Assembly: GCA_016930015.1 (NCBI GenBank)
Contig: JAFGHR010000036.1
Span: forward strand, 1-53,197
Direction: 5' to 3'
DNA: 53,197 nt
Source of the DNA: Anaerolineae bacterium
GTDB lineage: Bacteria; Chloroflexota; Anaerolineae; Aggregatilineales; Aggregatilineaceae
Made by a program: the position numbers and the translations under genes. The notes beneath the pieces were generated by a model, which was not told the origin of the DNA, ran no database searches, and worked only from the letters and a program-made list of their open reading frames with translations. Below are positions 1 to 53,197 of the stretch, one piece after another. Every line of letters starts with the position of its first letter. Position 1 is the first letter of the stretch.

Positions 1-944
1 CTACCGTGTATGTGGTTGATCTGGCTACGCGTGAATCAACCGAGCTATCGACGCTGCTTACACCAAACTGGGGCGTCATGAGTTGGTCACCGGACGGCGA
101 ATGGGTGATCCTGTACGTGGCCTCGCGCGGCGTGTACGCTCACCGGGTGGATGGATCGGCGGCCTGGGAAATCGAACAGCCGCGCCCGGCTACTCCATAC
201 TGGCTGGCAAGCGGCGGCGTGCTGCTGGCCGACGTGAACTTTCGAGACAATACACAGGTGTTTGAAGGCGTGAAACGCCTGGACCTGGCGACCGGGGCGG
301 TTGAGATTCTGGACGTTGACCTCGACGCGTTTAATGCCGATCCGGCCATGATTTATGATATCGCCGCCGAGTTGGGCGAAACGCTGGTGGAACCCATACC
401 GGGCAGTGCGGCGCTGCAAGTCCAATTCCCGGACGAAATGAACGACGGCATGAATCCGGCCTGCGCCCGGTGGCAGATCACGCGCGGGTCGTTCCTGGTG
501 CCCGTGGAGGAACAGGAACTGGTCTATAATGCCCCGGACGTGTACGGGCTGTCGGAGGTCCGCGACATGCCGGACGGCAGCATCGTATTTATCCAGTGGG
601 AAGTAGACGAGTGCCGCATCGTGAACCGCCCGGTCGGAACGTTGATGCGCCTGGTTCCCGGTGAAGCGCCCGGCCACCTGCTTGACGGCGTGTTTGGCGG
701 GTACAAGATAGGACGCGAGTGGGAATACTTTTTCGGCCCGCAGGCGCGCGTCGCCCTATCACCGGATGGCCGGACGGCGGCCTGGCTGGGCGGTACGTCG
801 GATGATGGTACATCGTCGCTGAACCTGACCGATCTGGACGGCGGCGCGCAGGTCACGCTGCGGGATGCACGCGGTCCGGCGGGTTATGATGAAAGCTTTA
901 TCAACGGCCAGATGTACAGCGCGGTGTACTGGCTGCCGTCATGA
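1..944 (+). CDS. Beta-propeller (TolB/WD40-like) protein, 5' partial
   Basis: C-terminal part of a beta-propeller protein whose reading frame is open to the left window edge. The first usable start codon inside the window is GTG at 6, but an upstream start is more likely. About 312 residues are visible. Blade motifs of the 'SWSPDGEW' (near residue 26) and 'ALSPDGRTAAW' (near residue 258) type are characteristic of PD40/WD40 strands. No catalytic motif or membrane segment is visible in this part. It lies 77 bases before a small membrane-protein gene on the same strand. Such propellers usually mediate protein or ligand binding; the substrate cannot be told from this fragment. Confidence 0.75.
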   Translation, partial: TVYVVDLATRESTELSTLLTPNWGVMSWSPDGEWVILYVASRGVYAHRVDGSAAWEIEQPRPATPYWLASGGVLLADVNFRDNTQVFEGVKRLDLATGAVEILDVDLDAFNADPAMIYDIAAELGETLVEPIPGSAALQVQFPDEMNDGMNPACARWQITRGSFLVPVEEQELVYNAPDVYGLSEVRDMPDGSIVFIQWEVDECRIVNRPVGTLMRLVPGEAPGHLLDGVFGGYKIGREWEYFFGPQARVALSPDGRTAAWLGGTSDDGTSSLNLTDLDGGAQVTLRDARGPAGYDESFINGQMYSAVYWLPS

Positions 945-1021
945 TTCTCACCGCCCCGCAGCCAGAAATCGAGTTATACTGGATGTAGTGTTTGGCTCGC
1001 GGTTTGGGAGGAGTAACCCGA

Positions 1022-1390
1022 ATGGGAAAACATAAACGCAAAAATCAGGCCACATGGGACGGCGTGACCGGCGGCATCATGCTGATCGGCTTTGGGCTTC
1101 TGTTTATGGTGGATGAGATCGATTTTTGGCCCTGGGTGCTGGCTGTCATCGGGTTTGCAACGCTGCCCAGCAGCATCGCCCGCGAAGGGTTCTGGGCCGG
1201 GCTGCAAGGCGCGTTGTGGATGATCGGGCTCGCGATTCTGTTTGCAACCGGTGCGTGGTGGCCGGGTATTCTTATTTTGACCGGATTGAGCATAATCGCC
1301 GGGGCACTGGTCCGACCGCAGATGATTTCCGGCAAGCGGAAACGCACGGTTGCTGAATCTGACCTTGATCACGAGATGCCCACCGACTGA
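1022..1390 (+). CDS. Small multi-helix membrane protein (LiaF-TM/DUF5668-like)
   Basis: A 122-residue protein with a short Lys/Arg-rich N-terminus followed by about four hydrophobic helices, and a charged C-terminal tail. The ATG at 1022 is preferred over the upstream in-frame GTG at 992 because GGGAGGAG ends eight bases before it. The arrangement of short hydrophobic helices separated by Trp-rich turns (FWPW, TGAWWPG) resembles the LiaF-type transmembrane module/DUF5668. A second protein of the same style is encoded at 6204. Function is unknown. It is followed by a 168-base gap and a large membrane signalling-type protein. Confidence 0.7.
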   Translation: MGKHKRKNQATWDGVTGGIMLIGFGLLFMVDEIDFWPWVLAVIGFATLPSSIAREGFWAGLQGALWMIGLAILFATGAWWPGILILTGLSIIAGALVRPQMISGKRKRTVAESDLDHEMPTD

Positions 1391-1558
1391 GGATAAAGAA
1401 GCAGTTGTTACACCAGGCGAAACAAACGGACGCACGAGCCAGCGCGCACGTGCGTTTTGGTGTGGAGCAGGTGCCAGCGGATAACTTGCCCATTTTGACC
1501 AGGGAGCATACACTAACCGTGGCCTTCCTTATCAAAAATCGTGTGGAAAAATAGGTCT

Positions 1559-4504
1559 ATGAGCAGTGTCCAGCAATTTCAGTTAGGCACGGAGACGACC
1601 GCGCTAATGCGGGGCCGCAGCATGCACGGGCAGTGGCGCTGTGCGTATGTTGAGGCCGGAGCACCCCCGGATGACGCCCCGCTTGCGCCTGCCGGGCTGG
1701 CCGTCATGTTAGATGCCGGGCGGCTGGCGTTTGCCATCACCGAAGGGCCTGCCGCGGCGGTGCTGGCCGAACGGTTGGCCGACCATTTATGGGTGCGCGG
1801 CCCGGAGGCGATAGAAGATTGGCCTAATGCGCTGCGGTCGTGGCTTGCCGATACGCAAGAATGGGCCGATGTGTCTGACGGGCAGACGGTTTTTGTGTGC
1901 GGGCAAATCGAGCGCAGCGTGGCCGGGGGGCAGATGCACCTGGCCTGGCTCGGCATGAATGGGGTGCAGGTTCTCGACTGTATTCATACCCCGCTGACGC
2001 TCGATACGGTGTTGTATGACGACGAGGGGTGGACGCCGGAAAACGGGCCGGAGCCGGTGGGGATGGCGCTCCACGCGTACCGCGGCAATTTGTACGATCT
2101 CGACCGGCTGGTGGTATACAATGCCGGGGCCGAAACGCTGGGCGAAGACCTGGCGAATATGAGTCATACCGACGTTCAGCAGGCGCTTGATGATTGGGGC
2201 GATGAAGCTGAGCGGCACCTGGTGTTTTTTGACCTGCGCCTCAACCCGGTTGTGACGGTGCCGGACAGCGTGATCGTCACGCATCATTGGACATCGCCGG
2301 AGCAGTGTATGCTGACGTGGCTCGGCGGCGCGGAAGCCACCGGCCACCGTATTGAAGAAGCATCCACACCCGCGTTTGACGACGCGCTGCTGCTGGCCGA
2401 ACTGACCGACGCGCGGCAGATTCAGTATAGTTTTTCGCCACCGATTGCAGGACAGCGGTTTTATCGCGTGGTGCCGCTCAACCAGGGCGTGCCGGGCCAA
2501 CCCAGCGAGCCGATCCCCGTGACGCCTATGATCCTGGTGCCGCCGGTGATGCAGCCGATCCAGTGGGCGGACGATGGCGGCTTACACCTGGTGTGGACTT
2601 CGATCCCGCAGGCGACCAGTTATGAAGTGCAGTGTTCGTCGGTGAAGAGTTTTGATCCCGATGAGTCGCGAGTGGTGTACCGGGGCGAGTTTCCCGAAGT
2701 GTATTTGCCGGCGACCACGCCTGTTCATCGTTATTTCCGTGTGCGGGCGATCAATGTGCTCTATGCGCCACATTCGCCGTCGGCGTGGAGTCGGTATGTG
2801 CGTGCGCCCGCCCGGCTGGATGCCCCGGCGTTTACATCCGTGACCAATAAACGGCTGGCGTGGATGCCGGTCATTGGCGCGCGGCAGTATGTGGTACGCG
2901 TGTCGCCTAAAGGGCAGGATGAAGGCAACGGCGAAGATTTTTATACGACGGAACCGTATTGCGCGGCGGCGGATCAGCCCGCGACGTATGCGGTGCGCGC
3001 GCTGCGGCGTCCTGAAGATGCACGCACGGCCAGCGATTGGAGCAAACCGGTCACACTCGCACCGGGTGAGGGCGGGGCTGTTATGGCGTCACGGGTGCGT
3101 TTGGCGCTGCCTGTATTGATCGGTGCCGCGGGAGTGGCGTTGATCGTTGGCGCGGCGCTGGGATCGGTCGGGATGGGCATCTACCAGGACCACAACGCGA
3201 CCGCGACCCGTACCCCGGTCCCGCAGGCGCTGCTTGATGTGACATCCACCGCTGAGCAGCAGCATATCAACAACGCGACCGAGGTCGTCAATCTTGGTGA
3301 TCAGGCCAGCGCCTTGCAAGCGACACTCGACGCGCAGGCCGCCGCCGAACAAACACGGGCCGCGATCCCCACGTGGACACCGTCGATCACGCCGAACGCC
3401 AGCCAGACGTTTGAAGTGGGCCTGCTTGCGGCGCTGACGGGCACGGCTTCTAACTGGACGGAAACACCGACTCCGACAGCGACACGGACACCGTCGATCA
3501 CGCCGGACGCCAGCCAGACATTTGAAGTGGGCCTGATCGCGGCGCTGACGGCCACGGCCTCTAACTGGACGGCGACTCCATCCCCGACCGAGACACTCAC
3601 GCCGACCCATACATTGACGCCGTCGATCACGCCGAACGCCAGCCAGACGTTTGAAGTGGGCCTGGTCGCGGCGCTGACGGCCACGGCCTCTAACTGGACG
3701 GAAACACCAACCGCGACTGAAACACCGATTCCGACCGACACGCCGGACGCGACCGAAACGTTCGAGGTGGCGGTTGCGCAGATGCTCACGGCGACGGCTG
3801 CCGCGTGGACCGAAACACCGACGGCGACACACACGCTGCCACCCTCGGTTACACCGATTTCGACCAATACCCCTGTGCCCAGCGCGACCCCGGATATCCA
3901 GGGCACGGCGAATGCACTGGTTACCGGTTTGCTGCCTGCCGGGTGTTTTGTGATCGATCCGCCGGATGAAGCGCTGCCGGTGTATGCCGGGCCATCGACC
4001 TATTACACGCTGCTCAGCGCGTCGGTGCCGCGTATGGCCGAGGTGATCGCGCGCTGGGAACGGCACGATCCCGACAGCGATGACACGTTCGAAACATGGT
4101 TCGCGGTGCAGTACCGGGACGATGTTTCATTGGTGAGCGGGTGGTTCCTGCTGCCGGAAGATAGCGACGAAAGCGCGTTATACGACGGCTCCGGCTGCCA
4201 GCCAGAGCGCCATGTACCGCCGCTGGACGTGACCGACACGGATCAGGTAGCCGATACCGGCGTGTGTCTGGTGGTGTGGCGCGAAGGTGATTTGACCAAC
4301 GTGCGGTCCGAACCGGCGGAAAGCGCCCCGGTGCTCACCCTGCTCAGCGAATCGTTTATCGTGCTCGAACGCCGGGTGAGTGATGACGCGCCGGACGAAG
4401 GCGGCTGGCTGCGTATCTGGCTCGATGATCGCGGGCTGGACGGCTGGATCGCGGCGGATGTTGTGGACCTGCTGCCGGAGGGCTGCGGGCCTGCCGCCGA
4501 CTAA
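1559..4504 (+). CDS. Large membrane protein: PP2C-like N-terminus, FN3-like repeats, TM helix, TP-rich repeats, two SH3 domains
   Basis: Roughly 981 residues. Residues 1-150 resemble a degenerate PP2C-type phosphatase fold without recognisable metal-binding aspartates. Residues ~240-500 look like fibronectin-III-like strands. A single transmembrane helix lies at ~513-541. Residues ~607-775 are four Thr/Pro-rich repeats, each with a 'TFEVGL-AALTATASNWT' core. Two bacterial SH3-like modules occupy ~794-867 and ~900-970; the second contains 'LTNVRSEP'. The topology implies a cytoplasmic N-terminal half and an extracellular SH3 half. An ATG at 1559 or a GTG at 1541 could start it; neither has a strong ribosome site. 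It precedes a TPR membrane protein by 54 bases, so they may be co-transcribed. The function is inferred as envelope sensing or scaffolding only. Confidence 0.75.
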   Translation: MSSVQQFQLGTETTALMRGRSMHGQWRCAYVEAGAPPDDAPLAPAGLAVMLDAGRLAFAITEGPAAAVLAERLADHLWVRGPEAIEDWPNALRSWLADTQEWADVSDGQTVFVCGQIERSVAGGQMHLAWLGMNGVQVLDCIHTPLTLDTVLYDDEGWTPENGPEPVGMALHAYRGNLYDLDRLVVYNAGAETLGEDLANMSHTDVQQALDDWGDEAERHLVFFDLRLNPVVTVPDSVIVTHHWTSPEQCMLTWLGGAEATGHRIEEASTPAFDDALLLAELTDARQIQYSFSPPIAGQRFYRVVPLNQGVPGQPSEPIPVTPMILVPPVMQPIQWADDGGLHLVWTSIPQATSYEVQCSSVKSFDPDESRVVYRGEFPEVYLPATTPVHRYFRVRAINVLYAPHSPSAWSRYVRAPARLDAPAFTSVTNKRLAWMPVIGARQYVVRVSPKGQDEGNGEDFYTTEPYCAAADQPATYAVRALRRPEDARTASDWSKPVTLAPGEGGAVMASRVRLALPVLIGAAGVALIVGAALGSVGMGIYQDHNATATRTPVPQALLDVTSTAEQQHINNATEVVNLGDQASALQATLDAQAAAEQTRAAIPTWTPSITPNASQTFEVGLLAALTGTASNWTETPTPTATRTPSITPDASQTFEVGLIAALTATASNWTATPSPTETLTPTHTLTPSITPNASQTFEVGLVAALTATASNWTETPTATETPIPTDTPDATETFEVAVAQMLTATAAAWTETPTATHTLPPSVTPISTNTPVPSATPDIQGTANALVTGLLPAGCFVIDPPDEALPVYAGPSTYYTLLSASVPRMAEVIARWERHDPDSDDTFETWFAVQYRDDVSLVSGWFLLPEDSDESALYDGSGCQPERHVPPLDVTDTDQVADTGVCLVVWREGDLTNVRSEPAESAPVLTLLSESFIVLERRVSDDAPDEGGWLRIWLDDRGLDGWIAADVVDLLPEGCGPAAD
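3379..3880 (+). repeat. Tandem Thr/Pro-rich repeats inside the SH3 membrane protein gene
   Basis: Three near-identical in-frame blocks begin at about 3379, 3487 and 3618, each opening with codons for TPSITP and followed by the core TFEVGL. A fourth, diverged block starts near 3745. Spacing between blocks is about 108-131 bases because the TP linker length varies. They encode an extended extracellular stalk between the membrane helix and the SH3 domains. Such repeats are prone to length change by recombination. Confidence 0.8.
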
Positions 4505-4558
4505 CAGCGGGGACAGCTTGAGCGAGTAGGCGTACACATGTCAAACGAGGGGTGGAAA

Positions 4559-6073
4559 ATGAACGCTCAGAATCCGGGTAAAAGCGGGATTGTGCCCGAT
4601 TGGGTGAAACGATTGCTCAGCAGTGCGATCATAGTCGTTGGACTGGTTTCCGTGATCGTCCTGTTCATTTTTCTGGCGGTGCACGCGTATGTGTCGTTAG
4701 AGCGAACACTCGATGACGACGGCGAGCGCGTGGTTTACGAGCCTGCGCCCACCCTCAGCGCTGATGTCACCGGGGCCGACCAGACGCCCGCCCCGCCTAT
4801 CGTCGCCGACGCGTTGCGCATCCTGGCGGCAGCCGAACAGGCCAAAGCCGACGCCGAATTAGCCCGCCGCAACACCGAGCAGATTTCCGACAATTTAAGC
4901 CGCGTGCTCAGCCTGTTAGAGGCGGTGGGCGTGCTGGTCGGTTTTGCGGTCGGCGCCGCGGTATTCTACGGCATACGTAATACGCAGGAAACGCGTGCCG
5001 AATTCCGCGCCTATCAACAAGACCTGGACCAGCTTGGCAAACGTTTGAAGGTGTACGATGAGCCGCTAAAAAACCTGCCGGATAACCTTGCGGCCATGAA
5101 CACCCTGAAAGACGATCTTGAATCCCGGCTGCATGACATTCGCTCGACGTTCACCGACCTGCTGCAAGCGCAGCAAGAACTGCGCCTGAACAATTATTCC
5201 CAGGCGTATGATCTGGTGTGCGGGGTGCTTGAGCGTGATCCGGATAACGCCCAGGCGCTCTACATCGCGGGCTGGATCGAGTTTCAGCATATCAAGCCCG
5301 TACCCGGTGAGGAGGAACCGCCGCTGGAACGGGCCGAGCGCCGGTTACAGCAAGCGGCGGATTTAGGCTCACCGGCGGCGCGAGCGGCTCACGGCGTGGT
5401 CAAACGCCGCCTGGCCAAGCATGTGCCGCTGGATGATAAGCAAGAGCGACTCAAAAGGCTGGACGAAGCCCGCGCCGCCCTGGTAGGAGCGCTTCAGGGC
5501 GACAACGACGATTTGATCGACCTGAACCAGGAATCGTTTTGGGGGCCTGTGGCCGGGGCTTACCGGGACATGGCCGATACCACCACGGATTCAGTCGATC
5601 GTGACTATTTCATCAAGAAAGCGGTTGAGTCGTATCAAAAAGCCTTAAAAGTGACACCGCGTTCGTCGTATCCCATTGGTAACCTGGCCGAGTTGTACCT
5701 GCGCCAGGATGACCGGGATGAAGCGCTGCAAAGTTTTCAGGATACGCTGTTGTTCGCCCAGGCTGAACTGACGCTTGTGCCCAAAGATTATTATCACATG
5801 ATGGATGTGGCTATGGCCGGGATGATGGTCACGGCGGGCATAGAAGATGATGCGGCGCGTGAAAAACAGATTGACGTGTCCCGGCGCGATCTCGACCGGG
5901 CGCTGAATATGTCCGACCTGACCGGCGAAATGATCAGTATTTCGCTCGGCGGCTGGAAGCGGCTGCACATGTATTGCCCGGACGAGTGGAGCGATATCAA
6001 AGCCGCGCTGGCGCAGGCGATCCGTGTGGTGGAGGAAAAACAACGCCGCCTGAACGCGCCGCCTCTGGCATAA
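4559..6073 (+). CDS. Two-helix membrane protein with coiled coil and TPR repeats
   Basis: 504 residues from the ATG at 4559, which is chosen over ATG 4538 because GAGGGG lies six bases upstream of it. Residues ~17-42 form a first transmembrane helix. An Ala/Glu-rich segment follows, then a second hydrophobic helix at ~118-139 (VLVGFAVGAAVFYGI), then a coiled-coil region. The rest is alpha-helical with TPR-like units such as 'YDLVCGVLERDPDNAQALYIAGWI'. The helical domain should be cytoplasmic and bind partner proteins. It follows the SH3 membrane protein by 54 bases, suggesting one operon. No enzymatic motif is visible. Confidence 0.7.
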   Translation: MNAQNPGKSGIVPDWVKRLLSSAIIVVGLVSVIVLFIFLAVHAYVSLERTLDDDGERVVYEPAPTLSADVTGADQTPAPPIVADALRILAAAEQAKADAELARRNTEQISDNLSRVLSLLEAVGVLVGFAVGAAVFYGIRNTQETRAEFRAYQQDLDQLGKRLKVYDEPLKNLPDNLAAMNTLKDDLESRLHDIRSTFTDLLQAQQELRLNNYSQAYDLVCGVLERDPDNAQALYIAGWIEFQHIKPVPGEEEPPLERAERRLQQAADLGSPAARAAHGVVKRRLAKHVPLDDKQERLKRLDEARAALVGALQGDNDDLIDLNQESFWGPVAGAYRDMADTTTDSVDRDYFIKKAVESYQKALKVTPRSSYPIGNLAELYLRQDDRDEALQSFQDTLLFAQAELTLVPKDYYHMMDVAMAGMMVTAGIEDDAAREKQIDVSRRDLDRALNMSDLTGEMISISLGGWKRLHMYCPDEWSDIKAALAQAIRVVEEKQRRLNAPPLA

Positions 6074-6203
6074 CTCGCAGCCTGATAGCCAAAACATAAC
6101 CAAGCGGCGCGCAACTCCAGCGCGCTGCTTTGCGTACAGGGTATTGAATGCGTACATAAACCTTGTGCTGTACAACGCGTACAACAAGGGAGGACAGAGG
6201 ATC

Positions 6204-6827
6204 ATGGACGAAAAACGCAAAAATAACGGTCCCGGTGTCCGCGAAGCCGAACGCCTGCCGGGCCGCAAAAAGAAAACGATGGGCAGCAACGGGCATTCCA
6301 ACAGCGGATCGATCCCCGGTATCAACGTGCGCGAATTGATCGAGGAACGGAACTGGACCGCGCTGGCAGGGCTGGCGCTGATCGGTATCGGTGTGTTATA
6401 CCTGTTGCAAGATATGCTGGGCCTGCATCTCGAACTCTGGAGCATGGTTATGGTGATTTTAGGCGGCTGGTTGATGTGGGACGGCTGGCAGACCTACACC
6501 GGTAATGAACGCACCTGGAGCGAACGCAGCCGCAGCCGGATGATCGGCGGCGGCGTGATCGCGCTGATCGGGGCGTTTGCGGTCCTCGACTTGAGTGGAT
6601 GGGGTCTTTTCTTGCTGGTATTGGCCGGATGGCTGGCGTATGACACCTGGCAGAAATACCAGGCGGCGGGCCGCATCTGGACAGAAAGGTCACGGAATCG
6701 TATGGTAGCTGTCGGTGTGATGACGCTCGTTGCGTTGTTCGGCCTGATTGATATGTGGAGCGCATGGCCGGTGCTGCTCATTGGGATCGGCACCGCCATG
6801 TTATTGGCACGGTCGGGCAGATTCTAG
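6204..6827 (+). CDS. Multi-helix membrane protein (DUF5668/LiaF-like, duplicated)
   Basis: 207 residues from the ATG at 6204, preceded by GGGAGGACAGAGG. The N-terminal ~45 residues are charged and low-complexity (KKK, GSNGHSNSGS). About six hydrophobic helices follow. The pair 'SERSRSRMIGGGVIALIGAF' and 'TERSRNRMVAVGVMTLVALF' shows an internal duplication of a two-helix unit. It is the same type of protein as the one encoded at 1022. No catalytic residues are seen, and the function is unknown. The gene ends 38 bases before a hairpin that separates it from convergent genes. Confidence 0.7.
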   Translation: MDEKRKNNGPGVREAERLPGRKKKTMGSNGHSNSGSIPGINVRELIEERNWTALAGLALIGIGVLYLLQDMLGLHLELWSMVMVILGGWLMWDGWQTYTGNERTWSERSRSRMIGGGVIALIGAFAVLDLSGWGLFLLVLAGWLAYDTWQKYQAAGRIWTERSRNRMVAVGVMTLVALFGLIDMWSAWPVLLIGIGTAMLLARSGRF

Positions 6828-6865
6828 CAGACCTGCTGACCGGCTCCGGCTTTCCCCTATAGTCA

Positions 6866-6900
6866 GGGCGGATGCGGCACCTACCGGCATCCGCCCGTCT
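6866..6900 (+). terminator. Hairpin between convergent genes
   Basis: A perfect 10-bp stem is formed by GGGCGGATGC (6866-6875) and GCATCCGCCC (6887-6896) with an 11-base loop, followed by a short pyrimidine stretch (GTCTTAT). It lies between the + strand membrane protein (ends 6827) and the - strand deacetylase (ends 6937). The T-run is weak, so termination is likely but not certain. Confidence 0.55.
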
Positions 6901-6936
6901 TATGTAATAGGCCAACAACCCGTTAGGCTACATCCT

Positions 6937-7743
6937 CTATTCGCGCCAGTCACGCACCATCCACGCGAAGTTCGTGATCGTGGTCGTGCCGCGCATGCGC
7001 ACCCGCGCTAGTTCTAACAGCCGGTCGCTGACGTGCAGCGTGCTGCCGTGCGTGGTTACCGCCGCCAGAATACCGACCTGCGACAGCACGGTTTGCACGT
7101 CGCGGTTATAGCGCCCGCTCGGATAACAGAAAAACAGCGGGCGCTCGCCGATCTCGGCCTCGATCGTTTCCACGCTGCCCAAAATCTGGTATACGAGGCA
7201 GTCATAATCACAACCGTCCGCCAGGTCCGGGTGACTGCGGCTGTGGCTCTGAATCGACATCCCGGCGGCGGCCATCTCGCGGGCCTGGTCCCATGTCAGG
7301 TAACCAGGACGCTGTTCATCGAGCCAGTCGGTAACGACAAAAAACGTGCCGATCATGTCGTAGCGCCGCAGCAGGCGAAACGCGTTATCGTAGGCGTCAG
7401 TGTAGCCGTCATCGAACGTGAGCACGACCGGTTTTCGGGGCAGGGGATTCCCGTTGTCCAGCGCCAAAACCAGGTCGGCGAGTGTGATCGTCGTGTAACC
7501 TTCAGCTTGCAGCCACGCCAGTTGATCCGCGAAATGGTCCGGCGTTACGGACAGGTCGAGCCGGTAACGATCGGCGTCGTCGGGCGGCACGCTGATGTAA
7601 TGGTACATGAGGATCGGTACACGGATGCGGCGGCGGGTATCATCGGCCCGGACCGGGGCCAGCGTTCCGAGTATAAACGCTGTCGCGATCAGGACAAAAA
7701 CAACGGCGCGTAGGCGGGTGGGGGGGTGATTGTGTATGTGCAT
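6937..7743 (-). CDS. Polysaccharide deacetylase (NodB family), secreted or anchored
   Basis: 268 residues from the ATG at 7743, chosen because it places a typical N-terminal signal/anchor helix (residues ~11-33, ending near PVRA) at the start; the longer frame to 7878 adds no family sequence. NodB motifs are complete: motif 1 TFDDGYTD at 109-116, motif 2 SHSRSH at 166-171 and motif 3 FCYPSG at 204-209. These bind the metal and supply the catalytic base of carbohydrate esterase family 4, which removes N-acetyl groups from peptidoglycan, chitin or other glycans. It lies 56 bases downstream of a same-strand membrane protein gene and is probably in its operon. The substrate is unknown. Confidence 0.88.
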   Translation of the reverse strand: MHIHNHPPTRLRAVVFVLIATAFILGTLAPVRADDTRRRIRVPILMYHYISVPPDDADRYRLDLSVTPDHFADQLAWLQAEGYTTITLADLVLALDNGNPLPRKPVVLTFDDGYTDAYDNAFRLLRRYDMIGTFFVVTDWLDEQRPGYLTWDQAREMAAAGMSIQSHSRSHPDLADGCDYDCLVYQILGSVETIEAEIGERPLFFCYPSGRYNRDVQTVLSQVGILAAVTTHGSTLHVSDRLLELARVRMRGTTTITNFAWMVRDWRE

Positions 7744-7799
7744 AGTCCAACGATAACAAGATGTGGTTTCATTGGCAATAACCAGCGGCTCGTGATGGC

Positions 7800-8480
7800 T
7801 TAGTTTTCGTCCGGCGTGCGCCGTTCGGCGGAATCCCAGCGCAGGACGGCGCGGCTGCTGCGTCCCCCGCGCACCCACACGCCCCAGGTCCCATTCCAGG
7901 CCGCCGGAGCGATGCCCAGGCGCTCATTGTTGAGCCGCAGCCGGATCGCGCCGGGCGTTTCGACGTGGAGCCGGATCGCGTTTGTGTCGCCGGGCGGATT
8001 CAGGCGGTTGTAGGGCATCCAGCGCCATTCGGGGCGAACGGCGGGGCAGTCCTCGATGGCATCGGGAGGCCAGTCGGGGGGACAGGCGCGGGTAGTGGTG
8101 TAACCTTCGCCGCTGATCGCGTACAGCAGCCGTGAACCGTCCTGCGTGTCAAGCCAGATTCCCCACGCGGCGCCGGGATCGGAGTCCGGCGACAGGTGGG
8201 CTGTCACGGTGAGCGTAAAGGCGTCGGCGGGCAGAAAAGCCGCCTCTGGCGCGGGGAGCCACACGGCATACCCCGGCGCGAGGTCGAACGTGGGACCGCT
8301 GGCCCAGTCGAGAACTGTGTCCGACCATGTGACCGGTCCGGCAACCGGGGGATCGGCAGCGCCCCGGCTGATGAGGATCACGCCGCCCACCGTGATCGCC
8401 AGGACAGCGCCTACGCCACTTAACGTGAGCGGCCACAACCAGCGCGGTACAGGGGCATTCGAATGGTAGGGCGTGGGCAT
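7800..8480 (-). CDS. Single-pass membrane protein with an extracellular beta-rich domain
   Basis: 226 residues with one transmembrane helix at about 15-38 (WLWPLTLSGVGAVLAITVGGVILIS) after a short N-terminal tail. The rest is an extracellular, Trp/Pro-rich, beta-type domain with stretches such as 'WGIWLDTQDGS' and 'IRLRLNNERLG' that recall laminin-G/3-keto-disaccharide-hydrolase-like sandwich folds. No catalytic motif is recognised. It is probably co-transcribed with the downstream polysaccharide deacetylase. That suggests carbohydrate binding at the cell surface, but this is inference. Family unassigned. Confidence 0.65.
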   Translation of the reverse strand: MPTPYHSNAPVPRWLWPLTLSGVGAVLAITVGGVILISRGAADPPVAGPVTWSDTVLDWASGPTFDLAPGYAVWLPAPEAAFLPADAFTLTVTAHLSPDSDPGAAWGIWLDTQDGSRLLYAISGEGYTTTRACPPDWPPDAIEDCPAVRPEWRWMPYNRLNPPGDTNAIRLHVETPGAIRLRLNNERLGIAPAAWNGTWGVWVRGGRSSRAVLRWDSAERRTPDEN

Positions 8481-8534
8481 GAGTCAGCCTGTGTGTCCGG
8501 CACCAGGGGAGCGTGCTGGTGGGATAAAACCGGG

Positions 8535-8572
8535 ATAAAAAAGACGGCTGGCACCTTTACGGCACCAGCCGC
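8535..8572 (-). terminator. Rho-independent terminator after the secreted SH3/calcium-repeat gene
   Basis: On the - strand an 11-bp stem (8545-8555 with 8561-8571, two G-T wobbles) encloses a five-base loop and is followed by TCTTTTTTAT (8535-8544). It lies 77 bases after the stop codon of the gene starting at 9608, and separates it from the next minus-strand gene. Confidence 0.8.
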
Positions 8573-8648
8573 TTGCAGTGGCTCCAATGGGATTGTCCAG
8601 TTAGTTAGTTGTCTGTCCAATACCCGTTGGGGCAGGTTTAAAAAAAGT

Positions 8649-9608
8649 TTAGTAGCTCGGTACCAGCGCTAAGTCGCCGACAACCGGACCAAACATATAG
8701 GTCTTGGCCCAGCCTTCGAACAGCATGCCGACAACCACAGCGCCAACGTTCGCGGTCGAGTAGGAACGAACGACAAACTCGGTATTGCCAGCGCGCTTGG
8801 CAACGACGTGCACCCAGCAACCATCGGTCACAACATCGTAGAACATGCAGGTGCCGGGGGCAACCGTGCCACCGTAGGTGGTCATGTCAACCGTGTAGGT
8901 CGGGCCCAGGATGTTGATGCAGACACCGGTCGGGCTGGTGTCCTGGCACTGCTTCAGAGCTGAGTCGTGCGGGCAGCCGGTGTAGGGCTCAGGACGTTCA
9001 GCAGCCGAACCAGGCAGGTAGCCAGCGGCGTCGTACGGGCAGAAGTCCACGTTGTTGGGATAGCCGTCAAGATCGCTGTCGATCACTTTAATCTTGTCGT
9101 GCGGGCACCCGGTGTAGGGCTCAGGACGTTCGGCAACCGAACCAGGCAGGTAACCGGCCTTGGTGTTCGGGCAGAAGTCCTTGTTATCGGGATAGCCGTC
9201 AAGATCGCTGTCGATCACGATGATAACGTCTGGCGGAGTGGTAACGTCACCACCCAGGATAGGGGCGAACTGGAGCGGAACATCCGTGGCAGGACGATAC
9301 AGGTCGCGTGAAGTCCAACCGACAACACCAGCGTAGCAGACCAGCAACCAGCCCCCTGTGTGGTCCATGGCAATGGTCTTTACGATGGCGCCAGCCGGAA
9401 CAACGACCAGCGTCGTGCTAAAGCTTTCGGTTGACGCATACAGGCGAACTTTTGCGTTCAGCACTGCAACAGCGTCAATACCATTTACACACGCGAGTGC
9501 CTGACCGGTGTTGCTGGTGTCAGGTGTGGCAACCTCAACGGCGGCTGCGGGCATAACACCCACGGCCAAAGCGGCAATGACAACCAACACGATGATTGTC
9601 TTCTTCAT
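8649..9608 (-). CDS. Secreted protein with SH3-like domain and thrombospondin-3-like calcium repeats
   Basis: 319 residues from the ATG at 9608, with GGAAGGA upstream. Residues 1-23 form a clear signal peptide (MKK, hydrophobic core, AAA cleavage site). An SH3-like module follows (~35-110). Then come two 44-residue repeats, each opening with 'DSDLDGYP' and containing 'DFCP' and 'GYLPGS.AERPEPYTGCPHD'. The Asp-rich DxDxDG signature is that of thrombospondin type-3/calcium-binding repeats, and the paired Cys residues could form disulfides outside the cell. The C-terminal ~90 residues are a second beta domain. The gene has its own promoter and terminator. Likely a surface or matrix protein; the partner is unknown. 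Confidence 0.78.
   Translation of the reverse strand: MKKTIIVLVVIAALAVGVMPAAAVEVATPDTSNTGQALACVNGIDAVAVLNAKVRLYASTESFSTTLVVVPAGAIVKTIAMDHTGGWLLVCYAGVVGWTSRDLYRPATDVPLQFAPILGGDVTTPPDVIIVIDSDLDGYPDNKDFCPNTKAGYLPGSVAERPEPYTGCPHDKIKVIDSDLDGYPNNVDFCPYDAAGYLPGSAAERPEPYTGCPHDSALKQCQDTSPTGVCINILGPTYTVDMTTYGGTVAPGTCMFYDVVTDGCWVHVVAKRAGNTEFVVRSYSTANVGAVVVGMLFEGWAKTYMFGPVVGDLALVPSY
8952..9215 (-). repeat. Two 132-bp in-frame repeats encoding calcium-binding units
   Basis: Two copies of a 132-base unit (44 codons) lie head to tail in the secreted SH3 protein gene. The block CCGTCAAGATCGCTGTCGAT recurs exactly 132 bases apart (near 9065 and 9197). They encode DSDLDGYP...TGCPHD units. Confidence 0.8.
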
Positions 9609-9692
9609 AATAGTTCCTTCCTTTTGGTGTAAATTGGACGGACAACTATGGTACGTTTTGGCTTGAGAACAAGCCGGTGACACTACATAACA

Positions 9693-9721
9693 AGTATAGA
9701 TGCGTTTTTTCGAAAAATCAA
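9693..9721 (-). promoter_or_regulatory. Promoter of the secreted SH3/calcium-repeat gene
   Basis: On the - strand, TTGATT (9716-9721) and TATACT (9693-9698) are separated by 17 bases, a good sigma-70-type spacing. The start codon lies 85 bases downstream at 9608. Confidence 0.55.
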
Positions 9722-9893
9722 CATCGTGATATGTCCATTATATCCCGCTTTGTAGGGCGGGCAAATTGCCAAAAAACGGCTGGGATATCCCCTGTGGATA
9801 CACACGTCCTGATCGGTTTTGACGGGGTGTGAATAGGGCTCTGAATGTCCCGGTTCGGCGCTGTTCAAATTCGCCTGAAACGGCGGGCTGCGG

Positions 9894-9899
9894 TATAAT
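9894..9899 (+). promoter_or_regulatory. Candidate -10 element for gyrA
   Basis: A consensus TATAAT occurs 178 bases before the gyrA start, but no good -35 hexamer is at the expected spacing. The 468-base gap 9609-10076 otherwise holds only the divergent promoter of the secreted-protein gene; no further gene is seen in it. Confidence 0.4.
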
Positions 9900-10076
9900 C
9901 TGTGTAGCGTAGAATGGCGAGGCAAGACTGTTGCTCACATGGATGAATATGGGGCTGGTGGCAGCTCTTTTTGGTGGAAAACGCAGCGCCGGACGACCCG
10001 CATTCCCCCAGGTCGTCCGTCTGATTCAAGCCAGGCACTATCAACCAGGATAGCATCATAAGAAGTGGTGGAGTCG

Positions 10077-12656
10077 ATGGATATTGGTACAGTACGACAG
10101 GTCAATATTGATGACGAAATGCGCGGGTCCTACCTGGACTACGCCATGAGCGTCATCGTGGCACGCGCACTGCCCGACGCGCGTGACGGGTTGAAGCCCG
10201 TACACCGCCGGATTCTCTATGCCATGCACGACATGGGTATACGGGCGAGTTCATCATACAAAAAGTCGGCACGTATTGTCGGCGAAGTGCTGGGTAAGTA
10301 CCACCCACACGGTGATCAGGCTGTTTACGACGCGATGGCGCGTATGGCGCAGGACTTTTCGCTGCGCTATTTGCTGGTAGACGGTCAGGGCAACTTCGGC
10401 AGTATTGACGGCGATAGTCCTGCCGCGATGCGTTACACCGAAGCCCGTTTGACGCGGCTTGCGGAAGAAATGCTCGAAGACATCGGCATGGATACGGTCG
10501 ATTTTTTGCCGAATTTCGACGAGAGCTTGCTGGAACCTGAGGTGCTGCCGTCCAAACTGCCTAACCTGCTGCTCAACGGCACCAGCGGGATCGCAGTGGG
10601 TATGGCCACCAACATTCCGCCTCACAATTTGCACGAATTAGCCGACGCGATCACGTATATGATCGCGCGCATGATCGAGTCGCAGGATGATCCGGACGAC
10701 GTGGTGTCTGATATCACGGTTGACGACCTGATGCAGTTTGTTAAGGGGCCGGACTTTCCGACCGGGGCATTGATCGTCGGCGGGGCGGAGCTAAAAGAGG
10801 CATATGCTACCGGCAAAGGCCGCATTGTGATGCGGGCGCGCACCGAGATCGAAGAAACCAAGGATGATCGCTTCCGCATTGTCGTGACCGAGATTCCGTA
10901 CCAGGTGAACAAATCGTTGATCCTGGAACGTATCGCGGGCCTGGTACGCGATGGCCGCCTGAACATGATCGCGGACCTGCGCGACGGCTCCGACCGGAAC
11001 GGGCTGGCGATCGTGATCGAGCTTAAACGGGGTGCCCAGCCGCGTACCGTGCTCAACCGCCTGCTGAAGTATACCCAGCTTCAAAGCACGTTCGGCGTGC
11101 AAATGCTGGCCCTGGTCAATGGCGAGCCGCGCACGTTGAGCCTGCGCCGTGCGCTGCACCTCTACATTGATCACCGCCGCACCGTGATCCGCCGCCGCAG
11201 TGAATACGAACTGGGCACGGCCCGTGACCGCGCTCACATTTTGGAAGGGCTGCTCAAGGCGCTGGCGCGCATCGAAGATATCATCAAGACCATCCGGCAG
11301 GCGGATGATACCGCCGAGGCGCGTGCCGCCCTCATCGACCGTTTTGACCTGACCGAACAGCAGGCAAACGCGATTCTGGATATGCAACTGCGCCGCCTGG
11401 CCGCACTTGAGCGCCAGAAAATCGAGGATGAATACCGCCAGATTCGCGAGTACATCGCTTATCTTGAAGACCTGCTGGCCCACCCGCGTAAAATCCTGGC
11501 GCTGGTGCGTGACGATGTCAACGACATGGCCGACAAGTACGGTGATGAGCGCCGTACCGAACTGGCGCTCGACCAGATGGTCGATTTTGATGAAAGTGAC
11601 CTGATCCGTGACGAGGAAATCCTGATCAGCCTGACCGAACGCGGTTATATTAAACGTGTACCGGCAGCGGCGTACCGGTCGCAGCGGCGCGGTGGTAAGG
11701 GCGTAACCGGCATGACCACGCGTGACGAAGACGCCGTCGAGTATTTGTATGCGGCGGAATCGCTGGATCATGTGCTGTTCTTTACCGACCAGGGTAAGGT
11801 ATATGCCGAACGCGCCTATATGATCCCGGAAGCCGGGCGCGGCGCGAAAGGTACGTTGATCAATGCCTTCCTGGCGCTCCAACCGGAGGAATATGTCACG
11901 GCGATCGCCAGTGTGCCAACATTCGAGGACGCCGCCGGTTATTTTGTGCTGTGTACCCGGCGCGGGCGCATCAAGCGCGTACCGGTCAGCGCGTTTTCGT
12001 CGGTGCGCAGCAACGGCCTGATCGCGATCACACTTGAAGAAGACGATTATCTCGGTTGGGTCAAACACACGCGCGGTGATCAAGACCTGATTGTTGTGAC
12101 CCATAAAGGCCACAGTATCCGGTTTGCGGAAATCGAGGTGCGCGTGTTGGGCCGTCAGGCCGTGGGCGTGAGCGCGATCCGGCTGGCTGATAACGACGAA
12201 GTGACGGCAATGGACGTGATCGACAATCCGGGCGATACACTGTTGGTCGTCACCGAATACGGCTATGGCAAGCGTACCCCGCTGCATGAATACACCGTCC
12301 AGCACCGTTATGGTCAGGGTATTCGCACATTGTCGAAAGACCTGGGGAAAACCGGCCCGATCATCGGGGCGCACGTTGTGTCACCCGACGACGGCCTGAC
12401 ATTGATCACGGCGGGCGGCATCGCGCTGCGCACTGAAGTTGATTCGGTCAATATTTACGGGCGGGCTACCAGCGGCGTGCAGCTTATCAACCTGGCCGAT
12501 GATGATGTGCTGGTCGGAATCGCGATTGTCAGCGGTGACAAAGACGACGCACTGCCGGGCGACGCACTGCCGGGCGACGCGTTGCCAGGCGGCGAATTGC
12601 CGGGTGATGAACGCCTGGATCAAGACATAGAAACAGGCAATCATGACGGGTCGTAA
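10077..12656 (+). CDS. gyrA: DNA gyrase subunit A
   Basis: 859 residues from the ATG at 10077, with GGTGGAG just upstream; the frame also contains GTG codons at 10065 and 10068. GyrA forms the breakage-reunion core of gyrase, which introduces negative supercoils using ATP hydrolysis by GyrB. The catalytic tyrosine is Y120 in '[10 protein letters not shown]'. The GyrA-box 'QRRGGKG' (~residue 536) marks it as gyrase rather than topoisomerase IV. The C-terminal beta-pinwheel is present and ends in an acidic tail of DALPG-type repeats. The position matching E. coli Ser83 is Gln (residue 81, in [10 protein letters not shown]), while Asp87 is conserved (D85). A strong hairpin terminator follows 45 bases after the stop. 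Confidence 0.97.
12547..12609 (+). repeat. 15-bp tandem repeats at the gyrA 3' end
   Basis: Four consecutive copies of a 15-base unit, the first two identical (GACGCACTGCCGGGC) and the next two diverged, encode [15 protein letters not shown] and GELPG in the acidic C-terminal tail of GyrA. Confidence 0.75.
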
Positions 12657-12693
12657 AAGCCTGTGAGGGCATAGGTCCGGCATAAACGGGTAC

Positions 12694-12730
12694 AAAAAAG
12701 CGCGCACACAGTCTGTGTGCGCATTTTTTT
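12694..12730. terminator. Bidirectional terminator between gyrA and the convergent synthase gene
   Basis: A perfect 9-bp stem, GCGCACACA (12702-12710) and TGTGTGCGC (12714-12722), with a three-base loop has six A residues on the left and seven T residues on the right. It can terminate transcription from both sides. Confidence 0.9.
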
Positions 12731-12761
12731 AGTCGTGAGCGGGTATGATGTCTCGCCGCTG

Positions 12762-13985
12762 TCAGGCGGTTTCGGGTTCGCCCAGCGTAGCCGTTTGCGG
12801 GATGAGATCGAGGTTATGGCCCACGATCTCCAGGCCGCGCAGCGCCCGGTCGAGGTGTTCTTTGCGGTGCGTGGCCATGTAGCTGGTGCGGAGCAGGGTT
12901 TCATCGGGCGGAACGCCGGGCGATACCACCGGGTTGGTGTAAACGCCTTCTTCGATGAGCGCGTGCCAGGCCAGCACCGTCCGGTATTCGTCACGGATGA
13001 TGATCGGAATGATCGGGGTTTCGCTGTTGCCGGTATCATAACCCAGGCGGTCAAGCCCGGCCTGCATGTAACGTGCATTTTCCCACAGGCGCTCGACGTG
13101 TTCCGGCTCGGATTCGATGATATCGAGCGCGGCCAGTACGGCGGCGGCGTTGGGCGGCGTGGTGCTGGCGCTGAAGGCAAATGAGCGCGCCGTGTGTTTG
13201 ATGTAAGAAACCACGTCTTTGTTACCGGCGATAAAACCGCCAATCGAGGCAAACGACTTGCTGAAGGTGCCCATGATCAGGTCAACTTCATCGGTCAGGC
13301 CAAAGTGAGCGGCTGTGCCGCGCCCCTTGGCAAGCACGCCGATGCTGTGCGCGTCGTCAACCATCAGGCGCGCGTCGTGTTTGCGGCAGACCTCTAACAG
13401 CTCTGGGAGAGGCGCAATATCACCGCCCATACTGTATACACCGTCCACGACCACGAGTTTACCGGCGTCGTCGGGCAATGAGCCAAGCACGCGATCGAGG
13501 TCTTGAATGTCATTGTGATTAAAGCGGCGCATGGTACCCCGGCTCATCATGCAGCCGTCAACAATACTGGCGTGATCGTCTTTGTCGATGATGACAAAAT
13601 CGCCTTTTTGAACCAGGGCCGAAATGGTCCCGACGTTGGTCTGGTACCCGGTTGGGAAAACCAGGGCCGCTTCTTTGCCGACAAAATCGGCCAGGCGGCG
13701 GTCGAGTTCTTCGTGAAATTGTAAGTTGCCGTTTAAAAACCGGCTGCCGGTGCAGCTTGTCCCGTAATGTTCGATGGCTTCGATTGCTGCCTGGCGAACC
13801 TTTGGGTGTGTAGTCAGGCCGAGGTAGTTGTTAGAACCGATCATGACTACCTCTTTGCCTCTGAACGTTGCCGTCGTGCCTTCGGAATCACTCAACGGTT
13901 GGAAAAAGGGATACAAGCCCAGTTCCATTGCCTCTTTGGCGCGTGCGGTAGTTTCCGACTTCTCGACTTTTTCGAACAGGTCCAT
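12762..13985 (-). CDS. PLP-dependent alpha-oxoamine synthase, serine palmitoyltransferase-like
   Basis: 407 residues, the usual length of the family. Members condense an amino acid with an acyl-CoA with loss of CO2: 8-amino-7-oxononanoate synthase, 2-amino-3-ketobutyrate CoA ligase and serine palmitoyltransferase. The PLP-binding lysine is K243 in 'GTFSKSFASIGG'; H138 (DDHASIVDG) and D210/H213 (DDAHSIG) are the other cofactor contacts. The N-terminal stretch 'EKSETTARAKEAMELGLYPFF' and 'GSNNYLGLTTHP' resemble bacterial serine palmitoyltransferases more than BioF or Kbl. That would make it the first step of sphingolipid synthesis, but the acyl-CoA and amino-acid specificity cannot be fixed from sequence. 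GAGAGGGAA precedes the ATG. It is a single-gene unit. Confidence 0.85.
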   Translation of the reverse strand: MDLFEKVEKSETTARAKEAMELGLYPFFQPLSDSEGTTATFRGKEVVMIGSNNYLGLTTHPKVRQAAIEAIEHYGTSCTGSRFLNGNLQFHEELDRRLADFVGKEAALVFPTGYQTNVGTISALVQKGDFVIIDKDDHASIVDGCMMSRGTMRRFNHNDIQDLDRVLGSLPDDAGKLVVVDGVYSMGGDIAPLPELLEVCRKHDARLMVDDAHSIGVLAKGRGTAAHFGLTDEVDLIMGTFSKSFASIGGFIAGNKDVVSYIKHTARSFAFSASTTPPNAAAVLAALDIIESEPEHVERLWENARYMQAGLDRLGYDTGNSETPIIPIIIRDEYRTVLAWHALIEEGVYTNPVVSPGVPPDETLLRTSYMATHRKEHLDRALRGLEIVGHNLDLIPQTATLGEPETA

Positions 13986-14267
13986 AGTAATGGTTCCCTC
14001 TCTAGTTCAGTGCGCATAATGATGGCAGCCATTTGGTCGGGGTGTGTCCACAAACAAGATGGCGTACCGATTAACCCGTGATGATTTGATTAAACACACA
14101 AAACGCACGACCGGTCGGGGTGCGCCTGTGCCTGTCGATAAACTTGAGTATCTTATTTTATCCAAGAGTGGGTGGCTTGGCGACAAAATTCTGGTCAAAA
14201 AAGCCAATATTGTCTACAAAACAACCATGATACACGCGCCGGAGGCACGTGTGTGCGTGCAGGCGTA

Positions 14268-15176
14268 CTACCATTCCAGCATGTCAAGGGGTTCACTGCT
14301 GTCGCCGGACACATCGCTGCTCAGCGCGTCTCCTGGTTCACCCCACTGTTCTTCCGGTTCATCGGAAGCCGGGTGCGCCGCCTCCGGTGTGTGATGCGCC
14401 GCTTCTAATTGGGCGGGGGAAAGGGCTGAGCGTGTGATGGCATCCAGGCGCGGGCGTGCGTTTTCGACCGCTGGCGGCACGTGCTCTAACTGGTCCGGGA
14501 ACCACAGCGCATCCAGCCAGTCGAGCATTTCGGTGACGGCATCCGGAGTCATGCGGACGGCGGCTTCAAATCCGTAGGGTGAAAAGGCGTACACGCGCGC
14601 ATAATATTCGCGCACCACAAAGATCAGGTACGGTTGTTCCCAGCGCTGGCGCGTCCACAGGAGGGTGATGCCGTTTTCACGGCGCATCAGGTCCAGCCAG
14701 TCGCGGCGATCCTCGGTGAGCAGCGGGTCCAGCAAAAAACGCAGGGCCAACGCGCTGAACAACGTAAACGTAAATGTCACCGACGCGCTGTTGTCTTCAG
14801 TGAGCAGCGCATCAATCATAATAGTGGCGGAGTCGTCCTGACAGCTCAGTACGGCGGTGGCCTGGCGGCAGACCGGCTCGCAGGGTTCGTTGATAAAATG
14901 GGCGTGCGACAGCAGCGGCGCATTGGCAAAACGCTGTTCAAGCTGGGTGTCGAGGTCGATCTCGCCGGAAAAGAACTGCTGCAAGATCAGCGGGGCGCTG
15001 CTTTTGATCAGGCGATGATGACCGGATTCGTGCAGCGCGAGCGCGAGCCGCTGGCGATCCTGGTTGGTGACACGGCGCGTGAACTCGCGCGTGATGCGCA
15101 GCAGTTCTTCGACGGGGATGTCGTCCAATGATGGGCTGGGCCGTTTGGAAGACTGGCCTTTATTGGGATCGGGCAT
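14268..15176 (-). CDS. Hypothetical protein, 302 residues
   Basis: Unrecognised protein on the minus strand with no signal peptide or membrane helix. A helical N-terminal segment contains 'HESGHHRLIK', which is superficially like a metal-binding HExxH but lacks the second His spacing. A central mixed alpha/beta domain follows, with 'LLWTRQRWEQPYLIFVVREYYARVYAFSPYGF'-like strands. The C-terminal ~70 residues are Ala/Pro/Glu-rich and probably disordered. Codon use and length make it a credible gene. It stands alone between gaps of ~280 bases and ~560 bases. Confidence 0.65.
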   Translation of the reverse strand: MPDPNKGQSSKRPSPSLDDIPVEELLRITREFTRRVTNQDRQRLALALHESGHHRLIKSSAPLILQQFFSGEIDLDTQLEQRFANAPLLSHAHFINEPCEPVCRQATAVLSCQDDSATIMIDALLTEDNSASVTFTFTLFSALALRFLLDPLLTEDRRDWLDLMRRENGITLLWTRQRWEQPYLIFVVREYYARVYAFSPYGFEAAVRMTPDAVTEMLDWLDALWFPDQLEHVPPAVENARPRLDAITRSALSPAQLEAAHHTPEAAHPASDEPEEQWGEPGDALSSDVSGDSSEPLDMLEW

Positions 15177-15279
15177 CAGGCGTTGTTACTCCGGAACTAG
15201 GCCGTTTGATCGTGCATGGTTCGTGCACGTATATGGTAGCCTCATTATAACATTTTCGCACATCTGTGCGCGGTTGGTC

Positions 15280-15533
15280 GATGGTCGAGGGTGCATTCCA
15301 AATCTGGGGCGAGTTCATAGCATGCTGGAAGATCACAGTGGCAATTGTTTCAAGGACGCCCCTAACCCCCGGCCAAGCCAGGGGAAGGGGAGACGCCCGG
15401 CTTCGCGTACGTGCTCCCCCTTGCCCTATCTCGGATGGGGGAAGGGGGCGGCGACCAACGGTCGCGGGGGGAAAGGGGCCTTTTGCTCTCAATAGAGAAT
15501 CCGCCCCTAATCTGAAATACACCCGATGGTCGA
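15280..15533. mobile_element. MITE-like element with 9-bp target-site duplication
   Basis: A 236-bp unit (15289-15524) has imperfect 23-bp terminal inverted repeats. The left end is GGGTGCATTCCAAAT (from 15289); the right end read inward is GGGTGTATTTCAGAT (from 15524). It is flanked by the identical 9-mer GATGGTCGA at 15280-15288 and 15525-15533. The interior is G/C-run-rich and has no open frame of note. This is the structure of a non-autonomous transposable element. It sits in the 561-base gap 15177-15737, where I see no gene. Confidence 0.7.
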
Positions 15534-15737
15534 GACAATCCTGCATACCAGCGGCGCCCGCGTCCACCGCTGGCGTGTTTTCTTGTATACTGGTCATGTT
15601 CATGATCGTAAAATGGGCAAGCGAGGACATGATATGATGACATCCGGTCACGACGCACAACCCCCAGGGCGGTGATTATGCGATTATATGCGCAGGAGTC
15701 TGGTGCAAAAAACTAACATCATGTGGAGGCGATCGCG

Positions 15738-16268
15738 ATGGTAGAACCAACAACGAGTCCGTTCGGTATGCTGCTGGTGCTGCTCATGTTGTTTGTGTTC
15801 GGCATGCTGGTCTTTGCCGGGTTTAATGCCGGTGAACTGGTGACTGTGACCCCGGCCCCTGGTGAATATATGATGCCTACAGAGGAGGCAAGCGTGATGT
15901 CAGCCGCGAATGCCGATGTGGTCTATGTGCGCGCGGTTCAAGCCGCCGGTGGAACCTGGACATTTTATGTTACCGTGCAGCATCCCGACACCGGCTGGGA
16001 AAATTACGCCGACGGCTGGGACGTGGTGCTGCCGGATGGAACGGTTATCCGGCCTGACCCGGACAGCGCGTTTACGCGCTTGCTGACTCACCCGCACGAA
16101 ACCGAACAGCCTTTTACGCGCAGCCAAAGCGGGCTGGTGATCCCCGGCGATGTAACGCTTGTAACCGTCCGTGCGCATGACCTGGTCGATGGGTTCGGCG
16201 GGCGCGAGGTTGTAGTGGACCTGACGGCAACCATCGGGCCGGATTTTGAAGTTGAGCGGGCACAATAG
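15738..16268 (+). CDS. Single-pass membrane protein, hypothetical
   Basis: 176 residues from the ATG at 15738, with GGAGG nine bases upstream; a GTG at 15723 overlaps that ribosome site and is less likely. One transmembrane helix lies at ~9-29 (LLVLLMLFVFGMLVFAGF). The remaining ~145 residues are an exported beta-rich domain with 'TWTFYVTVQHPDTGWENYADGWDVV'-type strands and 'VTVRAHDLVDGFGGREVVVDL'. It resembles small immunoglobulin-like envelope domains of Chloroflexota, but I recognise no named family. It is followed directly by a MITE-like element. Confidence 0.65.
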   Translation: MVEPTTSPFGMLLVLLMLFVFGMLVFAGFNAGELVTVTPAPGEYMMPTEEASVMSAANADVVYVRAVQAAGGTWTFYVTVQHPDTGWENYADGWDVVLPDGTVIRPDPDSAFTRLLTHPHETEQPFTRSQSGLVIPGDVTLVTVRAHDLVDGFGGREVVVDLTATIGPDFEVERAQ

Positions 16269-16513
16269 GGCAGTCGAACCAGGGTAATCGCATCAAAAAC
16301 CAAAAACGCCCCACCCCCGCACGACCGATGGTCGCGCACCCCCTCCCCAGCGAAGCTATGGAGGGGAAAACACAGCATTCGTTCGCTCGCGATCCCTTAT
16401 CGCGCGTGTTTTTGAAGTCCCCCGTCCAGCTTGGCTGGAAGGGGGATTAGGGGGAAGGCGTTTCACAAAAAGCTCAACCGGCCATTTGATCCAATCACCC
16501 TGGCAGTCGAACC
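16269..16513. mobile_element. Complete MITE-like element (family R) with 12-bp target duplication
   Basis: The element spans 16281-16501. The left end AGGGTAATCGCATCAAA and the right end (read inward) AGGGTGATTGGATCAAA form terminal inverted repeats. It is flanked by the exact 12-mer GGCAGTCGAACC at 16269-16280 and 16502-16513. The interior carries the core AGTCCCCCGTCCAGCTTGGC (from 16416), which recurs at 40213 and 50507 in the same orientation and in a related inverted form at 48222-48269. It is non-coding. Confidence 0.75.
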
Positions 16514-16631
16514 CGCTGAAGCGCCCCATGCGCCGGGTATGGATACGGTTAAAGTTCCGATAAAAATCGGTTCGGATGGTCGTTAACCGGTTGACAGCGC
16601 CCCGCCGCGTCATATATACTGGCACCACAAA

Positions 16632-16645
16632 CGAACAAACGTTCT
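16632..16645. promoter_or_regulatory. LexA-like box upstream of the small HTH gene
   Basis: CGAACAAACGTTCT contains GAAC-N4-GTTC (16633-16644), which matches the core of the Gram-positive type SOS box (CGAAC-N4-GTTCG). It lies just after a TATATACT-like stretch (16611-16620) and about 30 bases before the small leader frame at 16676. Similar GAAC-N4-GTGC sites overlap the promoters of the phage-like genes at 23935 and 32102. Confidence 0.45.
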
Positions 16646-16675
16646 ATTCGTGTGACACAAGCATGGGGTGATGTC

Positions 16676-16792
16676 ATGAAAAATCGGCTTTTTCCGGGTT
16701 GCGCGGACGCTCAACGGGGGCTGCCGCCGTGGGGACGCCGGAGCCGGGGGGTACTGATCACCGTTGTGGGCTGGTCGGGAGGTTTTTTATGA
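16676..16792 (+). CDS. Possible 38-residue leader peptide coupled to the LexA-like gene
   Basis: A short frame starts with ATG at 16676 after GGGGTGATGTC and ends in TGA at 16790-16792, overlapping the ATG of the next gene as ATGA. The peptide is basic and Gly/Trp-rich at the C-terminus (GWSGGFL). The start/stop overlap is typical of translational coupling. No homology is recognised and it may simply be leader sequence. Confidence 0.35.
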   Translation: MKNRLFPGCADAQRGLPPWGRRSRGVLITVVGWSGGFL

Positions 16793-17013
16793 GCGATGAA
16801 AAATCCCGCCAGCAGGTTTTTGATTTTATCGTGACGTACAAGCAGCAGCATGATGGGCTGGCACCGGCTTTCAAGGATATCGCGCTTGGCTGTGCCCTGA
16901 GCGAATCAACCGTGCGCTACCATATCATGATGCTCCAGATCGAAAAGCGGATTCGTGTCGTAGGCCGCCGGGCGATTGAGGTGATTGGCGGCGAGTGGAA
17001 CTATGATGAGTGA
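16789..17013 (+). CDS. Stand-alone LexA-type winged-helix DNA-binding protein
   Basis: 74 residues from the ATG at 16789, with GGGAGG upstream. The sequence follows the LexA N-terminal DNA-binding domain: 'RQQVFDFIVTYKQQHDGLAP.FKDIA' for helix 1 and the turn, 'LSESTVRYHIMMLQ' for the recognition helix, then 'IRVVGRRAIEV' for the wing. The S24 self-cleaving peptidase half of LexA is missing; the protein ends soon after the wing. So it could bind a LexA-like operator but could not be inactivated by RecA-stimulated self-cleavage. A GAAC-N4-GTTC box lies upstream and a terminator follows. It may regulate itself and related boxes; this is inference. Confidence 0.75.
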   Translation: MSDEKSRQQVFDFIVTYKQQHDGLAPAFKDIALGCALSESTVRYHIMMLQIEKRIRVVGRRAIEVIGGEWNYDE

Positions 17014-17036
17014 CCAGGCGGGATAATAACCGCAGG

Positions 17037-17064
17037 CGGGGCACGCCAGGCGCGCCCCGTTTTT
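17037..17064 (+). terminator. Terminator after the LexA-like gene
   Basis: CGGGGC (17037-17042) pairs with GCCCCG (17054-17059), with an inner CGC/GCG pairing, and is followed by TTTTT. It lies between convergent genes. Confidence 0.75.
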
Positions 17065-17094
17065 AGGTTGCACGATCAGCGCGCGAGTAATTGG

Positions 17095-18099
17095 TCACGC
17101 CAGCCGGGCGGCGAGCGCGGCGCCCGCCGCTAACCCCGACAGCGCCGCGCCTTCTACACGCGGCCCGCCGAACGCATCCCCGGCGAACGCCAGCGGCGGC
17201 AGGTTATCGGGTATGTAAAACCGGTCAGGGTGCGGCATGATGGGCATGGCGTACTGCCACGCTTTTAGCTGGCGTTCGATGGTGTGTGTATTCGGGTCTT
17301 TATATAACCGCAGGCTGGCTTCCAGCGCGGCGAGAATCTCCCATTCGGTACGGTGCCAAAGCTGGCGGCTGTATTCCGGTCCGGCGTGAACGGTGATAAT
17401 GGTCGCGTTGGGTGAAATGCCCTTGTGACGGTTGTCGGCTATCCAGGTAATTTGAGCGTTTGGGAGATGGATGGCGCCCGGTTCCGGCAGAGAGAGCGTG
17501 CTGTTGATCCAAAACAAACCGGCCAGGCACGGCATATAGGTGATCGCTTCCAGCGCGGCACGGTCGGCGTCAGGGAGTGTGATCTGAGCCGGTTTGAGCA
17601 GATCGAGCGCCAGCGGTATAGGCGGCGTGAGCAGGACGGCGCGCGCTTCGTAGGTTTTGCTTTTTTCGTCGATCGCTTCCCACGATGGGCCGTTAGGGGC
17701 AATGGCCACCAGGCGCGACCGGGTACGGACATCCAGATCGGCAGCCAGGTGATCGATCAGGCTGCACATTCCGCCGCGTGCCGCGTAGCGTGGTTGGCTG
17801 CCGAACGGTGTCGCGCCGACGCTGGACCGGCTCCATCGCTGTGACCACTCAAATACCCGGTCTTCATCGATCCACTGGTTGACCCACGTTTCAAAAACGG
17901 GACTGCTCACAGTAAAAAACTGCGCTCCGACATCGGCCATGCCGGGACCGATCGTGTATGTTGCCATCCGTCCCCCCGGCTGCTCGTCGCGCTCGATAAC
18001 AGTGACGGTCAGACCTCGCCCGGTCAGCGTTCGCGCAGCCATCAGGCCCGTGATGCCGCTCCCCACGATCAACACATCGCTTTGGGTTTTGTTCGCCAT
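17095..18099 (-). CDS. Renalase-like FAD-dependent oxidoreductase
   Basis: 334 residues from the ATG at 18099, where GGAGGGAGC lies seven bases upstream; the longer frame to 18123 covers this ribosome site. The N-terminus carries the dinucleotide-binding motif 'DVLIVGSGITGLMAARTL', ending in acidic 'VIERDEQPGGRMATY', the FAD pyrophosphate loop. 'DVGAQFFTV' follows, and the C-terminal FAD site is 'LAFAGDAFGGPRVEGAALSGLAAG'. This order is that of the renalase/amine-oxidase flavoprotein family, which oxidises dihydronicotinamide isomers or amines. The natural substrate here is unknown. It is a single-gene transcription unit. Confidence 0.82.
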   Translation of the reverse strand: MANKTQSDVLIVGSGITGLMAARTLTGRGLTVTVIERDEQPGGRMATYTIGPGMADVGAQFFTVSSPVFETWVNQWIDEDRVFEWSQRWSRSSVGATPFGSQPRYAARGGMCSLIDHLAADLDVRTRSRLVAIAPNGPSWEAIDEKSKTYEARAVLLTPPIPLALDLLKPAQITLPDADRAALEAITYMPCLAGLFWINSTLSLPEPGAIHLPNAQITWIADNRHKGISPNATIITVHAGPEYSRQLWHRTEWEILAALEASLRLYKDPNTHTIERQLKAWQYAMPIMPHPDRFYIPDNLPPLAFAGDAFGGPRVEGAALSGLAAGAALAARLA

Positions 18100-18261
18100 A
18101 GGTGCTCCCTCCTGTTGGCTCAATTATACGTCAATTAGTCCAGCAGCAGGGTATGTATCTTTACAATTTTGGTTCTTTGGGAATTCCCGTGGTCAGGTTA
18201 GTGTTGGTTGTTTTAGACCTCGAATACGGACCCAAAATCTATCAACTCACCAGATATTGCG

Positions 18262-19164
18262 GCAAACAATTGTTCACCACGCGAGATCCAAACGAGCCGT
18301 TACCTAAATTGCGTTCTACCTTGGCTGATATAGAATGATAGCTAATGTGTCATTTGGATAGATTGAAAAGACTATTGCGACATGTCAGCAAGAGAGAAAC
18401 TGTTACAGGCTCGCGAGCTTATCCAGCAGCAGCGTTATGCTGAAGCAAGAGAAATCCTGGTTACCATTGATCACCCCAAAGCTCGCGAATGGCTCTCCAG
18501 GATTGACGATCTGGCTATTTCTACGCTGGACTTTCCCGAAGTAAAACCAACCGATAAAAGCGACAGACAGCGCAGCACGAAGAAACCGACCGGCTGCCGG
18601 AAACATTGCATGGGCTTCGCCTCTGCCTTCGGGTTACTGATGATTCTCTGTGTCTTTGTTGTGTTAATCGCGACGGGTGACTCCGACAGCGCGAAAGTGC
18701 GCAGTTGGTGGGACGGCGTCCAGCCGTTGATAAACAAATTCCACCAGCAAGAAGCCGAGGCCGCCCTAACCCCGAGAATAGCGTTGACTTCGATCCTGCT
18801 CGAAATGGAGTCGACGCGGTCGGAGTTCAATAGGATATCGGCCCCAAGCGAGGCTGCAACAGCGAAACGGCGGATCAGCGACGCGATGGATAAGACACTC
18901 GATGGGTATTGGGAGTTTGCGAACGGCGCGACCGAGTCACAGGTCGAACGCACGTTAGAGGGAGCGGATCGGGCTTGGTCATTAGCGTATGACGAAATCG
19001 ACAAGCTTGACGACGAGTTTGGTCTTGAATGAGGCACCGGGCGCGAAAACTAGCGTAGAATCTCCACGTCATGAACGACCGGGCCACAGGGGTACATTCC
19101 AAATCTGGGGCGAGATTTCAAACGACAGCAAACAAATGTTCACCACGCGAGATCCAAAAGAGCC
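18262..19164 (+). repeat. 37-bp direct repeats flanking a small membrane-protein gene
   Basis: Copies at 18262-18298 and 19128-19164 match at 35 of 37 positions and share TTCACCACGCGAGATCCAAA. They bracket the single gene 18382-19032. A 20-base match (CATTCCAAATCTGGGGCGAG, 19095-19114) to the end of the MITE-like element at 15289 lies just before the second copy. The unit could have been inserted or duplicated as a cassette. Confidence 0.7.
18382..19032 (+). CDS. Single-pass membrane protein with N-terminal TPR-like segment
   Basis: 216 residues. The N-terminus (1-45) is a helical TPR-like unit (AREKLLQARELIQQQRYAEAREIL), followed by a basic linker and one transmembrane helix at ~76-96 (GFASAFGLLMILCVFVVLIAT). 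The C-terminal ~115 residues are an exported helical domain rich in Ala, Glu and Asp. The start ATG has no strong ribosome site. The gene is lower in GC than its neighbours and sits between 37-bp direct repeats, which suggests acquisition or duplication as a unit. Function is unknown. Confidence 0.6.
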   Translation: MSAREKLLQARELIQQQRYAEAREILVTIDHPKAREWLSRIDDLAISTLDFPEVKPTDKSDRQRSTKKPTGCRKHCMGFASAFGLLMILCVFVVLIATGDSDSAKVRSWWDGVQPLINKFHQQEAEAALTPRIALTSILLEMESTRSEFNRISAPSEAATAKRRISDAMDKTLDGYWEFANGATESQVERTLEGADRAWSLAYDEIDKLDDEFGLE

Positions 19165-19186
19165 TACATTTTTAGGAAAACCGGGG

Positions 19187-19242
19187 CAAAAAAATGAAGA
19201 GGCGCTACGGGTTGTGGGGGAGGGGGACTTGTATAGCGCCTC
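19187..19242 (-). terminator. Terminator after the family 2 glycosyltransferase gene
   Basis: GAGGCGCTA (19199-19207) pairs perfectly with TAGCGCCTC (19234-19242) across a 26-base loop. On the minus strand the stem is followed by TTCATTTTTTT. It lies 45 bases past the stop codon at 19288. Confidence 0.65.
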
Positions 19243-19287
19243 GTCAAAACAACGGTTGATATGTCGGGTACCAGGCCCACCCGTTTA

Positions 19288-20328
19288 TCAGCAGCTTATG
19301 CAGGCACACTCCTCAAGAAACGCCCACACGGCATCATTGTTGTAGTGCTTACGATAGCGCGTTTGCAGCCGCCGGATCGCCGCTGAGTTTGTCTCCTGGT
19401 TGAGCAGCGCGCGGTAGGTCAAACGCAGCGACTCAGCCGCTTTTTCATAGGCCTCGGTGGACAGGTGTTCGCAGCTCCGCGAAAGCGCCAGCGCTTCTTG
19501 AAACAATGACTGCACGGCGGGTGTGAACGCGTCTTCGGCTTCGAATTTGCGATTACGCTGGACGGCGCGCGCCCCCCGGTTCTTGGCCCATTCCTTGACG
19601 ATGGTCTTGAGCACGCGCCAGCCGTCGGGGAAGGTGCGCAGGTTGGACGCGCCGTGAATGCGTTCGTCTTCAAAGCTGGGGATTTCGGCAATCGACAGCC
19701 CGGCCTTCAGCGCGCGGATATTCATCATGGTTTCGATCTCAAAGCCGTCGCCGTCGAGGTCCAGCAGCGGCAGGACCCGCGCCCAAAACGCGTTGTAGCC
19801 GTAACACAGGTCGGTGTAGGCGCTGCCAAACAACACGCGGACCATCATGGTCAGGCCCCAGTTACCGAAGCGGCGGTGGAATTCCATGTCCGCCGTGCCG
19901 CCGCCCTGCAAGAAACGTGAGCCTTTGGCGAAGTCCGCGCCGGACAGCAGCGCGCCGACGTAAGCCGGAATCTCCGCCGGGTCGGTCGAACCATCGGCGT
20001 CGATCATAACGATGATATCGCCACTTGCGGCGGCGAATCCGGCCTGAAGCGCGGCCCCCTTGCCCTTGCGTTTTTCCATCACGACACGGATGGAGGGAAT
20101 CAAGCGGCGGGCGACTTCGACGGTATCGTCAGTGGAGCGCCCATCGACCAGGATCACCTCGTCCACCCAGTTGGGGATGGCGGGCAGCACGTGCGGCAGG
20201 TTTTTGGCTTCGTTGAACGTGGGTACGACTACGCTCACGGTTGGCTGCTGGTTCTTGGGATATGAGGCGGCGGTCGGGACAACCGGAAATGTTGCATGTT
20301 GGGTGTTCATGGCTGAAGTGGTTAGCAT
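19288..20328 (-). CDS. Family 2 glycosyltransferase (dolichyl-phosphate-mannose-synthase-like)
   Basis: 346 residues. The ATG at 20328 is chosen because GGAGGAG lies ten bases upstream; an internal ATG at 20310 has none. The GT-A fold is clear: 'VSVVVPTFNEAKNL' at ~31-44, 'EVILVDGRSTDDT' near 57-69, 'KGKGAALQAGF' and the metal-binding 'MIDADGSTD' with D110-D112. It transfers a sugar from a nucleotide donor to a lipid or glycan acceptor at the inner membrane face. There is no membrane helix, so it is closer to soluble DPM1-like enzymes. The last ~95 residues are an extra helical domain, which is unusual for the family. The donor sugar is unknown. Confidence 0.85.
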   Translation of the reverse strand: MLTTSAMNTQHATFPVVPTAASYPKNQQPTVSVVVPTFNEAKNLPHVLPAIPNWVDEVILVDGRSTDDTVEVARRLIPSIRVVMEKRKGKGAALQAGFAAASGDIIVMIDADGSTDPAEIPAYVGALLSGADFAKGSRFLQGGGTADMEFHRRFGNWGLTMMVRVLFGSAYTDLCYGYNAFWARVLPLLDLDGDGFEIETMMNIRALKAGLSIAEIPSFEDERIHGASNLRTFPDGWRVLKTIVKEWAKNRGARAVQRNRKFEAEDAFTPAVQSLFQEALALSRSCEHLSTEAYEKAAESLRLTYRALLNQETNSAAIRRLQTRYRKHYNNDAVWAFLEECACISC

Positions 20329-20418
20329 GGTGTAATCTCTCCTCCACGGATGATTGGTGACAATGAAAAATCAGCCTGTGCTGCACACCACCTGATCAGG
20401 CGGGTGGTGGTGTAGAGC

Positions 20419-20481
20419 GGTTTGAACGCAAACCCGCGGGCTGCATTGGCCGGTCATGATGAGCGGGACTGCGTTCAAACC
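20419..20481. repeat. 12-bp inverted repeat in the gap before the glycosyltransferase gene
   Basis: GGTTTGAACGCA (20419-20430) and TGCGTTCAAACC (20470-20481) are perfect inverted repeats 39 bases apart. They lie about 90-150 bases upstream of the glycosyltransferase start, so they could be an operator or mRNA structure. A very AT-rich stretch (20526-20570) follows in the 368-base gap 20329-20696, in which I see no gene. Confidence 0.5.
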
Positions 20482-20696
20482 AGACTCTTACAGTGTTGAT
20501 TGTATGCCAGTTGGGGGGTAAAAGTCAATTTAAATATTATAAATATCATTAAAATAATATAAAAACGGGAAAATGACATCGGGACCAGTGCCAGATCACC
20601 CGGTGATTAAAAGGCCGCCGAGGGAGCGTATGCTGCGTATGGTGGGCGGGAAATCGTGATCAGGTCAGGGCACGTGCCGCGCCGGGCACCTCAGCG

Positions 20697-21680
20697 CTAG
20701 CTGATGGTTTTGTGTTTTTTTGTGACACACGACACAGGTACCGGCTCGTGTTGTAACTGCGGCGCTCTTTGGCGGGTGTAGATGTTCTGGCGCACGGTCA
20801 TCACACCGACCAGGGTCATCGGGCCGCCAATGATCAGCCCCAACGTGAGCGGCTCACCCAGCACCAGGATACCGGCGATCGTCGCAATGATCGGCGTCAG
20901 GTTGTGGTAGCTGGTGGCGCGCGTGGGACCGAGCACGCGCAGCGCGTAATTGCCGATCAGGAACCCGCCCGATCCGGCCAGCCACCCGCTGTATAACACA
21001 TTGGGCACGCGGTTAAGCGGGACGTCAGCCGCGCTTAATGTCAGCAGGTTCGGCCCGGCGAGGATGATCATGCCGAACGTGGTCAGGTAATATTTCCAGA
21101 TGGCGACCTGTGCGCCGCCCAGGCGATCGACCAGCGGCTTGGAGAACACATTTGTGGCCGCCGCAATGCTGGCGGCTATGGTCACCATCAGGCTGCCGAT
21201 CAGGTCGTCGTGAGTCAGGGAGAAGTCCGACCCGCCGCGGCCTAACACGACAATCGATACCCCGATCAGAGACAGGAAAATGCCCAAAATCAGCCGGGAT
21301 CGCAGTTCGGCCCAGCCTAACCCCAGGCTGATCACGGCTGTCCAGGTGGGCATAGTGGCCAGCAGCAGCGCGCCGTTGGTCGAGGTGGTGAGGTCCAGGC
21401 CGTTCACGAAAAATACCTGGAAACCGATCGGTCCGATAATCGTGACCAGTGCAATCGACCGGAAATCGCGCCAGGACAGGCGCAGCAGCGAGCGGTCCCG
21501 AATTGGAATCAGGATGAACAAGGGCAGCGCCGCCGTGAAACGGAGCGCGTTGAAGGTCATGGGGTCGATTTGGTCGATGCCGTTTTTGAGCACAACAAAG
21601 TGAAAGCCCCAGACAAACACCATGATGCTCATCGCCAGATTAGCCTGGTTCTGGCTGCGCGCGGAATTGGATGTGTTCAA
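20697..21680 (-). CDS. DMT-superfamily (EamA) transporter
   Basis: Ten hydrophobic helices arranged as two EamA repeats: 'SIMVFVWGFHFVVLKNG' opens the first half, and 'LVDRLGGAQVAIWKYYLTTFGMI' with 'GPTRATSYHNLTPIIATIAGILVLGEPLTLGLIIGGPMTLVGV' closes the second. This family exports amino acids, nucleobases or other metabolites. The start is uncertain: the frame is open to 21833. TTG 21680 gives a normal-length first helix, ATG 21632 would clip it, and GTG 21731 is also possible; none has a strong ribosome site. The C-terminal ~30 residues are polar (RQRAPQLQHEP). Substrate unknown. Confidence 0.8.
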   Translation of the reverse strand: MNTSNSARSQNQANLAMSIMVFVWGFHFVVLKNGIDQIDPMTFNALRFTAALPLFILIPIRDRSLLRLSWRDFRSIALVTIIGPIGFQVFFVNGLDLTTSTNGALLLATMPTWTAVISLGLGWAELRSRLILGIFLSLIGVSIVVLGRGGSDFSLTHDDLIGSLMVTIAASIAAATNVFSKPLVDRLGGAQVAIWKYYLTTFGMIILAGPNLLTLSAADVPLNRVPNVLYSGWLAGSGGFLIGNYALRVLGPTRATSYHNLTPIIATIAGILVLGEPLTLGLIIGGPMTLVGVMTVRQNIYTRQRAPQLQHEPVPVSCVTKKHKTIS

Positions 21681-21892
21681 AATAAATTTGCTCGACTTGT
21701 CACAGAGTAACGATGGGATGGAGTGTAGCACATTATCGGGATATGAGGTCGATACATAACCCGCCAATCGGCGACCTGTTTCTGTTAACACACACTGTAG
21801 TAAGTTCGCACATGTTATTGAGCCGCAGAGCATAACACGTGGTATGATAGTGTACGCACCTGCTGGGAACTCCTCATTCCTGGCGGAGTGTA

Positions 21893-21962
21893 AACGCCGA
21901 TACTCCTCGGCGTTAAACTGCTGTCACGTGGCGCTTAGAGCATACATGCCCTGGGCGCCACG
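21893..21962. other. Two adjacent perfect hairpins downstream of gpmA
   Basis: AACGCCGA (21893-21900) pairs with TCGGCGTT (21907-21914), and CGTGGCGC (21927-21934) pairs with GCGCCACG (21955-21962). They lie in the ~300-base gap between the divergent-start transporter and the end of gpmA. There is no strong T-run, so they may be a weak terminator or a structured RNA element. Confidence 0.45.
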
Positions 21963-21978
21963 GCTGTTTGATGCCCCT

Positions 21979-22728
21979 TCAACGAGCGTCAGCCTGCCGA
22001 GCGACCGCTGCGGCGGCAGCTTTGGCCGCTTCGGGATCACCAAGATAACGGTGGTTCAGCGCGTTTAAGCTGTCGTCAAGCTCATATACCAGCGGAATCC
22101 CGGTCGGGATGTTCAGGCCGGGGATATCGGCGTCGGAAACGTGGTCCAGGTACTTGACCAGGGCACGCAGGCTGTTGCCGTGCGCCACGATCAGCGCGCG
22201 TTCATTGGCCTGGATGTGCGGTACAATCGTACTGTGCCAATAGGGCAGCACGCGCTCCAACGTGAGTTTGAGTGATTCCGTTTCCGGGATTTGTTCCGGG
22301 CTGAGGTGGGCGTAGCGGCGGTCAAAGCGCGGGTGGCGCTCGTCATTCTCGTCAAGGGGTGGCGGTGCTATGTCGTAACTGCGCCGCCAGATAAGAACCT
22401 GGTCCGCGCCCATTTTTTCAGCGGTTTCGGCTTTGTTTAAGCCTTGCAGCGCGCCATAATGCCGCTCGTTAAGCTGCCACGCGCGCTCAACCGGCAGCCA
22501 CAACCGGTCGAGTTCGTCAAGTACGATCCACATCGTGCGGATGGCGCGTTTTAGCACGGACGTAAACACAAAGTCAAAGTCGAATCCTTCGTCGCGGAGT
22601 TGTTGGCCTGCGCGGTGCGCTTCGGCAATCCCTTTTTCATTCAGATCAACATCGGTCCAGCCGGTGAACAGGTTTTGTTTGTTCCACACACTTTCGCCGT
22701 GCCGAATCAATACAAGCTGTCGAGTCAT
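21979..22728 (-). CDS. gpmA: 2,3-bisphosphoglycerate-dependent phosphoglycerate mutase
   Basis: 249 residues, standard for the dimeric/tetrameric GpmA enzyme that interconverts 3- and 2-phosphoglycerate in glycolysis. The phosphohistidine is H10 in '[27 protein letters not shown]'. Substrate-binding motifs '[14 protein letters not shown]' and '[11 protein letters not shown]', and the second catalytic His in '[17 protein letters not shown]', are all present. AGGAGGAATCC precedes the ATG. The C-terminal Ala-rich tail ([12 protein letters not shown]) is typical. It is divergent from the HEAT-repeat gene at 22910. Confidence 0.96.
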
Positions 22729-22864
22729 GCTGTGGATTCCTCCTGGTTTTGGATGCCCGCCAGGTTAATCCTAACGCATGCGCAGCGATGGGGCCAGACG
22801 GGTACACAACACGAATACATCACCGGGGGCATAAGGTACGGTATCTGGTCTGTGGAGGATCGGC

Positions 22865-22870
22865 TATAAT
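22865..22870 (+). promoter_or_regulatory. Candidate -10 for the HEAT-repeat gene
   Basis: TATAAT lies 40 bases before the GTG start at 22910, within the 181-base divergent gap with gpmA. No convincing -35 is seen. Confidence 0.4.
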
Positions 22871-22909
22871 CAAAAACATAAACAAAGGACAAATAGGGGG
22901 AGGGCACAG

Positions 22910-23731
22910 GTGGCTGATCACTTAACCGAGGTAAAGGCGCTGCTGGCCCAGTGGACCCAGGCTGGTGCCGATCATGAGCGGTTGGCGGTATCAAACGCGG
23001 TTATACGTTTGGGCGAGGCGGCGATAAAACCCCTGATCGAAACACTCGACGATCCTGATCCGGGTACACGGCGGGGTGCAATCCGGCTGCTGGCGGCGCT
23101 GGGTAAAGCGAACGTTGGCGAAGCCTGCGCGGCAGCGATGGAGCCGATCATGCACTGCTTGATGGTTGATACCGATGGCGGCGTGCGGGCTGAGGCGGCG
23201 GGCGTGATGTGGATCGCGCGTCGCGGCGAACCGTACCGTAAAGCGAGTGACGCGCTGATCACGGCGTTAGGCGACGATGAGCCGCTGGTACGCAAACAGG
23301 CGGCGCTGGCGCTGGCCAAAAAAATGGAGCTGAGCGCAACGGACCCGCTGGCGCTGTTGATCGAAACCGACCGCGTGCCGGATGTACGCGGCGCGGCGGC
23401 GGCGGCGCTCGCGCACCTGGATTACGGCGCGATTCAAAACCTTGGCGAGCCTGCCATAGCAGCGCTGCTGGGCGAGCTTGAAGCGCCGGAAGTCCCGCCG
23501 ACCTATTCGATCCGGGCGCTGGGCATGATGCGCGTGACGCGCGCCATCGAACCGCTGCTGGCGCTGCTGCAAACGGATGAGCGCCCGCGTACCCGGCTGG
23601 AAGCGTGTAAAGCGCTGGGCAGCATTGGTGATCCACGCGCCGTTGAGGTGCTGCGCACCATCGCGGATCGTGATCCGGATGACGGCGTGCGATCGGTGGC
23701 TGCCGAAGCGCTGGCCCGGCTGGCGGGCTAA
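22910..23731 (+). CDS. HEAT-repeat protein
   Basis: 273 residues from a GTG at 22910, with GGGGGAGGG seven bases upstream. The protein is composed of about eight HEAT/PBS-lyase-like helical repeats, for example 'AIKPLIETLDDPDPGTRRGAIRLLAAL', 'ALGDDEPLVRKQAALALAKKM' and 'DDGVRSVAAEALARLAG'. It has no signal peptide, membrane helix or catalytic motif. Such solenoids serve as protein-binding scaffolds, or in the lyase branch bind tetrapyrroles. It lies directly upstream of the regulatory cassette and terminase genes. Three further HEAT-containing genes occur inside the phage-like cluster, so it may belong to that system. Confidence 0.8.
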   Translation: MADHLTEVKALLAQWTQAGADHERLAVSNAVIRLGEAAIKPLIETLDDPDPGTRRGAIRLLAALGKANVGEACAAAMEPIMHCLMVDTDGGVRAEAAGVMWIARRGEPYRKASDALITALGDDEPLVRKQAALALAKKMELSATDPLALLIETDRVPDVRGAAAAALAHLDYGAIQNLGEPAIAALLGELEAPEVPPTYSIRALGMMRVTRAIEPLLALLQTDERPRTRLEACKALGSIGDPRAVEVLRTIADRDPDDGVRSVAAEALARLAG

Positions 23732-23860
23732 ACAGGCTCCCCTGATGATGTAAGCCAACCAAATTGTGAGCCAACCGCATACAAAATCACCACAGGCGAA
23801 CCGGTAGGTCTGCCTGTTTTTGGTCCGCTGTGCGTTTGTCCGTCCCGGCTGCCGATCACG

Positions 23861-23952
23861 GATAACTGTCACAGATAACTGTGATAACTAGCGGTGACCG
23901 CTAAAAATAACAGTTATCGGCGTAGACAGGATTAGAACATGCGTGCTAAACT
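23861..23952 (+). promoter_or_regulatory. Operator/promoter cassette A upstream of the terminase-portal block
   Basis: GATAACTGT (23861-23869) is repeated directly (23874-23882) and inverted (ACAGTTATC, 23910-23918). TCACAG and CTGTGA form a dyad around ATAA. GCGGTGACCGC (23891-23901) is a palindrome. Then come a -35-like TAGACA (23923-23928), GAAC-N4-GTGC (23935-23946) and TAAACT as -10 (23947-23952). The same order of elements occurs in cassette B at 32041-32119. At least one dimeric repressor, perhaps with a LexA-like factor, is expected to act here. The 412-base gap 23732-24143 holds this cassette and a structured leader. Confidence 0.6.
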
Positions 23953-24074
23953 AAGGCTGCCCCGCAGGACCGGACGGGCGCGGACCCGCAAAACCATCAC
24001 CATACGGGCGGGTAGCCGTTAACACAGCCGTGAGGTGAGTTTCGTCCGGGCGTGCCGGGGGTGTTGAATCGGGC

Positions 24075-24103
24075 AGGGGCGTATGTGACCGGCATATGCC
24101 CCT
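24075..24103 (+). other. Hairpin in the long leader of the terminase operon
   Basis: AGGGGCGTATG (24075-24085) pairs with CATATGCCCCT (24093-24103) with a single G-T wobble and a seven-base loop, about 40 bases before the small-terminase ATG. The leader from the predicted -10 to the ATG is ~190 bases, long for a bacterial mRNA, and has no frame of note. Confidence 0.5.
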
Positions 24104-24143
24104 ACTGGGTTCTGAGCGGTTGGGGGATCGGAGGGAGCATGTT

Positions 24144-24728
24144 ATGAACCGTTACAAATCGAGGCCGCGCGACCGCCCACCCGTTGAAACACGGGTATGC
24201 CGCGCGATCCGGCTGCTGGCCGAAGGTAAGCCGCCGGGTGATGTGGCACAGCAGGTGCGTATCCTTCCGGCCACGCTGGCCGCGTGGCAGGAATCCGGGG
24301 ATTTTCAAGCGCTGCTGGCGTGCCTGAGCGACTACGGGCGCATGCGCTTCGTAGTTGGCGCGCTGCGCGACCTGACGCCGGACGCGATCGCGGCCCTGCG
24401 GCGGGCGCTGACCGGGCCGGATACACGCTGGGCTGTACAGGCCGCTCAGGAAGTCTTGAATCGCCTGGAGCGGTTAGACAATGACATGGCCGAAGGGGGT
24501 GAATCATCGTCCGTTCAAACCATTCGAGTGGAGTATGTCAACCGTGAGGGTCACACTGTTTCAACCACACCCTGGGCAGATCGACATCCTGCATCACCCG
24601 GCACGCTTCAAGGTGGTGGCCTGCGGTCGCCGCTTCGGGAAGACCGAGACGGGCAAGATTCTGCTGATCGAGCGGGCGCTGGCGGGCCGGATCGGGTGGT
24701 GGATCAGCCCGACGTACCGCATGGCTGA
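24144..24728 (+). CDS. Terminase small subunit-like protein
   Basis: 194 residues from the ATG at 24144, with GGAGGGAGC six to eight bases upstream. Residues ~15-50 form a helix-turn-helix-like segment (VCRAIRLLAEGKPPGDVAQQVRILPATLAAWQ), as in small terminases that bind pac/cos DNA. A helical segment follows (LRDLTPDAIAALRRALTGP). 'SVQTIRVEYVNREG' near 125-140 is the usual C-terminal end of such proteins. Beyond that the frame continues for ~50 low-complexity residues overlapping the large-subunit gene, so the true functional end is unclear. It is assigned largely by position before the large subunit. Confidence 0.65.
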   Translation: MNRYKSRPRDRPPVETRVCRAIRLLAEGKPPGDVAQQVRILPATLAAWQESGDFQALLACLSDYGRMRFVVGALRDLTPDAIAALRRALTGPDTRWAVQAAQEVLNRLERLDNDMAEGGESSSVQTIRVEYVNREGHTVSTTPWADRHPASPGTLQGGGLRSPLREDRDGQDSADRAGAGGPDRVVDQPDVPHG

Positions 24729-25734
24729 CGACGTATGGCGCAGCCTCAAAATCGCGCTGAATGGTGCTATCCAGGCCAAAAACGAGCACATGCGCCGCCT
24801 GGACCTGGTTGGCGGCGGTGTGATCCGCGTGTGCAGCGGGCACGATCCCGACGCGCTGCGCGGGGCCGGACTGGATGTGGCCGTGCTGGACGAGGCCGCT
24901 TACCTGCACCCGGACGTGTGGCGGGCTGCGATCCGTCCGGCGCTCGTGGACCGGCGCGGCGAAGCCTTGTTTCTCAGCACGCCGAACGGGCGTAACTGGT
25001 TTTGGGGCCTGTATATGCTCGGCCAGAATCCGGCATACGCCGACTGGCAGAGCTGGCGTTTTCCCACGACCGCCAACGCGCTGATCGACCCGGCTGAAGT
25101 CGAGGACGCGCGTCACCTGCTGCCGGAGCGTTTGTTTCGCCAGGAATACCTGGCCGAATTTCTGGCGGATTCGGGGCGCGTGTTCCGGCGCGTCGAAGCG
25201 GCGGCGACCGTCACGCCGGAAGTGGGTCCGCAGCCCGGCGAGCGGTACGTGTTTGGCGTGGACTGGGGCCGCGACAACGACTTTACCGCCGTGGCCGTGC
25301 TGGCCGCCCATTCGCGGCGGCTCGTGGCGCTCGACCGGTTTAACGAGATCGGCTGGTCGGTGCAGCGCGGGCGGCTGGCCGCGCTCGCGGATCACTGGCG
25401 GCCCGATGCCATCTGGGCCGAGGCGAACAGCATCGGCGGGCCGAACATCGAGGCGCTGCAATACGAGGGTTTGCCCGTGCTCCCGTTTACGATGACCGCC
25501 GCCAGCAAAGGGCCGCTGATCGAATCGTTGGCGCTGGCGCTGGAGCGTGATGAACTGGCCCTGCTGCCCGATCCGGTGCTGCTGGGTGAGCTGCAAGCTT
25601 ACACGCTCGAACGCCTGCTGAGTGGCCGGTTCCGGTATAACGCGCCGCCCGGCGGTCATGACGACACTGTGATCGCGCTCGCGCTGGCATGGCACGGCGT
25701 TTCCCAGACAGGCGCGAGCATTTCGTTTGTGTGA
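24535..25734 (+). CDS. Phage terminase large subunit
   Basis: 399 residues from the ATG at 24535, preferred over ATG 24481 because the family normally begins near 'HPGQ' and GTGGAG lies just upstream. The motor packages DNA into proheads. The ATPase has Walker A 'GRRFGKT' (31-37), Walker B 'VAVLDEA' with D119-E120, and coupling motif 'FLSTPNG' (147-152). The RNase H-like nuclease has D243 in 'FGVDWGRDND', E296 in 'IWAEANSIGG' and D376-D377 in 'GGHDDTVIALALA'. All catalytic residues are intact, so the enzyme is probably active and under selection. It is followed 53 bases later by the portal gene. Confidence 0.93.
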   Translation: MSTVRVTLFQPHPGQIDILHHPARFKVVACGRRFGKTETGKILLIERALAGRIGWWISPTYRMADDVWRSLKIALNGAIQAKNEHMRRLDLVGGGVIRVCSGHDPDALRGAGLDVAVLDEAAYLHPDVWRAAIRPALVDRRGEALFLSTPNGRNWFWGLYMLGQNPAYADWQSWRFPTTANALIDPAEVEDARHLLPERLFRQEYLAEFLADSGRVFRRVEAAATVTPEVGPQPGERYVFGVDWGRDNDFTAVAVLAAHSRRLVALDRFNEIGWSVQRGRLAALADHWRPDAIWAEANSIGGPNIEALQYEGLPVLPFTMTAASKGPLIESLALALERDELALLPDPVLLGELQAYTLERLLSGRFRYNAPPGGHDDTVIALALAWHGVSQTGASISFV

Positions 25735-25787
25735 TCGTGTGTTGATCCGGCGTTGGAAATGCGCAGGATGGAGCAAAGGAGGATCGT

Positions 25788-27137
25788 ATGGGGACCAAAG
25801 CGGGCCTTGTCGAACGGGCGCTGCGGCGTGTCGGGTATGTCAAGTGGCGTCCGAGCAGCGTGATTCACCGTGTGGAGTCGTCCGTGTGGACCGATCCGCC
25901 GCCGGTCACGTCTCCGGCAGTCGATCAGGCGGCGCAGTACGCGGGCGTGTATATGACGAGTCCCTGGGTGTATGTGGCCGTCAACCGCATCGCGGAAGCG
26001 GCGGCGCTGGTGCCGTTTAACGTGGTCGCATACGGCGCCGCGCACGGTGATCACTCGCGCGCGGGTGAGGTCGGCGGCGGGTCCGCAGGGACGCCGCCGG
26101 GCGAGGTCGCGCTGCAAGATCACCCCTTTGAGCGGCTGCTGCGGCGGCCTAATCCACTGATGAGCCGTTTTGAACTGATCGAACACACCGTCGGTAACCT
26201 GGAAATTCACGGCAACGCGTACTGGTTTCTGGCCGGTGAGCCGGGCGGCCTGCCGCGTGAATTGTGGCCGCTGCGCCCGGATCGCGTCAGCATCGTGCCC
26301 GACCCTCAGCGCGGCGTGCGCGGTTATGTCTACGAGGTGGACGGCTACCGCGTCCCGCTGGACGCTGCCGAAGTGGTCCATTTCCGCCGCTGGCATCCGG
26401 CCAATGACTATTACGGCCTCAGCGCGCTCGAAGCCGCGCGGCTGGCCGTGGAATCCGATCGCGCCATGGCCGACTGGAATCACCGTTATTTTGGTGAGGG
26501 CCTGGCCGTTCCGGCGGGGATCGTCGCCATCCGTGAGCAGGTGAGCGATGCGGACTACGAGCGGCTCAAGCGTGAATGGCGGCTGGCCTATGGTGGGCGC
26601 GAGCGCAAAACCGCGTTTTTACGCGGCGCGTCGGTGGAATGGCACAACATCGGCCTCAGCCAGCACGACATGGATTTTCTCAACGCGCGGCGCTTCAACC
26701 GTGAGGAGATTTTCCAGATTTTCGGCATTCCGGTCGGCATGTTTAGCGAAAACGCCACCGAAGCTAACGCCCTGGTTGGTGAGCGTGTATTTATCGAGCG
26801 CACGTTGTGGCCCAAGCTGGTACGTATCGCGGAAAAAATCACGACTGATCTGCTGCCGTTTTACGGCTCGAATCTGGTGGGGCGCTTTGACGACATCCGG
26901 CCCCAGGATCGCTCGGCCATGCTCGAAGAAGTACGTGTCGCGCGCGGCATCCTGACCGTGGACGAACTCCGCGCTCGTTACTTCCAGTTGGGGCCGCTGC
27001 CGCCGGATGACGCGCCATCCGATTCGCTGGATGACGCCGCATCCGATCCGCCGGAGCCACCAGAATCACCGGCTTCGCCGAATTCAGAGAATCCGCCGGG
27101 TTCGAAGAATCCGCATGATCCAGCGAGCGAGGACTAG
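25788..27137 (+). CDS. HK97-family phage portal protein
   Basis: 449 residues, with AAAGGAGGATC before the ATG. Portal rings sit at the capsid vertex and act as the DNA channel. Family hallmarks are 'SPWVYVAVNRIAEAAALVPF' (clip/wing start), 'NPLMSRFELIEHTVGNLEIHGNAYWFL', 'LWPLRPDRVSIVPD', 'VVHFRRWHPANDYYGLSALEAARLAVESD' and 'FNREEIFQIFGIPVGMF'. The final ~45 residues are a Pro/Ser/Asp-rich tail (PPEPPESPASPNSENPP), unusual for a portal. It lies in the terminase operon and ends four bases before a terminator hairpin. In an ordinary HK97-type phage the protease would follow; here HEAT and TIR genes intervene. Confidence 0.93.
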   Translation: MGTKAGLVERALRRVGYVKWRPSSVIHRVESSVWTDPPPVTSPAVDQAAQYAGVYMTSPWVYVAVNRIAEAAALVPFNVVAYGAAHGDHSRAGEVGGGSAGTPPGEVALQDHPFERLLRRPNPLMSRFELIEHTVGNLEIHGNAYWFLAGEPGGLPRELWPLRPDRVSIVPDPQRGVRGYVYEVDGYRVPLDAAEVVHFRRWHPANDYYGLSALEAARLAVESDRAMADWNHRYFGEGLAVPAGIVAIREQVSDADYERLKREWRLAYGGRERKTAFLRGASVEWHNIGLSQHDMDFLNARRFNREEIFQIFGIPVGMFSENATEANALVGERVFIERTLWPKLVRIAEKITTDLLPFYGSNLVGRFDDIRPQDRSAMLEEVRVARGILTVDELRARYFQLGPLPPDDAPSDSLDDAASDPPEPPESPASPNSENPPGSKNPHDPASED

Positions 27138-27140
27138 CCG

Positions 27141-27167
27141 GTATAGGGGCGCGCAGGCAGTGCCCCT
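27141..27167 (+). terminator. Terminator after the portal gene
   Basis: AGGGGC (27141-27146) and GCCCCT (27158-27163) form a short stem followed by TTTTT, directly after the portal stop codon. It separates the terminase-portal transcript from the HEAT gene. Confidence 0.65.
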
Positions 27168-27287
27168 TTTTCATTTACCGGGCGAAATACATAATGCACC
27201 GGGTAACCTGTGGGAGTACAATAGAATTATGACCCGGCGGCATGTCAATATTGGCCGGGAATAACAAAATAAGGGACAGGTATCCCC

Positions 27288-27653
27288 ATGCCATTAGACC
27301 CCAATGCCGTACCCAGCCTGCTGCGCGCCTTGCAGCATGATGACGTGTATGTGCGGATCGTCGCCGCTGAAGCGCTGGGCAAAATCGGTAAGCCGGTGGC
27401 GATTGCGTCCCTGTTCACGACTCTGAATGATCAGCGGGCGGACGTGCGGCGGCGCGTGGTGCGCGCCCTGGAACGGATCGGCGTAGAAATTGGCGGGGCG
27501 CAGGTGGTGCCCGGCCTGGAACAGGCGCTCTCTGACGAGGAGCGAGCCGTGTCATGGACCGCTGAAAACGCGCTGCGGCGGCTCGACATTTCCAGCTCAC
27601 GGGTCGTGCTCGCGCGCTGGTATGACACGAGCAAAAAACACGCAGCGGGCTAA
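27288..27653 (+). CDS. Small HEAT-repeat protein
   Basis: 121 residues containing about three HEAT repeats ('VPSLLRALQHDDVYVRIVAAEALGKIG', 'FTTLNDQRADVRRRVVRALERIG', 'LEQALSDEERAVSWTAENALRRL') and a basic C-terminal tail. There is no signal or membrane segment. The ATG at 27288 follows GGACAGGTATCCCC, a weak ribosome site. It is inserted between portal and capsid genes and closely resembles the HEAT part of the TIR-HEAT protein that follows. A scaffold or partner role in that set is inferred. Confidence 0.75.
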   Translation: MPLDPNAVPSLLRALQHDDVYVRIVAAEALGKIGKPVAIASLFTTLNDQRADVRRRVVRALERIGVEIGGAQVVPGLEQALSDEERAVSWTAENALRRLDISSSRVVLARWYDTSKKHAAG

Positions 27654-27988
27654 GCGGCACATAGATTATTCGTATTCTACTATGTGTGTAAGCCTTACGG
27701 TACCTTTTATCTATTCTATGTATGCCCGGCATAGGGTATAATAAATCCGTCAAGCTCAGCCATACACAATACTATATTCAGGGTATTTTCTATCGTTCAT
27801 CTTGGTTGGTTGTGTATGGCGGGCGGCGACATGCTTGAAGCGGCAGTTGTGTAGTACGTTTCCCCTTGCAGTGCGCCCGGTATAGGGTGGGCGCGCTGTT
27901 GCCCTGCTCCTGCTGTACACCCTGCCAATCGATCGCTGCTGACCGGTAGCACAATGCCGGGATATCGGATTGATAGAGGGCGGAAACA
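27654..27988. other. 335-base gap between HEAT and TIR-HEAT genes
   Basis: No gene seen. It contains a TATAAT (27737-27742) without a convincing -35, and a 6-bp hairpin GCGCCC/GGGCGC (27873-27878, 27889-27894). It probably carries the promoter for the TIR-HEAT gene at 27989. Confidence 0.4.
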
Positions 27989-29563
27989 ATGGGCCATCTG
28001 TTTATTTCTTATCATGCTGATGATGCTGAATTTGCCATCGGGCTGATGCACCAGCTTGACGATGCGGGCTTTTCTGTTTGGGAGGATAACGAACACCTGC
28101 GGGATGGCGTGGATTGGCATGAAGCCATCGACCAGGCGATTCGTGAAGCGTCCGCGCTGATCGTGATCCTGACGCCTGCGGCCAAAGCATCCGAGCAGGT
28201 GATCTATGAATGGACCTTTGCGCTGGGCGTAGGCGTGGCCGTGATCCCCGTGTTACGCGAACAGACGGCGCTGCATCCTCGCCTGGAAACCCTGCCTGTT
28301 CTGGACTTCAGCGCAGATGCTCAGCCCTGGGGTAAGTTGGTCCGGCAGGTCCAGGAATCGACGGGCGGGCACCGGTCGCTGCCGGATGGGCACCGGTCGC
28401 TGCCGGCAGGTGGGCATGTCGGTGCCCATCAGGGGCGGCCCTCGTCACTGCTGGAACAGGCACAGCCCGGCGCCATGCCGCGTTTTTTAGAGCGTATTCG
28501 CAGCCGTGAGCATGCGCATGGTGACGATCTGGGCGCGCTTGACATGACTCGCCCGGATGCTGTGGATAAACTGATCGAGTTGCTGGACAGCCAGAACCGG
28601 GATACACGTATTTCCGCTGTGCGGCGGTTGGCCGACTGCGGTGAAAAAGCCGCGATTCCGGCGCTGATCCGGCTGCTGCGTGATGCGGATACGCGCGTGC
28701 GTGACGCGGCAGTGTATGCGCTGGGTCGACTCAAGGCGGCAGCAGCGGTTCCCGGTTTGTTAGAAGTGCTGCGCAGCGGGCGTCCTGGCCCGTTTGGTAA
28801 CGCGCTGAACAACCCGGTGATTGCAGAGGCGCTGCGTGAAATCGGTACACCCGCCGTGCCGGTTCTACTCGACGCCTTAAGTGACCAGGATTGGCGTGTT
28901 CGTCTTCAGGTGATCGAGACTCTAGGCAGCATTCGTGCCGCCGAAGCCGCCCCGATGCTGACCGGCATGCTGCATGATGCTGAATGGCGCGTGCGCTGGC
29001 GGGCTGCCGAGGCATTGGGCAAGCTCAACGCGACCGGTGCAGCGGTGCGTGACCTGTCGCTGGCATTGAGCGATAATAACGACGACGTGCGGATCGCGGC
29101 GGCGTGGGCGCTGCGCCAGATCAAAGACCCCGGTGCGATCCCGGCCTTGATCCGGGCGCTGCACGATTGCGAATGGCGTGTGCGCTGGACCGCTGCTGAA
29201 GCGCTGTGGACGATCGGTCCGGCGGCAGTGCCGCTGCTGTTGGATACCCTGCATGATCGGGATGATTATGTGCGGCGGGCGGCAGGGCGTGCCCTGGCCC
29301 AGATCGGCGAAACATCGGTGCCGGGTTTGGTCGCGCTGCTGGCTGATGATAACTGGGATGTGCGGGGCGCGGCGGCGGCGGCTTTGCACGAAATCGGTGA
29401 AGCGGCAGTACCCGCGCTGGTTTCCCGCCTGGTCGATGGCAATTGGCAGGCCGGTTGGGCGGCTGCCGAAGCCCTGCGCCAGATTGGCTCACCCGATGCG
29501 CTGGAGGCCGTTACCATGTGGGAAGACAATACCCTGGACGGGGACGATCCCGCCGAGGCATAA
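27989..29563 (+). CDS. TIR domain-HEAT repeat fusion protein 1
   Basis: 524 residues. Residues 1-~125 are a TIR domain: 'HLFISYHADDAEFAIGLMHQLDDAGFSVWED' at the start, and 'ASALIVILTPAAKASEQVIYEWTFALG' with E74 at the position of the catalytic glutamate of TIR NADases. A linker with two GHRSLP repeats (~127-140) follows. Residues ~185-510 are about ten HEAT repeats (e.g. 'PALIRLLRDADTRVRDAAVYALGRL'). TIR domains signal by cleaving NAD+ or making cyclic-ADP-ribose-type molecules; the HEAT solenoid would sense or bind a partner. It sits between portal and capsid genes and has a paralogue at 30574. No effector protein is adjacent, so it may act alone. Confidence 0.88.
   Translation: MGHLFISYHADDAEFAIGLMHQLDDAGFSVWEDNEHLRDGVDWHEAIDQAIREASALIVILTPAAKASEQVIYEWTFALGVGVAVIPVLREQTALHPRLETLPVLDFSADAQPWGKLVRQVQESTGGHRSLPDGHRSLPAGGHVGAHQGRPSSLLEQAQPGAMPRFLERIRSREHAHGDDLGALDMTRPDAVDKLIELLDSQNRDTRISAVRRLADCGEKAAIPALIRLLRDADTRVRDAAVYALGRLKAAAAVPGLLEVLRSGRPGPFGNALNNPVIAEALREIGTPAVPVLLDALSDQDWRVRLQVIETLGSIRAAEAAPMLTGMLHDAEWRVRWRAAEALGKLNATGAAVRDLSLALSDNNDDVRIAAAWALRQIKDPGAIPALIRALHDCEWRVRWTAAEALWTIGPAAVPLLLDTLHDRDDYVRRAAGRALAQIGETSVPGLVALLADDNWDVRGAAAAALHEIGEAAVPALVSRLVDGNWQAGWAAAEALRQIGSPDALEAVTMWEDNTLDGDDPAEA
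28367..28406 (+). repeat. 19-bp tandem repeat in the TIR-HEAT 1 linker
   Basis: GGGCACCGGTCGCTGCCGG occurs at 28367-28385 and again at 28388-28406 (period 21 bases), encoding the repeated GHRSLP of the interdomain linker. Confidence 0.8.
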
Positions 29564-29637
29564 CCGCCGGAAAACCGGACTGGTTATAAACCAATTTGTT
29601 TTTGATTCGAAACCGATGTTAGCGAGTGTTTATTGCA

Positions 29638-29643
29638 TATAAT
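29638..29643 (+). promoter_or_regulatory. Candidate -10 for the LysM protein gene
   Basis: TATAAT occurs 39 bases before the ATG at 29682 in an AT-rich context; no clear -35 is present. Confidence 0.4.
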
Positions 29644-29681
29644 TAACGTCAAAGAAACGTGGTTTTTGAGGGGTATGGGCC

Positions 29682-30347
29682 ATGAAAAAGACGTTGCATT
29701 TCGTGAAATTCTCCTATGTGATGTTGGCCGTTATAGTGTGCTTGATGGCCGGTCTGGGGCAAGCGGTACCGGCGTATGCGGACCAAAGCGGGCCGGATGC
29801 GGCCTTCGTACAGGCCGAACCCCTTGCCGCCCGGTTTACGTTTAAGTGTCCCGGTGATGGCGTGGAAGTGGTGGACGGCAGCGGGAAATCCGTGCTGCGC
29901 GCATCATTCTCCCAGATCGCGCTGCCGCTGGCGGTGGCGATCGGCACCCAGCAAAACCAGCCGATCATATACGGGGCGGGGGTCAGCTTGTGGGCGCTGA
30001 AGTCGAACGAACTCCAGGCGCATAATGATTCGAATCCCGATCAAACCAAGGTGATCGTTCCGGCGAGTATTTGCGGCCCGATCGACTTCACGCCGGCGTA
30101 TTATGGTACGGTAACCATCGTGCAGCCGGTGCCCGTTTACCAGGTGGTGTACCAGCCGGTGGCGACGGTGACGGTTATACAGCCGGTAGTTGCCGCGCCT
30201 GGTGGTATTGTATACGTCGTGCAGCCGGGTGACACGCTCTACCGGATCGCGCTGCGTTACGGTTCGACGGTGGGCGCGATCGCTGCCGTCAACGGGATCG
30301 CCAACGTGAACCGAATTTACGTCGGCCAGCGGTTGATCATTCCTTAG
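29682..30347 (+). CDS. Secreted LysM-domain protein
   Basis: 221 residues. A signal peptide occupies residues 1-~33 (MKK, hydrophobic core, AYA cleavage). A beta-rich middle region of ~140 residues has a repetitive Val/Gln/Pro stretch ('VQPVPVYQVVYQPVATVTVIQPVV'). A single LysM domain lies at ~176-221: 'YVVQPGDTLYRIALRYGSTVGAIAAVNGI...IYVGQRLIIP'. LysM binds GlcNAc-containing glycans such as peptidoglycan, so the protein should sit at the cell wall. It lies between two TIR-HEAT genes. It could be a wall-attachment part of the same system or an unrelated neighbour. Confidence 0.85.
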   Translation: MKKTLHFVKFSYVMLAVIVCLMAGLGQAVPAYADQSGPDAAFVQAEPLAARFTFKCPGDGVEVVDGSGKSVLRASFSQIALPLAVAIGTQQNQPIIYGAGVSLWALKSNELQAHNDSNPDQTKVIVPASICGPIDFTPAYYGTVTIVQPVPVYQVVYQPVATVTVIQPVVAAPGGIVYVVQPGDTLYRIALRYGSTVGAIAAVNGIANVNRIYVGQRLIIP

Positions 30348-30573
30348 CCGGGGCGTGCGTCACAAACAGGTCGAAGATCACAGCGCTGGAGACAGTTATC
30401 TCCGGCGTTGGTTGTTCGCCGTCATGCACGCGTATGATCCATGCAGCGGCGAGGTGTGATAAGATAAGAAGTCCGCCGAGTACGTTGGGGCCACAGCAGG
30501 GCAATATGGGGAAGCTGTATGCTCCGCGTGCTCGGCGGTTGGTTACATTGTTATACGAGATGAGCGGGCAAAA

Positions 30574-31911
30574 ATGGCGCATGTCTTTGTATCCTACAAA
30601 CACGATGACGGTGATTTCGCCGCCGCGCTCAAGCAGCACATCGAAGCGGCGGGATTTGATGTATGGATGGATATCGATTTGCGGGCGGGGGATGTGTGGC
30701 GTGAAGCTATCGACCACGCGCTCCGCCAGTCATACGTGTGTGTCGTGATCATGACTCCGGCGGCCAGCGAGTCACCGTATGTGACGTATGAATGGGCGTA
30801 TGCCTGGGGCGCGGGTGTGCGCGTGATCCCGGTGCTGCTGGAACCAACCGATTTGCATCCCCGCCTGGAAGCATTGCAATACCTTGATTTTACCGACCGG
30901 ATGAACCGGCCCTGGGACACATTACTTCAGCATATCGGTGATATTGCTGGCGAATACCAGGCTGTGGCGATACATGTGCCACGTGATGCGCCGCCCGCCG
31001 TCAAGCAGGCGGTTTTGGCCCTGGACAGTCCGGATTCCGATGAACGTGTGGCGGCGATGGATAGCCTGGCCCAGATGGATCACCCGGCGGCGGTGCAGGT
31101 GCTGCTCGGTGCATTGAATCACCCGACACGTGATGTACGCATTCAGGCCGTGATGCGACTGGCAGCCATGCCGGGTGTGACGGATGACCGGATAGCTCCG
31201 GTGCTGGTGGAAGCGCTGGAACATGACGATTACACGGTCCGCCGCGATGCCGCACGCGCTCTGAAAGACGTGGGTGATGCGGGCGCTGTGCCTAAATTGA
31301 TTGACCGGCTGCTAGATGAAGCATCGTCGGTGCGCCAGGCCGCGATCGGGGCGCTGGGTGCGCTGGGTGACGAGTCGGTGATCCCGCACCTGGTGGCGTA
31401 CCTGGATGACAAAACGTTTTTGGTTCGTAAGGCCGCTGTCGAAGCACTCGCCGGGTTTGGGGAAGCGGCGGTGCCGGGCCTGGTGAAAGCATTAGGCGAC
31501 GAACACCACGAAATCCGCCCGCTGGCGGCTGCTATTCTGGCCGATATCGGTCCGGCAGCAGTACCGGCGCTGCGCGACGCGTTAAACGACCCGGACTGGC
31601 GGGTGCGGGTCAATGCGGCGGCTACATTGGGTACTATTGGTGATGCGGTGGTTGTGCCGGACCTAATCCCGCTGCTGCGTGAACAGGGTCGCGAGGGCGG
31701 TGGAAGCCGGGCGGTGCGCCAGACAGCCGCCAGGGCACTGGGCCGGATCGGTGATCCGGCAGCGATACAGCCGCTCGTAACGGCCTTGAACGCCAAGGAT
31801 CACAAGGATGTCAAGGACGACATCGCCCGTGCCCTGTTGGCGATTGATACGCCGGAAGCCCGTCACGCGGTCGAGCAGTGGGCCAAACGTTCCCGCTGGC
31901 TCCCCCGGTAA
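30574..31911 (+). CDS. TIR domain-HEAT repeat fusion protein 2
   Basis: 445 residues, a paralogue of the protein at 27989 with a shorter linker. TIR domain 1-~120: 'HVFVSYKHDDGDFAAALKQHIEAAGFDVWMD' and 'VCVVIMTPAASESPYVTYEWAYAWGAG', with the putative catalytic glutamate E73. HEAT repeats run from ~145 to 440 (e.g. 'LVEALEHDDYTVRRDAARALKDVG', 'ALRDALNDPDWRVRVNAAATLG'). No signal or membrane segment is seen. It is placed directly upstream of the capsid operon regulatory cassette. An NAD+-consuming signalling or defence role is inferred from the TIR family; nothing in the sequence shows the trigger. Confidence 0.88.
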   Translation: MAHVFVSYKHDDGDFAAALKQHIEAAGFDVWMDIDLRAGDVWREAIDHALRQSYVCVVIMTPAASESPYVTYEWAYAWGAGVRVIPVLLEPTDLHPRLEALQYLDFTDRMNRPWDTLLQHIGDIAGEYQAVAIHVPRDAPPAVKQAVLALDSPDSDERVAAMDSLAQMDHPAAVQVLLGALNHPTRDVRIQAVMRLAAMPGVTDDRIAPVLVEALEHDDYTVRRDAARALKDVGDAGAVPKLIDRLLDEASSVRQAAIGALGALGDESVIPHLVAYLDDKTFLVRKAAVEALAGFGEAAVPGLVKALGDEHHEIRPLAAAILADIGPAAVPALRDALNDPDWRVRVNAAATLGTIGDAVVVPDLIPLLREQGREGGGSRAVRQTAARALGRIGDPAAIQPLVTALNAKDHKDVKDDIARALLAIDTPEARHAVEQWAKRSRWLPR

Positions 31912-32040
31912 GACGAGCATAGGCTGAGATTATTTCGCCCGGTTTTTCCCGTATATACACATCGCTGCGCCGTTCATCCGAGCGGCGTTTTTGATTCCCA
32001 CGAGTCCGCATCTGCGTGCTCGCGGGCGCTGCACATTCGC

Positions 32041-32119
32041 GGATACCTGTGACAGTTAACTGTCACAGCTAAAAATGAGCGGTTAGCGGTGAAGACAAAC
32101 AGAACGTTTGTGCTAAAAT
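32041..32119 (+). promoter_or_regulatory. Operator/promoter cassette B upstream of the protease-capsid gene
   Basis: A perfect 22-bp palindrome (32047-32068; arm CTGTGACAGTT) lies upstream of AGCGGTTAGCGG. Then come AAGACA as a -35-like hexamer (32092-32097), GAAC-N4-GTGC (32102-32113) and an extended -10 TGC-TAAAAT (32111-32119). The order, the CTGTCACAG and ACAGTTA words, the AGACA hexamer and the GAAC-N4-GTGC box abutting the -10 all match cassette A at 23861. Predicted transcription starts near 32126, upstream of the strong ribosome site for ATG 32182. Confidence 0.65.
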
Positions 32120-32181
32120 AGAAAATGTCGACCGCAAGTGTGACCGCATTTGCGGCATACACGGGCAGGCAAGGAGGAACC

Positions 32182-34044
32182 ATGAAACAACGCGAGTCTC
32201 CCGCGAACGCGGCGGCACATCTGACCGCCGTCAAAGCGCTGGACGACGCCGGGCGTGTCGGGGGGTATCTGGTGGTGTGGGGCAGCCAGCAGCAGCGCGA
32301 TCTGCAAGGCGAGTTTTTCTCACCGCAGACCGACCTGGGGCTGGACTGGTATCCGCGCCGCCCGGTACTCTACCATCACGGGCTGGATCGTGATCTTGGC
32401 CCGGTGATGATCGGGCAGATCGAGCGGCTGGCCCCGGATGATACCGGCATCTGGGTGGAAGCACAGCTCGATATGCGCAGCCGGTGGGCGCGGGCGGTGC
32501 TGGATTTGGTCGATCAGGAGGCGCTGGGCTGGAGCAGCGGCAGCCTGCCGCACCTGGTCAGCGTGGCGGCTGACGGCCACATCCGGTGCTGGCCGATTGT
32601 CGAAGGCAGCCTCACGCCGACACCCGCTGAACCGCGTTTTACCGACGTGGTCGCCGTCAAGACGGCTTACCAGGCGTTGGGCCTGCCGACCGACCGGCTC
32701 GACGCGCCGCCAGCCGGTCATGAGTCCGGTGAACGAGTTGACATAACCGCGAGTGTGGATGGAGGGAACATGAACAACCAACAGCAGGGCAACGGCCAGG
32801 GCACCGCGATCAAGCGGCTGCCTGCGGCCCAGGTCGCGCACCGCCCGGATATGCCCCGGATCGAGGTGCGCAGCAAGTACGCCGATCTCGACGCGATCGA
32901 CATGGCGTTTATGCATACGTGGCTCAGCCGCAGCGGGCAGTGGTCGGCCTCGTCGGCGTTTTTGCGCGAACTGGCACACAAGGCGTTCCGCGCCGTGGAT
33001 CATGGTGATCTGGACGCGGGGGCGTTACGCGACCTGCCGGTCAAATCCGATGAACTGATGCACACCGAGTCGGAGGGTTACGGCCAGGACTGGGTGCCGG
33101 ATATCTGGTCCAGCGAGCTGTGGCGCAAGGCACGCACCGAAAACGTGATCCTGCCCCTGTTCCGCGTGATCGAGATGCCGTCCAACCCGTTCGAACTGCC
33201 GATCTCCGGCACCGATCCATCGGTGTATTACGTGCCGGAAACGCAGGACGAAAGTGGTCTGTCACTGGGTGCCACCAACCCGATCCCCGACAGCCAGATC
33301 GGCAGCGGCAAGGTGACACTGGCGGCCAAAAAGCTGGCGCTGCGTGTCGGCTTTTCGGCGGAACTGGTGGAAGATGCGGCGATCCCGCTGATCCCGCTGT
33401 ATCGCGAGCAGGCGCTGCGCGTGATGACCGACGCGATCGATCATGTGCTGCTCAACGGCGATACCGAAACCGGCGCGACCGGCAACATCAACAGCGATGA
33501 CGGCGCACCGGCCAGCACGGCCAAATACCTGGTGTTTGACGGGCTGCGCAAACTGCCGCTGGTCACCAACACGGATAACCAACAAGACGCTGCCGGTGCG
33601 CCGACCGTGGCGCTGCTGCGTACCACGCGTTTTTTGATGGCGCCGCGTTATGCACTCCGTCCCACGGACTGCGCCTGGATTGTGGATGGCAGCACCTATG
33701 CTAAGTTATTGTCGGTGACCGAGGTGGCGACGGTCGATAAATACGGTCCGCATGCGACCGTGTTGACGGGCGAGATCGCCAAAGTGGACGGCGTGCCGGT
33801 GCTCGTTAGTGCGGAAATGCCGCTCACTGCCGATGATGGCAAAGCCAATTCGAGCGGTAATACCAAGGGGCAGGCGGTGTGTGTGTACCGTCCTGGTTGG
33901 ATTGTCGGCTACCGGCGGCGGGTGGCGGCAACCATGGACTACCTGCCGTACTACGACGCTTACCAGATGGTGGCGACGGTACGCCTGGCGTTCGGTCGTT
34001 TTGATACGGATGTAGCCAGCGGGCTGTACAACATCACGGTGTAA
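32182..34044 (+). CDS. Fused prohead protease and HK97-fold major capsid protein
   Basis: 620 residues from the ATG at 32182, with AAGGAGG directly upstream; the frame is open to 32125 but that lies at the predicted transcription start. Residues ~15-165 are an HK97-type prohead protease (family U35): 'AGRVGGYLVVWG', 'PVLYHHG' with H65/H66, 'GWSSGSLP' with S118/S119, and 'EGSLTPTPAEPRF'. Residues ~200-620 are an HK97-fold capsid protein: a delta-like helical region, 'WVPDIWSSELWRKARTENVILPLFRVIEMPSNPFELPI', 'AKKLALRVGFSAELVEDAAIPLIPLYREQAL' and 'PGWIVGYRRRVAATMDYLPYYDAYQMVATVRLAF'. The protease would cut itself from the shell. An internal ATG (32770) with its own GGAGGG lies exactly at the junction. 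Confidence 0.9.
   Translation: MKQRESPANAAAHLTAVKALDDAGRVGGYLVVWGSQQQRDLQGEFFSPQTDLGLDWYPRRPVLYHHGLDRDLGPVMIGQIERLAPDDTGIWVEAQLDMRSRWARAVLDLVDQEALGWSSGSLPHLVSVAADGHIRCWPIVEGSLTPTPAEPRFTDVVAVKTAYQALGLPTDRLDAPPAGHESGERVDITASVDGGNMNNQQQGNGQGTAIKRLPAAQVAHRPDMPRIEVRSKYADLDAIDMAFMHTWLSRSGQWSASSAFLRELAHKAFRAVDHGDLDAGALRDLPVKSDELMHTESEGYGQDWVPDIWSSELWRKARTENVILPLFRVIEMPSNPFELPISGTDPSVYYVPETQDESGLSLGATNPIPDSQIGSGKVTLAAKKLALRVGFSAELVEDAAIPLIPLYREQALRVMTDAIDHVLLNGDTETGATGNINSDDGAPASTAKYLVFDGLRKLPLVTNTDNQQDAAGAPTVALLRTTRFLMAPRYALRPTDCAWIVDGSTYAKLLSVTEVATVDKYGPHATVLTGEIAKVDGVPVLVSAEMPLTADDGKANSSGNTKGQAVCVYRPGWIVGYRRRVAATMDYLPYYDAYQMVATVRLAFGRFDTDVASGLYNITV
32761..32772 (+). promoter_or_regulatory. Internal ribosome site and in-frame ATG at the protease/capsid junction
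   Basis: GGAGGG (32761-32766) precedes ATG 32770, codon 197 of the fusion, where the capsid part begins. Spacing is short (three bases), so initiation may be weak, but it could yield free capsid protein of ~424 residues. Confidence 0.5.
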
Positions 34045-34055
34045 GCTTGCGTGCA

Positions 34056-34079
34056 GCGGTTGATCGAGAATTCAACCGC
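34056..34079. terminator. Hairpin between capsid gene and convergent FHA gene
   Basis: GCGGTTGA (34056-34063) pairs perfectly with TCAACCGC (34072-34079) across eight bases. It lies in the 38-base gap between convergent stop codons. There is no T-run, so activity as a terminator is uncertain. Confidence 0.4.
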
Positions 34080-34082
34080 GCG

Positions 34083-34676
34083 TTACATCAGCGGGCTATT
34101 GGAGGGTGGGGCGTAGTCCAATACGTCCCCATCCGACTTATTATCATCGGTGAGTGTGCTGAACGTGATCATAAGGTGCAGTGTGCCGATGATGAATTCA
34201 TCACCGTGAGCCACGATGTGATCCTGGAATGGAATCAGCGCTTTACCGTTGAGATAAGTTCCGTTGGTGCTGCCCAGGTCGGTGATGATCAGGCGGTTGT
34301 CGTTTCGCTGAAGCTTACAATGCTCGCGTGAAACGCCGTGTTGGTGGGCGTTGAGGTGGTTCAGGTCCAAAAATGTTTCTGAATTCGTGCCCGATTTGCG
34401 GCCCAGAATGACCGGTTTGTCGAGCGAAACGAGCATACACGCGGACGAGGGAAAAAATTGCAGCAGCGCGTTTGCATGGGGTTCAAAATTGATCTGTTTT
34501 TGCAGGGTAGCAGAAGGCCGGCGGGTTAATGGGCTGGTGTCGGGGAGCCTGGCGTTAGCTAACGAGATGCCGCAGCGGGGGCACTCTGTTGCTGTCTGTG
34601 CGCAATGAAAGCCGCACTTTGGGCATGGGATGGGGGCCTGGGGTTGTTGGGCGGGAGTTTCTCTTGTATCGCGCAT
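34083..34676 (-). CDS. Zinc-ribbon FHA-domain protein 1
   Basis: 197 residues from the ATG at 34676 (a TTG at 34679 precedes it). Residues ~17-36 hold a CPKC...CPRC zinc ribbon. A polar linker follows, then an FHA domain at ~75-185 with 'VILGRKS', 'HGVSREHCKL' and 'DLGSTNGTYLNG', the loops that bind phosphothreonine. There is no kinase domain or membrane segment. It is the first of six paralogues on the minus strand between the capsid and head-tail connector genes. It may read phosphorylation by a Ser/Thr kinase encoded elsewhere. An upstream element TTGTATGATC (near 34717) is shared with the next FHA gene. Confidence 0.85.
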   Translation of the reverse strand: MRDTRETPAQQPQAPIPCPKCGFHCAQTATECPRCGISLANARLPDTSPLTRRPSATLQKQINFEPHANALLQFFPSSACMLVSLDKPVILGRKSGTNSETFLDLNHLNAHQHGVSREHCKLQRNDNRLIITDLGSTNGTYLNGKALIPFQDHIVAHGDEFIIGTLHLMITFSTLTDDNKSDGDVLDYAPPSNSPLM

Positions 34677-34838
34677 CAATGATCATGTCCAGGGTACGTG
34701 GCAGGGTGCCAATGCATCGATCATACAATATAAACGCTAATAGAAACATAGTGAAATGTGAAAACTATATGAAAACACTAATGTGTGACTATTGTTACTG
34801 CATGAATGGATGCGCGATGCGGGGGGGGGTGCTGTATG

Positions 34839-35435
34839 TTACATGAGGGGTGTGGAGGAGCTTGGCGCTTGTTCCAGCACGTCATTTTCAGAGGAAGCGA
34901 GGGGGCCGTTTACGGATGTGAAGGTGATCAGCAAATGCAGCGTGCCGATGATAAGTTCGTCACCATGCGCGACAATGTGTTCCTGGTAGGGGAGCAGCGC
35001 CTTACCGTTCAGGTAGGTGCCATTTGTGCTGGCCAGATCAATGACGATCAGGTGGTTGTCACGGCGCCGAAGCTGGCAGTGTTCGCGTGAAACACCGTGT
35101 TGTTTGGCCCTCAGGTGGGTCAGGTCCAGCAGGTTCTCGGTGGTGTCCCCGATTTGGCGGCCCAGCGTCAGCGTGCGTTCCAGAGTCGCCAGCACACAGG
35201 TGCCGGAGGGCAAAAATTGGAGGATGACATTGTCGTTTGGTGGAAAAATACCGTGGTCAGACGGCAGAGGCAGCGCCGGATTCTGAACCGGTGCAGTGGC
35301 CACCGGATCAAAGTCTTCGAGATCGCGCCCGCAGTGGACACAGTGCTGGTCGCCCACATGGACGATGTGCCCGCAGCGAGGACAAAGAATTGGCCGGGTA
35401 TCTTCTGATGATATATCGCCTGACGGGCAAGACAT
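34839..35435 (-). CDS. Zinc-ribbon FHA-domain protein 2
   Basis: 198 residues, with GGGAG upstream of the ATG. The N-terminal zinc ribbon reads CPRC...CVHC (~18-36). The FHA domain (~75-180) has 'LTLGRQIGD', 'HGVSREHCQL' and 'DLASTNGTYLNG'. It is very similar to FHA protein 1, including the C-terminal 'SSSTPLM' against 'PSNSPLM'. That suggests recent tandem duplication. Each gene has its own upstream gap of ~160 bases, so they are probably transcribed separately. The -10-like TTGTATGATGA lies near 35492 on the minus strand. Confidence 0.85.
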   Translation of the reverse strand: MSCPSGDISSEDTRPILCPRCGHIVHVGDQHCVHCGRDLEDFDPVATAPVQNPALPLPSDHGIFPPNDNVILQFLPSGTCVLATLERTLTLGRQIGDTTENLLDLTHLRAKQHGVSREHCQLRRRDNHLIVIDLASTNGTYLNGKALLPYQEHIVAHGDELIIGTLHLLITFTSVNGPLASSENDVLEQAPSSSTPLM

Positions 35436-35597
35436 GACACGCTCCCAAACAGGTCCTGGGTGTTATCACTGAACGCGACGCATACCCTCATCATACAATA
35501 AATCTCGTAAATGCGATGTGAAAAATAACAAACTTGCCAAGGAACAGCGTGACCAGGTGGGGATAAATTTGGACCGAAGTGACTATGACCGGGGCGG

Positions 35598-36185
35598 TTA
35601 TGATAGAAGCTGTGACGTGCTGAGTTGAGTTACTGTAAAAAATATCGTAAACGTGAGTTCGCCGATGCGGATATCGTTACCATGCGCCACAACTCGATCG
35701 TGATGGGCGGCGATGCGCTCGCCGTTGATGAACGTGCCGTTGCTGCTGCCCATGTCCACAATCAACAACTGTTTTCCGTACCGCCGGAGTGTGCAGTGCA
35801 CGCGTGAAACGCCCAAATCGGCGGCGCCAATGCCGCTCAGATCAAGCAGGTTTTTCACGGTTTCAGAGTAACCCCGGCCCAGGATCAAGGGTTTGTCGAG
35901 TTGGGATGATATCACCAGGCCGGAGGGTCGGAATTGGAATATGGCGCTGGCCTGCGGCAGGAACAGGTCCAGGTGTGCGGACGCAAGCGAGGATGTTGTG
36001 GTGGGATGTTTGCCCTGTGACGGTGCTGGCTGCGCATCATAATCAAGCCATGTCGTGCGGTGATTGCTCGGTTGTGAGAGCGGCGCACCGCACTGCCGGC
36101 ACCGGGTATCGTCGGAACGACAGTAGTATCCACAATGCAGGCATACTACCGGGCGTTCTTGTGTGGAAAGTGTTGTATTAGGCAT
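35598..36185 (-). CDS. Zinc-ribbon FHA-domain protein 3
   Basis: 195 residues. Zinc ribbon CLHC...CRQC at ~15-34, then a longer Pro/Ser/His-rich linker and an FHA domain (~85-185) with 'LILGRGYSE', 'LGVSRVHCTL' and 'DMGSSNGTFINGE'. The phosphothreonine-contact residues (Gly-Arg, Ser-Arg-x-His, Ser-Asn-Gly) are retained. It is the third gene of the minus-strand array. The C-terminus lacks the SxPLM tail found in proteins 1 and 2. Confidence 0.84.
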   Translation of the reverse strand: MPNTTLSTQERPVVCLHCGYYCRSDDTRCRQCGAPLSQPSNHRTTWLDYDAQPAPSQGKHPTTTSSLASAHLDLFLPQASAIFQFRPSGLVISSQLDKPLILGRGYSETVKNLLDLSGIGAADLGVSRVHCTLRRYGKQLLIVDMGSSNGTFINGERIAAHHDRVVAHGNDIRIGELTFTIFFTVTQLSTSQLLS

Positions 36186-36503
36186 GTTTTTAGCCCGCCG
36201 CGTATGGTTGATTGGAATGATGAAAGGCGATTTAACCCTAATGGTACAGCATACTTAAGTCGAACCGGTGAAGAGATTGTGAGAGCCTATAAAGATGTTA
36301 TAAAAACTAAGGTACGAAACCGTTTCCATCAGGATATAGGCCGATTAGTGCGGCTCTAAAGCGGGTGCCATCGGCGGTGAGGTGGTGACCGTCGGTCACA
36401 CCGGGGCAGCAGGGGTGAACTGTTCTGGGAAAAGAAAAACCGCGCGGGCGGTTTTAGTGAAACAGTTTGTCTGGGCCGGGTTGTGGCAAACGATGGGTGA
36501 GGT
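36186..36503. other. 318-base gap within the FHA array
   Basis: No convincing gene. It holds a GTGACC/GGTCAC hairpin (near 36386-36400) and the terminator of FHA gene 4 at 36434-36455. A short + strand frame (36135-36359) overlaps FHA gene 3 and looks non-coding. Confidence 0.45.
36434..36455 (-). terminator. Terminator of FHA gene 4
   Basis: AAAACCGC (36436-36443) pairs perfectly with GCGGTTTT (36448-36455) with a four-base loop. On the minus strand it is followed by further T residues (TTTTTCTTTT). It lies ~50 bases after the stop at 36504. Confidence 0.8.
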
Positions 36504-37016
36504 TTACCGTGATAGGGCAGTGGTGAAGATCACCAACACGTTCAGTTCGCCCAGGGTCAGGCGGTCATTGTGAGCCAGCACATGTTCCTGGTTAGGGCCC
36601 AGCCGCATGTTGTTCACGAACGTACCGTTTGAGCTGTCGAGATCGGTAATCGTGAGGTGGGTACCATGCCGGCGAAGCAGGCAATGCTGGCGCGACACGC
36701 CGTAGCGGTCAGCATCGAGATCGGTGAGATCAAGGGTGTCATAGGTCTGCGTGTAGATTCCACGCCCCAGGATCAAGGGTTTGTCCAGCGCTGAAGACAC
36801 AAACGTGCCGGTTGGCGCAAACTGTAGGATGACGTTTGTCATGGGCGTAAAGGTGCCCCGTTTGCGCAGTGATTCAGTCGCCATATGAGTTGATAGATCA
36901 ATATCCGGGGCAAACGACGACGGGTTCAGGGGAAAGGTCGTCGAATAGCTCCGCGATTGGAGAGAAGATTCGGATGGTTGTGAAGCAGGATGATGTCGCG
37001 AATTTTTTGGTGGCAT
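36504..37016 (-). CDS. FHA-domain protein 4, lacking the zinc ribbon
   Basis: 170 residues from the ATG at 37016, where CGGGGGA lies ~10 bases upstream; the frame is open to 37043. The N-terminal ~55 residues are Ser/Pro/His-rich with no CxxC pairs, unlike its five neighbours. The FHA domain (~65-165) has 'LILGRGIYT', 'YGVSRQHCLL' and 'DLDSSNGTFVNN'. The ribbon was probably lost or never gained. Peptide-binding residues are conserved. It has its own terminator. Confidence 0.83.
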   Translation of the reverse strand: MPPKNSRHHPASQPSESSLQSRSYSTTFPLNPSSFAPDIDLSTHMATESLRKRGTFTPMTNVILQFAPTGTFVSSALDKPLILGRGIYTQTYDTLDLTDLDADRYGVSRQHCLLRRHGTHLTITDLDSSNGTFVNNMRLGPNQEHVLAHNDRLTLGELNVLVIFTTALSR

Positions 37017-37847
37017 ACTGGTAAATCCCCCGCACCTGACCAATTCCTGATACTTTTTAATTCAATTTTAATTTTACAGGAAAAAGCACGTGAATGTCGT
37101 AAAAAGCGTATGAGTGTTTGTAAAGGGTTTGTTTACGTTGTGCTTTCAACCGGTGGAGGGATGAGGATAACGCAGTAGGGACGTACGCCCGGCTGTACGT
37201 CCCTAAAAAGAAATCCTGAAGCTGACTGCACGAACCACACAAGGAGTTGGAGTATGCCCACATTCAGCCGGTTTCTGGTTGCCAGCATGCAGGCGGTGGT
37301 GTGTGTAGAACGAACATGCTGGGAGAAGACTTTCGCTGAAATCCCGTTTTGACGGTGGTGAGTTAGCCAACTGCGGTCAGGTAACTCACCTGAAAGGAAT
37401 AGAAATCGTTATGTTAGTACGTCGATGCCGGGCCGGTAACGTTTCGTGTTCCTGATTACTCGGTGTGAACCGGTGCTTTCGAGTAAGCACCTGCTTGCGC
37501 GTATCGACGCCGTGGGGACTTAATTGGGCACTACGCGGATACAGGATGCGAGTCATGGCAAGGTTAGCGAAAAAAGTTGAAAGAGTGCCCGATGATGTGG
37601 TGCCCCACGGCGCCGACAATACGCCTTACTCATTTGGTAAAAAGTGTCCGATACGTCCTTAAACAATACTTCATTCACCCTTTGTTATGTTTGTATTATA
37701 CATCAAAAAATTGATTTTGCGCAAGTAGTTAATGATAAATTTGTGAATTTCTTGTGAAAGCGCGGAAATAACGCGCATAACATACGCGAACTGATGCGGT
37801 GCGCCTGGTGTGCGGTTATTGGTTGGTTAACTCGAATGAGGGTGGTG
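37017..37847. other. 831-base non-coding region with several hairpins
   Basis: No convincing protein gene. Perfect hairpins: an 11-bp stem at 37176-37186/37195-37205 (GGGACGTAC/GTACGTCCC); GGTGAGTTA/TAACTCACC at 37357-37365/37382-37390; GGTGCTT/AAGCACC at 37472-37478/37485-37491. A 32-codon frame (ATG 37254 to TGA 37352) has AAGGAG seven bases upstream, but its product is unremarkable. The AT-rich part 37680-37770 probably holds promoters for FHA gene 4 or a + strand RNA. A structured RNA is possible. Confidence 0.45.
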
Positions 37848-38384
37848 TTAGGCGTCGCCGAACGCGACCACGATATGCAGGGTACCCATGATCAGCCGGT
37901 CGCCGTGAGCGATCAGGTATTCACGGTGAGGGTTCAGTTTTACGCCATTGAGATACGTGCCGTTGGTACTGTTCAAGTCGGCCACATACAGCCGGTTGTT
38001 TTTCGGGCGGAGCTGGCAGTGAGCGCGCGAGACGCCGTGTGTTTGGGCATTATGCTGGCTCAGGTCGATCAGGTTGTCTGGCGCGCCTAGTAAGGGATCA
38101 CGCCCCAGGGTGACCGTTCCGGTTGGGATCAGCGGCAGGCATGCGCCCGACGGCAAAAACTGGAGCAGCAGCAGCGTTTGTGAGGTGAAGCCTGTTTCTT
38201 CCGCCTGCCGGAACGGAGTGGCCATTGGTTTACGGTTGAGTGGCCCGGTCATAATTTGATCACGGGTTAGCGGTTGATGGCAGTATAGGCACAGGTTGTC
38301 GTCGGGATAACAAAAATGCCCACAGTGGCAGCACTGGATTGGACTTCCACTAACAGGGGTGGTGGCATCAGATGTTCCGGGCAT
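37848..38384 (-). CDS. Zinc-ribbon FHA-domain protein 5
   Basis: 178 residues from the ATG at 38384, with AAAGGGG seven bases upstream; the longer frame to 38474 adds a segment unlike its paralogues. Zinc ribbon CCHC...CLYC at ~18-37, then an FHA domain (~70-175) with 'VTLGRDPLLG', 'HGVSRAHCQL' and 'DLNSTNGTYLNG'. It ends soon after the last FHA strand ('VAFGDA'). It is the fifth paralogue of the minus-strand array. Confidence 0.84.
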   Translation of the reverse strand: MPGTSDATTPVSGSPIQCCHCGHFCYPDDNLCLYCHQPLTRDQIMTGPLNRKPMATPFRQAEETGFTSQTLLLLQFLPSGACLPLIPTGTVTLGRDPLLGAPDNLIDLSQHNAQTHGVSRAHCQLRPKNNRLYVADLNSTNGTYLNGVKLNPHREYLIAHGDRLIMGTLHIVVAFGDA

Positions 38385-38538
38385 GGAAACCCCTTTTGCA
38401 GGACACAGTTCCTGAAAATACACGACTGTTAAGTTCATCGTATCGCCTTGTTCATAAAATTCACATAAAAGCAAAGTTAAAAGGAATTAATCCGTTCGGG
38501 CTGGTGCTGAATACATTCCGAAACCGAGATCGGCGGAT

Positions 38539-39090
38539 CTATGCCGGTGGCAGGTTGGCAAATGAAACGTAGAAATGCAGTGATCCGAGGATCAACTTGT
38601 CGCCGTGGGCTACAGCATGGCGGTGAAAAGGCAGCAGCGATTCACCGTTTAGAAACGTGCCGTTAGTGCTGCCCAGGTCGGTTACAACAAGCTGGTTAGC
38701 CCAGCGCTCAAGGCTGCAATGCGTGCGTGAAACGCCGTGCTGAACGGCATTGAACTGGGTCAGGTCAATCGCGTCTTGTTCGTCCGAGATGACTTCGCCG
38801 CGCCCCAGAATGACGGGTTTGTCAAGCGCCAGGGTGAAGCATTGGCCCGATGGTAGACACTGCAAGATGATTTCTGTTCCCGGCGCAAAACGCGTGTTGC
38901 CCGGTGTATCAACCGGCATGGTGGACGGGGAGCGTTTGAGCATATGGGTGTGGCACGGGCGTTCGGGCGTGGGAGGATCGATTGGGTATTCACATTTGAG
39001 ACAGCGTGTGGCGTTTGATGATAATTCACTGCCACATTGTGGGCACCGTAATGGATTGTGCTCTGGCTGACTGGCATTTGGTAATGGCAC
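38539..39090 (-). CDS. Zinc-ribbon FHA-domain protein 6
   Basis: 183 residues from a GTG at 39090 with AAGGAC upstream. Zinc ribbon CPQC...CLKC at ~16-33, a linker, then an FHA domain (~75-180) with 'VILGRGEV', 'HGVSRTHCSL' and 'DLGSTNGTFLNGE'. It is the last gene of the array and divergent from the head-tail connector gene at 39275; the 184-base gap must carry both promoters. Phosphothreonine-contact residues are intact. Confidence 0.85.
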   Translation of the reverse strand: MPLPNASQPEHNPLRCPQCGSELSSNATRCLKCEYPIDPPTPERPCHTHMLKRSPSTMPVDTPGNTRFAPGTEIILQCLPSGQCFTLALDKPVILGRGEVISDEQDAIDLTQFNAVQHGVSRTHCSLERWANQLVVTDLGSTNGTFLNGESLLPFHRHAVAHGDKLILGSLHFYVSFANLPPA

Positions 39091-39274
39091 AGCACTAATG
39101 TCCTTAAATTTGAAAAGGGAGTCCCTGACCTGAAACGATGATATCAGAATCCAACCGGCTTGTGTTGTTTCTTGTGTGAAAAAAGCATGAAATCACAAGC
39201 TTCTATGCGCTGCAAGTCAATGTTTTATTCTCATTATAGCGGCGTGTATCGATCGGTTTGATAAGGAGGGAGTC

Positions 39275-40147
39275 ATGCGTAATACCTATGCGACACTGGC
39301 GGGAATCCGGCGGTATGTAGGGCTGTCCGCAGCCCAAACGAGTGACGATGATCTGTTAATGCAGTTGGTCCAGGCGGCGTCACGCCTGATCGAAGGCTGC
39401 ACCGGGCGGCGGTTTTACCCGCTGCGCCAGGCGCGATCCTATACTTGTCCCGGCGCGTCCGGGCCGGACACATCCGGGCCGGATACGGGCTTTTTGGTGT
39501 TGGACGGCGATTTGTTGAGCCTGCACACGCTGACCAACGGCGACGGCAGCACGATTTCGACGGAGGCGCTGCACCTGCTGCCATCCGGGACGGTGGTCAA
39601 GTCCGGCATCGCGTTGGATCGCACCCAGGCCGTTTTTACGCATACCGGCGATCCGGTGGAGGCGATCACGGTGGATGCGACGTGGGGCTTTCACCCGGAT
39701 TGGCCGGACGTGTGGGCGGCATCGGGCGACAGCGTGCAGGACGATCCCCTGTCGGACAGCGCCACTTCGATCACGGTGAGCGATGCCGACGGCGCGGATG
39801 CCAGCGGGGTTACACCGCGTTTTGCCGCCGGGCAGTTGATCCGTATTGAGGATGAATATGTACATGTGCTGGCGGTCGATACGGACACGAACACGCTGAC
39901 GGTCGCGCGCGGCGCCAACGGCACGACTGCCACCAGCCACGCGGCGAGTACGAGTATGTTTGTCTACCAGCCCCCGGCGGATATCCAGCAGGCATGCTGG
40001 CGGGTCGCGGCGTGGTTGTACCGCCAGAAGGACGCCGGGTTTGTGCGTGTGACCGGCAGTATGCGCGGCCAGGTAGTGATTCCGCCTGCGCTGCCCGCCG
40101 ACATCCAGCAGATTCTGGAACCGTACCGGCGCGTGCGCGTGTCGTAA
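39275..40147 (+). CDS. Phage head-tail connector-like protein
   Basis: 290 residues, with TAAGGAGGGAGTC before the ATG. The N-terminal ~65 residues, 'YATLAGIRRYVGLSAAQTSDDDLLMQLVQAASRLIEGCTGRRFYP', match gp6/connector-type adaptors that dock under the portal. The middle is a beta-rich insertion of ~150 residues (DADGADASGVTPRFAAGQLIRIEDEYVHVL). The end 'PPADIQQACWRVAAWLYRQKDAGFVRVTGSMRG.VVIPPALPADIQQILEPYRR' is the usual connector C-terminus. So the gene is about twice the normal length because of the insertion. It starts the third + strand phage-like block. Confidence 0.85.
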   Translation: MRNTYATLAGIRRYVGLSAAQTSDDDLLMQLVQAASRLIEGCTGRRFYPLRQARSYTCPGASGPDTSGPDTGFLVLDGDLLSLHTLTNGDGSTISTEALHLLPSGTVVKSGIALDRTQAVFTHTGDPVEAITVDATWGFHPDWPDVWAASGDSVQDDPLSDSATSITVSDADGADASGVTPRFAAGQLIRIEDEYVHVLAVDTDTNTLTVARGANGTTATSHAASTSMFVYQPPADIQQACWRVAAWLYRQKDAGFVRVTGSMRGQVVIPPALPADIQQILEPYRRVRVS

Positions 40148-40150
40148 CCC

Positions 40151-40260
40151 AGGGTAATTGCAGCAAAACTCAACCAATGCTCCTCCCCTGCAGGGTTCGC
40201 GCGTGTCTGGAAAGTCCCCCGTCCAGCTTGGCTGGAAGGGGGATTTAGGGGGAAGGCGTT
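40151..40260 (+). mobile_element. Family R MITE-like repeat, truncated copy
   Basis: It starts with AGGGTAATTGCAGCAAAA (40151), matching the left end of the complete element at 16281. It contains the core AGTCCCCCGTCCAGCTTGGC (40213) through GGAAGGCGTT (40260). The right terminal repeat is not found. It lies directly after the connector stop codon, inside the phage-like operon. Confidence 0.7.
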
Positions 40261-40308
40261 GCTCAAAATTGTGGACCTGTAAGCACAAATCGCAAAAAGG
40301 AGGCGAAC

Positions 40309-40746
40309 ATGGGACAACTGGCAACGGCGCTTGATAACCTGGCGAACGTGGCGGTCAGCGGCGTGACATCCTACGCGCTGGACGAAACGCCCGAAGCCCT
40401 GACCGGTGCGCAGCTTCCGGCGCTGGTCATTCTGCCGGAACTGGCAGGCGAATCGCCGGGCCTGGAGCCGAATCCGTTCAGCGCGGGGCACGGCACGCTG
40501 ACAGTACGCGTTACGCATGTGCTGCTGCTCTCGCCGGTGATGGCCGGGGGCGGGCTGCGGGGCGCGCTCCCGGTGCTGGCAGCAGCAGTTGACGACTACG
40601 CCGAAGCCCTGGCCGCCGATCCCACGCTGGACGGGGCGCTGCCGGTGCCGCTGCATTTCAGCCTGGCGGCGGGCGTGGTCGTGTACGCGGGCATCGACTA
40701 TCACGGCGTGCGCTTTACGCACACCTGGACGCTGCACCTGGAGTAG
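40309..40746 (+). CDS. Tail-completion/neck-like protein
   Basis: 145 residues with AAAAAGGAGGCG before the ATG. Mixed alpha/beta with 'LATALDNLANVAVSGVTSY', 'LPALVILPEL', 'RVTHVLLLSPVMAGGGLRGALPVLAAAVDDYAEALAADPTLDG' and 'YHGVRFTHTWTLHLE'. This pattern, a small domain testing a range of values with a long helix and a C-terminal beta strand, is that of tail-terminator or tail-completion proteins placed after the connector in siphophages. The assignment rests mostly on position and fold style. It lies five bases before the LamG-bearing gene. Confidence 0.6.
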   Translation: MGQLATALDNLANVAVSGVTSYALDETPEALTGAQLPALVILPELAGESPGLEPNPFSAGHGTLTVRVTHVLLLSPVMAGGGLRGALPVLAAAVDDYAEALAADPTLDGALPVPLHFSLAAGVVVYAGIDYHGVRFTHTWTLHLE

Positions 40747-40751
40747 AGACG

Positions 40752-42914
40752 ATGACAACGAGCTTTTTGGTAGCCGTAGACTGGGATCACAATGGCACGT
40801 GGACCGACGAAACCAGCCGGGTGTATGACATCGACATCCGGAGCGGGTTCGACGCGCCGGGCGAACCGGTCGCGGCGGTGGGACGCTGCCGCCTGGTGCT
40901 GGCCAACGACGACCAGCGCTTTTCGCCAGAGTATGCCGCCGGGCCGCTGGCGGGCAAACTGCTGCCGCGCCGCGCGGTGCGTGTTCGTGCCACCGACGGC
41001 ACGACCATCTGGACGCTGTTTCGCGGTTATGTGGAGTGTATCACGCCCGATGCGGGACAGTACGGCGCACACTGCGCCGTGATCGACTGTGTGGACGGTC
41101 TGAGTCTGCTCGCCCGGCAAACGATCGGCGTGCCCCACGAGGACAGCAAAGCCGTCGATGCGGCGGTCGGCGCGGCGGTGAGCGCAGCCTATACCCCGCC
41201 GTCCACCAGTTACGACGATAACGCGGACGTGCTGTCACACTATGGCCGCTCGTGGCAGCCGGAACACACGTCCTGCCGCGACGCCCTGCGCGAAATCTGC
41301 GAGGCCGTATACGGGCGCTTTTTGGTGGCGCGTGACGGTACGGCTGTGTTTCAGTCCAAAGACACGCGCCAGGATTCATCGGGCGCGGCGGCATGTTTGG
41401 CCGGGGTGACGTATGCCGACCGGGTCCGGCGCACGCTGAGTACGCGCCTGGTCGGGTACTGGCCGCTGTCGGAGCAAAACGGCACGGTTGCCGCCGACAC
41501 CAGCGGGAATGACTTCGATGGGACCGCCGCCGGGGTGGCATGGGGCGCGGATGGTATCGGGGACGACCAGACCGCCGCGACATTCGACGGCAGCGCGACC
41601 GTGGATGTTTTTTCGTCCGGGTTGGCCGGGGCGATGGACACTGCCGAGTTTACGCTGGCGCTGTGGATCAAGCCTACCGCCGCGTGCTGGCAGGGGCCCA
41701 CCAACCGCCGCCCGGTGTTTTTCTGGGCGGATACCAACAACCGAATCTACATGGGCAAATATGCGGAGGGCGGGTTTGGCGTGACCTATCTCGCGGGCGG
41801 AGTCTCGCGCGGCGTGTCGCGCAGCGGCCTGTCCTCGGAAACGGATTGGCTGCATGTCGCTGTGACGGTGTCGGCATCGGCCAATGAATTACGCTGGTAC
41901 TGGAACGGGACTCAATACGGCTCCACCATCACCGGGCTGGGCACCTGGAGTGGGGCGATCACGCTGGCCGTGATCGGTGCCATGAACACCACGCCCGATT
42001 GTCCCTGGCTGGGCGGGATCGCACACGTGGCGCTGTGGGATACGGCGCTCAGCGCGGATCAGATCGCGAAACTGGCCGCACCGTTCAGGCCGGGCGCTGT
42101 CGATGAACTGGACGTGAGCCTGGGCATCGAGCGCGTGATCAACCGCTGCGCCGTGACCGTGTACCCGGTCGAAACGGTCGGCACGCTCACCGAAATCTGG
42201 CGGGCGCGCACCGTGCTGCATCTCGCGCCGGGCCAGACGCGCGTGATTCATGCCCCGTTCCGTGACGAAAACGGCGAGCGTGTCGCGGCGGTGGACGTGG
42301 TCGAGCCGGTCGCATCCACCGACTACACGGTCAACGACCAGGCCGACGGCACCGGCTTCGACTACACGGAATCGCCGCATTTCAGCTTGAGCGCCGATAT
42401 CGAAGCCACCCGCGCCACGATCACGCTCACCAACACGGCGATCGGTCCGCTGTATGTAACCTTGCTCACGGTGCGAGGTAAGCCGATCCGCGTGTACGAC
42501 CCGATCACGATTGAAGCCGGTGACGAATCCAGCCAGGACACCTACGAGGTGCGGGCGCAGGTGTTCGATCTGCCCATGCAGACCGACCTGGTGTTTGCCG
42601 AAACCCTGGCCGACTACGTGATCGGGCGCTGCAAAGACCCGGCCATGAGCGCCAGCCGGGTTATCGTGCGCAGCCGTGACGTGATCGGCGATACCAATGT
42701 GTTCAGCCTGGACCTGTGCGACCGCGTGCTGGTCAGCGATCCCGAAAGCGGGATCGACACGCTGCTGCACACGGTCTGCGCGCTGGAGTATCACATCGAC
42801 CGGGCCGGGTACACGGTCATGCTGTGGCTGGAACGCGCCGACGACCAGCTGTACTGGCATTTGGAACAGGACGGTTTCAGCGAGATCGGCAGCACGACCC
42901 GCCTGGGATTATAA
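40752..42914 (+). CDS. Tail/baseplate-like protein with inserted LamG domain
   Basis: 720 residues. Residues 1-~225 look like a phage tail or baseplate hub: 'DIDIRSGFDAPGEPVAAVGRCRLVLANDDQRFSP', 'IWTLFRGYVECI' and 'YGRFLVARDGTAVFQSKDTRQ'. Residues ~230-445 are a laminin-G/concanavalin-like domain: 'LVGYWPLSEQNGTVAADTSGND', 'FTLALWIKPTA', 'GGIAHVALWDTALSADQIAKL'. The hub-like fold resumes from ~450 ('DELDVSLGIERVINRCAVTVYPV') to the C-terminus ('YTVMLWLERADDQLYWHLEQ'). LamG domains bind glycans, so it may give surface attachment. No tail tube or tape-measure gene accompanies it, which is odd for a tailed phage. Confidence 0.75.
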   Translation: MTTSFLVAVDWDHNGTWTDETSRVYDIDIRSGFDAPGEPVAAVGRCRLVLANDDQRFSPEYAAGPLAGKLLPRRAVRVRATDGTTIWTLFRGYVECITPDAGQYGAHCAVIDCVDGLSLLARQTIGVPHEDSKAVDAAVGAAVSAAYTPPSTSYDDNADVLSHYGRSWQPEHTSCRDALREICEAVYGRFLVARDGTAVFQSKDTRQDSSGAAACLAGVTYADRVRRTLSTRLVGYWPLSEQNGTVAADTSGNDFDGTAAGVAWGADGIGDDQTAATFDGSATVDVFSSGLAGAMDTAEFTLALWIKPTAACWQGPTNRRPVFFWADTNNRIYMGKYAEGGFGVTYLAGGVSRGVSRSGLSSETDWLHVAVTVSASANELRWYWNGTQYGSTITGLGTWSGAITLAVIGAMNTTPDCPWLGGIAHVALWDTALSADQIAKLAAPFRPGAVDELDVSLGIERVINRCAVTVYPVETVGTLTEIWRARTVLHLAPGQTRVIHAPFRDENGERVAAVDVVEPVASTDYTVNDQADGTGFDYTESPHFSLSADIEATRATITLTNTAIGPLYVTLLTVRGKPIRVYDPITIEAGDESSQDTYEVRAQVFDLPMQTDLVFAETLADYVIGRCKDPAMSASRVIVRSRDVIGDTNVFSLDLCDRVLVSDPESGIDTLLHTVCALEYHIDRAGYTVMLWLERADDQLYWHLEQDGFSEIGSTTRLGL

Positions 42915-42944
42915 GGCTGTCGGAGGAAACGAAAGGGGGCTTTC

Positions 42945-43460
42945 ATGGCCTGGACTTCACCTAAAACATGGGAGGCGGGCGAGCTGGTTACCGCGACCCT
43001 GTTTAACACGCACCTGCGCGACAACCTGAACGCGCTCAAAAGCCCGCCCAGCCAGCAGATTCTACGCGACAACAGCGGCAACTATACCACCACGAGCACG
43101 AGTTTTGTCGCCATCGACAGCACTAACCTGAAATGCACCATCACCACCAACGGCGGCGATGTGCTGGTCTGGTTTGTGGGTAGTTTTTCGGCCAGCGTGG
43201 CCGGTTACGATGTGGGCCTGGATATCCGCATCGACGGCACGACGCGCCTGGGTAGTGATTTCACCTGGGGGCTGGCGGAAGACTATGAACTGTCTACCAA
43301 CGCCCGCCCGATCACGCTGGGGCCGGTGATCGTTTCCGGCCTGGACGCAGGCGAGCACTCGTTCGAGATCATGTGGCGCACCGCGTCCGGCCAGACGGCG
43401 CAGCTTCGCTCGGATGCGGGGCAGGTGCCCGCGATCCTGGTGGCACGGGAGGTGAGCTAA
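42945..43460 (+). CDS. Tail-fibre-like protein
   Basis: 171 residues. The N-terminus 'AWTSPKTWEAGELVTATLFNTHLRDNLNALKSPPS' is a typical opening of phage tail fibre or minor tail proteins. The remainder is a single beta-sandwich-like domain (TSTSFVAIDSTNLKCTITTNGGDVLVWFVGSFSAS) that recalls C1q/jelly-roll fibre tips. It is weakly preceded by GGAGGAAACG further upstream. It overlaps the next gene by one base (TAATG), so the two are translationally coupled. Confidence 0.75.
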   Translation: MAWTSPKTWEAGELVTATLFNTHLRDNLNALKSPPSQQILRDNSGNYTTTSTSFVAIDSTNLKCTITTNGGDVLVWFVGSFSASVAGYDVGLDIRIDGTTRLGSDFTWGLAEDYELSTNARPITLGPVIVSGLDAGEHSFEIMWRTASGQTAQLRSDAGQVPAILVAREVS

Positions 43461-44062
43461 TGGCCGCGTATCAGGACGTGATGTGTACTAAAGCGGCGGT
43501 GAATCCGGACCGCCTGTGTGACGAGCTGATCGCGGTCCTGGGTGATTGTTTCGTTGACCTGGTCATCGGCGGCGCGGAACCCGGCGAGCTGCACGTGATC
43601 CTGGCGGCGGATACGCCCGCCGAGCTGATCGAGTTGGTCAGCGCAGTAGTGTCGGCGCACGATGCCTATGCCGTTGATCCTGCGCCGCCCGAACCGGACA
43701 CGCCGCAGCCGCAGCCGGTCGGCGATGTGCTGGACATCGTTTTTTCATTGGACGCCATCAACATCGCGCGGCTGGATGCTGACCTGCGGGCCGCGTTGGG
43801 ACAGGACTTTATCGGGCTTAGCGGCGGGCCGGGCCAACAGGTGCGGGTACATGTGCGCGCCGGGGCGGATGCCGCCGTGATCGCGGATATCGCGCCGCTG
43901 GTGGCGGCCCACGATCCCGAACAACTCACGGCGGCGCAGCAGGTCGCCGAGGAACAGGCCGCGTTAGTGGCGGCGCTGCGAGCCAAGCCGCGTGATTCAT
44001 GGACGGACAGCGACAGGGATAACGCCCTGTTGTGGCTGTTCGAGCGCCTATCGTCCGAATGA
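43460..44062 (+). CDS. Phage-cluster protein with an internal duplication
   Basis: 200 residues from the ATG at 43460, which overlaps the previous stop as TAATG and has GGGAGGTG upstream. Two ~55-residue halves are alike: 'DRLCDELIAVLGDCFVDLVIGG...LHVILAADTPAELIELVSAVVSAHDA' and 'ARLDADLRAALGQDFIGLSGG...VRVHVRAGADAAVIADIAPLVAAHDP'. They are joined by a Pro-rich linker (PAPPEPDTPQPQP). A C-terminal helix follows ('SDRDNALLWLFERLSS'). Small proteins of this type often follow fibre genes in phages. The role is unknown. Confidence 0.68.
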   Translation: MAAYQDVMCTKAAVNPDRLCDELIAVLGDCFVDLVIGGAEPGELHVILAADTPAELIELVSAVVSAHDAYAVDPAPPEPDTPQPQPVGDVLDIVFSLDAINIARLDADLRAALGQDFIGLSGGPGQQVRVHVRAGADAAVIADIAPLVAAHDPEQLTAAQQVAEEQAALVAALRAKPRDSWTDSDRDNALLWLFERLSSE

Positions 44063-44089
44063 GTTTTTCAGGTATACGGGAAGGGGCCG

Positions 44090-44437
44090 GTGATAGAAAC
44101 CATGATCGATACGTTGGTAACCGAACAAACGCTCGCGTTGTGGCAGGTTCTGGGGACAGTGTTGGGTACGCTCCTGCTGGCGGCGGCTACGCTGTGGGCC
44201 GGGCGTCAGATCACGCAGCAGGCGCGCGAACTGTGGCGCGTGGTGCGCGGACATATGCCGGACGTGGTCGCGGCGGTGGATCAGCCCGCCGATCCGTTGA
44301 TTGTGCAGTTGGCGAAACTCACGACGGTTCCGGCGGCGGTATGGGCGGTATTTCTGCCCGCGTTTTTAGAATCGCTGGCTGAGGGGCTGGACGCGGCTCT
44401 GAACGAGTCCGCGCCCGGTGATGGTGCGGGCGCGTAA
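44090..44437 (+). CDS. Small membrane protein at the end of the phage-like cluster
   Basis: 115 residues if started at GTG 44090, three bases after GGGAAGGGG; ATG 44102 is an alternative. One hydrophobic helix at ~19-37 (QVLGTVLGTLLLAAATLWAG) is followed by a helical amphipathic domain. Position after fibre genes and the single helix recall a holin, but sequence alone does not support lysis, and no endolysin is nearby. A bidirectional terminator follows. Confidence 0.6.
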   Translation: MIETMIDTLVTEQTLALWQVLGTVLGTLLLAAATLWAGRQITQQARELWRVVRGHMPDVVAAVDQPADPLIVQLAKLTTVPAAVWAVFLPAFLESLAEGLDAALNESAPGDGAGA

Positions 44438-44491
44438 GCTGGCAGGCTGATCACGCCTGGCGGTGTAGGGTAATCTGGCGCTCGAACAGGC

Positions 44492-44530
44492 GGGGCGCAT
44501 ATCGTGACCAGATATGCGCCCTGTATTTTG
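44492..44530. terminator. Bidirectional terminator at the end of the phage-like cluster
   Basis: GGGCGCATATC (44493-44503) pairs perfectly with GATATGCGCCC (44511-44521) across seven bases and is followed by a T-rich stretch (GTATTTTGTTGTT). It lies between the convergent membrane protein (ends 44437) and GDP-fucose synthase gene (ends 44538). Confidence 0.75.
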
Positions 44531-44537
44531 TTGTTGA

Positions 44538-45509
44538 TCAGGCGTTATAGTGGCGTTCTAACTCGTCGCGGTGCTCGCGGTACCACGCGATCATGTGCGT
44601 CAGCCCCTCGCGGAAGTCAGTTTTAGCCTCAAAGCCGAAGCGCTCTTTAGCGCGTGTGACATCCAGCTTGCGGCGCGGCTGGCCGTTGGGTTTGGAGGTA
44701 TCCCAGCGTACATCACCCTCGAAGCCGGTCAATTCAACGATCAAATTCACCAGGTCCATGATCGAGATTTCGTTGCTCGAACCGAGGTTCACCGGGTCGG
44801 GATCGTTATAATGTTCCGCCGCCATGACGATCCCGCGTGCCGCGTCTTCGACGTACAGGAATTCACGCGTCGGGCTGCCATCACCCCACGCCACGATGTG
44901 ATCCGCGCCCGCTTCCTGGGCGTCGATGCATTTTTTGATCAGCGCCGGGATCACGTGCGACGAGCGCGGATTGAAGTTATCACCCGGCCCGTACAGGTTT
45001 ACGGGCAGCAGGTAGACGGCGTTAAAGCCGTATTCCGCGCGGTAGGCCTGTCCCTGCACCAGCAGCATTTTTTTCGCGAGTCCATACGGCGCGTTGGTTT
45101 CTTCCGGGTAGCCGTTCCACAGGTCGTCTTCTTTGAAGGGCACCGGCGTAAACTTCGGATACGCGCAGATCGTGCCAATCCCGATGTACTTTTCGACCCC
45201 GGCCCGGCGGGCGTGTTCCATCGTGAGAACGCCCATCATCAGGTTGTCGTAAAAGAAACTGCCGGGATGCTCGCGGTTGATGCCGATTCCGCCGACCGTC
45301 GCCGCCAGGTGAATCACCATCGTCGCGGGTATTTCGTGGACCATGCGGCGCACTTCGCTTTCACTCCGCAGGTCGTAATCGTCTTTATCGACCGCGAACA
45401 CACGTTCAGCGCCGCGAGCCTGCACGTCGCGCACGACATTACGGCCCAAAAAGCCCGCGCCGCCGGTCACGATCACGCGCTGTTTGCTCCAAAAGCCTGT
45501 TCCGGCCAT
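44538..45509 (-). CDS. fcl: GDP-L-fucose synthase
   Basis: 323 residues, the usual length. The enzyme converts GDP-4-keto-6-deoxy-mannose to GDP-L-fucose by epimerisation and NADPH reduction in surface-glycan synthesis. The extended-SDR features are present: '[13 protein letters not shown]' (GGAGFLG at 16-22), '[23 protein letters not shown]', 'GTICAYPKF' with the catalytic Thr/Cys positions (T113, C115), and Y142-x3-K146 in 'YGLAKK'. '[24 protein letters not shown]' and '[13 protein letters not shown]' are further family signatures. AGGAG lies eight bases before the ATG. The partner GMD dehydratase gene is not in this window. Confidence 0.9.
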
Positions 45510-45556
45510 GTTTGTTTTCTCCTAGCGTTGGTGCCGTTTGGGGGCATTGTGGAGGC

Positions 45557-45562
45557 ATTATA
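45557..45562 (-). promoter_or_regulatory. Candidate -10 for the GDP-fucose synthase gene
   Basis: TATAAT on the minus strand (TTTTGTATAATGCC) lies ~48 bases before the ATG at 45509. No good -35 is present because a hairpin (GGCGGCCA/TGGCCGCC, 45578-45585 and 45594-45601) occupies the upstream side; that hairpin may end the WD40 transcript. Confidence 0.4.
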
Positions 45563-45619
45563 CAAAATGCATATGCTGGCGGCCATAGTCGATTGGCCGC
45601 CGCCGTCCTGACGGCTCGT

Positions 45620-46639
45620 TCACGGCACCACCCACAGCCGGACTCTGCTGTCCAGGCCCGCCGATGCCAATATCGTACCGTCCGGGTTAAAGGCCAGCGT
45701 GTGCACCCCCGGTGAGTGAGCCTCAAAAACGGGCAGGTCAACGCCGCTGCTCTCTCTAGCAGCGATCCCGCGCATATCCCGCAGGTGTAGCAGGCCGCTT
45801 GAAGTTCCGACCGCCAGCAATGAGCCATCCGGCGACCATGCCAGACTGGTGATCGTGTTGTCGAATCCGTCCAGCACGGCCAGCGCTTCACCCGTCTGTG
45901 CGTCCCACAGGCGCACGGTATCATCTGGCCCGCCGCCGCCGGATGCCAGGATCGCGCCGTCCGGGCTGTAGGCGACGGCGCGCGCTTCGGTTCCGTGCCC
46001 GGATAACTCGGCGACCTGGGTGCCGTCGGTGATATCCCATACACGCACGAGGCTTTCACCGCTGCCTGTGGCTAACAGCACGCCGTCCGGGTGCAGGGCA
46101 AGCTGGTAAATGGCGCTCCGCTGCCCGGTGATCTCGCGCAACATGTCACCCGTCGCTGCATCCCACACGCGGATCACGCCGTCATCACCGCCGCTGATCA
46201 GCGTGCCGTCCCGGTTGTAGATCACGCTCCACACCAGCGGTTCGTGCGCGCGTTTTACCCACCGGGGCAGGCGTGTCTCTGCGTCCCACGCGCGCAGCTC
46301 GCCCGCGTCATCCCCCCCGGCGATAAAACGCCCGTCCGGGCTGAATGCCACGCTGTACACGCGGCCATAGGTCCGGATCAGGGGTGGGTAGTAGCCGCTG
46401 ACAACGGCAGGATAAATCTTGATGCCGGTCGGAGTGCCCAGCGCGATCTGTGTACCGTCCGGTGACCAGGCGAACGTATCGGCGAACCGGCTCCGATAGT
46501 GCAGCGCGAACAGCTTATCGGCGTTATCGGCAGTGATAACGGGGTGATCATCGTCCTGGGCTGCCGCCGGGAACATGCCCGGCAGCGCCCCGATCAATAC
46601 CAGCACCAGCAGCCATACGCCGATTCGTAACCGTTTCAT
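45620..46639 (-). CDS. Secreted WD40-repeat protein
   Basis: 339 residues. Residues 1-27 are a signal peptide (MKRLRIG, hydrophobic core, AAAQ cleavage). Seven WD40 blades follow, each with a 'SPDGxxxA' strand and a 'RVWDxxTG' strand, for example 'VAFSPDGRFIAGGDDAGELRAWDAET' and 'LAWSPDGSLLAVGTSSGLLHLRD'. This forms a beta-propeller for protein interaction outside the membrane. Its ATG overlaps the stop of the phosphohexomutase gene by four bases (ATGA), so the two are translationally coupled. That pairing with a sugar enzyme is not obviously functional. Confidence 0.85.
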   Translation of the reverse strand: MKRLRIGVWLLVLVLIGALPGMFPAAAQDDDHPVITADNADKLFALHYRSRFADTFAWSPDGTQIALGTPTGIKIYPAVVSGYYPPLIRTYGRVYSVAFSPDGRFIAGGDDAGELRAWDAETRLPRWVKRAHEPLVWSVIYNRDGTLISGGDDGVIRVWDAATGDMLREITGQRSAIYQLALHPDGVLLATGSGESLVRVWDITDGTQVAELSGHGTEARAVAYSPDGAILASGGGGPDDTVRLWDAQTGEALAVLDGFDNTITSLAWSPDGSLLAVGTSSGLLHLRDMRGIAARESSGVDLPVFEAHSPGVHTLAFNPDGTILASAGLDSRVRLWVVP

Positions 46640-48075
46640 GACGCATCTACACCCGTTAGCGTGCGGCCCTCGGCCAGCAGCGCGTCTACCGTCGCCTCGT
46701 CGGACGCCTCGCTGTACACGCGCAGCACGGGTTCGGTGCCGCTGGGCCGGATCAGCAGCCAGCTATCATCGGCCAGGACAAATTTTATGCCGTCGAAGGT
46801 GTGGACTTCGCGCACGGTTTCACCCGCCATTTTATCCGGGGCGGCGGCGCGCAGGCGTTCGACCATTTCGTTCTTGGCGACCGGCGCTTTCAGGTGAAAG
46901 TCGGTGCGTTTGTAACACGTCGGGCCGTATTTGGCTTGCAGGTCGGCCACGATATCGACCAGCGGCACGCCTGCGTCGGCCATGATCTCCAGCAGCAGCA
47001 GGCCCATCAGGATACCGTCACCTTCGGGGATGTGCCCCTTGATGCTGATGCCGCCGGATTCCTCACCGCCGATCAACACGTCGCCCTTCAGCATGTAGTC
47101 GGCAATGTAGTTAAAGCCGACCGGCGTTTCGTGCACCGCCAGGTTATGGTCGGCGGCGATGCGGTTGAGCATCATGGTCGTGGACAGCGTTTTGATCACC
47201 TGGCCGGTCATGCCGCGTTTTTCCGCCAGGTAACGCAGCGCCAGCGCCATGATCGTATGCGGATCGACAAAATTCCCCTGGCCGTCCATCGCGCCGATGC
47301 GGTCGGCGTCGCCGTCGGTGGCAATGCCCACGTCGGCGTGAATGTTCTGGATCGTGGCGGCCATCGTGTCCAGGTATTTGCGGATCGGCTCCGGGTGGAT
47401 GCCGCCAAAACCGGGGTTCATCTCGCCGCGAATCTCGGTGACGCTGCACCGTGTGCGCGACAGGATGGCGCGAATCGCCGTGCGGCCCGATCCAAACATC
47501 GGGTCGGCCACGATCCGCATTTCGCCCCCTGAAATCTTGTCGATATCGACCAGCGATTCGAGGTGTTCGTAATAGGCGTTGGTCGGGTTGAAGCGCCGGA
47601 TCAACTCCTTATCCAGGGCGCGCTCATAGTCCATCAGGTTCGGGCCGCGCGCTTCGCGTTCCTGGGCTTCGAGATATTCCTCGACGCGGCTGCACTGCTG
47701 CGGGGATGCCGATCCGCCATACGCCGCTTTGAGCTTGAACCCGTTGTAACGCGGCGGGTTGTGCGACGCCGTGATCACGATCCCGGCGGCAGCGTTTTTG
47801 TGCAGGATATTGTGACTGATAGCCGGGGTGGGGCAGTCTGTGCGTGACAGCCAGGTGATAATGCCGTTGGCAGCCAGCACGCGCGCCGTTTCGATTGCAA
47901 AACGGTCGGACAAAAAACGGGTATCGAAGCCGACCACGACTTCGGGCGCGGTATCTGTCGCCAGGTCGTCGTTTACATAATCGGCGACGGCCTGCGCCAC
48001 CAGCCGTAAATTGGCAAAGGTGAATGTTTCAGCGATAACGGCTCGCCAACCATCGGTTCCAAAGCGGATACTCAT
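46636..48075 (-). CDS. Phosphoglucomutase/phosphomannomutase
   Basis: 479 residues of the alpha-D-phosphohexomutase superfamily, which shifts phosphate between C1 and C6 of hexoses and feeds nucleotide-sugar synthesis. Catalytic loop 'TASHNP' at 102-107 with phosphoserine S104; metal loop 'DGDADR' at 254-259; sugar loop 'GGEESGG' at 336-342; phosphate loop 'RPSGTEP' near 445. All four are intact. Glucose or mannose preference cannot be told from these loops. With the adjacent GDP-fucose synthase, a phosphomannomutase role would make pathway sense. GAGGAC precedes the ATG. It ends in an ATGA overlap with the WD40 gene. Confidence 0.92.
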   Translation of the reverse strand: MSIRFGTDGWRAVIAETFTFANLRLVAQAVADYVNDDLATDTAPEVVVGFDTRFLSDRFAIETARVLAANGIITWLSRTDCPTPAISHNILHKNAAAGIVITASHNPPRYNGFKLKAAYGGSASPQQCSRVEEYLEAQEREARGPNLMDYERALDKELIRRFNPTNAYYEHLESLVDIDKISGGEMRIVADPMFGSGRTAIRAILSRTRCSVTEIRGEMNPGFGGIHPEPIRKYLDTMAATIQNIHADVGIATDGDADRIGAMDGQGNFVDPHTIMALALRYLAEKRGMTGQVIKTLSTTMMLNRIAADHNLAVHETPVGFNYIADYMLKGDVLIGGEESGGISIKGHIPEGDGILMGLLLLEIMADAGVPLVDIVADLQAKYGPTCYKRTDFHLKAPVAKNEMVERLRAAAPDKMAGETVREVHTFDGIKFVLADDSWLLIRPSGTEPVLRVYSEASDEATVDALLAEGRTLTGVDAS

Positions 48076-48221
48076 AGGGTTGTCCTCATTGTGCGTGCAT
48101 GCATACGGATATCAGGCAGCATTAGTGTAACCGTGGATGATACCATCAGATAGGCGTGTTGTCTTGGGCGGCTGATCGCTGCATCAGGCTAATCGCTTCA
48201 CATGAGTTAAGCTTTATGTGC

Positions 48222-48357
48222 AACGCCTTCCCCCTAATCCCCCGTCCAGCTTGGCTGGACGGGGGACTTCACAAACACGCACGTTGTTTTTCCCCTCCAT
48301 GACTTTGTCGGGGAGGGGATACCGGGCGTAAGCCCGGAGGGGTGGGGCGTTTTGCTT
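48222..48357 (-). mobile_element. Family R MITE-like repeat, reverse copy
   Basis: AACGCCTTCCCCCTAATCCC (48222) onwards is the reverse complement of the right part of the element at 16281. The stretch near 48340-48372 reads back as CGCATCA...AAAACGCCCCACCCC, like its left end. The central CCAGCTTGGCTGG palindrome is in flipped orientation. It fills most of the 292-base gap after htrA and reaches its stop codon. Besides this repeat, nothing else is seen in the gap 48076-48367. Confidence 0.65.
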
Positions 48358-48367
48358 ATTGATGCGC

Positions 48368-49540
48368 TCACTCCTGGCTGTAACTTTCACCCACGATCAC
48401 CGACACATCCATCACACTTTTATCGCGCGTGATCGTAACCGTGATCGTATCGCCGGGCCGGATGTGCTGCTCAAGGTACAGCGTCATGTCGTCGCGTGTA
48501 TTGACCGGTATGCCGTCAATCGCGGTGATGATATCGCCGCCAATCAGCACCACGCGCCGCCCCTGCTGGCGGACTTCGGCGGCTTGCAGCCCGGCTTGAT
48601 CGGCAGGGCCGCCCGCCTGTTTATCCACGATCAACAGGCCGTGCTGCGGCCCGGTTTCGGACGGTGTCAGTTCGTAGCCCAGTTCGCCGGTACGAATACC
48701 CAGCGTCGGGTGAGGGTACCCGCCCAGCCGGATCAGTTCCGGCGCGACGCGCACCACCGTGCTGATCGGCACGGCAAACCCGATGCCCACTGAACCGCCT
48801 GACGTGGATTGGATCGCCGTGTTGACGCCGATCACACGCCCGCGTGTATCCAGCAGCGGCCCGCCGGAGTTGCCGGGATTGATGGCCGCGTCGGTCTGGA
48901 TCACGTTGCCGATGGTCGAGCCGGATTCGGATTCGATGGTCCGGTCCAGCGCGCTGATCACGCCGGTCGTCAGCGTGCGATCCAGCCCGAACGGGTTCCC
49001 GATGGCGATCACCATCTGGCCCACGCGCAGCGTTTCCGATGTGCCCAGCGGGACCGGCGGCGCGAAAACGCGGCTGGGGTCCACGCGGATCACGGCCAGG
49101 TCATAATACGCGTCCGCGCCGACAACCTGCGCCGGGAGATGCGTGCCGTCAGCCAGGATCACCTCGATTTCCTGGGCGTCGGCGATCACGTGGTTGTTGG
49201 TCACTATGTGGCCCTGGTCGTCATAGATGAACCCGGAGCCGGTGCCTTCCTGGGGGATCGCGCCGCGCCAAAAATCATATACCTCGGTGCGGCTGGTGAT
49301 GTGCACGACGGACGGGCTGGTTTGCTCGTAAATGGTGGAAATCACGGTTTCCTGGGCGTCCAACAGACTCAATATGTCGGCGGGCGGCTGGACCGGCTCG
49401 CCCTGAATGGCGGTCGGCGTTGGGGCAGCCTGTGATGCGACCGTGCCCGCTGTGCCCAGCATCAGCCCGGCGGCAAAACCCACGATCACGGCGGCGGCCA
49501 CGACCGCCGCGCCGACAAATGACAATTTGCGCGTGCGCAT
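48368..49540 (-). CDS. HtrA/DegP-family serine protease with PDZ domain
   Basis: 390 residues. An N-terminal membrane anchor (~8-33) is followed by a Pro/Thr linker. The trypsin-like domain has the catalytic triad H117 ('TNNHVIA'), D147 ('YYDLAVIR') and S225 ('NPGNSGGPLL'), with 'GTGSGFIYD' opening the fold. A PDZ domain covers ~275-385 ('TLGIRTGELGYELTP', 'GLLIVDKQAGGPADQAGLQAAEV', 'GGDIITAIDGIPV'). HtrA proteins degrade or refold damaged exported proteins. It lies 38 bases downstream of the metallophosphoesterase gene and may share its transcript. AAAGGT precedes the ATG. Confidence 0.93.
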   Translation of the reverse strand: MRTRKLSFVGAAVVAAAVIVGFAAGLMLGTAGTVASQAAPTPTAIQGEPVQPPADILSLLDAQETVISTIYEQTSPSVVHITSRTEVYDFWRGAIPQEGTGSGFIYDDQGHIVTNNHVIADAQEIEVILADGTHLPAQVVGADAYYDLAVIRVDPSRVFAPPVPLGTSETLRVGQMVIAIGNPFGLDRTLTTGVISALDRTIESESGSTIGNVIQTDAAINPGNSGGPLLDTRGRVIGVNTAIQSTSGGSVGIGFAVPISTVVRVAPELIRLGGYPHPTLGIRTGELGYELTPSETGPQHGLLIVDKQAGGPADQAGLQAAEVRQQGRRVVLIGGDIITAIDGIPVNTRDDMTLYLEQHIRPGDTITVTITRDKSVMDVSVIVGESYSQE

Positions 49541-49578
49541 GTGTGTTTACCTTTCTGATCTGACTCTGGACGAGCGAT

Positions 49579-50367
49579 TCACGGGCGCTCGAATGCGTAC
49601 TCCATGACAACGATCTGCTCTCGTAAATAGTGTACGACATTGTATCCCGGCGGTGAAACCGGGTCATATTCGGGCCGTTCTGCCCACGGGCGCCACGCGT
49701 ATTGAAAGGCGCAGCTAGGCGCACACACATACGTGATGCCGTCACGCACGATCTGGCTGCTGCGGTGCAGGTGCCCGAAAAACACGGCCCGCAGCCGGTC
49801 GCGGGCGGGCAGCAGCGCCGTATGCAGCGCGTCCCCGTTCACCAGGATCATGTTTTCATCCAGCCAGGGCAGCGCCATCGGGAACGGGACGAAATGCATG
49901 AGCACCGTCAGCGGCGGGCCGTCGGGCTGCGCTTCGCGGCGTATCCATTCAAGCTGCGCATTCGATAGTTTCCCCTGGGGTTGGGGCACGTCGGGCGTGT
50001 GCGCGTCCAGCACCAGGAAACGCTCGCCGTTCACCTCAAATGTATAATCGAGCGGCGTACCCGGATCACCGCCCGTTGCACCGAGCACTTTCCGTAACAG
50101 GGCGCGGTCGTCGTGATTGCCGTTGACGTAGTATACGGGCGCGTTCAGCCGCGCCAGGATGCCCGCCGCCAGTTCGATCGATTCCGCGCTGCCATCGTCG
50201 GACACGTCGCCGGAATGCAGCACAAAATCGGGCTGGATGGGGAAGGCGTTGATCGTCTTGACGGCGCGTTCCAGCGCGTTATATACGTTGGTGCTGTGCT
50301 TGGTGGTGTCGCGGGTGGGGCCGATGTGCGAATCGGTTATGTGGATGAAGGTCAGGATTGGCTGCAT
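49579..50367 (-). CDS. Calcineurin-type metallophosphoesterase (Icc/CpdA-like)
   Basis: 262 residues from the ATG at 50367; the upstream in-frame start at 50388 adds seven residues with no family match. The five metal-binding blocks are in order: 'FIHITDSHIGP' (D-x-H), 'HSGDVSDDG' (GD), 'YYVNGNHDDRALL' (GNHD), 'VLMHFVPFP' (H) and 'VFFGHLHRSSQ' (GHxH). The family hydrolyses phosphodiesters, including cyclic nucleotides in the CpdA branch. Substrate unknown. It probably forms an operon with the downstream htrA-like gene. Confidence 0.88.
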   Translation of the reverse strand: MQPILTFIHITDSHIGPTRDTTKHSTNVYNALERAVKTINAFPIQPDFVLHSGDVSDDGSAESIELAAGILARLNAPVYYVNGNHDDRALLRKVLGATGGDPGTPLDYTFEVNGERFLVLDAHTPDVPQPQGKLSNAQLEWIRREAQPDGPPLTVLMHFVPFPMALPWLDENMILVNGDALHTALLPARDRLRAVFFGHLHRSSQIVRDGITYVCAPSCAFQYAWRPWAERPEYDPVSPPGYNVVHYLREQIVVMEYAFERP

Positions 50368-50469
50368 GGGACCTCGCCGGGGACTCAAAGGACGGATGGT
50401 TAACCAATGCGCCAGGGACTATCTCGGCGCGAAAACAGGTTTGGTTTTGCCGGGGCTGGTGACTCAAAA

Positions 50470-50560
50470 CCCCATAATATTCCTCCCCGTCGGGTGCATG
50501 TGCCCAAGTCCCCCGTCTAGCTTGGCTGGAAGGGGGATTTAGGGGGAAGGCGTTGTTCAA
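50470..50560 (+). mobile_element. Family R MITE-like repeat, truncated copy
   Basis: The core from AGTCCCCCGTCTAGCTTGGC (50507) to GGAAGGCGTT (50554) matches the copies at 16416 and 40213, with one or two changes. Terminal repeats are not found. It lies in the 203-base gap between the RfbH-type gene end (50571) and the metallophosphoesterase start, and may double as a terminator hairpin. Confidence 0.65.
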
Positions 50561-50570
50561 AAATCCACGA

Positions 50571-51893
50571 TCATGTGCTGCGCAAGTCCTTACACGCGGC
50601 GTGCAGCGTCTCGATCATGTACATGATGTGCGCCGGAGTCAGGCCCGGATACACGCCGATCCAGAAGGTCTGGTTCATGATCGTGTCGGTGACGGCCAGG
50701 TCGCCTACCACGCGGTGCGGGATACCCGCGTAGGCGGGTTGGCGCAGCAGGTTACCGCCAAACAGCAGCCGTGTGCCGATCTTACGCTCGTTCAGATACT
50801 GCACCAGGGCGTTACGCGAAAATGGCGCGGTGTCGCGCACGGTGATCAAAAAGCCGAACCAGCTTGGGGTGCTGTTGGGCGTGGCTTCCGGCAGAATAAA
50901 AAATTCTTCCAGCGGTTCAAGCGCGTCACGCAGCGTTTGCCAGTTTTGCCGCCGCACATCGATGAAGTGGGGCAGCTTTTTCAACTGCGCAACACCGATC
51001 GCGGCCTGCATATCGGTCACTTTGAGGTTGTAGCCGATGTGCGAATAGATGTACTTGTGATCGTAACCGTGCGGCAGATCGCCTAACTGCCAGTCGAAGC
51101 GTTTGCCGCAGGTGTTATCGTTGCCGGGCGCACACCAGCAGTCGCGCCCCCAATCGCGGAACGATTCGGCCAGTTTTTTCAGGGCGGGCCGGTCGGTAAG
51201 CACCGCGCCGCCTTCGCCCATCGTGATGTGGTGCGCCGGGTAAAAACTAACGGTCGCCAGGTCGCCAAAACCGCCCGTGTACCGGTCGTGGTATTTCGCG
51301 CCCAGCGCATCACAGTTATCCTCGATCAGCCACAGGTTGTGTTTTTGGGCGAGCGCGGTCACGGCGTCCAGGTCGAACGGGTTGCCGAGCGTATGCGCCA
51401 GGATAATCGCGCGCGTGCGCGGCCCGACCGCTTCTTCCAGGCGGTCCACGTTGGCGTTATACGTTTTGAGCTCGACGTCTACAAACACCGGCACGAGTTG
51501 ATTTTGCAGGATCGGGTTGACCGTGGTCGGGAACCCGGCGGCGACCGTGATCACTTCGTCGCCCGGCTGAAGCTGGCGATCACCCAGGGTAGGCGAGGTC
51601 AGGCACGACACGGCCAGCAGATTCGCCGACGACCCGCTGTTGACCAGCAGCGCGTGCCGCAGGTTCAAAAATTGGGCCAGTTTACGCTCAAATTCCTCGC
51701 CAAAGCGCCCGGTCGTCAGCCAGAAATCCAGCGATGCATCGATCAGGTAGGCGAGGTCTTCGGCATCGAACACGCGCCCGGATACCGGGACCGGTGTTTC
51801 GCCGGGGACAAAGTCCCGCTCCGGCCACGCGTGGTCGTGGTACGTGCTGACGAGATCGAGAATTTGTTTGCGCAGGGAATCAGCGGACGTCAT
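50571..51893 (-). CDS. rfbH: RfbH/DdhC-type CDP-4-keto-6-deoxyglucose-3-dehydrase
   Basis: 440 residues from the ATG at 51893 with GGAGG six bases upstream; the frame to 51929 covers that site. This PMP-dependent, [2Fe-2S] enzyme (E1) removes the C3 hydroxyl of CDP-4-keto-6-deoxyglucose on the way to 3,6-dideoxyhexoses of surface glycans. Diagnostic features are a His in place of the PLP lysine (H221 in '[13 protein letters not shown]') and the cluster ligands C194, C252, C254 and C262, whose spacing C-x57-C-x1-C-x7-C is exactly that of E1. '[13 protein letters not shown]' and '[18 protein letters not shown]' are family signatures. It overlaps the upstream reductase gene by 14 bases. Its reductase partner E3 is not in the window. 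Confidence 0.94.
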
Positions 51894-52761
51894 TCTGAGC
51901 CTCCAGCATGGCGCGTAAACCGGCGGCATACCCCGGCATCTGCCGGTTGAGCGCGGTTTCCACTTTGCTTACGAGCATTCCGGCTTGCAGCGGGCGCGCC
52001 GCGATCTGGCCGAATTCGTGCGTTTCGACCGGCTGGATCAGGTCGGCGTCCAGGTCGAACGCCCTGGCCGCTTCGACGGCGAAGTCGTAGCGGCTCGCCA
52101 ACTCACGCCCGACCACGTTGTACACACCGCTCGCGCCCTGGTCCACCAGGTCGAGCACCGCGCGGGCCAGGTCCGGGGCGTGGGTCGGGCTGCCAACCTG
52201 ATCGACCGGGACACGCATGGGCTGTTGGTCGCCCAGGGTGCGGATCAGCCGGTTGACGAAGTTTTTGCCCTGCGATTCCCAGCCGTAGACTACGGTGGTA
52301 CGGATGATGAGCGCCTGCGGTGCGCACAGCGCGATCAGGTGTTCGGCGGCGAGTTTCTGGCGGCCATATTCGTTGATCGGGTTGGCCGGATCGTCTTCGG
52401 TGTACGGACCGGCGCGGCCATCGAAAATGTAGTCCGACGAAAAATACACCAGTTTGGCCTGGATCGCGTTGGCGGCGTTGATCATGCTTTTCAGCCCGGC
52501 GACGTTGGTCGCGTAACCTTCGTCCGGGTGCGCCTCGACGTAGTCCACGTTAGTCAGCGAGGCCGGGATCACGATCGTGCGCGGCTTGACGTCGGCCAAC
52601 ACGTCACGAATGCTGGCCGGATCACACAGATCAAGCCGGAGCATGTCCGGGCGGGCGTGCGCGCGGTAGGTGCCGACAGCGGAGCCGCCGCGCGCGGTAA
52701 GCGCTCGCTGAATGTGTTCGCCAACTTGCCCGGATGCACCAACGATCAGTGTTTTTGACAT
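51880..52761 (-). CDS. RmlD-like NAD(P)-dependent sugar reductase
   Basis: 293 residues. An extended SDR of the RmlD (dTDP-4-dehydrorhamnose reductase) group: '[17 protein letters not shown]' for cofactor binding, '[27 protein letters not shown]', '[39 protein letters not shown]' with the catalytic Tyr-x3-Lys, and '[11 protein letters not shown]'. It would reduce the 4-keto group of a nucleotide-activated 6-deoxy sugar. With the overlapping RfbH-type gene it probably completes a dideoxy- or deoxysugar. Whether the nucleotide is CDP, dTDP or GDP cannot be read from the sequence. Confidence 0.88.
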
Positions 52762-52830
52762 AGGGTTCGCCTGTGGATTGTAGCATTAACCGGCGGACGG
52801 AATCCGCCACGAAGTATACATTACCGCTGC

Positions 52831-53133
52831 GTGATCCCCAAATACGCGGTTAGGCAGGGCTGGTTTGGGATGCGGAATGTGGGTATAACATCTTTCATCA
52901 TGGTGGACACGCACGAAATCGGGGTAAGACAATGGTTTCATGTCAAAATGGATGCTCTCGCTGGCGGAAAGCATGAAGGTGTTATGATACGGCAGATAGC
53001 TGATTTTGCTCCCGATGATGTTGAAGCAGGCGTTGGACTGATCTTGCAGGATGGCGACGGACGTTATTTGTTTATTCTGGCGGGCACCCGCCACCACTGC
53101 CCACCGGGCACACTAGTTAACCTTCGTAATTAG
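52831..53133 (+). pseudogene. Truncated Nudix-like fragment or small hypothetical protein
   Basis: A 100-residue frame near the right window edge. The C-terminal 40 residues, 'AGVGLILQDGDGRYLFILAGTRHHCPPGT', resemble the start of a Nudix hydrolase, where the GX5EX7REUXEE box should follow. Instead the frame stops after 'LVNLRN'. No other frame restores a Nudix box in the remaining 64 bases. So it may be a broken gene, or unrelated. Start codon unclear (ATG 52831, 52873 or 52900); no strong ribosome site. Confidence 0.35.
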
Positions 53134-53197
53134 GGGAGAAGGCAAATGCCCCCGTCCCCGCCAGGATCAGGCAGGCATCCGATGAGCCAACTGACGA

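Follow-up and report, generated by a model that had tools for sequence, protein, structure and literature searches.

The window, a 53,197-nucleotide stretch of an Anaerolineae genome (assembly GCA_016930015.1, contig JAFGHR010000036.1), carries at 23861-44437 a block of phage head, packaging and tail-related genes interspersed with genes of other kinds (Table 1). An initial annotation, made from the sequence alone, had read this block as a reduced capsid-making set under long-term selection. Pfam and PHROG searches recover its genes at the positions it gave, and the phage genes, the HEAT, TIR-HEAT and LysM genes and the six FHA genes are all real. The kept set comprises the large terminase (TerL), the portal, the protease-capsid fusion, the adaptor, the tail terminator and the hub-like and fibre-like proteins. 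As annotated, integrase and replication genes were absent from Pfam scans of 24 window proteins. ARAGORN found 0 tRNA in the window.

Table 1. Features of the block, with the evidence for each assignment
Feature	Position	Strand	Evidence
TerS-like small terminase (HTH)	24096..24728	+	PHROG 2538 E 0.0017; overlaps listed TerL start
TerL, large terminase	24481..25734	+	PHROG E 7e-48; ATPase and nuclease residues intact
Portal (HK97 type)	25788..27137	+	Pfam PF04860 E 1.6e-60
Short HEAT-repeat protein, accessory	27288..27653	+	Pfam HEAT_2
TIR-HEAT protein 1, resident accessory	27989..29563	+	Pfam TIR_2 E 1.6e-22 and HEAT; locus clade
LysM protein, accessory	29682..30347	+	Pfam LysM E 1.8e-17
TIR-HEAT protein 2, resident accessory	30574..31911	+	Pfam TIR_2 E 3e-28; locus clade
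Prohead protease fused to major capsid protein	32125..34044	+	Pfam Phage_capsid E 1.2e-10
FHA gene 1, zinc-ribbon-like N-terminus	34083..34679	-	Pfam FHA
FHA gene 2, zinc-ribbon-like N-terminus	34839..35435	-	Pfam FHA
FHA gene 3, zinc-ribbon-like N-terminus	35598..36185	-	Pfam FHA
FHA gene 4	36504..37043	-	Pfam FHA
FHA gene 5	37848..38474	-	Pfam FHA
FHA gene 6, zinc-ribbon-like N-terminus	38539..39090	-	Pfam FHA
Head-tail adaptor (Ad1/gp6-like) with inserted tail-tip-like domain	39275..40147	+	PHROG E 2e-17
Tail terminator (lambda gpU-like fold)	40309..40746	+	AF2 and Foldseek
Hub-like protein with LamG insert	40752..42914	+	LamG E 2.7e-17; alignment; prophage position
Fibre/adhesin-like protein	42945..43460	+	Homologue directly after hub-like gene in prophage G047p and relatives
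Small protein after fibre gene	43373..44062	+	Weak tblastn matches in f1 (the window's family) and G084
115-aa protein, one hydrophobic stretch	44090..44437	+	Translation, by eye

Several of these genes recur in other genomes: G005 has, by eye, a similar TerS-like reading frame upstream of TerL, short HEAT genes lie near the portal or capsid gene in G013, G014, G015, G016 and G017 (tblastn), and a LysM-like gene sits between the portal and capsid genes of G001, while G011 has one downstream of its portal. The protease part of the fusion was matched weakly (PHROG E 0.007-0.008), and the adaptor insert resembles PDB chains of phage tail-tip and minor-tail proteins (E 6e-6 and 3.5e-5). By eye, the small protein after the fibre gene resembles one adjoining the fibre gene in prophages. 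The annotated absence of a lysis gene is less than certain because the last protein of the block, 56-67% identical to counterparts in G001, G017, G016, G002 and G015, is possibly a holin-like lysis factor. This protein and TIR-HEAT are the only candidates for producer lysis.

Head, packaging and neck genes diverge in step with the host

We surveyed 154 genomes of the order, with f1 denoting the window's family and f2, f3, f4, f6, f7 and f8 further families. Portal and capsid were each found in 111 genomes (10 of the portals weak) and TerL in 115, all three mostly as one copy; the adaptor was found in 112 and the host control GyrA in 150. No portal or capsid was found in f3 and f4, the portal is present in 1 of 11 f7 genomes, and the f8 copies of portal and capsid are divergent. 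This patchy presence requires 8 changes on a GyrA tree of 41 genomes, in which f8 was scored as lacking the genes despite its divergent copies. In a class sample of 396 genomes, 39 matched the capsid at E<=1e-30; of these, 31 belong to this order and the other 8, at 33-48% identity, lie outside it. Close capsids are thus nearly confined to the order.

In f1 the genes mostly occupy a single locus, in the same order and place, with pgm downstream in all six genomes that reach that far. Where the initial annotation had asked whether close relatives lack the block or its frames are broken, the block lies at the same place in close f1 relatives, unlike a recent mobile insertion, and both its reading frames and its catalytic residues have stayed intact. 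Because gene order is conserved within f1 and gene content across the order, the block is beyond chance. In f2 and f6 the head and packaging genes are scattered, and G011 also has more than one locus, whereas the window itself is one locus. One single-contig chromosome has the portal at 3 kb, TerL at 244 kb and the capsid at 1.35 Mb. Adaptor, terminator, hub-like and fibre-like genes are retained in several families.

Purifying selection acts on the genes for head, motor and head-tail neck, which diverge in step with the host and lie scattered in many genomes. Mantel correlations with GyrA range from 0.71 to 0.87 for TerL, portal, capsid and adaptor (the G021 capsid being absent from the comparison), and portal divergence equals that of GyrA (0.340 vs 0.342). 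The dN/dS of the set is 0.11-0.27, as against 0.13-0.145 for the pgm control, with values up to 0.60 for adaptor, terminator and hub, which evolve faster; for the two pairs in which pgm was scored, synonymous differences are close to the pgm values. Tracking of GyrA was not significant for the terminator within f6, nor at all for the fibre-like protein. TerL catalytic residues are invariant in 21 of 21 aligned rows, and the protease H/S/E columns are kept in 19 of 20, the remaining row being a gap. The set is inherited vertically with the host. Order-wide retention, mostly in single copy, together with this divergence and the low dN/dS bears out the long-term selection of a reduced set proposed in the initial annotation, and the intact terminase residues that it noted are confirmed by the alignment.

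In a tree of 36 of the 80 portal loci, retained after thinning, the f7 portal falls outside f1, f2 and f6, unlike in the GyrA tree. G073, G046, G017, G080 and G062, of the same order, have second copies of prophage-like type, which are close in the protease part (57-65% identical) and less so in the capsid part (33-55%), so that exchange with phages is possible. These relatives, and the phage homologues of the structural genes, are what a decaying or ordinary prophage, shared by accident, would lead one to expect. That reading is opposed by divergence at a GyrA-like rate and dN/dS near that of pgm, which tell against it for f1, f2 and f6, and also by the fixed chromosomal place in f1, the scattered yet intact f6 genes and the lack of an integrase among the 24 window proteins scanned. 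Host-congruent divergence and fixed place led us to reject a prophage as highly improbable.

TIR-HEAT and FHA genes resident in the window's family

In 11 of the 12 f1 genomes with at least 2 kb available, the capsid gene has a member of one TIR-HEAT lineage upstream. The exception is G007, in which sugar-nucleotide genes precede the capsid and no TIR lies within 2.3 kb. FHA genes are present at the locus in 13 of 13 f1 genomes. The TIR domains of the locus form a clade in a tree that includes a sample of 20 non-locus TIR domains from six f1 genomes. Genomes have 3 to 32 TIR matches each, and the probability that a TIR gene falls by chance in the 6 kb before the capsid is 0.9-3.7% per genome in the nine computed; the combined product was left unused because it assumes an independence that related genomes lack. 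The initial description of phage genes broken up by TIR-HEAT and FHA genes is better reworded, as these genes are residents of the f1 locus. Outside f1, ordinary host genes separate the phage genes.

Both domains of the TIR-HEAT proteins resemble defence-system models, and TIR-HEAT may control release or self-destruction. Their place beside the capsid, and the lack of a detected tail tube, would also suit a capsid-based device without gene transfer between cells, namely a compartment or decoy to catch the DNA or proteins of invading phages, for which TIR-HEAT would be the alarm. We consider such a device quite unlikely, since several families retain parts for delivery (adaptor, terminator, hub-like and fibre-like proteins) and the TIR-HEAT linkage is seen in f1 only, and incompletely there, while the head set is order-wide.

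A probably shortened tail and a GTA-like reading

The gene annotated as tail-completion-like can be refined to a tail terminator by its predicted fold: the AF2 model (pLDDT 74) retrieves phage lambda gpU or tail cap at all of Foldseek ranks 1-12 (best E 5.5e-3), and 3 of the 17 relatives match a PHROG tail terminator, with E 0.0017 at best. The LamG domain of the annotated hub-like gene was confirmed and sits within a 720-aa protein; this insert is shared by G009. Position and weak homology suggest the hub identity, its homologue in prophage G047p following a long tape-measure-like gene; the predicted hub structure, at pLDDT 30, is too poor to add support. In relatives the hub-like gene is the next phage-type gene after the terminator, whereas G047p has four genes between.

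No tail tube or tape measure was detected between terminator and hub. Compact versions in G142, G150p and G097p likewise have no tape-measure-like gene there. Each protein was searched with one model; in f1, the counts out of 18 were 0 for the tape measure and 1, a marginal match, for the tail tube. By eye, the f6 genes between adaptor and terminator, considered as tail tube or sheath, look like one membrane transporter and one small protein of host type, and the terminator-hub gap in G001 and G009 holds an antisense hydrolase-like gene. The usual role of a tail terminator is to cap a tail tube, individual genes of the set have moved far apart in f6, and divergent genes could escape single models; all this would fit a full siphovirus-like gene transfer agent (GTA) whose tail tube and tape measure, of unrecognised families, lie elsewhere in the genome. 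The compact versions and the f1 model counts speak against it, and we hold it to be unlikely.

We favour, at a probability of about 0.6, a vertically inherited, domesticated DNA-packaging particle, that is, a GTA-like system of the order. Judging from gene content, these bacteria probably make phage-like DNA-carrying particles with a shortened tail, because the genes for making and filling the shell are kept and inherited with host genes. The protease-capsid fusion would form a small head into which TerL would pump host DNA via the portal. A nozzle, which may be very short given that neither tube nor tape measure was detected from terminator to hub, would be formed by the adaptor, the terminator ring and the hub-like and fibre-like proteins. 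In f1, the predicted TIR-HEAT NADase beside the capsid gene could detect assembly and then kill the producer cell or open it, letting the particles out; alternatively, it could abort production when a real phage interferes. Chromosome-wide scattering in f6 would prevent the gene set from packaging itself. More tentative is a fuller history, possible though not favoured, in which an ancient GTA-like lineage lost its tail tube, joined terminator directly to hub, scattered genes that still evolve like housekeeping genes and, in f1, wired an orthologous TIR-HEAT NADase to the capsid gene for producer death or release.

The set combines tailed-phage-like structural and packaging genes, vertical inheritance and several loci (f6, f2, G011), as GTAs do. 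Encapsulins are HK97-fold shells kept by the host and are not known to have a terminase or portal; here, in contrast, both TerL and portal are kept, with the TerL motor residues intact. According to PMC9953437 and PMC9662315, the Rhodobacter capsulatus GTA (RcGTA, Rhodogtaviriformidae) likewise has vertically inherited phage-derived head and packaging genes at more than one locus, and its tail is given as 49 nm (PMC9662315). The present system differs in host phylum, in the lack of a detected tail tube or tape measure and in the scattering of the head genes themselves in f6. The Bartonella agent BaGTA resembles it, by description rather than sequence, in being domesticated with a main structural cluster, and some of its particles are reported as tailless or short-tailed (PMC9662315). 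According to PMC13236601, the Caulobacter GTA needs LypABC for lysis. That immunity-type module is CARD-NLR-like with peptidases, whereas the one here is TIR-HEAT beside the capsid gene with a predicted role; it may be a second case of an immune-type module tied to a GTA-like particle.

The literature searched held no report of a GTA in Chloroflexota. Three independently exapted GTA groups are formally classified, in Alphaproteobacteria and spirochaetes (PMC9662315), and a 2024 review attributes the difficulty of finding new GTAs to their resemblance to defective prophages (PMC11841831). With this set, a large group known mostly from MAGs has a likely means of DNA transfer and a list of conserved genes by which to test it, and the arrangement suggests that the neck of a phage may function even when the tail tube is absent.

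The prophage-like elements G047p, G017p and G073p of the same order share a homologous protease-capsid and adaptor (the latter 28-38% identical, with 41% for G017p in a separate comparison), and unlike the window have long proteins in the tape-measure place. G047p also has TerL, terminator, hub-like and fibre-like proteins in the order of the window; G017p and G073p are 40-55% identical to the set in the capsid part and about 65% in the protease part. All matching INPHARED phage records were below 60% identity, the best eight listed per query giving 25-27% for capsid, 30-34% for TerL and 27-32% for portal, with no match to the G131 hub. Hub and terminator alignments offered no conserved stretch fit for a collection scan, a PDB sequence search returned nothing useful for either protein, and scans with single hubs yielded nothing, a weak match within the LamG region, or only contig L153. 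This IMG/VR contig, like L154, is near-identical to the f7 genome G142 over the parts compared, and L153 and G142 share 100% identity in adaptor, terminator, hub-like and fibre-like proteins; some contigs in viral databases may be host chromosome.

Retention and distribution of the phage head genes

The phage parts of the block have been retained under selection. The phage order proposed in the initial annotation was borne out, with TerS-like, large terminase (TerL), portal, protease-capsid, adaptor, tail terminator, hub-like and fibre-like genes following one another on the plus strand, together with two small plus-strand genes. The accessory genes were likewise confirmed, one HEAT, two TIR-HEAT and one LysM gene separating portal and capsid and six antisense FHA genes separating capsid and adaptor, as was the host-like base composition, third-position GC of the phage genes being about that of flanking genes. 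The assembly containing the window comprises 4.04 Mb in 132 contigs. The window's hub-like protein has a LamG domain at residues about 212-450, as apparently does that of genome G009 (match over residues 1-442); LamG is absent from the 14 other hub-like proteins aligned.

Positions of the gene block and of other features discussed
Sequence	Position	Strand	Feature
Window	23861-44437		Phage head and packaging genes with accessory genes
Window	34083-39090	antisense	Six FHA genes
Window	40752-42914	plus	Hub-like gene with LamG domain
G097, locus L238 (C8:88001-108000)	about 3496-15600		Second, different compact cluster
G150, locus L245 (G150:C39)	about 5294-13440		Divergent compact cluster (G150p)
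G041, locus L306	7954-8346		130-aa protein with hydrophobic stretches

Matches to the window's portal were found in 14 of the 18 genomes of its family, f1, its own genome counted, and in all eight with at least 90% completeness and at most 5% contamination. The 13 relatives each have a single long match at 77-84% identity; G014 has an extra partial match at 39%. Across the host order, which we take to be SBR1031 / Aggregatilineales of GTDB, portal, capsid, TerL and adaptor are present in 111, 111, 115 and 112 of 154 genomes, and in 73, 70, 72 and 71 of the 90 higher-quality ones, while the host control GyrA, searched identically, is present in 150/154 and 90/90. Match tables indicate that ten of the 111 portal-positive genomes have weak matches only (25-32% identity). 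The other 101 fall in f1 (14/18), f2 (4/5), f5 (1/1), f6 (81/98) and f7 (1/11); beyond the weak matches, portal was not found in f3 (0/10), f4 (0/2) or f8 (0/9). TerL matches at 51-58% identity occur in 6/9 f8 genomes. Some genomes of the order have several TerL copies; three from one f6 genus (G127, G125, G109) have 6 to 9 TerL matches, some of them fragments, and one portal match each.

In a class-wide sample of 396 genomes, capsid matches at E<=1e-30 occur in 39, of which 31 belong to the host order and eight lie outside it (33-48% identity). Chloroflexota is the title of 78 of 80 named portal loci, some of them Aggregatilineales. The other titles, Pleurocapsa minor (L100) and Bacteroidetes bacterium (L149), with the same portal at 55% and 60% identity, suggest mislabelled or contaminated assemblies. 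In two IMG/VR records (L153, L154) the proteins compared show 97-100% identity to the chromosomal genome G142; both records are probably misfiled host DNA.

Locus organisation, inheritance and constraint

The gene order also held in relatives: most f1 genomes examined have one locus in the same order, several of these loci being interrupted by contig ends. The sugar-phosphate mutase gene pgm lies downstream in 6/6 genomes whose sequence extends that far. Within f1, some 45 kb separates capsid and adaptor of G011 from its TerL and portal, and in G007 sugar-nucleotide genes, identified by eye, precede the capsid. The TerL-portal pair is separate from the capsid-adaptor pair in f2 (G018, G019, G021), and the phage genes are more widely separated still in f6; the single contig of G094 (f6) carries portal (2.7 kb), TerL (244 kb), adaptor (1313 kb) and capsid (1350 kb). 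By eye, the intervening genes look like ordinary host genes where examined.

Pairwise protein distances were compared across 21 genomes (capsid 20, adaptor 16). Mean distances are 0.342 for GyrA, 0.340 for portal, 0.366 for capsid, 0.409 for TerL and 0.549 for adaptor, and all four phage proteins correlate with GyrA (TerL r 0.87, portal 0.79, capsid 0.71, adaptor 0.76; p 0.0005 each), as do TerL (0.88), portal (0.85) and capsid (0.81) in f6 alone. The terminator gives r 0.73 over 14 genomes and 0.46 in f6 alone (p 0.09); the fibre-like protein shows no significant correlation over 11 genomes (0.36, p 0.06). The pgm control, scored in two pairs, gave synonymous differences of 0.358 and 0.482; the corresponding ranges for TerL, portal and capsid in these pairs, 0.353-0.395 and 0.430-0.451, are similar.

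The dN/dS ratios are 0.12-0.27 for TerL (9 pairs), 0.11-0.21 for portal (9) and 0.12-0.22 for capsid (5), with 0.13-0.145 for pgm (2 pairs). Adaptor (0.14-0.47, 4 pairs), terminator (0.18-0.46, 4), hub (0.28-0.60, 3) and the second TIR-HEAT gene (0.18-0.49, 5) were also scored. The terminase catalytic residues, described as intact from the window alone, are invariant in 21/21 TerL rows (Walker and nuclease), and the protease H/S/E columns are kept in 19/20 capsid rows, the remaining row having a gap; we take these aligned positions to be the functional residues.

The portal tree places f1, f2 and f6 in a single clade (42 rows, support 98) without viral-database rows, adjoined by f7 and four viral-database contigs. 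On the GyrA tree, presence and absence require at least eight changes, a pattern that would fit an early gain followed by several losses, or a history that included some transfer.

Tail genes and prophage-like relatives

The 145-aa protein after the adaptor gave a structure model (pLDDT 74, pTM 0.68) whose top 12 Foldseek hits in the PDB all come from phage lambda, either the tail terminator gpU or the tail cap (probability 0.91-1.0; best E 5.5e-3, none reaching 0.001). The PHROG tail terminator matches 3/17 relatives (best E 0.0017), and an insert in the adaptor matches PDB tail-tip chains (E 6e-6 and 3.5e-5). In relatives the hub-like gene is the next phage-type gene after the terminator, with an antisense hydrolase-like gene between them in G001 and G009. 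Prophage G047p has genes of 78, 146, 170 and 795 aa between its terminator and hub-like homologues; only the length and position of the 795-aa protein suggest a tape measure, and the part searched gave no useful PHROG match. Prophage G017p encodes a 1695-aa protein with a match to tape-measure families (E 6e-4). Tail genes of f1 may be present but unrecognised by the models used: the tape-measure model PF10145 matched 0/18 f1 genomes and 7/14 well-known control genomes, and the major-tail-protein model matched 1/18 (E 0.0085, within a 2258-aa frame), a weak test because it matched 0/14 controls.

Second, prophage-like capsid copies occur within the order (G073, G046, G017, G080, G062), 57-65% identical to the window in the protease part and 33-55% in the capsid part. 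The protease-capsid pieces of the G073 element (L235-L236, C7; 64% and 55%) are nearly as close to the window as the scattered f6 copies, its adaptor only about 30%. Alongside its scattered set, G097 has a compact cluster with TerL-like, portal, capsid, adaptor-, terminator-, hub- and fibre-like genes (partly by eye), a lytic-transglycosylase-like gene, no long tape-measure-like gene, and host genes on its flanks. In the f8 cluster G150p, portal matches at 30%, capsid at 35% and terminator at 46%; the G150 TerL (53%) is on a different contig. Some genomes of genus g29 (G067, G068, G066; L246-L248, L237) have no close copies of the usual set and instead carry divergent compact phage-head clusters; in one of these a match resembling a major tail protein was found (E 0.0027) but no long tape-measure-like gene. 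The 130-aa protein after the fibre-like gene of G041 resembles a G047p protein by eye and may be a holin; its sole Pfam hit was a weak one to a DUF.

TIR-HEAT and FHA genes and the proposed particle

Of the 12 f1 genomes in which 2 kb or more of sequence upstream of the capsid was available, 11 have a TIR-HEAT gene there (the window's genome, G001, G002, G003, G005, G008, G011, G014, G015, G016 and G017; G004, G010 and G012 were too short), at 0.6 to 5.1 kb in the nine computed. G007 has none within 2.3 kb. In G011 the TIR gene stays beside the capsid although TerL and portal lie elsewhere. Twelve capsid-linked TIR domains from ten genomes, G015 being left out, form one group (100/100) separate from 20 sampled f1 TIR domains, and all 12 have the YEW motif, whose glutamate is presumably catalytic. 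The TIR and HEAT domains have matches among the PADLOC models; among five phage-type proteins scanned, the sole match was the fibre-like protein, weakly (E 4e-4).

The gene set would most likely build a small head, which TerL would fill with host DNA through the portal and a short neck and adhesin would close; packaged DNA might then pass between cells. By its features the set is like a gene transfer agent (GTA) and is a candidate member of that class. For TIR-HEAT genes linked to a phage-like set, the nearest precedent we found comes from Caulobacter, whose immune-like system LypABC is reported to be required for GTA release (PMC13236601). By hypothesis, TIR-HEAT could serve producer death, release, or the aborting of production disturbed by phage. 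Among the published papers listed, titles and the openings of abstracts revealed no such system for Chloroflexota, Anaerolineae, Aggregatilineales or SBR1031, nor for GTA with 'tailless' or TIR domain.

The compact cluster of G142 (f7) has no TIR or FHA match. Antisense FHA genes occur in the capsid-adaptor stretch of all 13 f1 genomes with that sequence, 1 to 6 each: six in the window, five in G012 and one to three in the others, copy numbers that reflect repeated local expansion.
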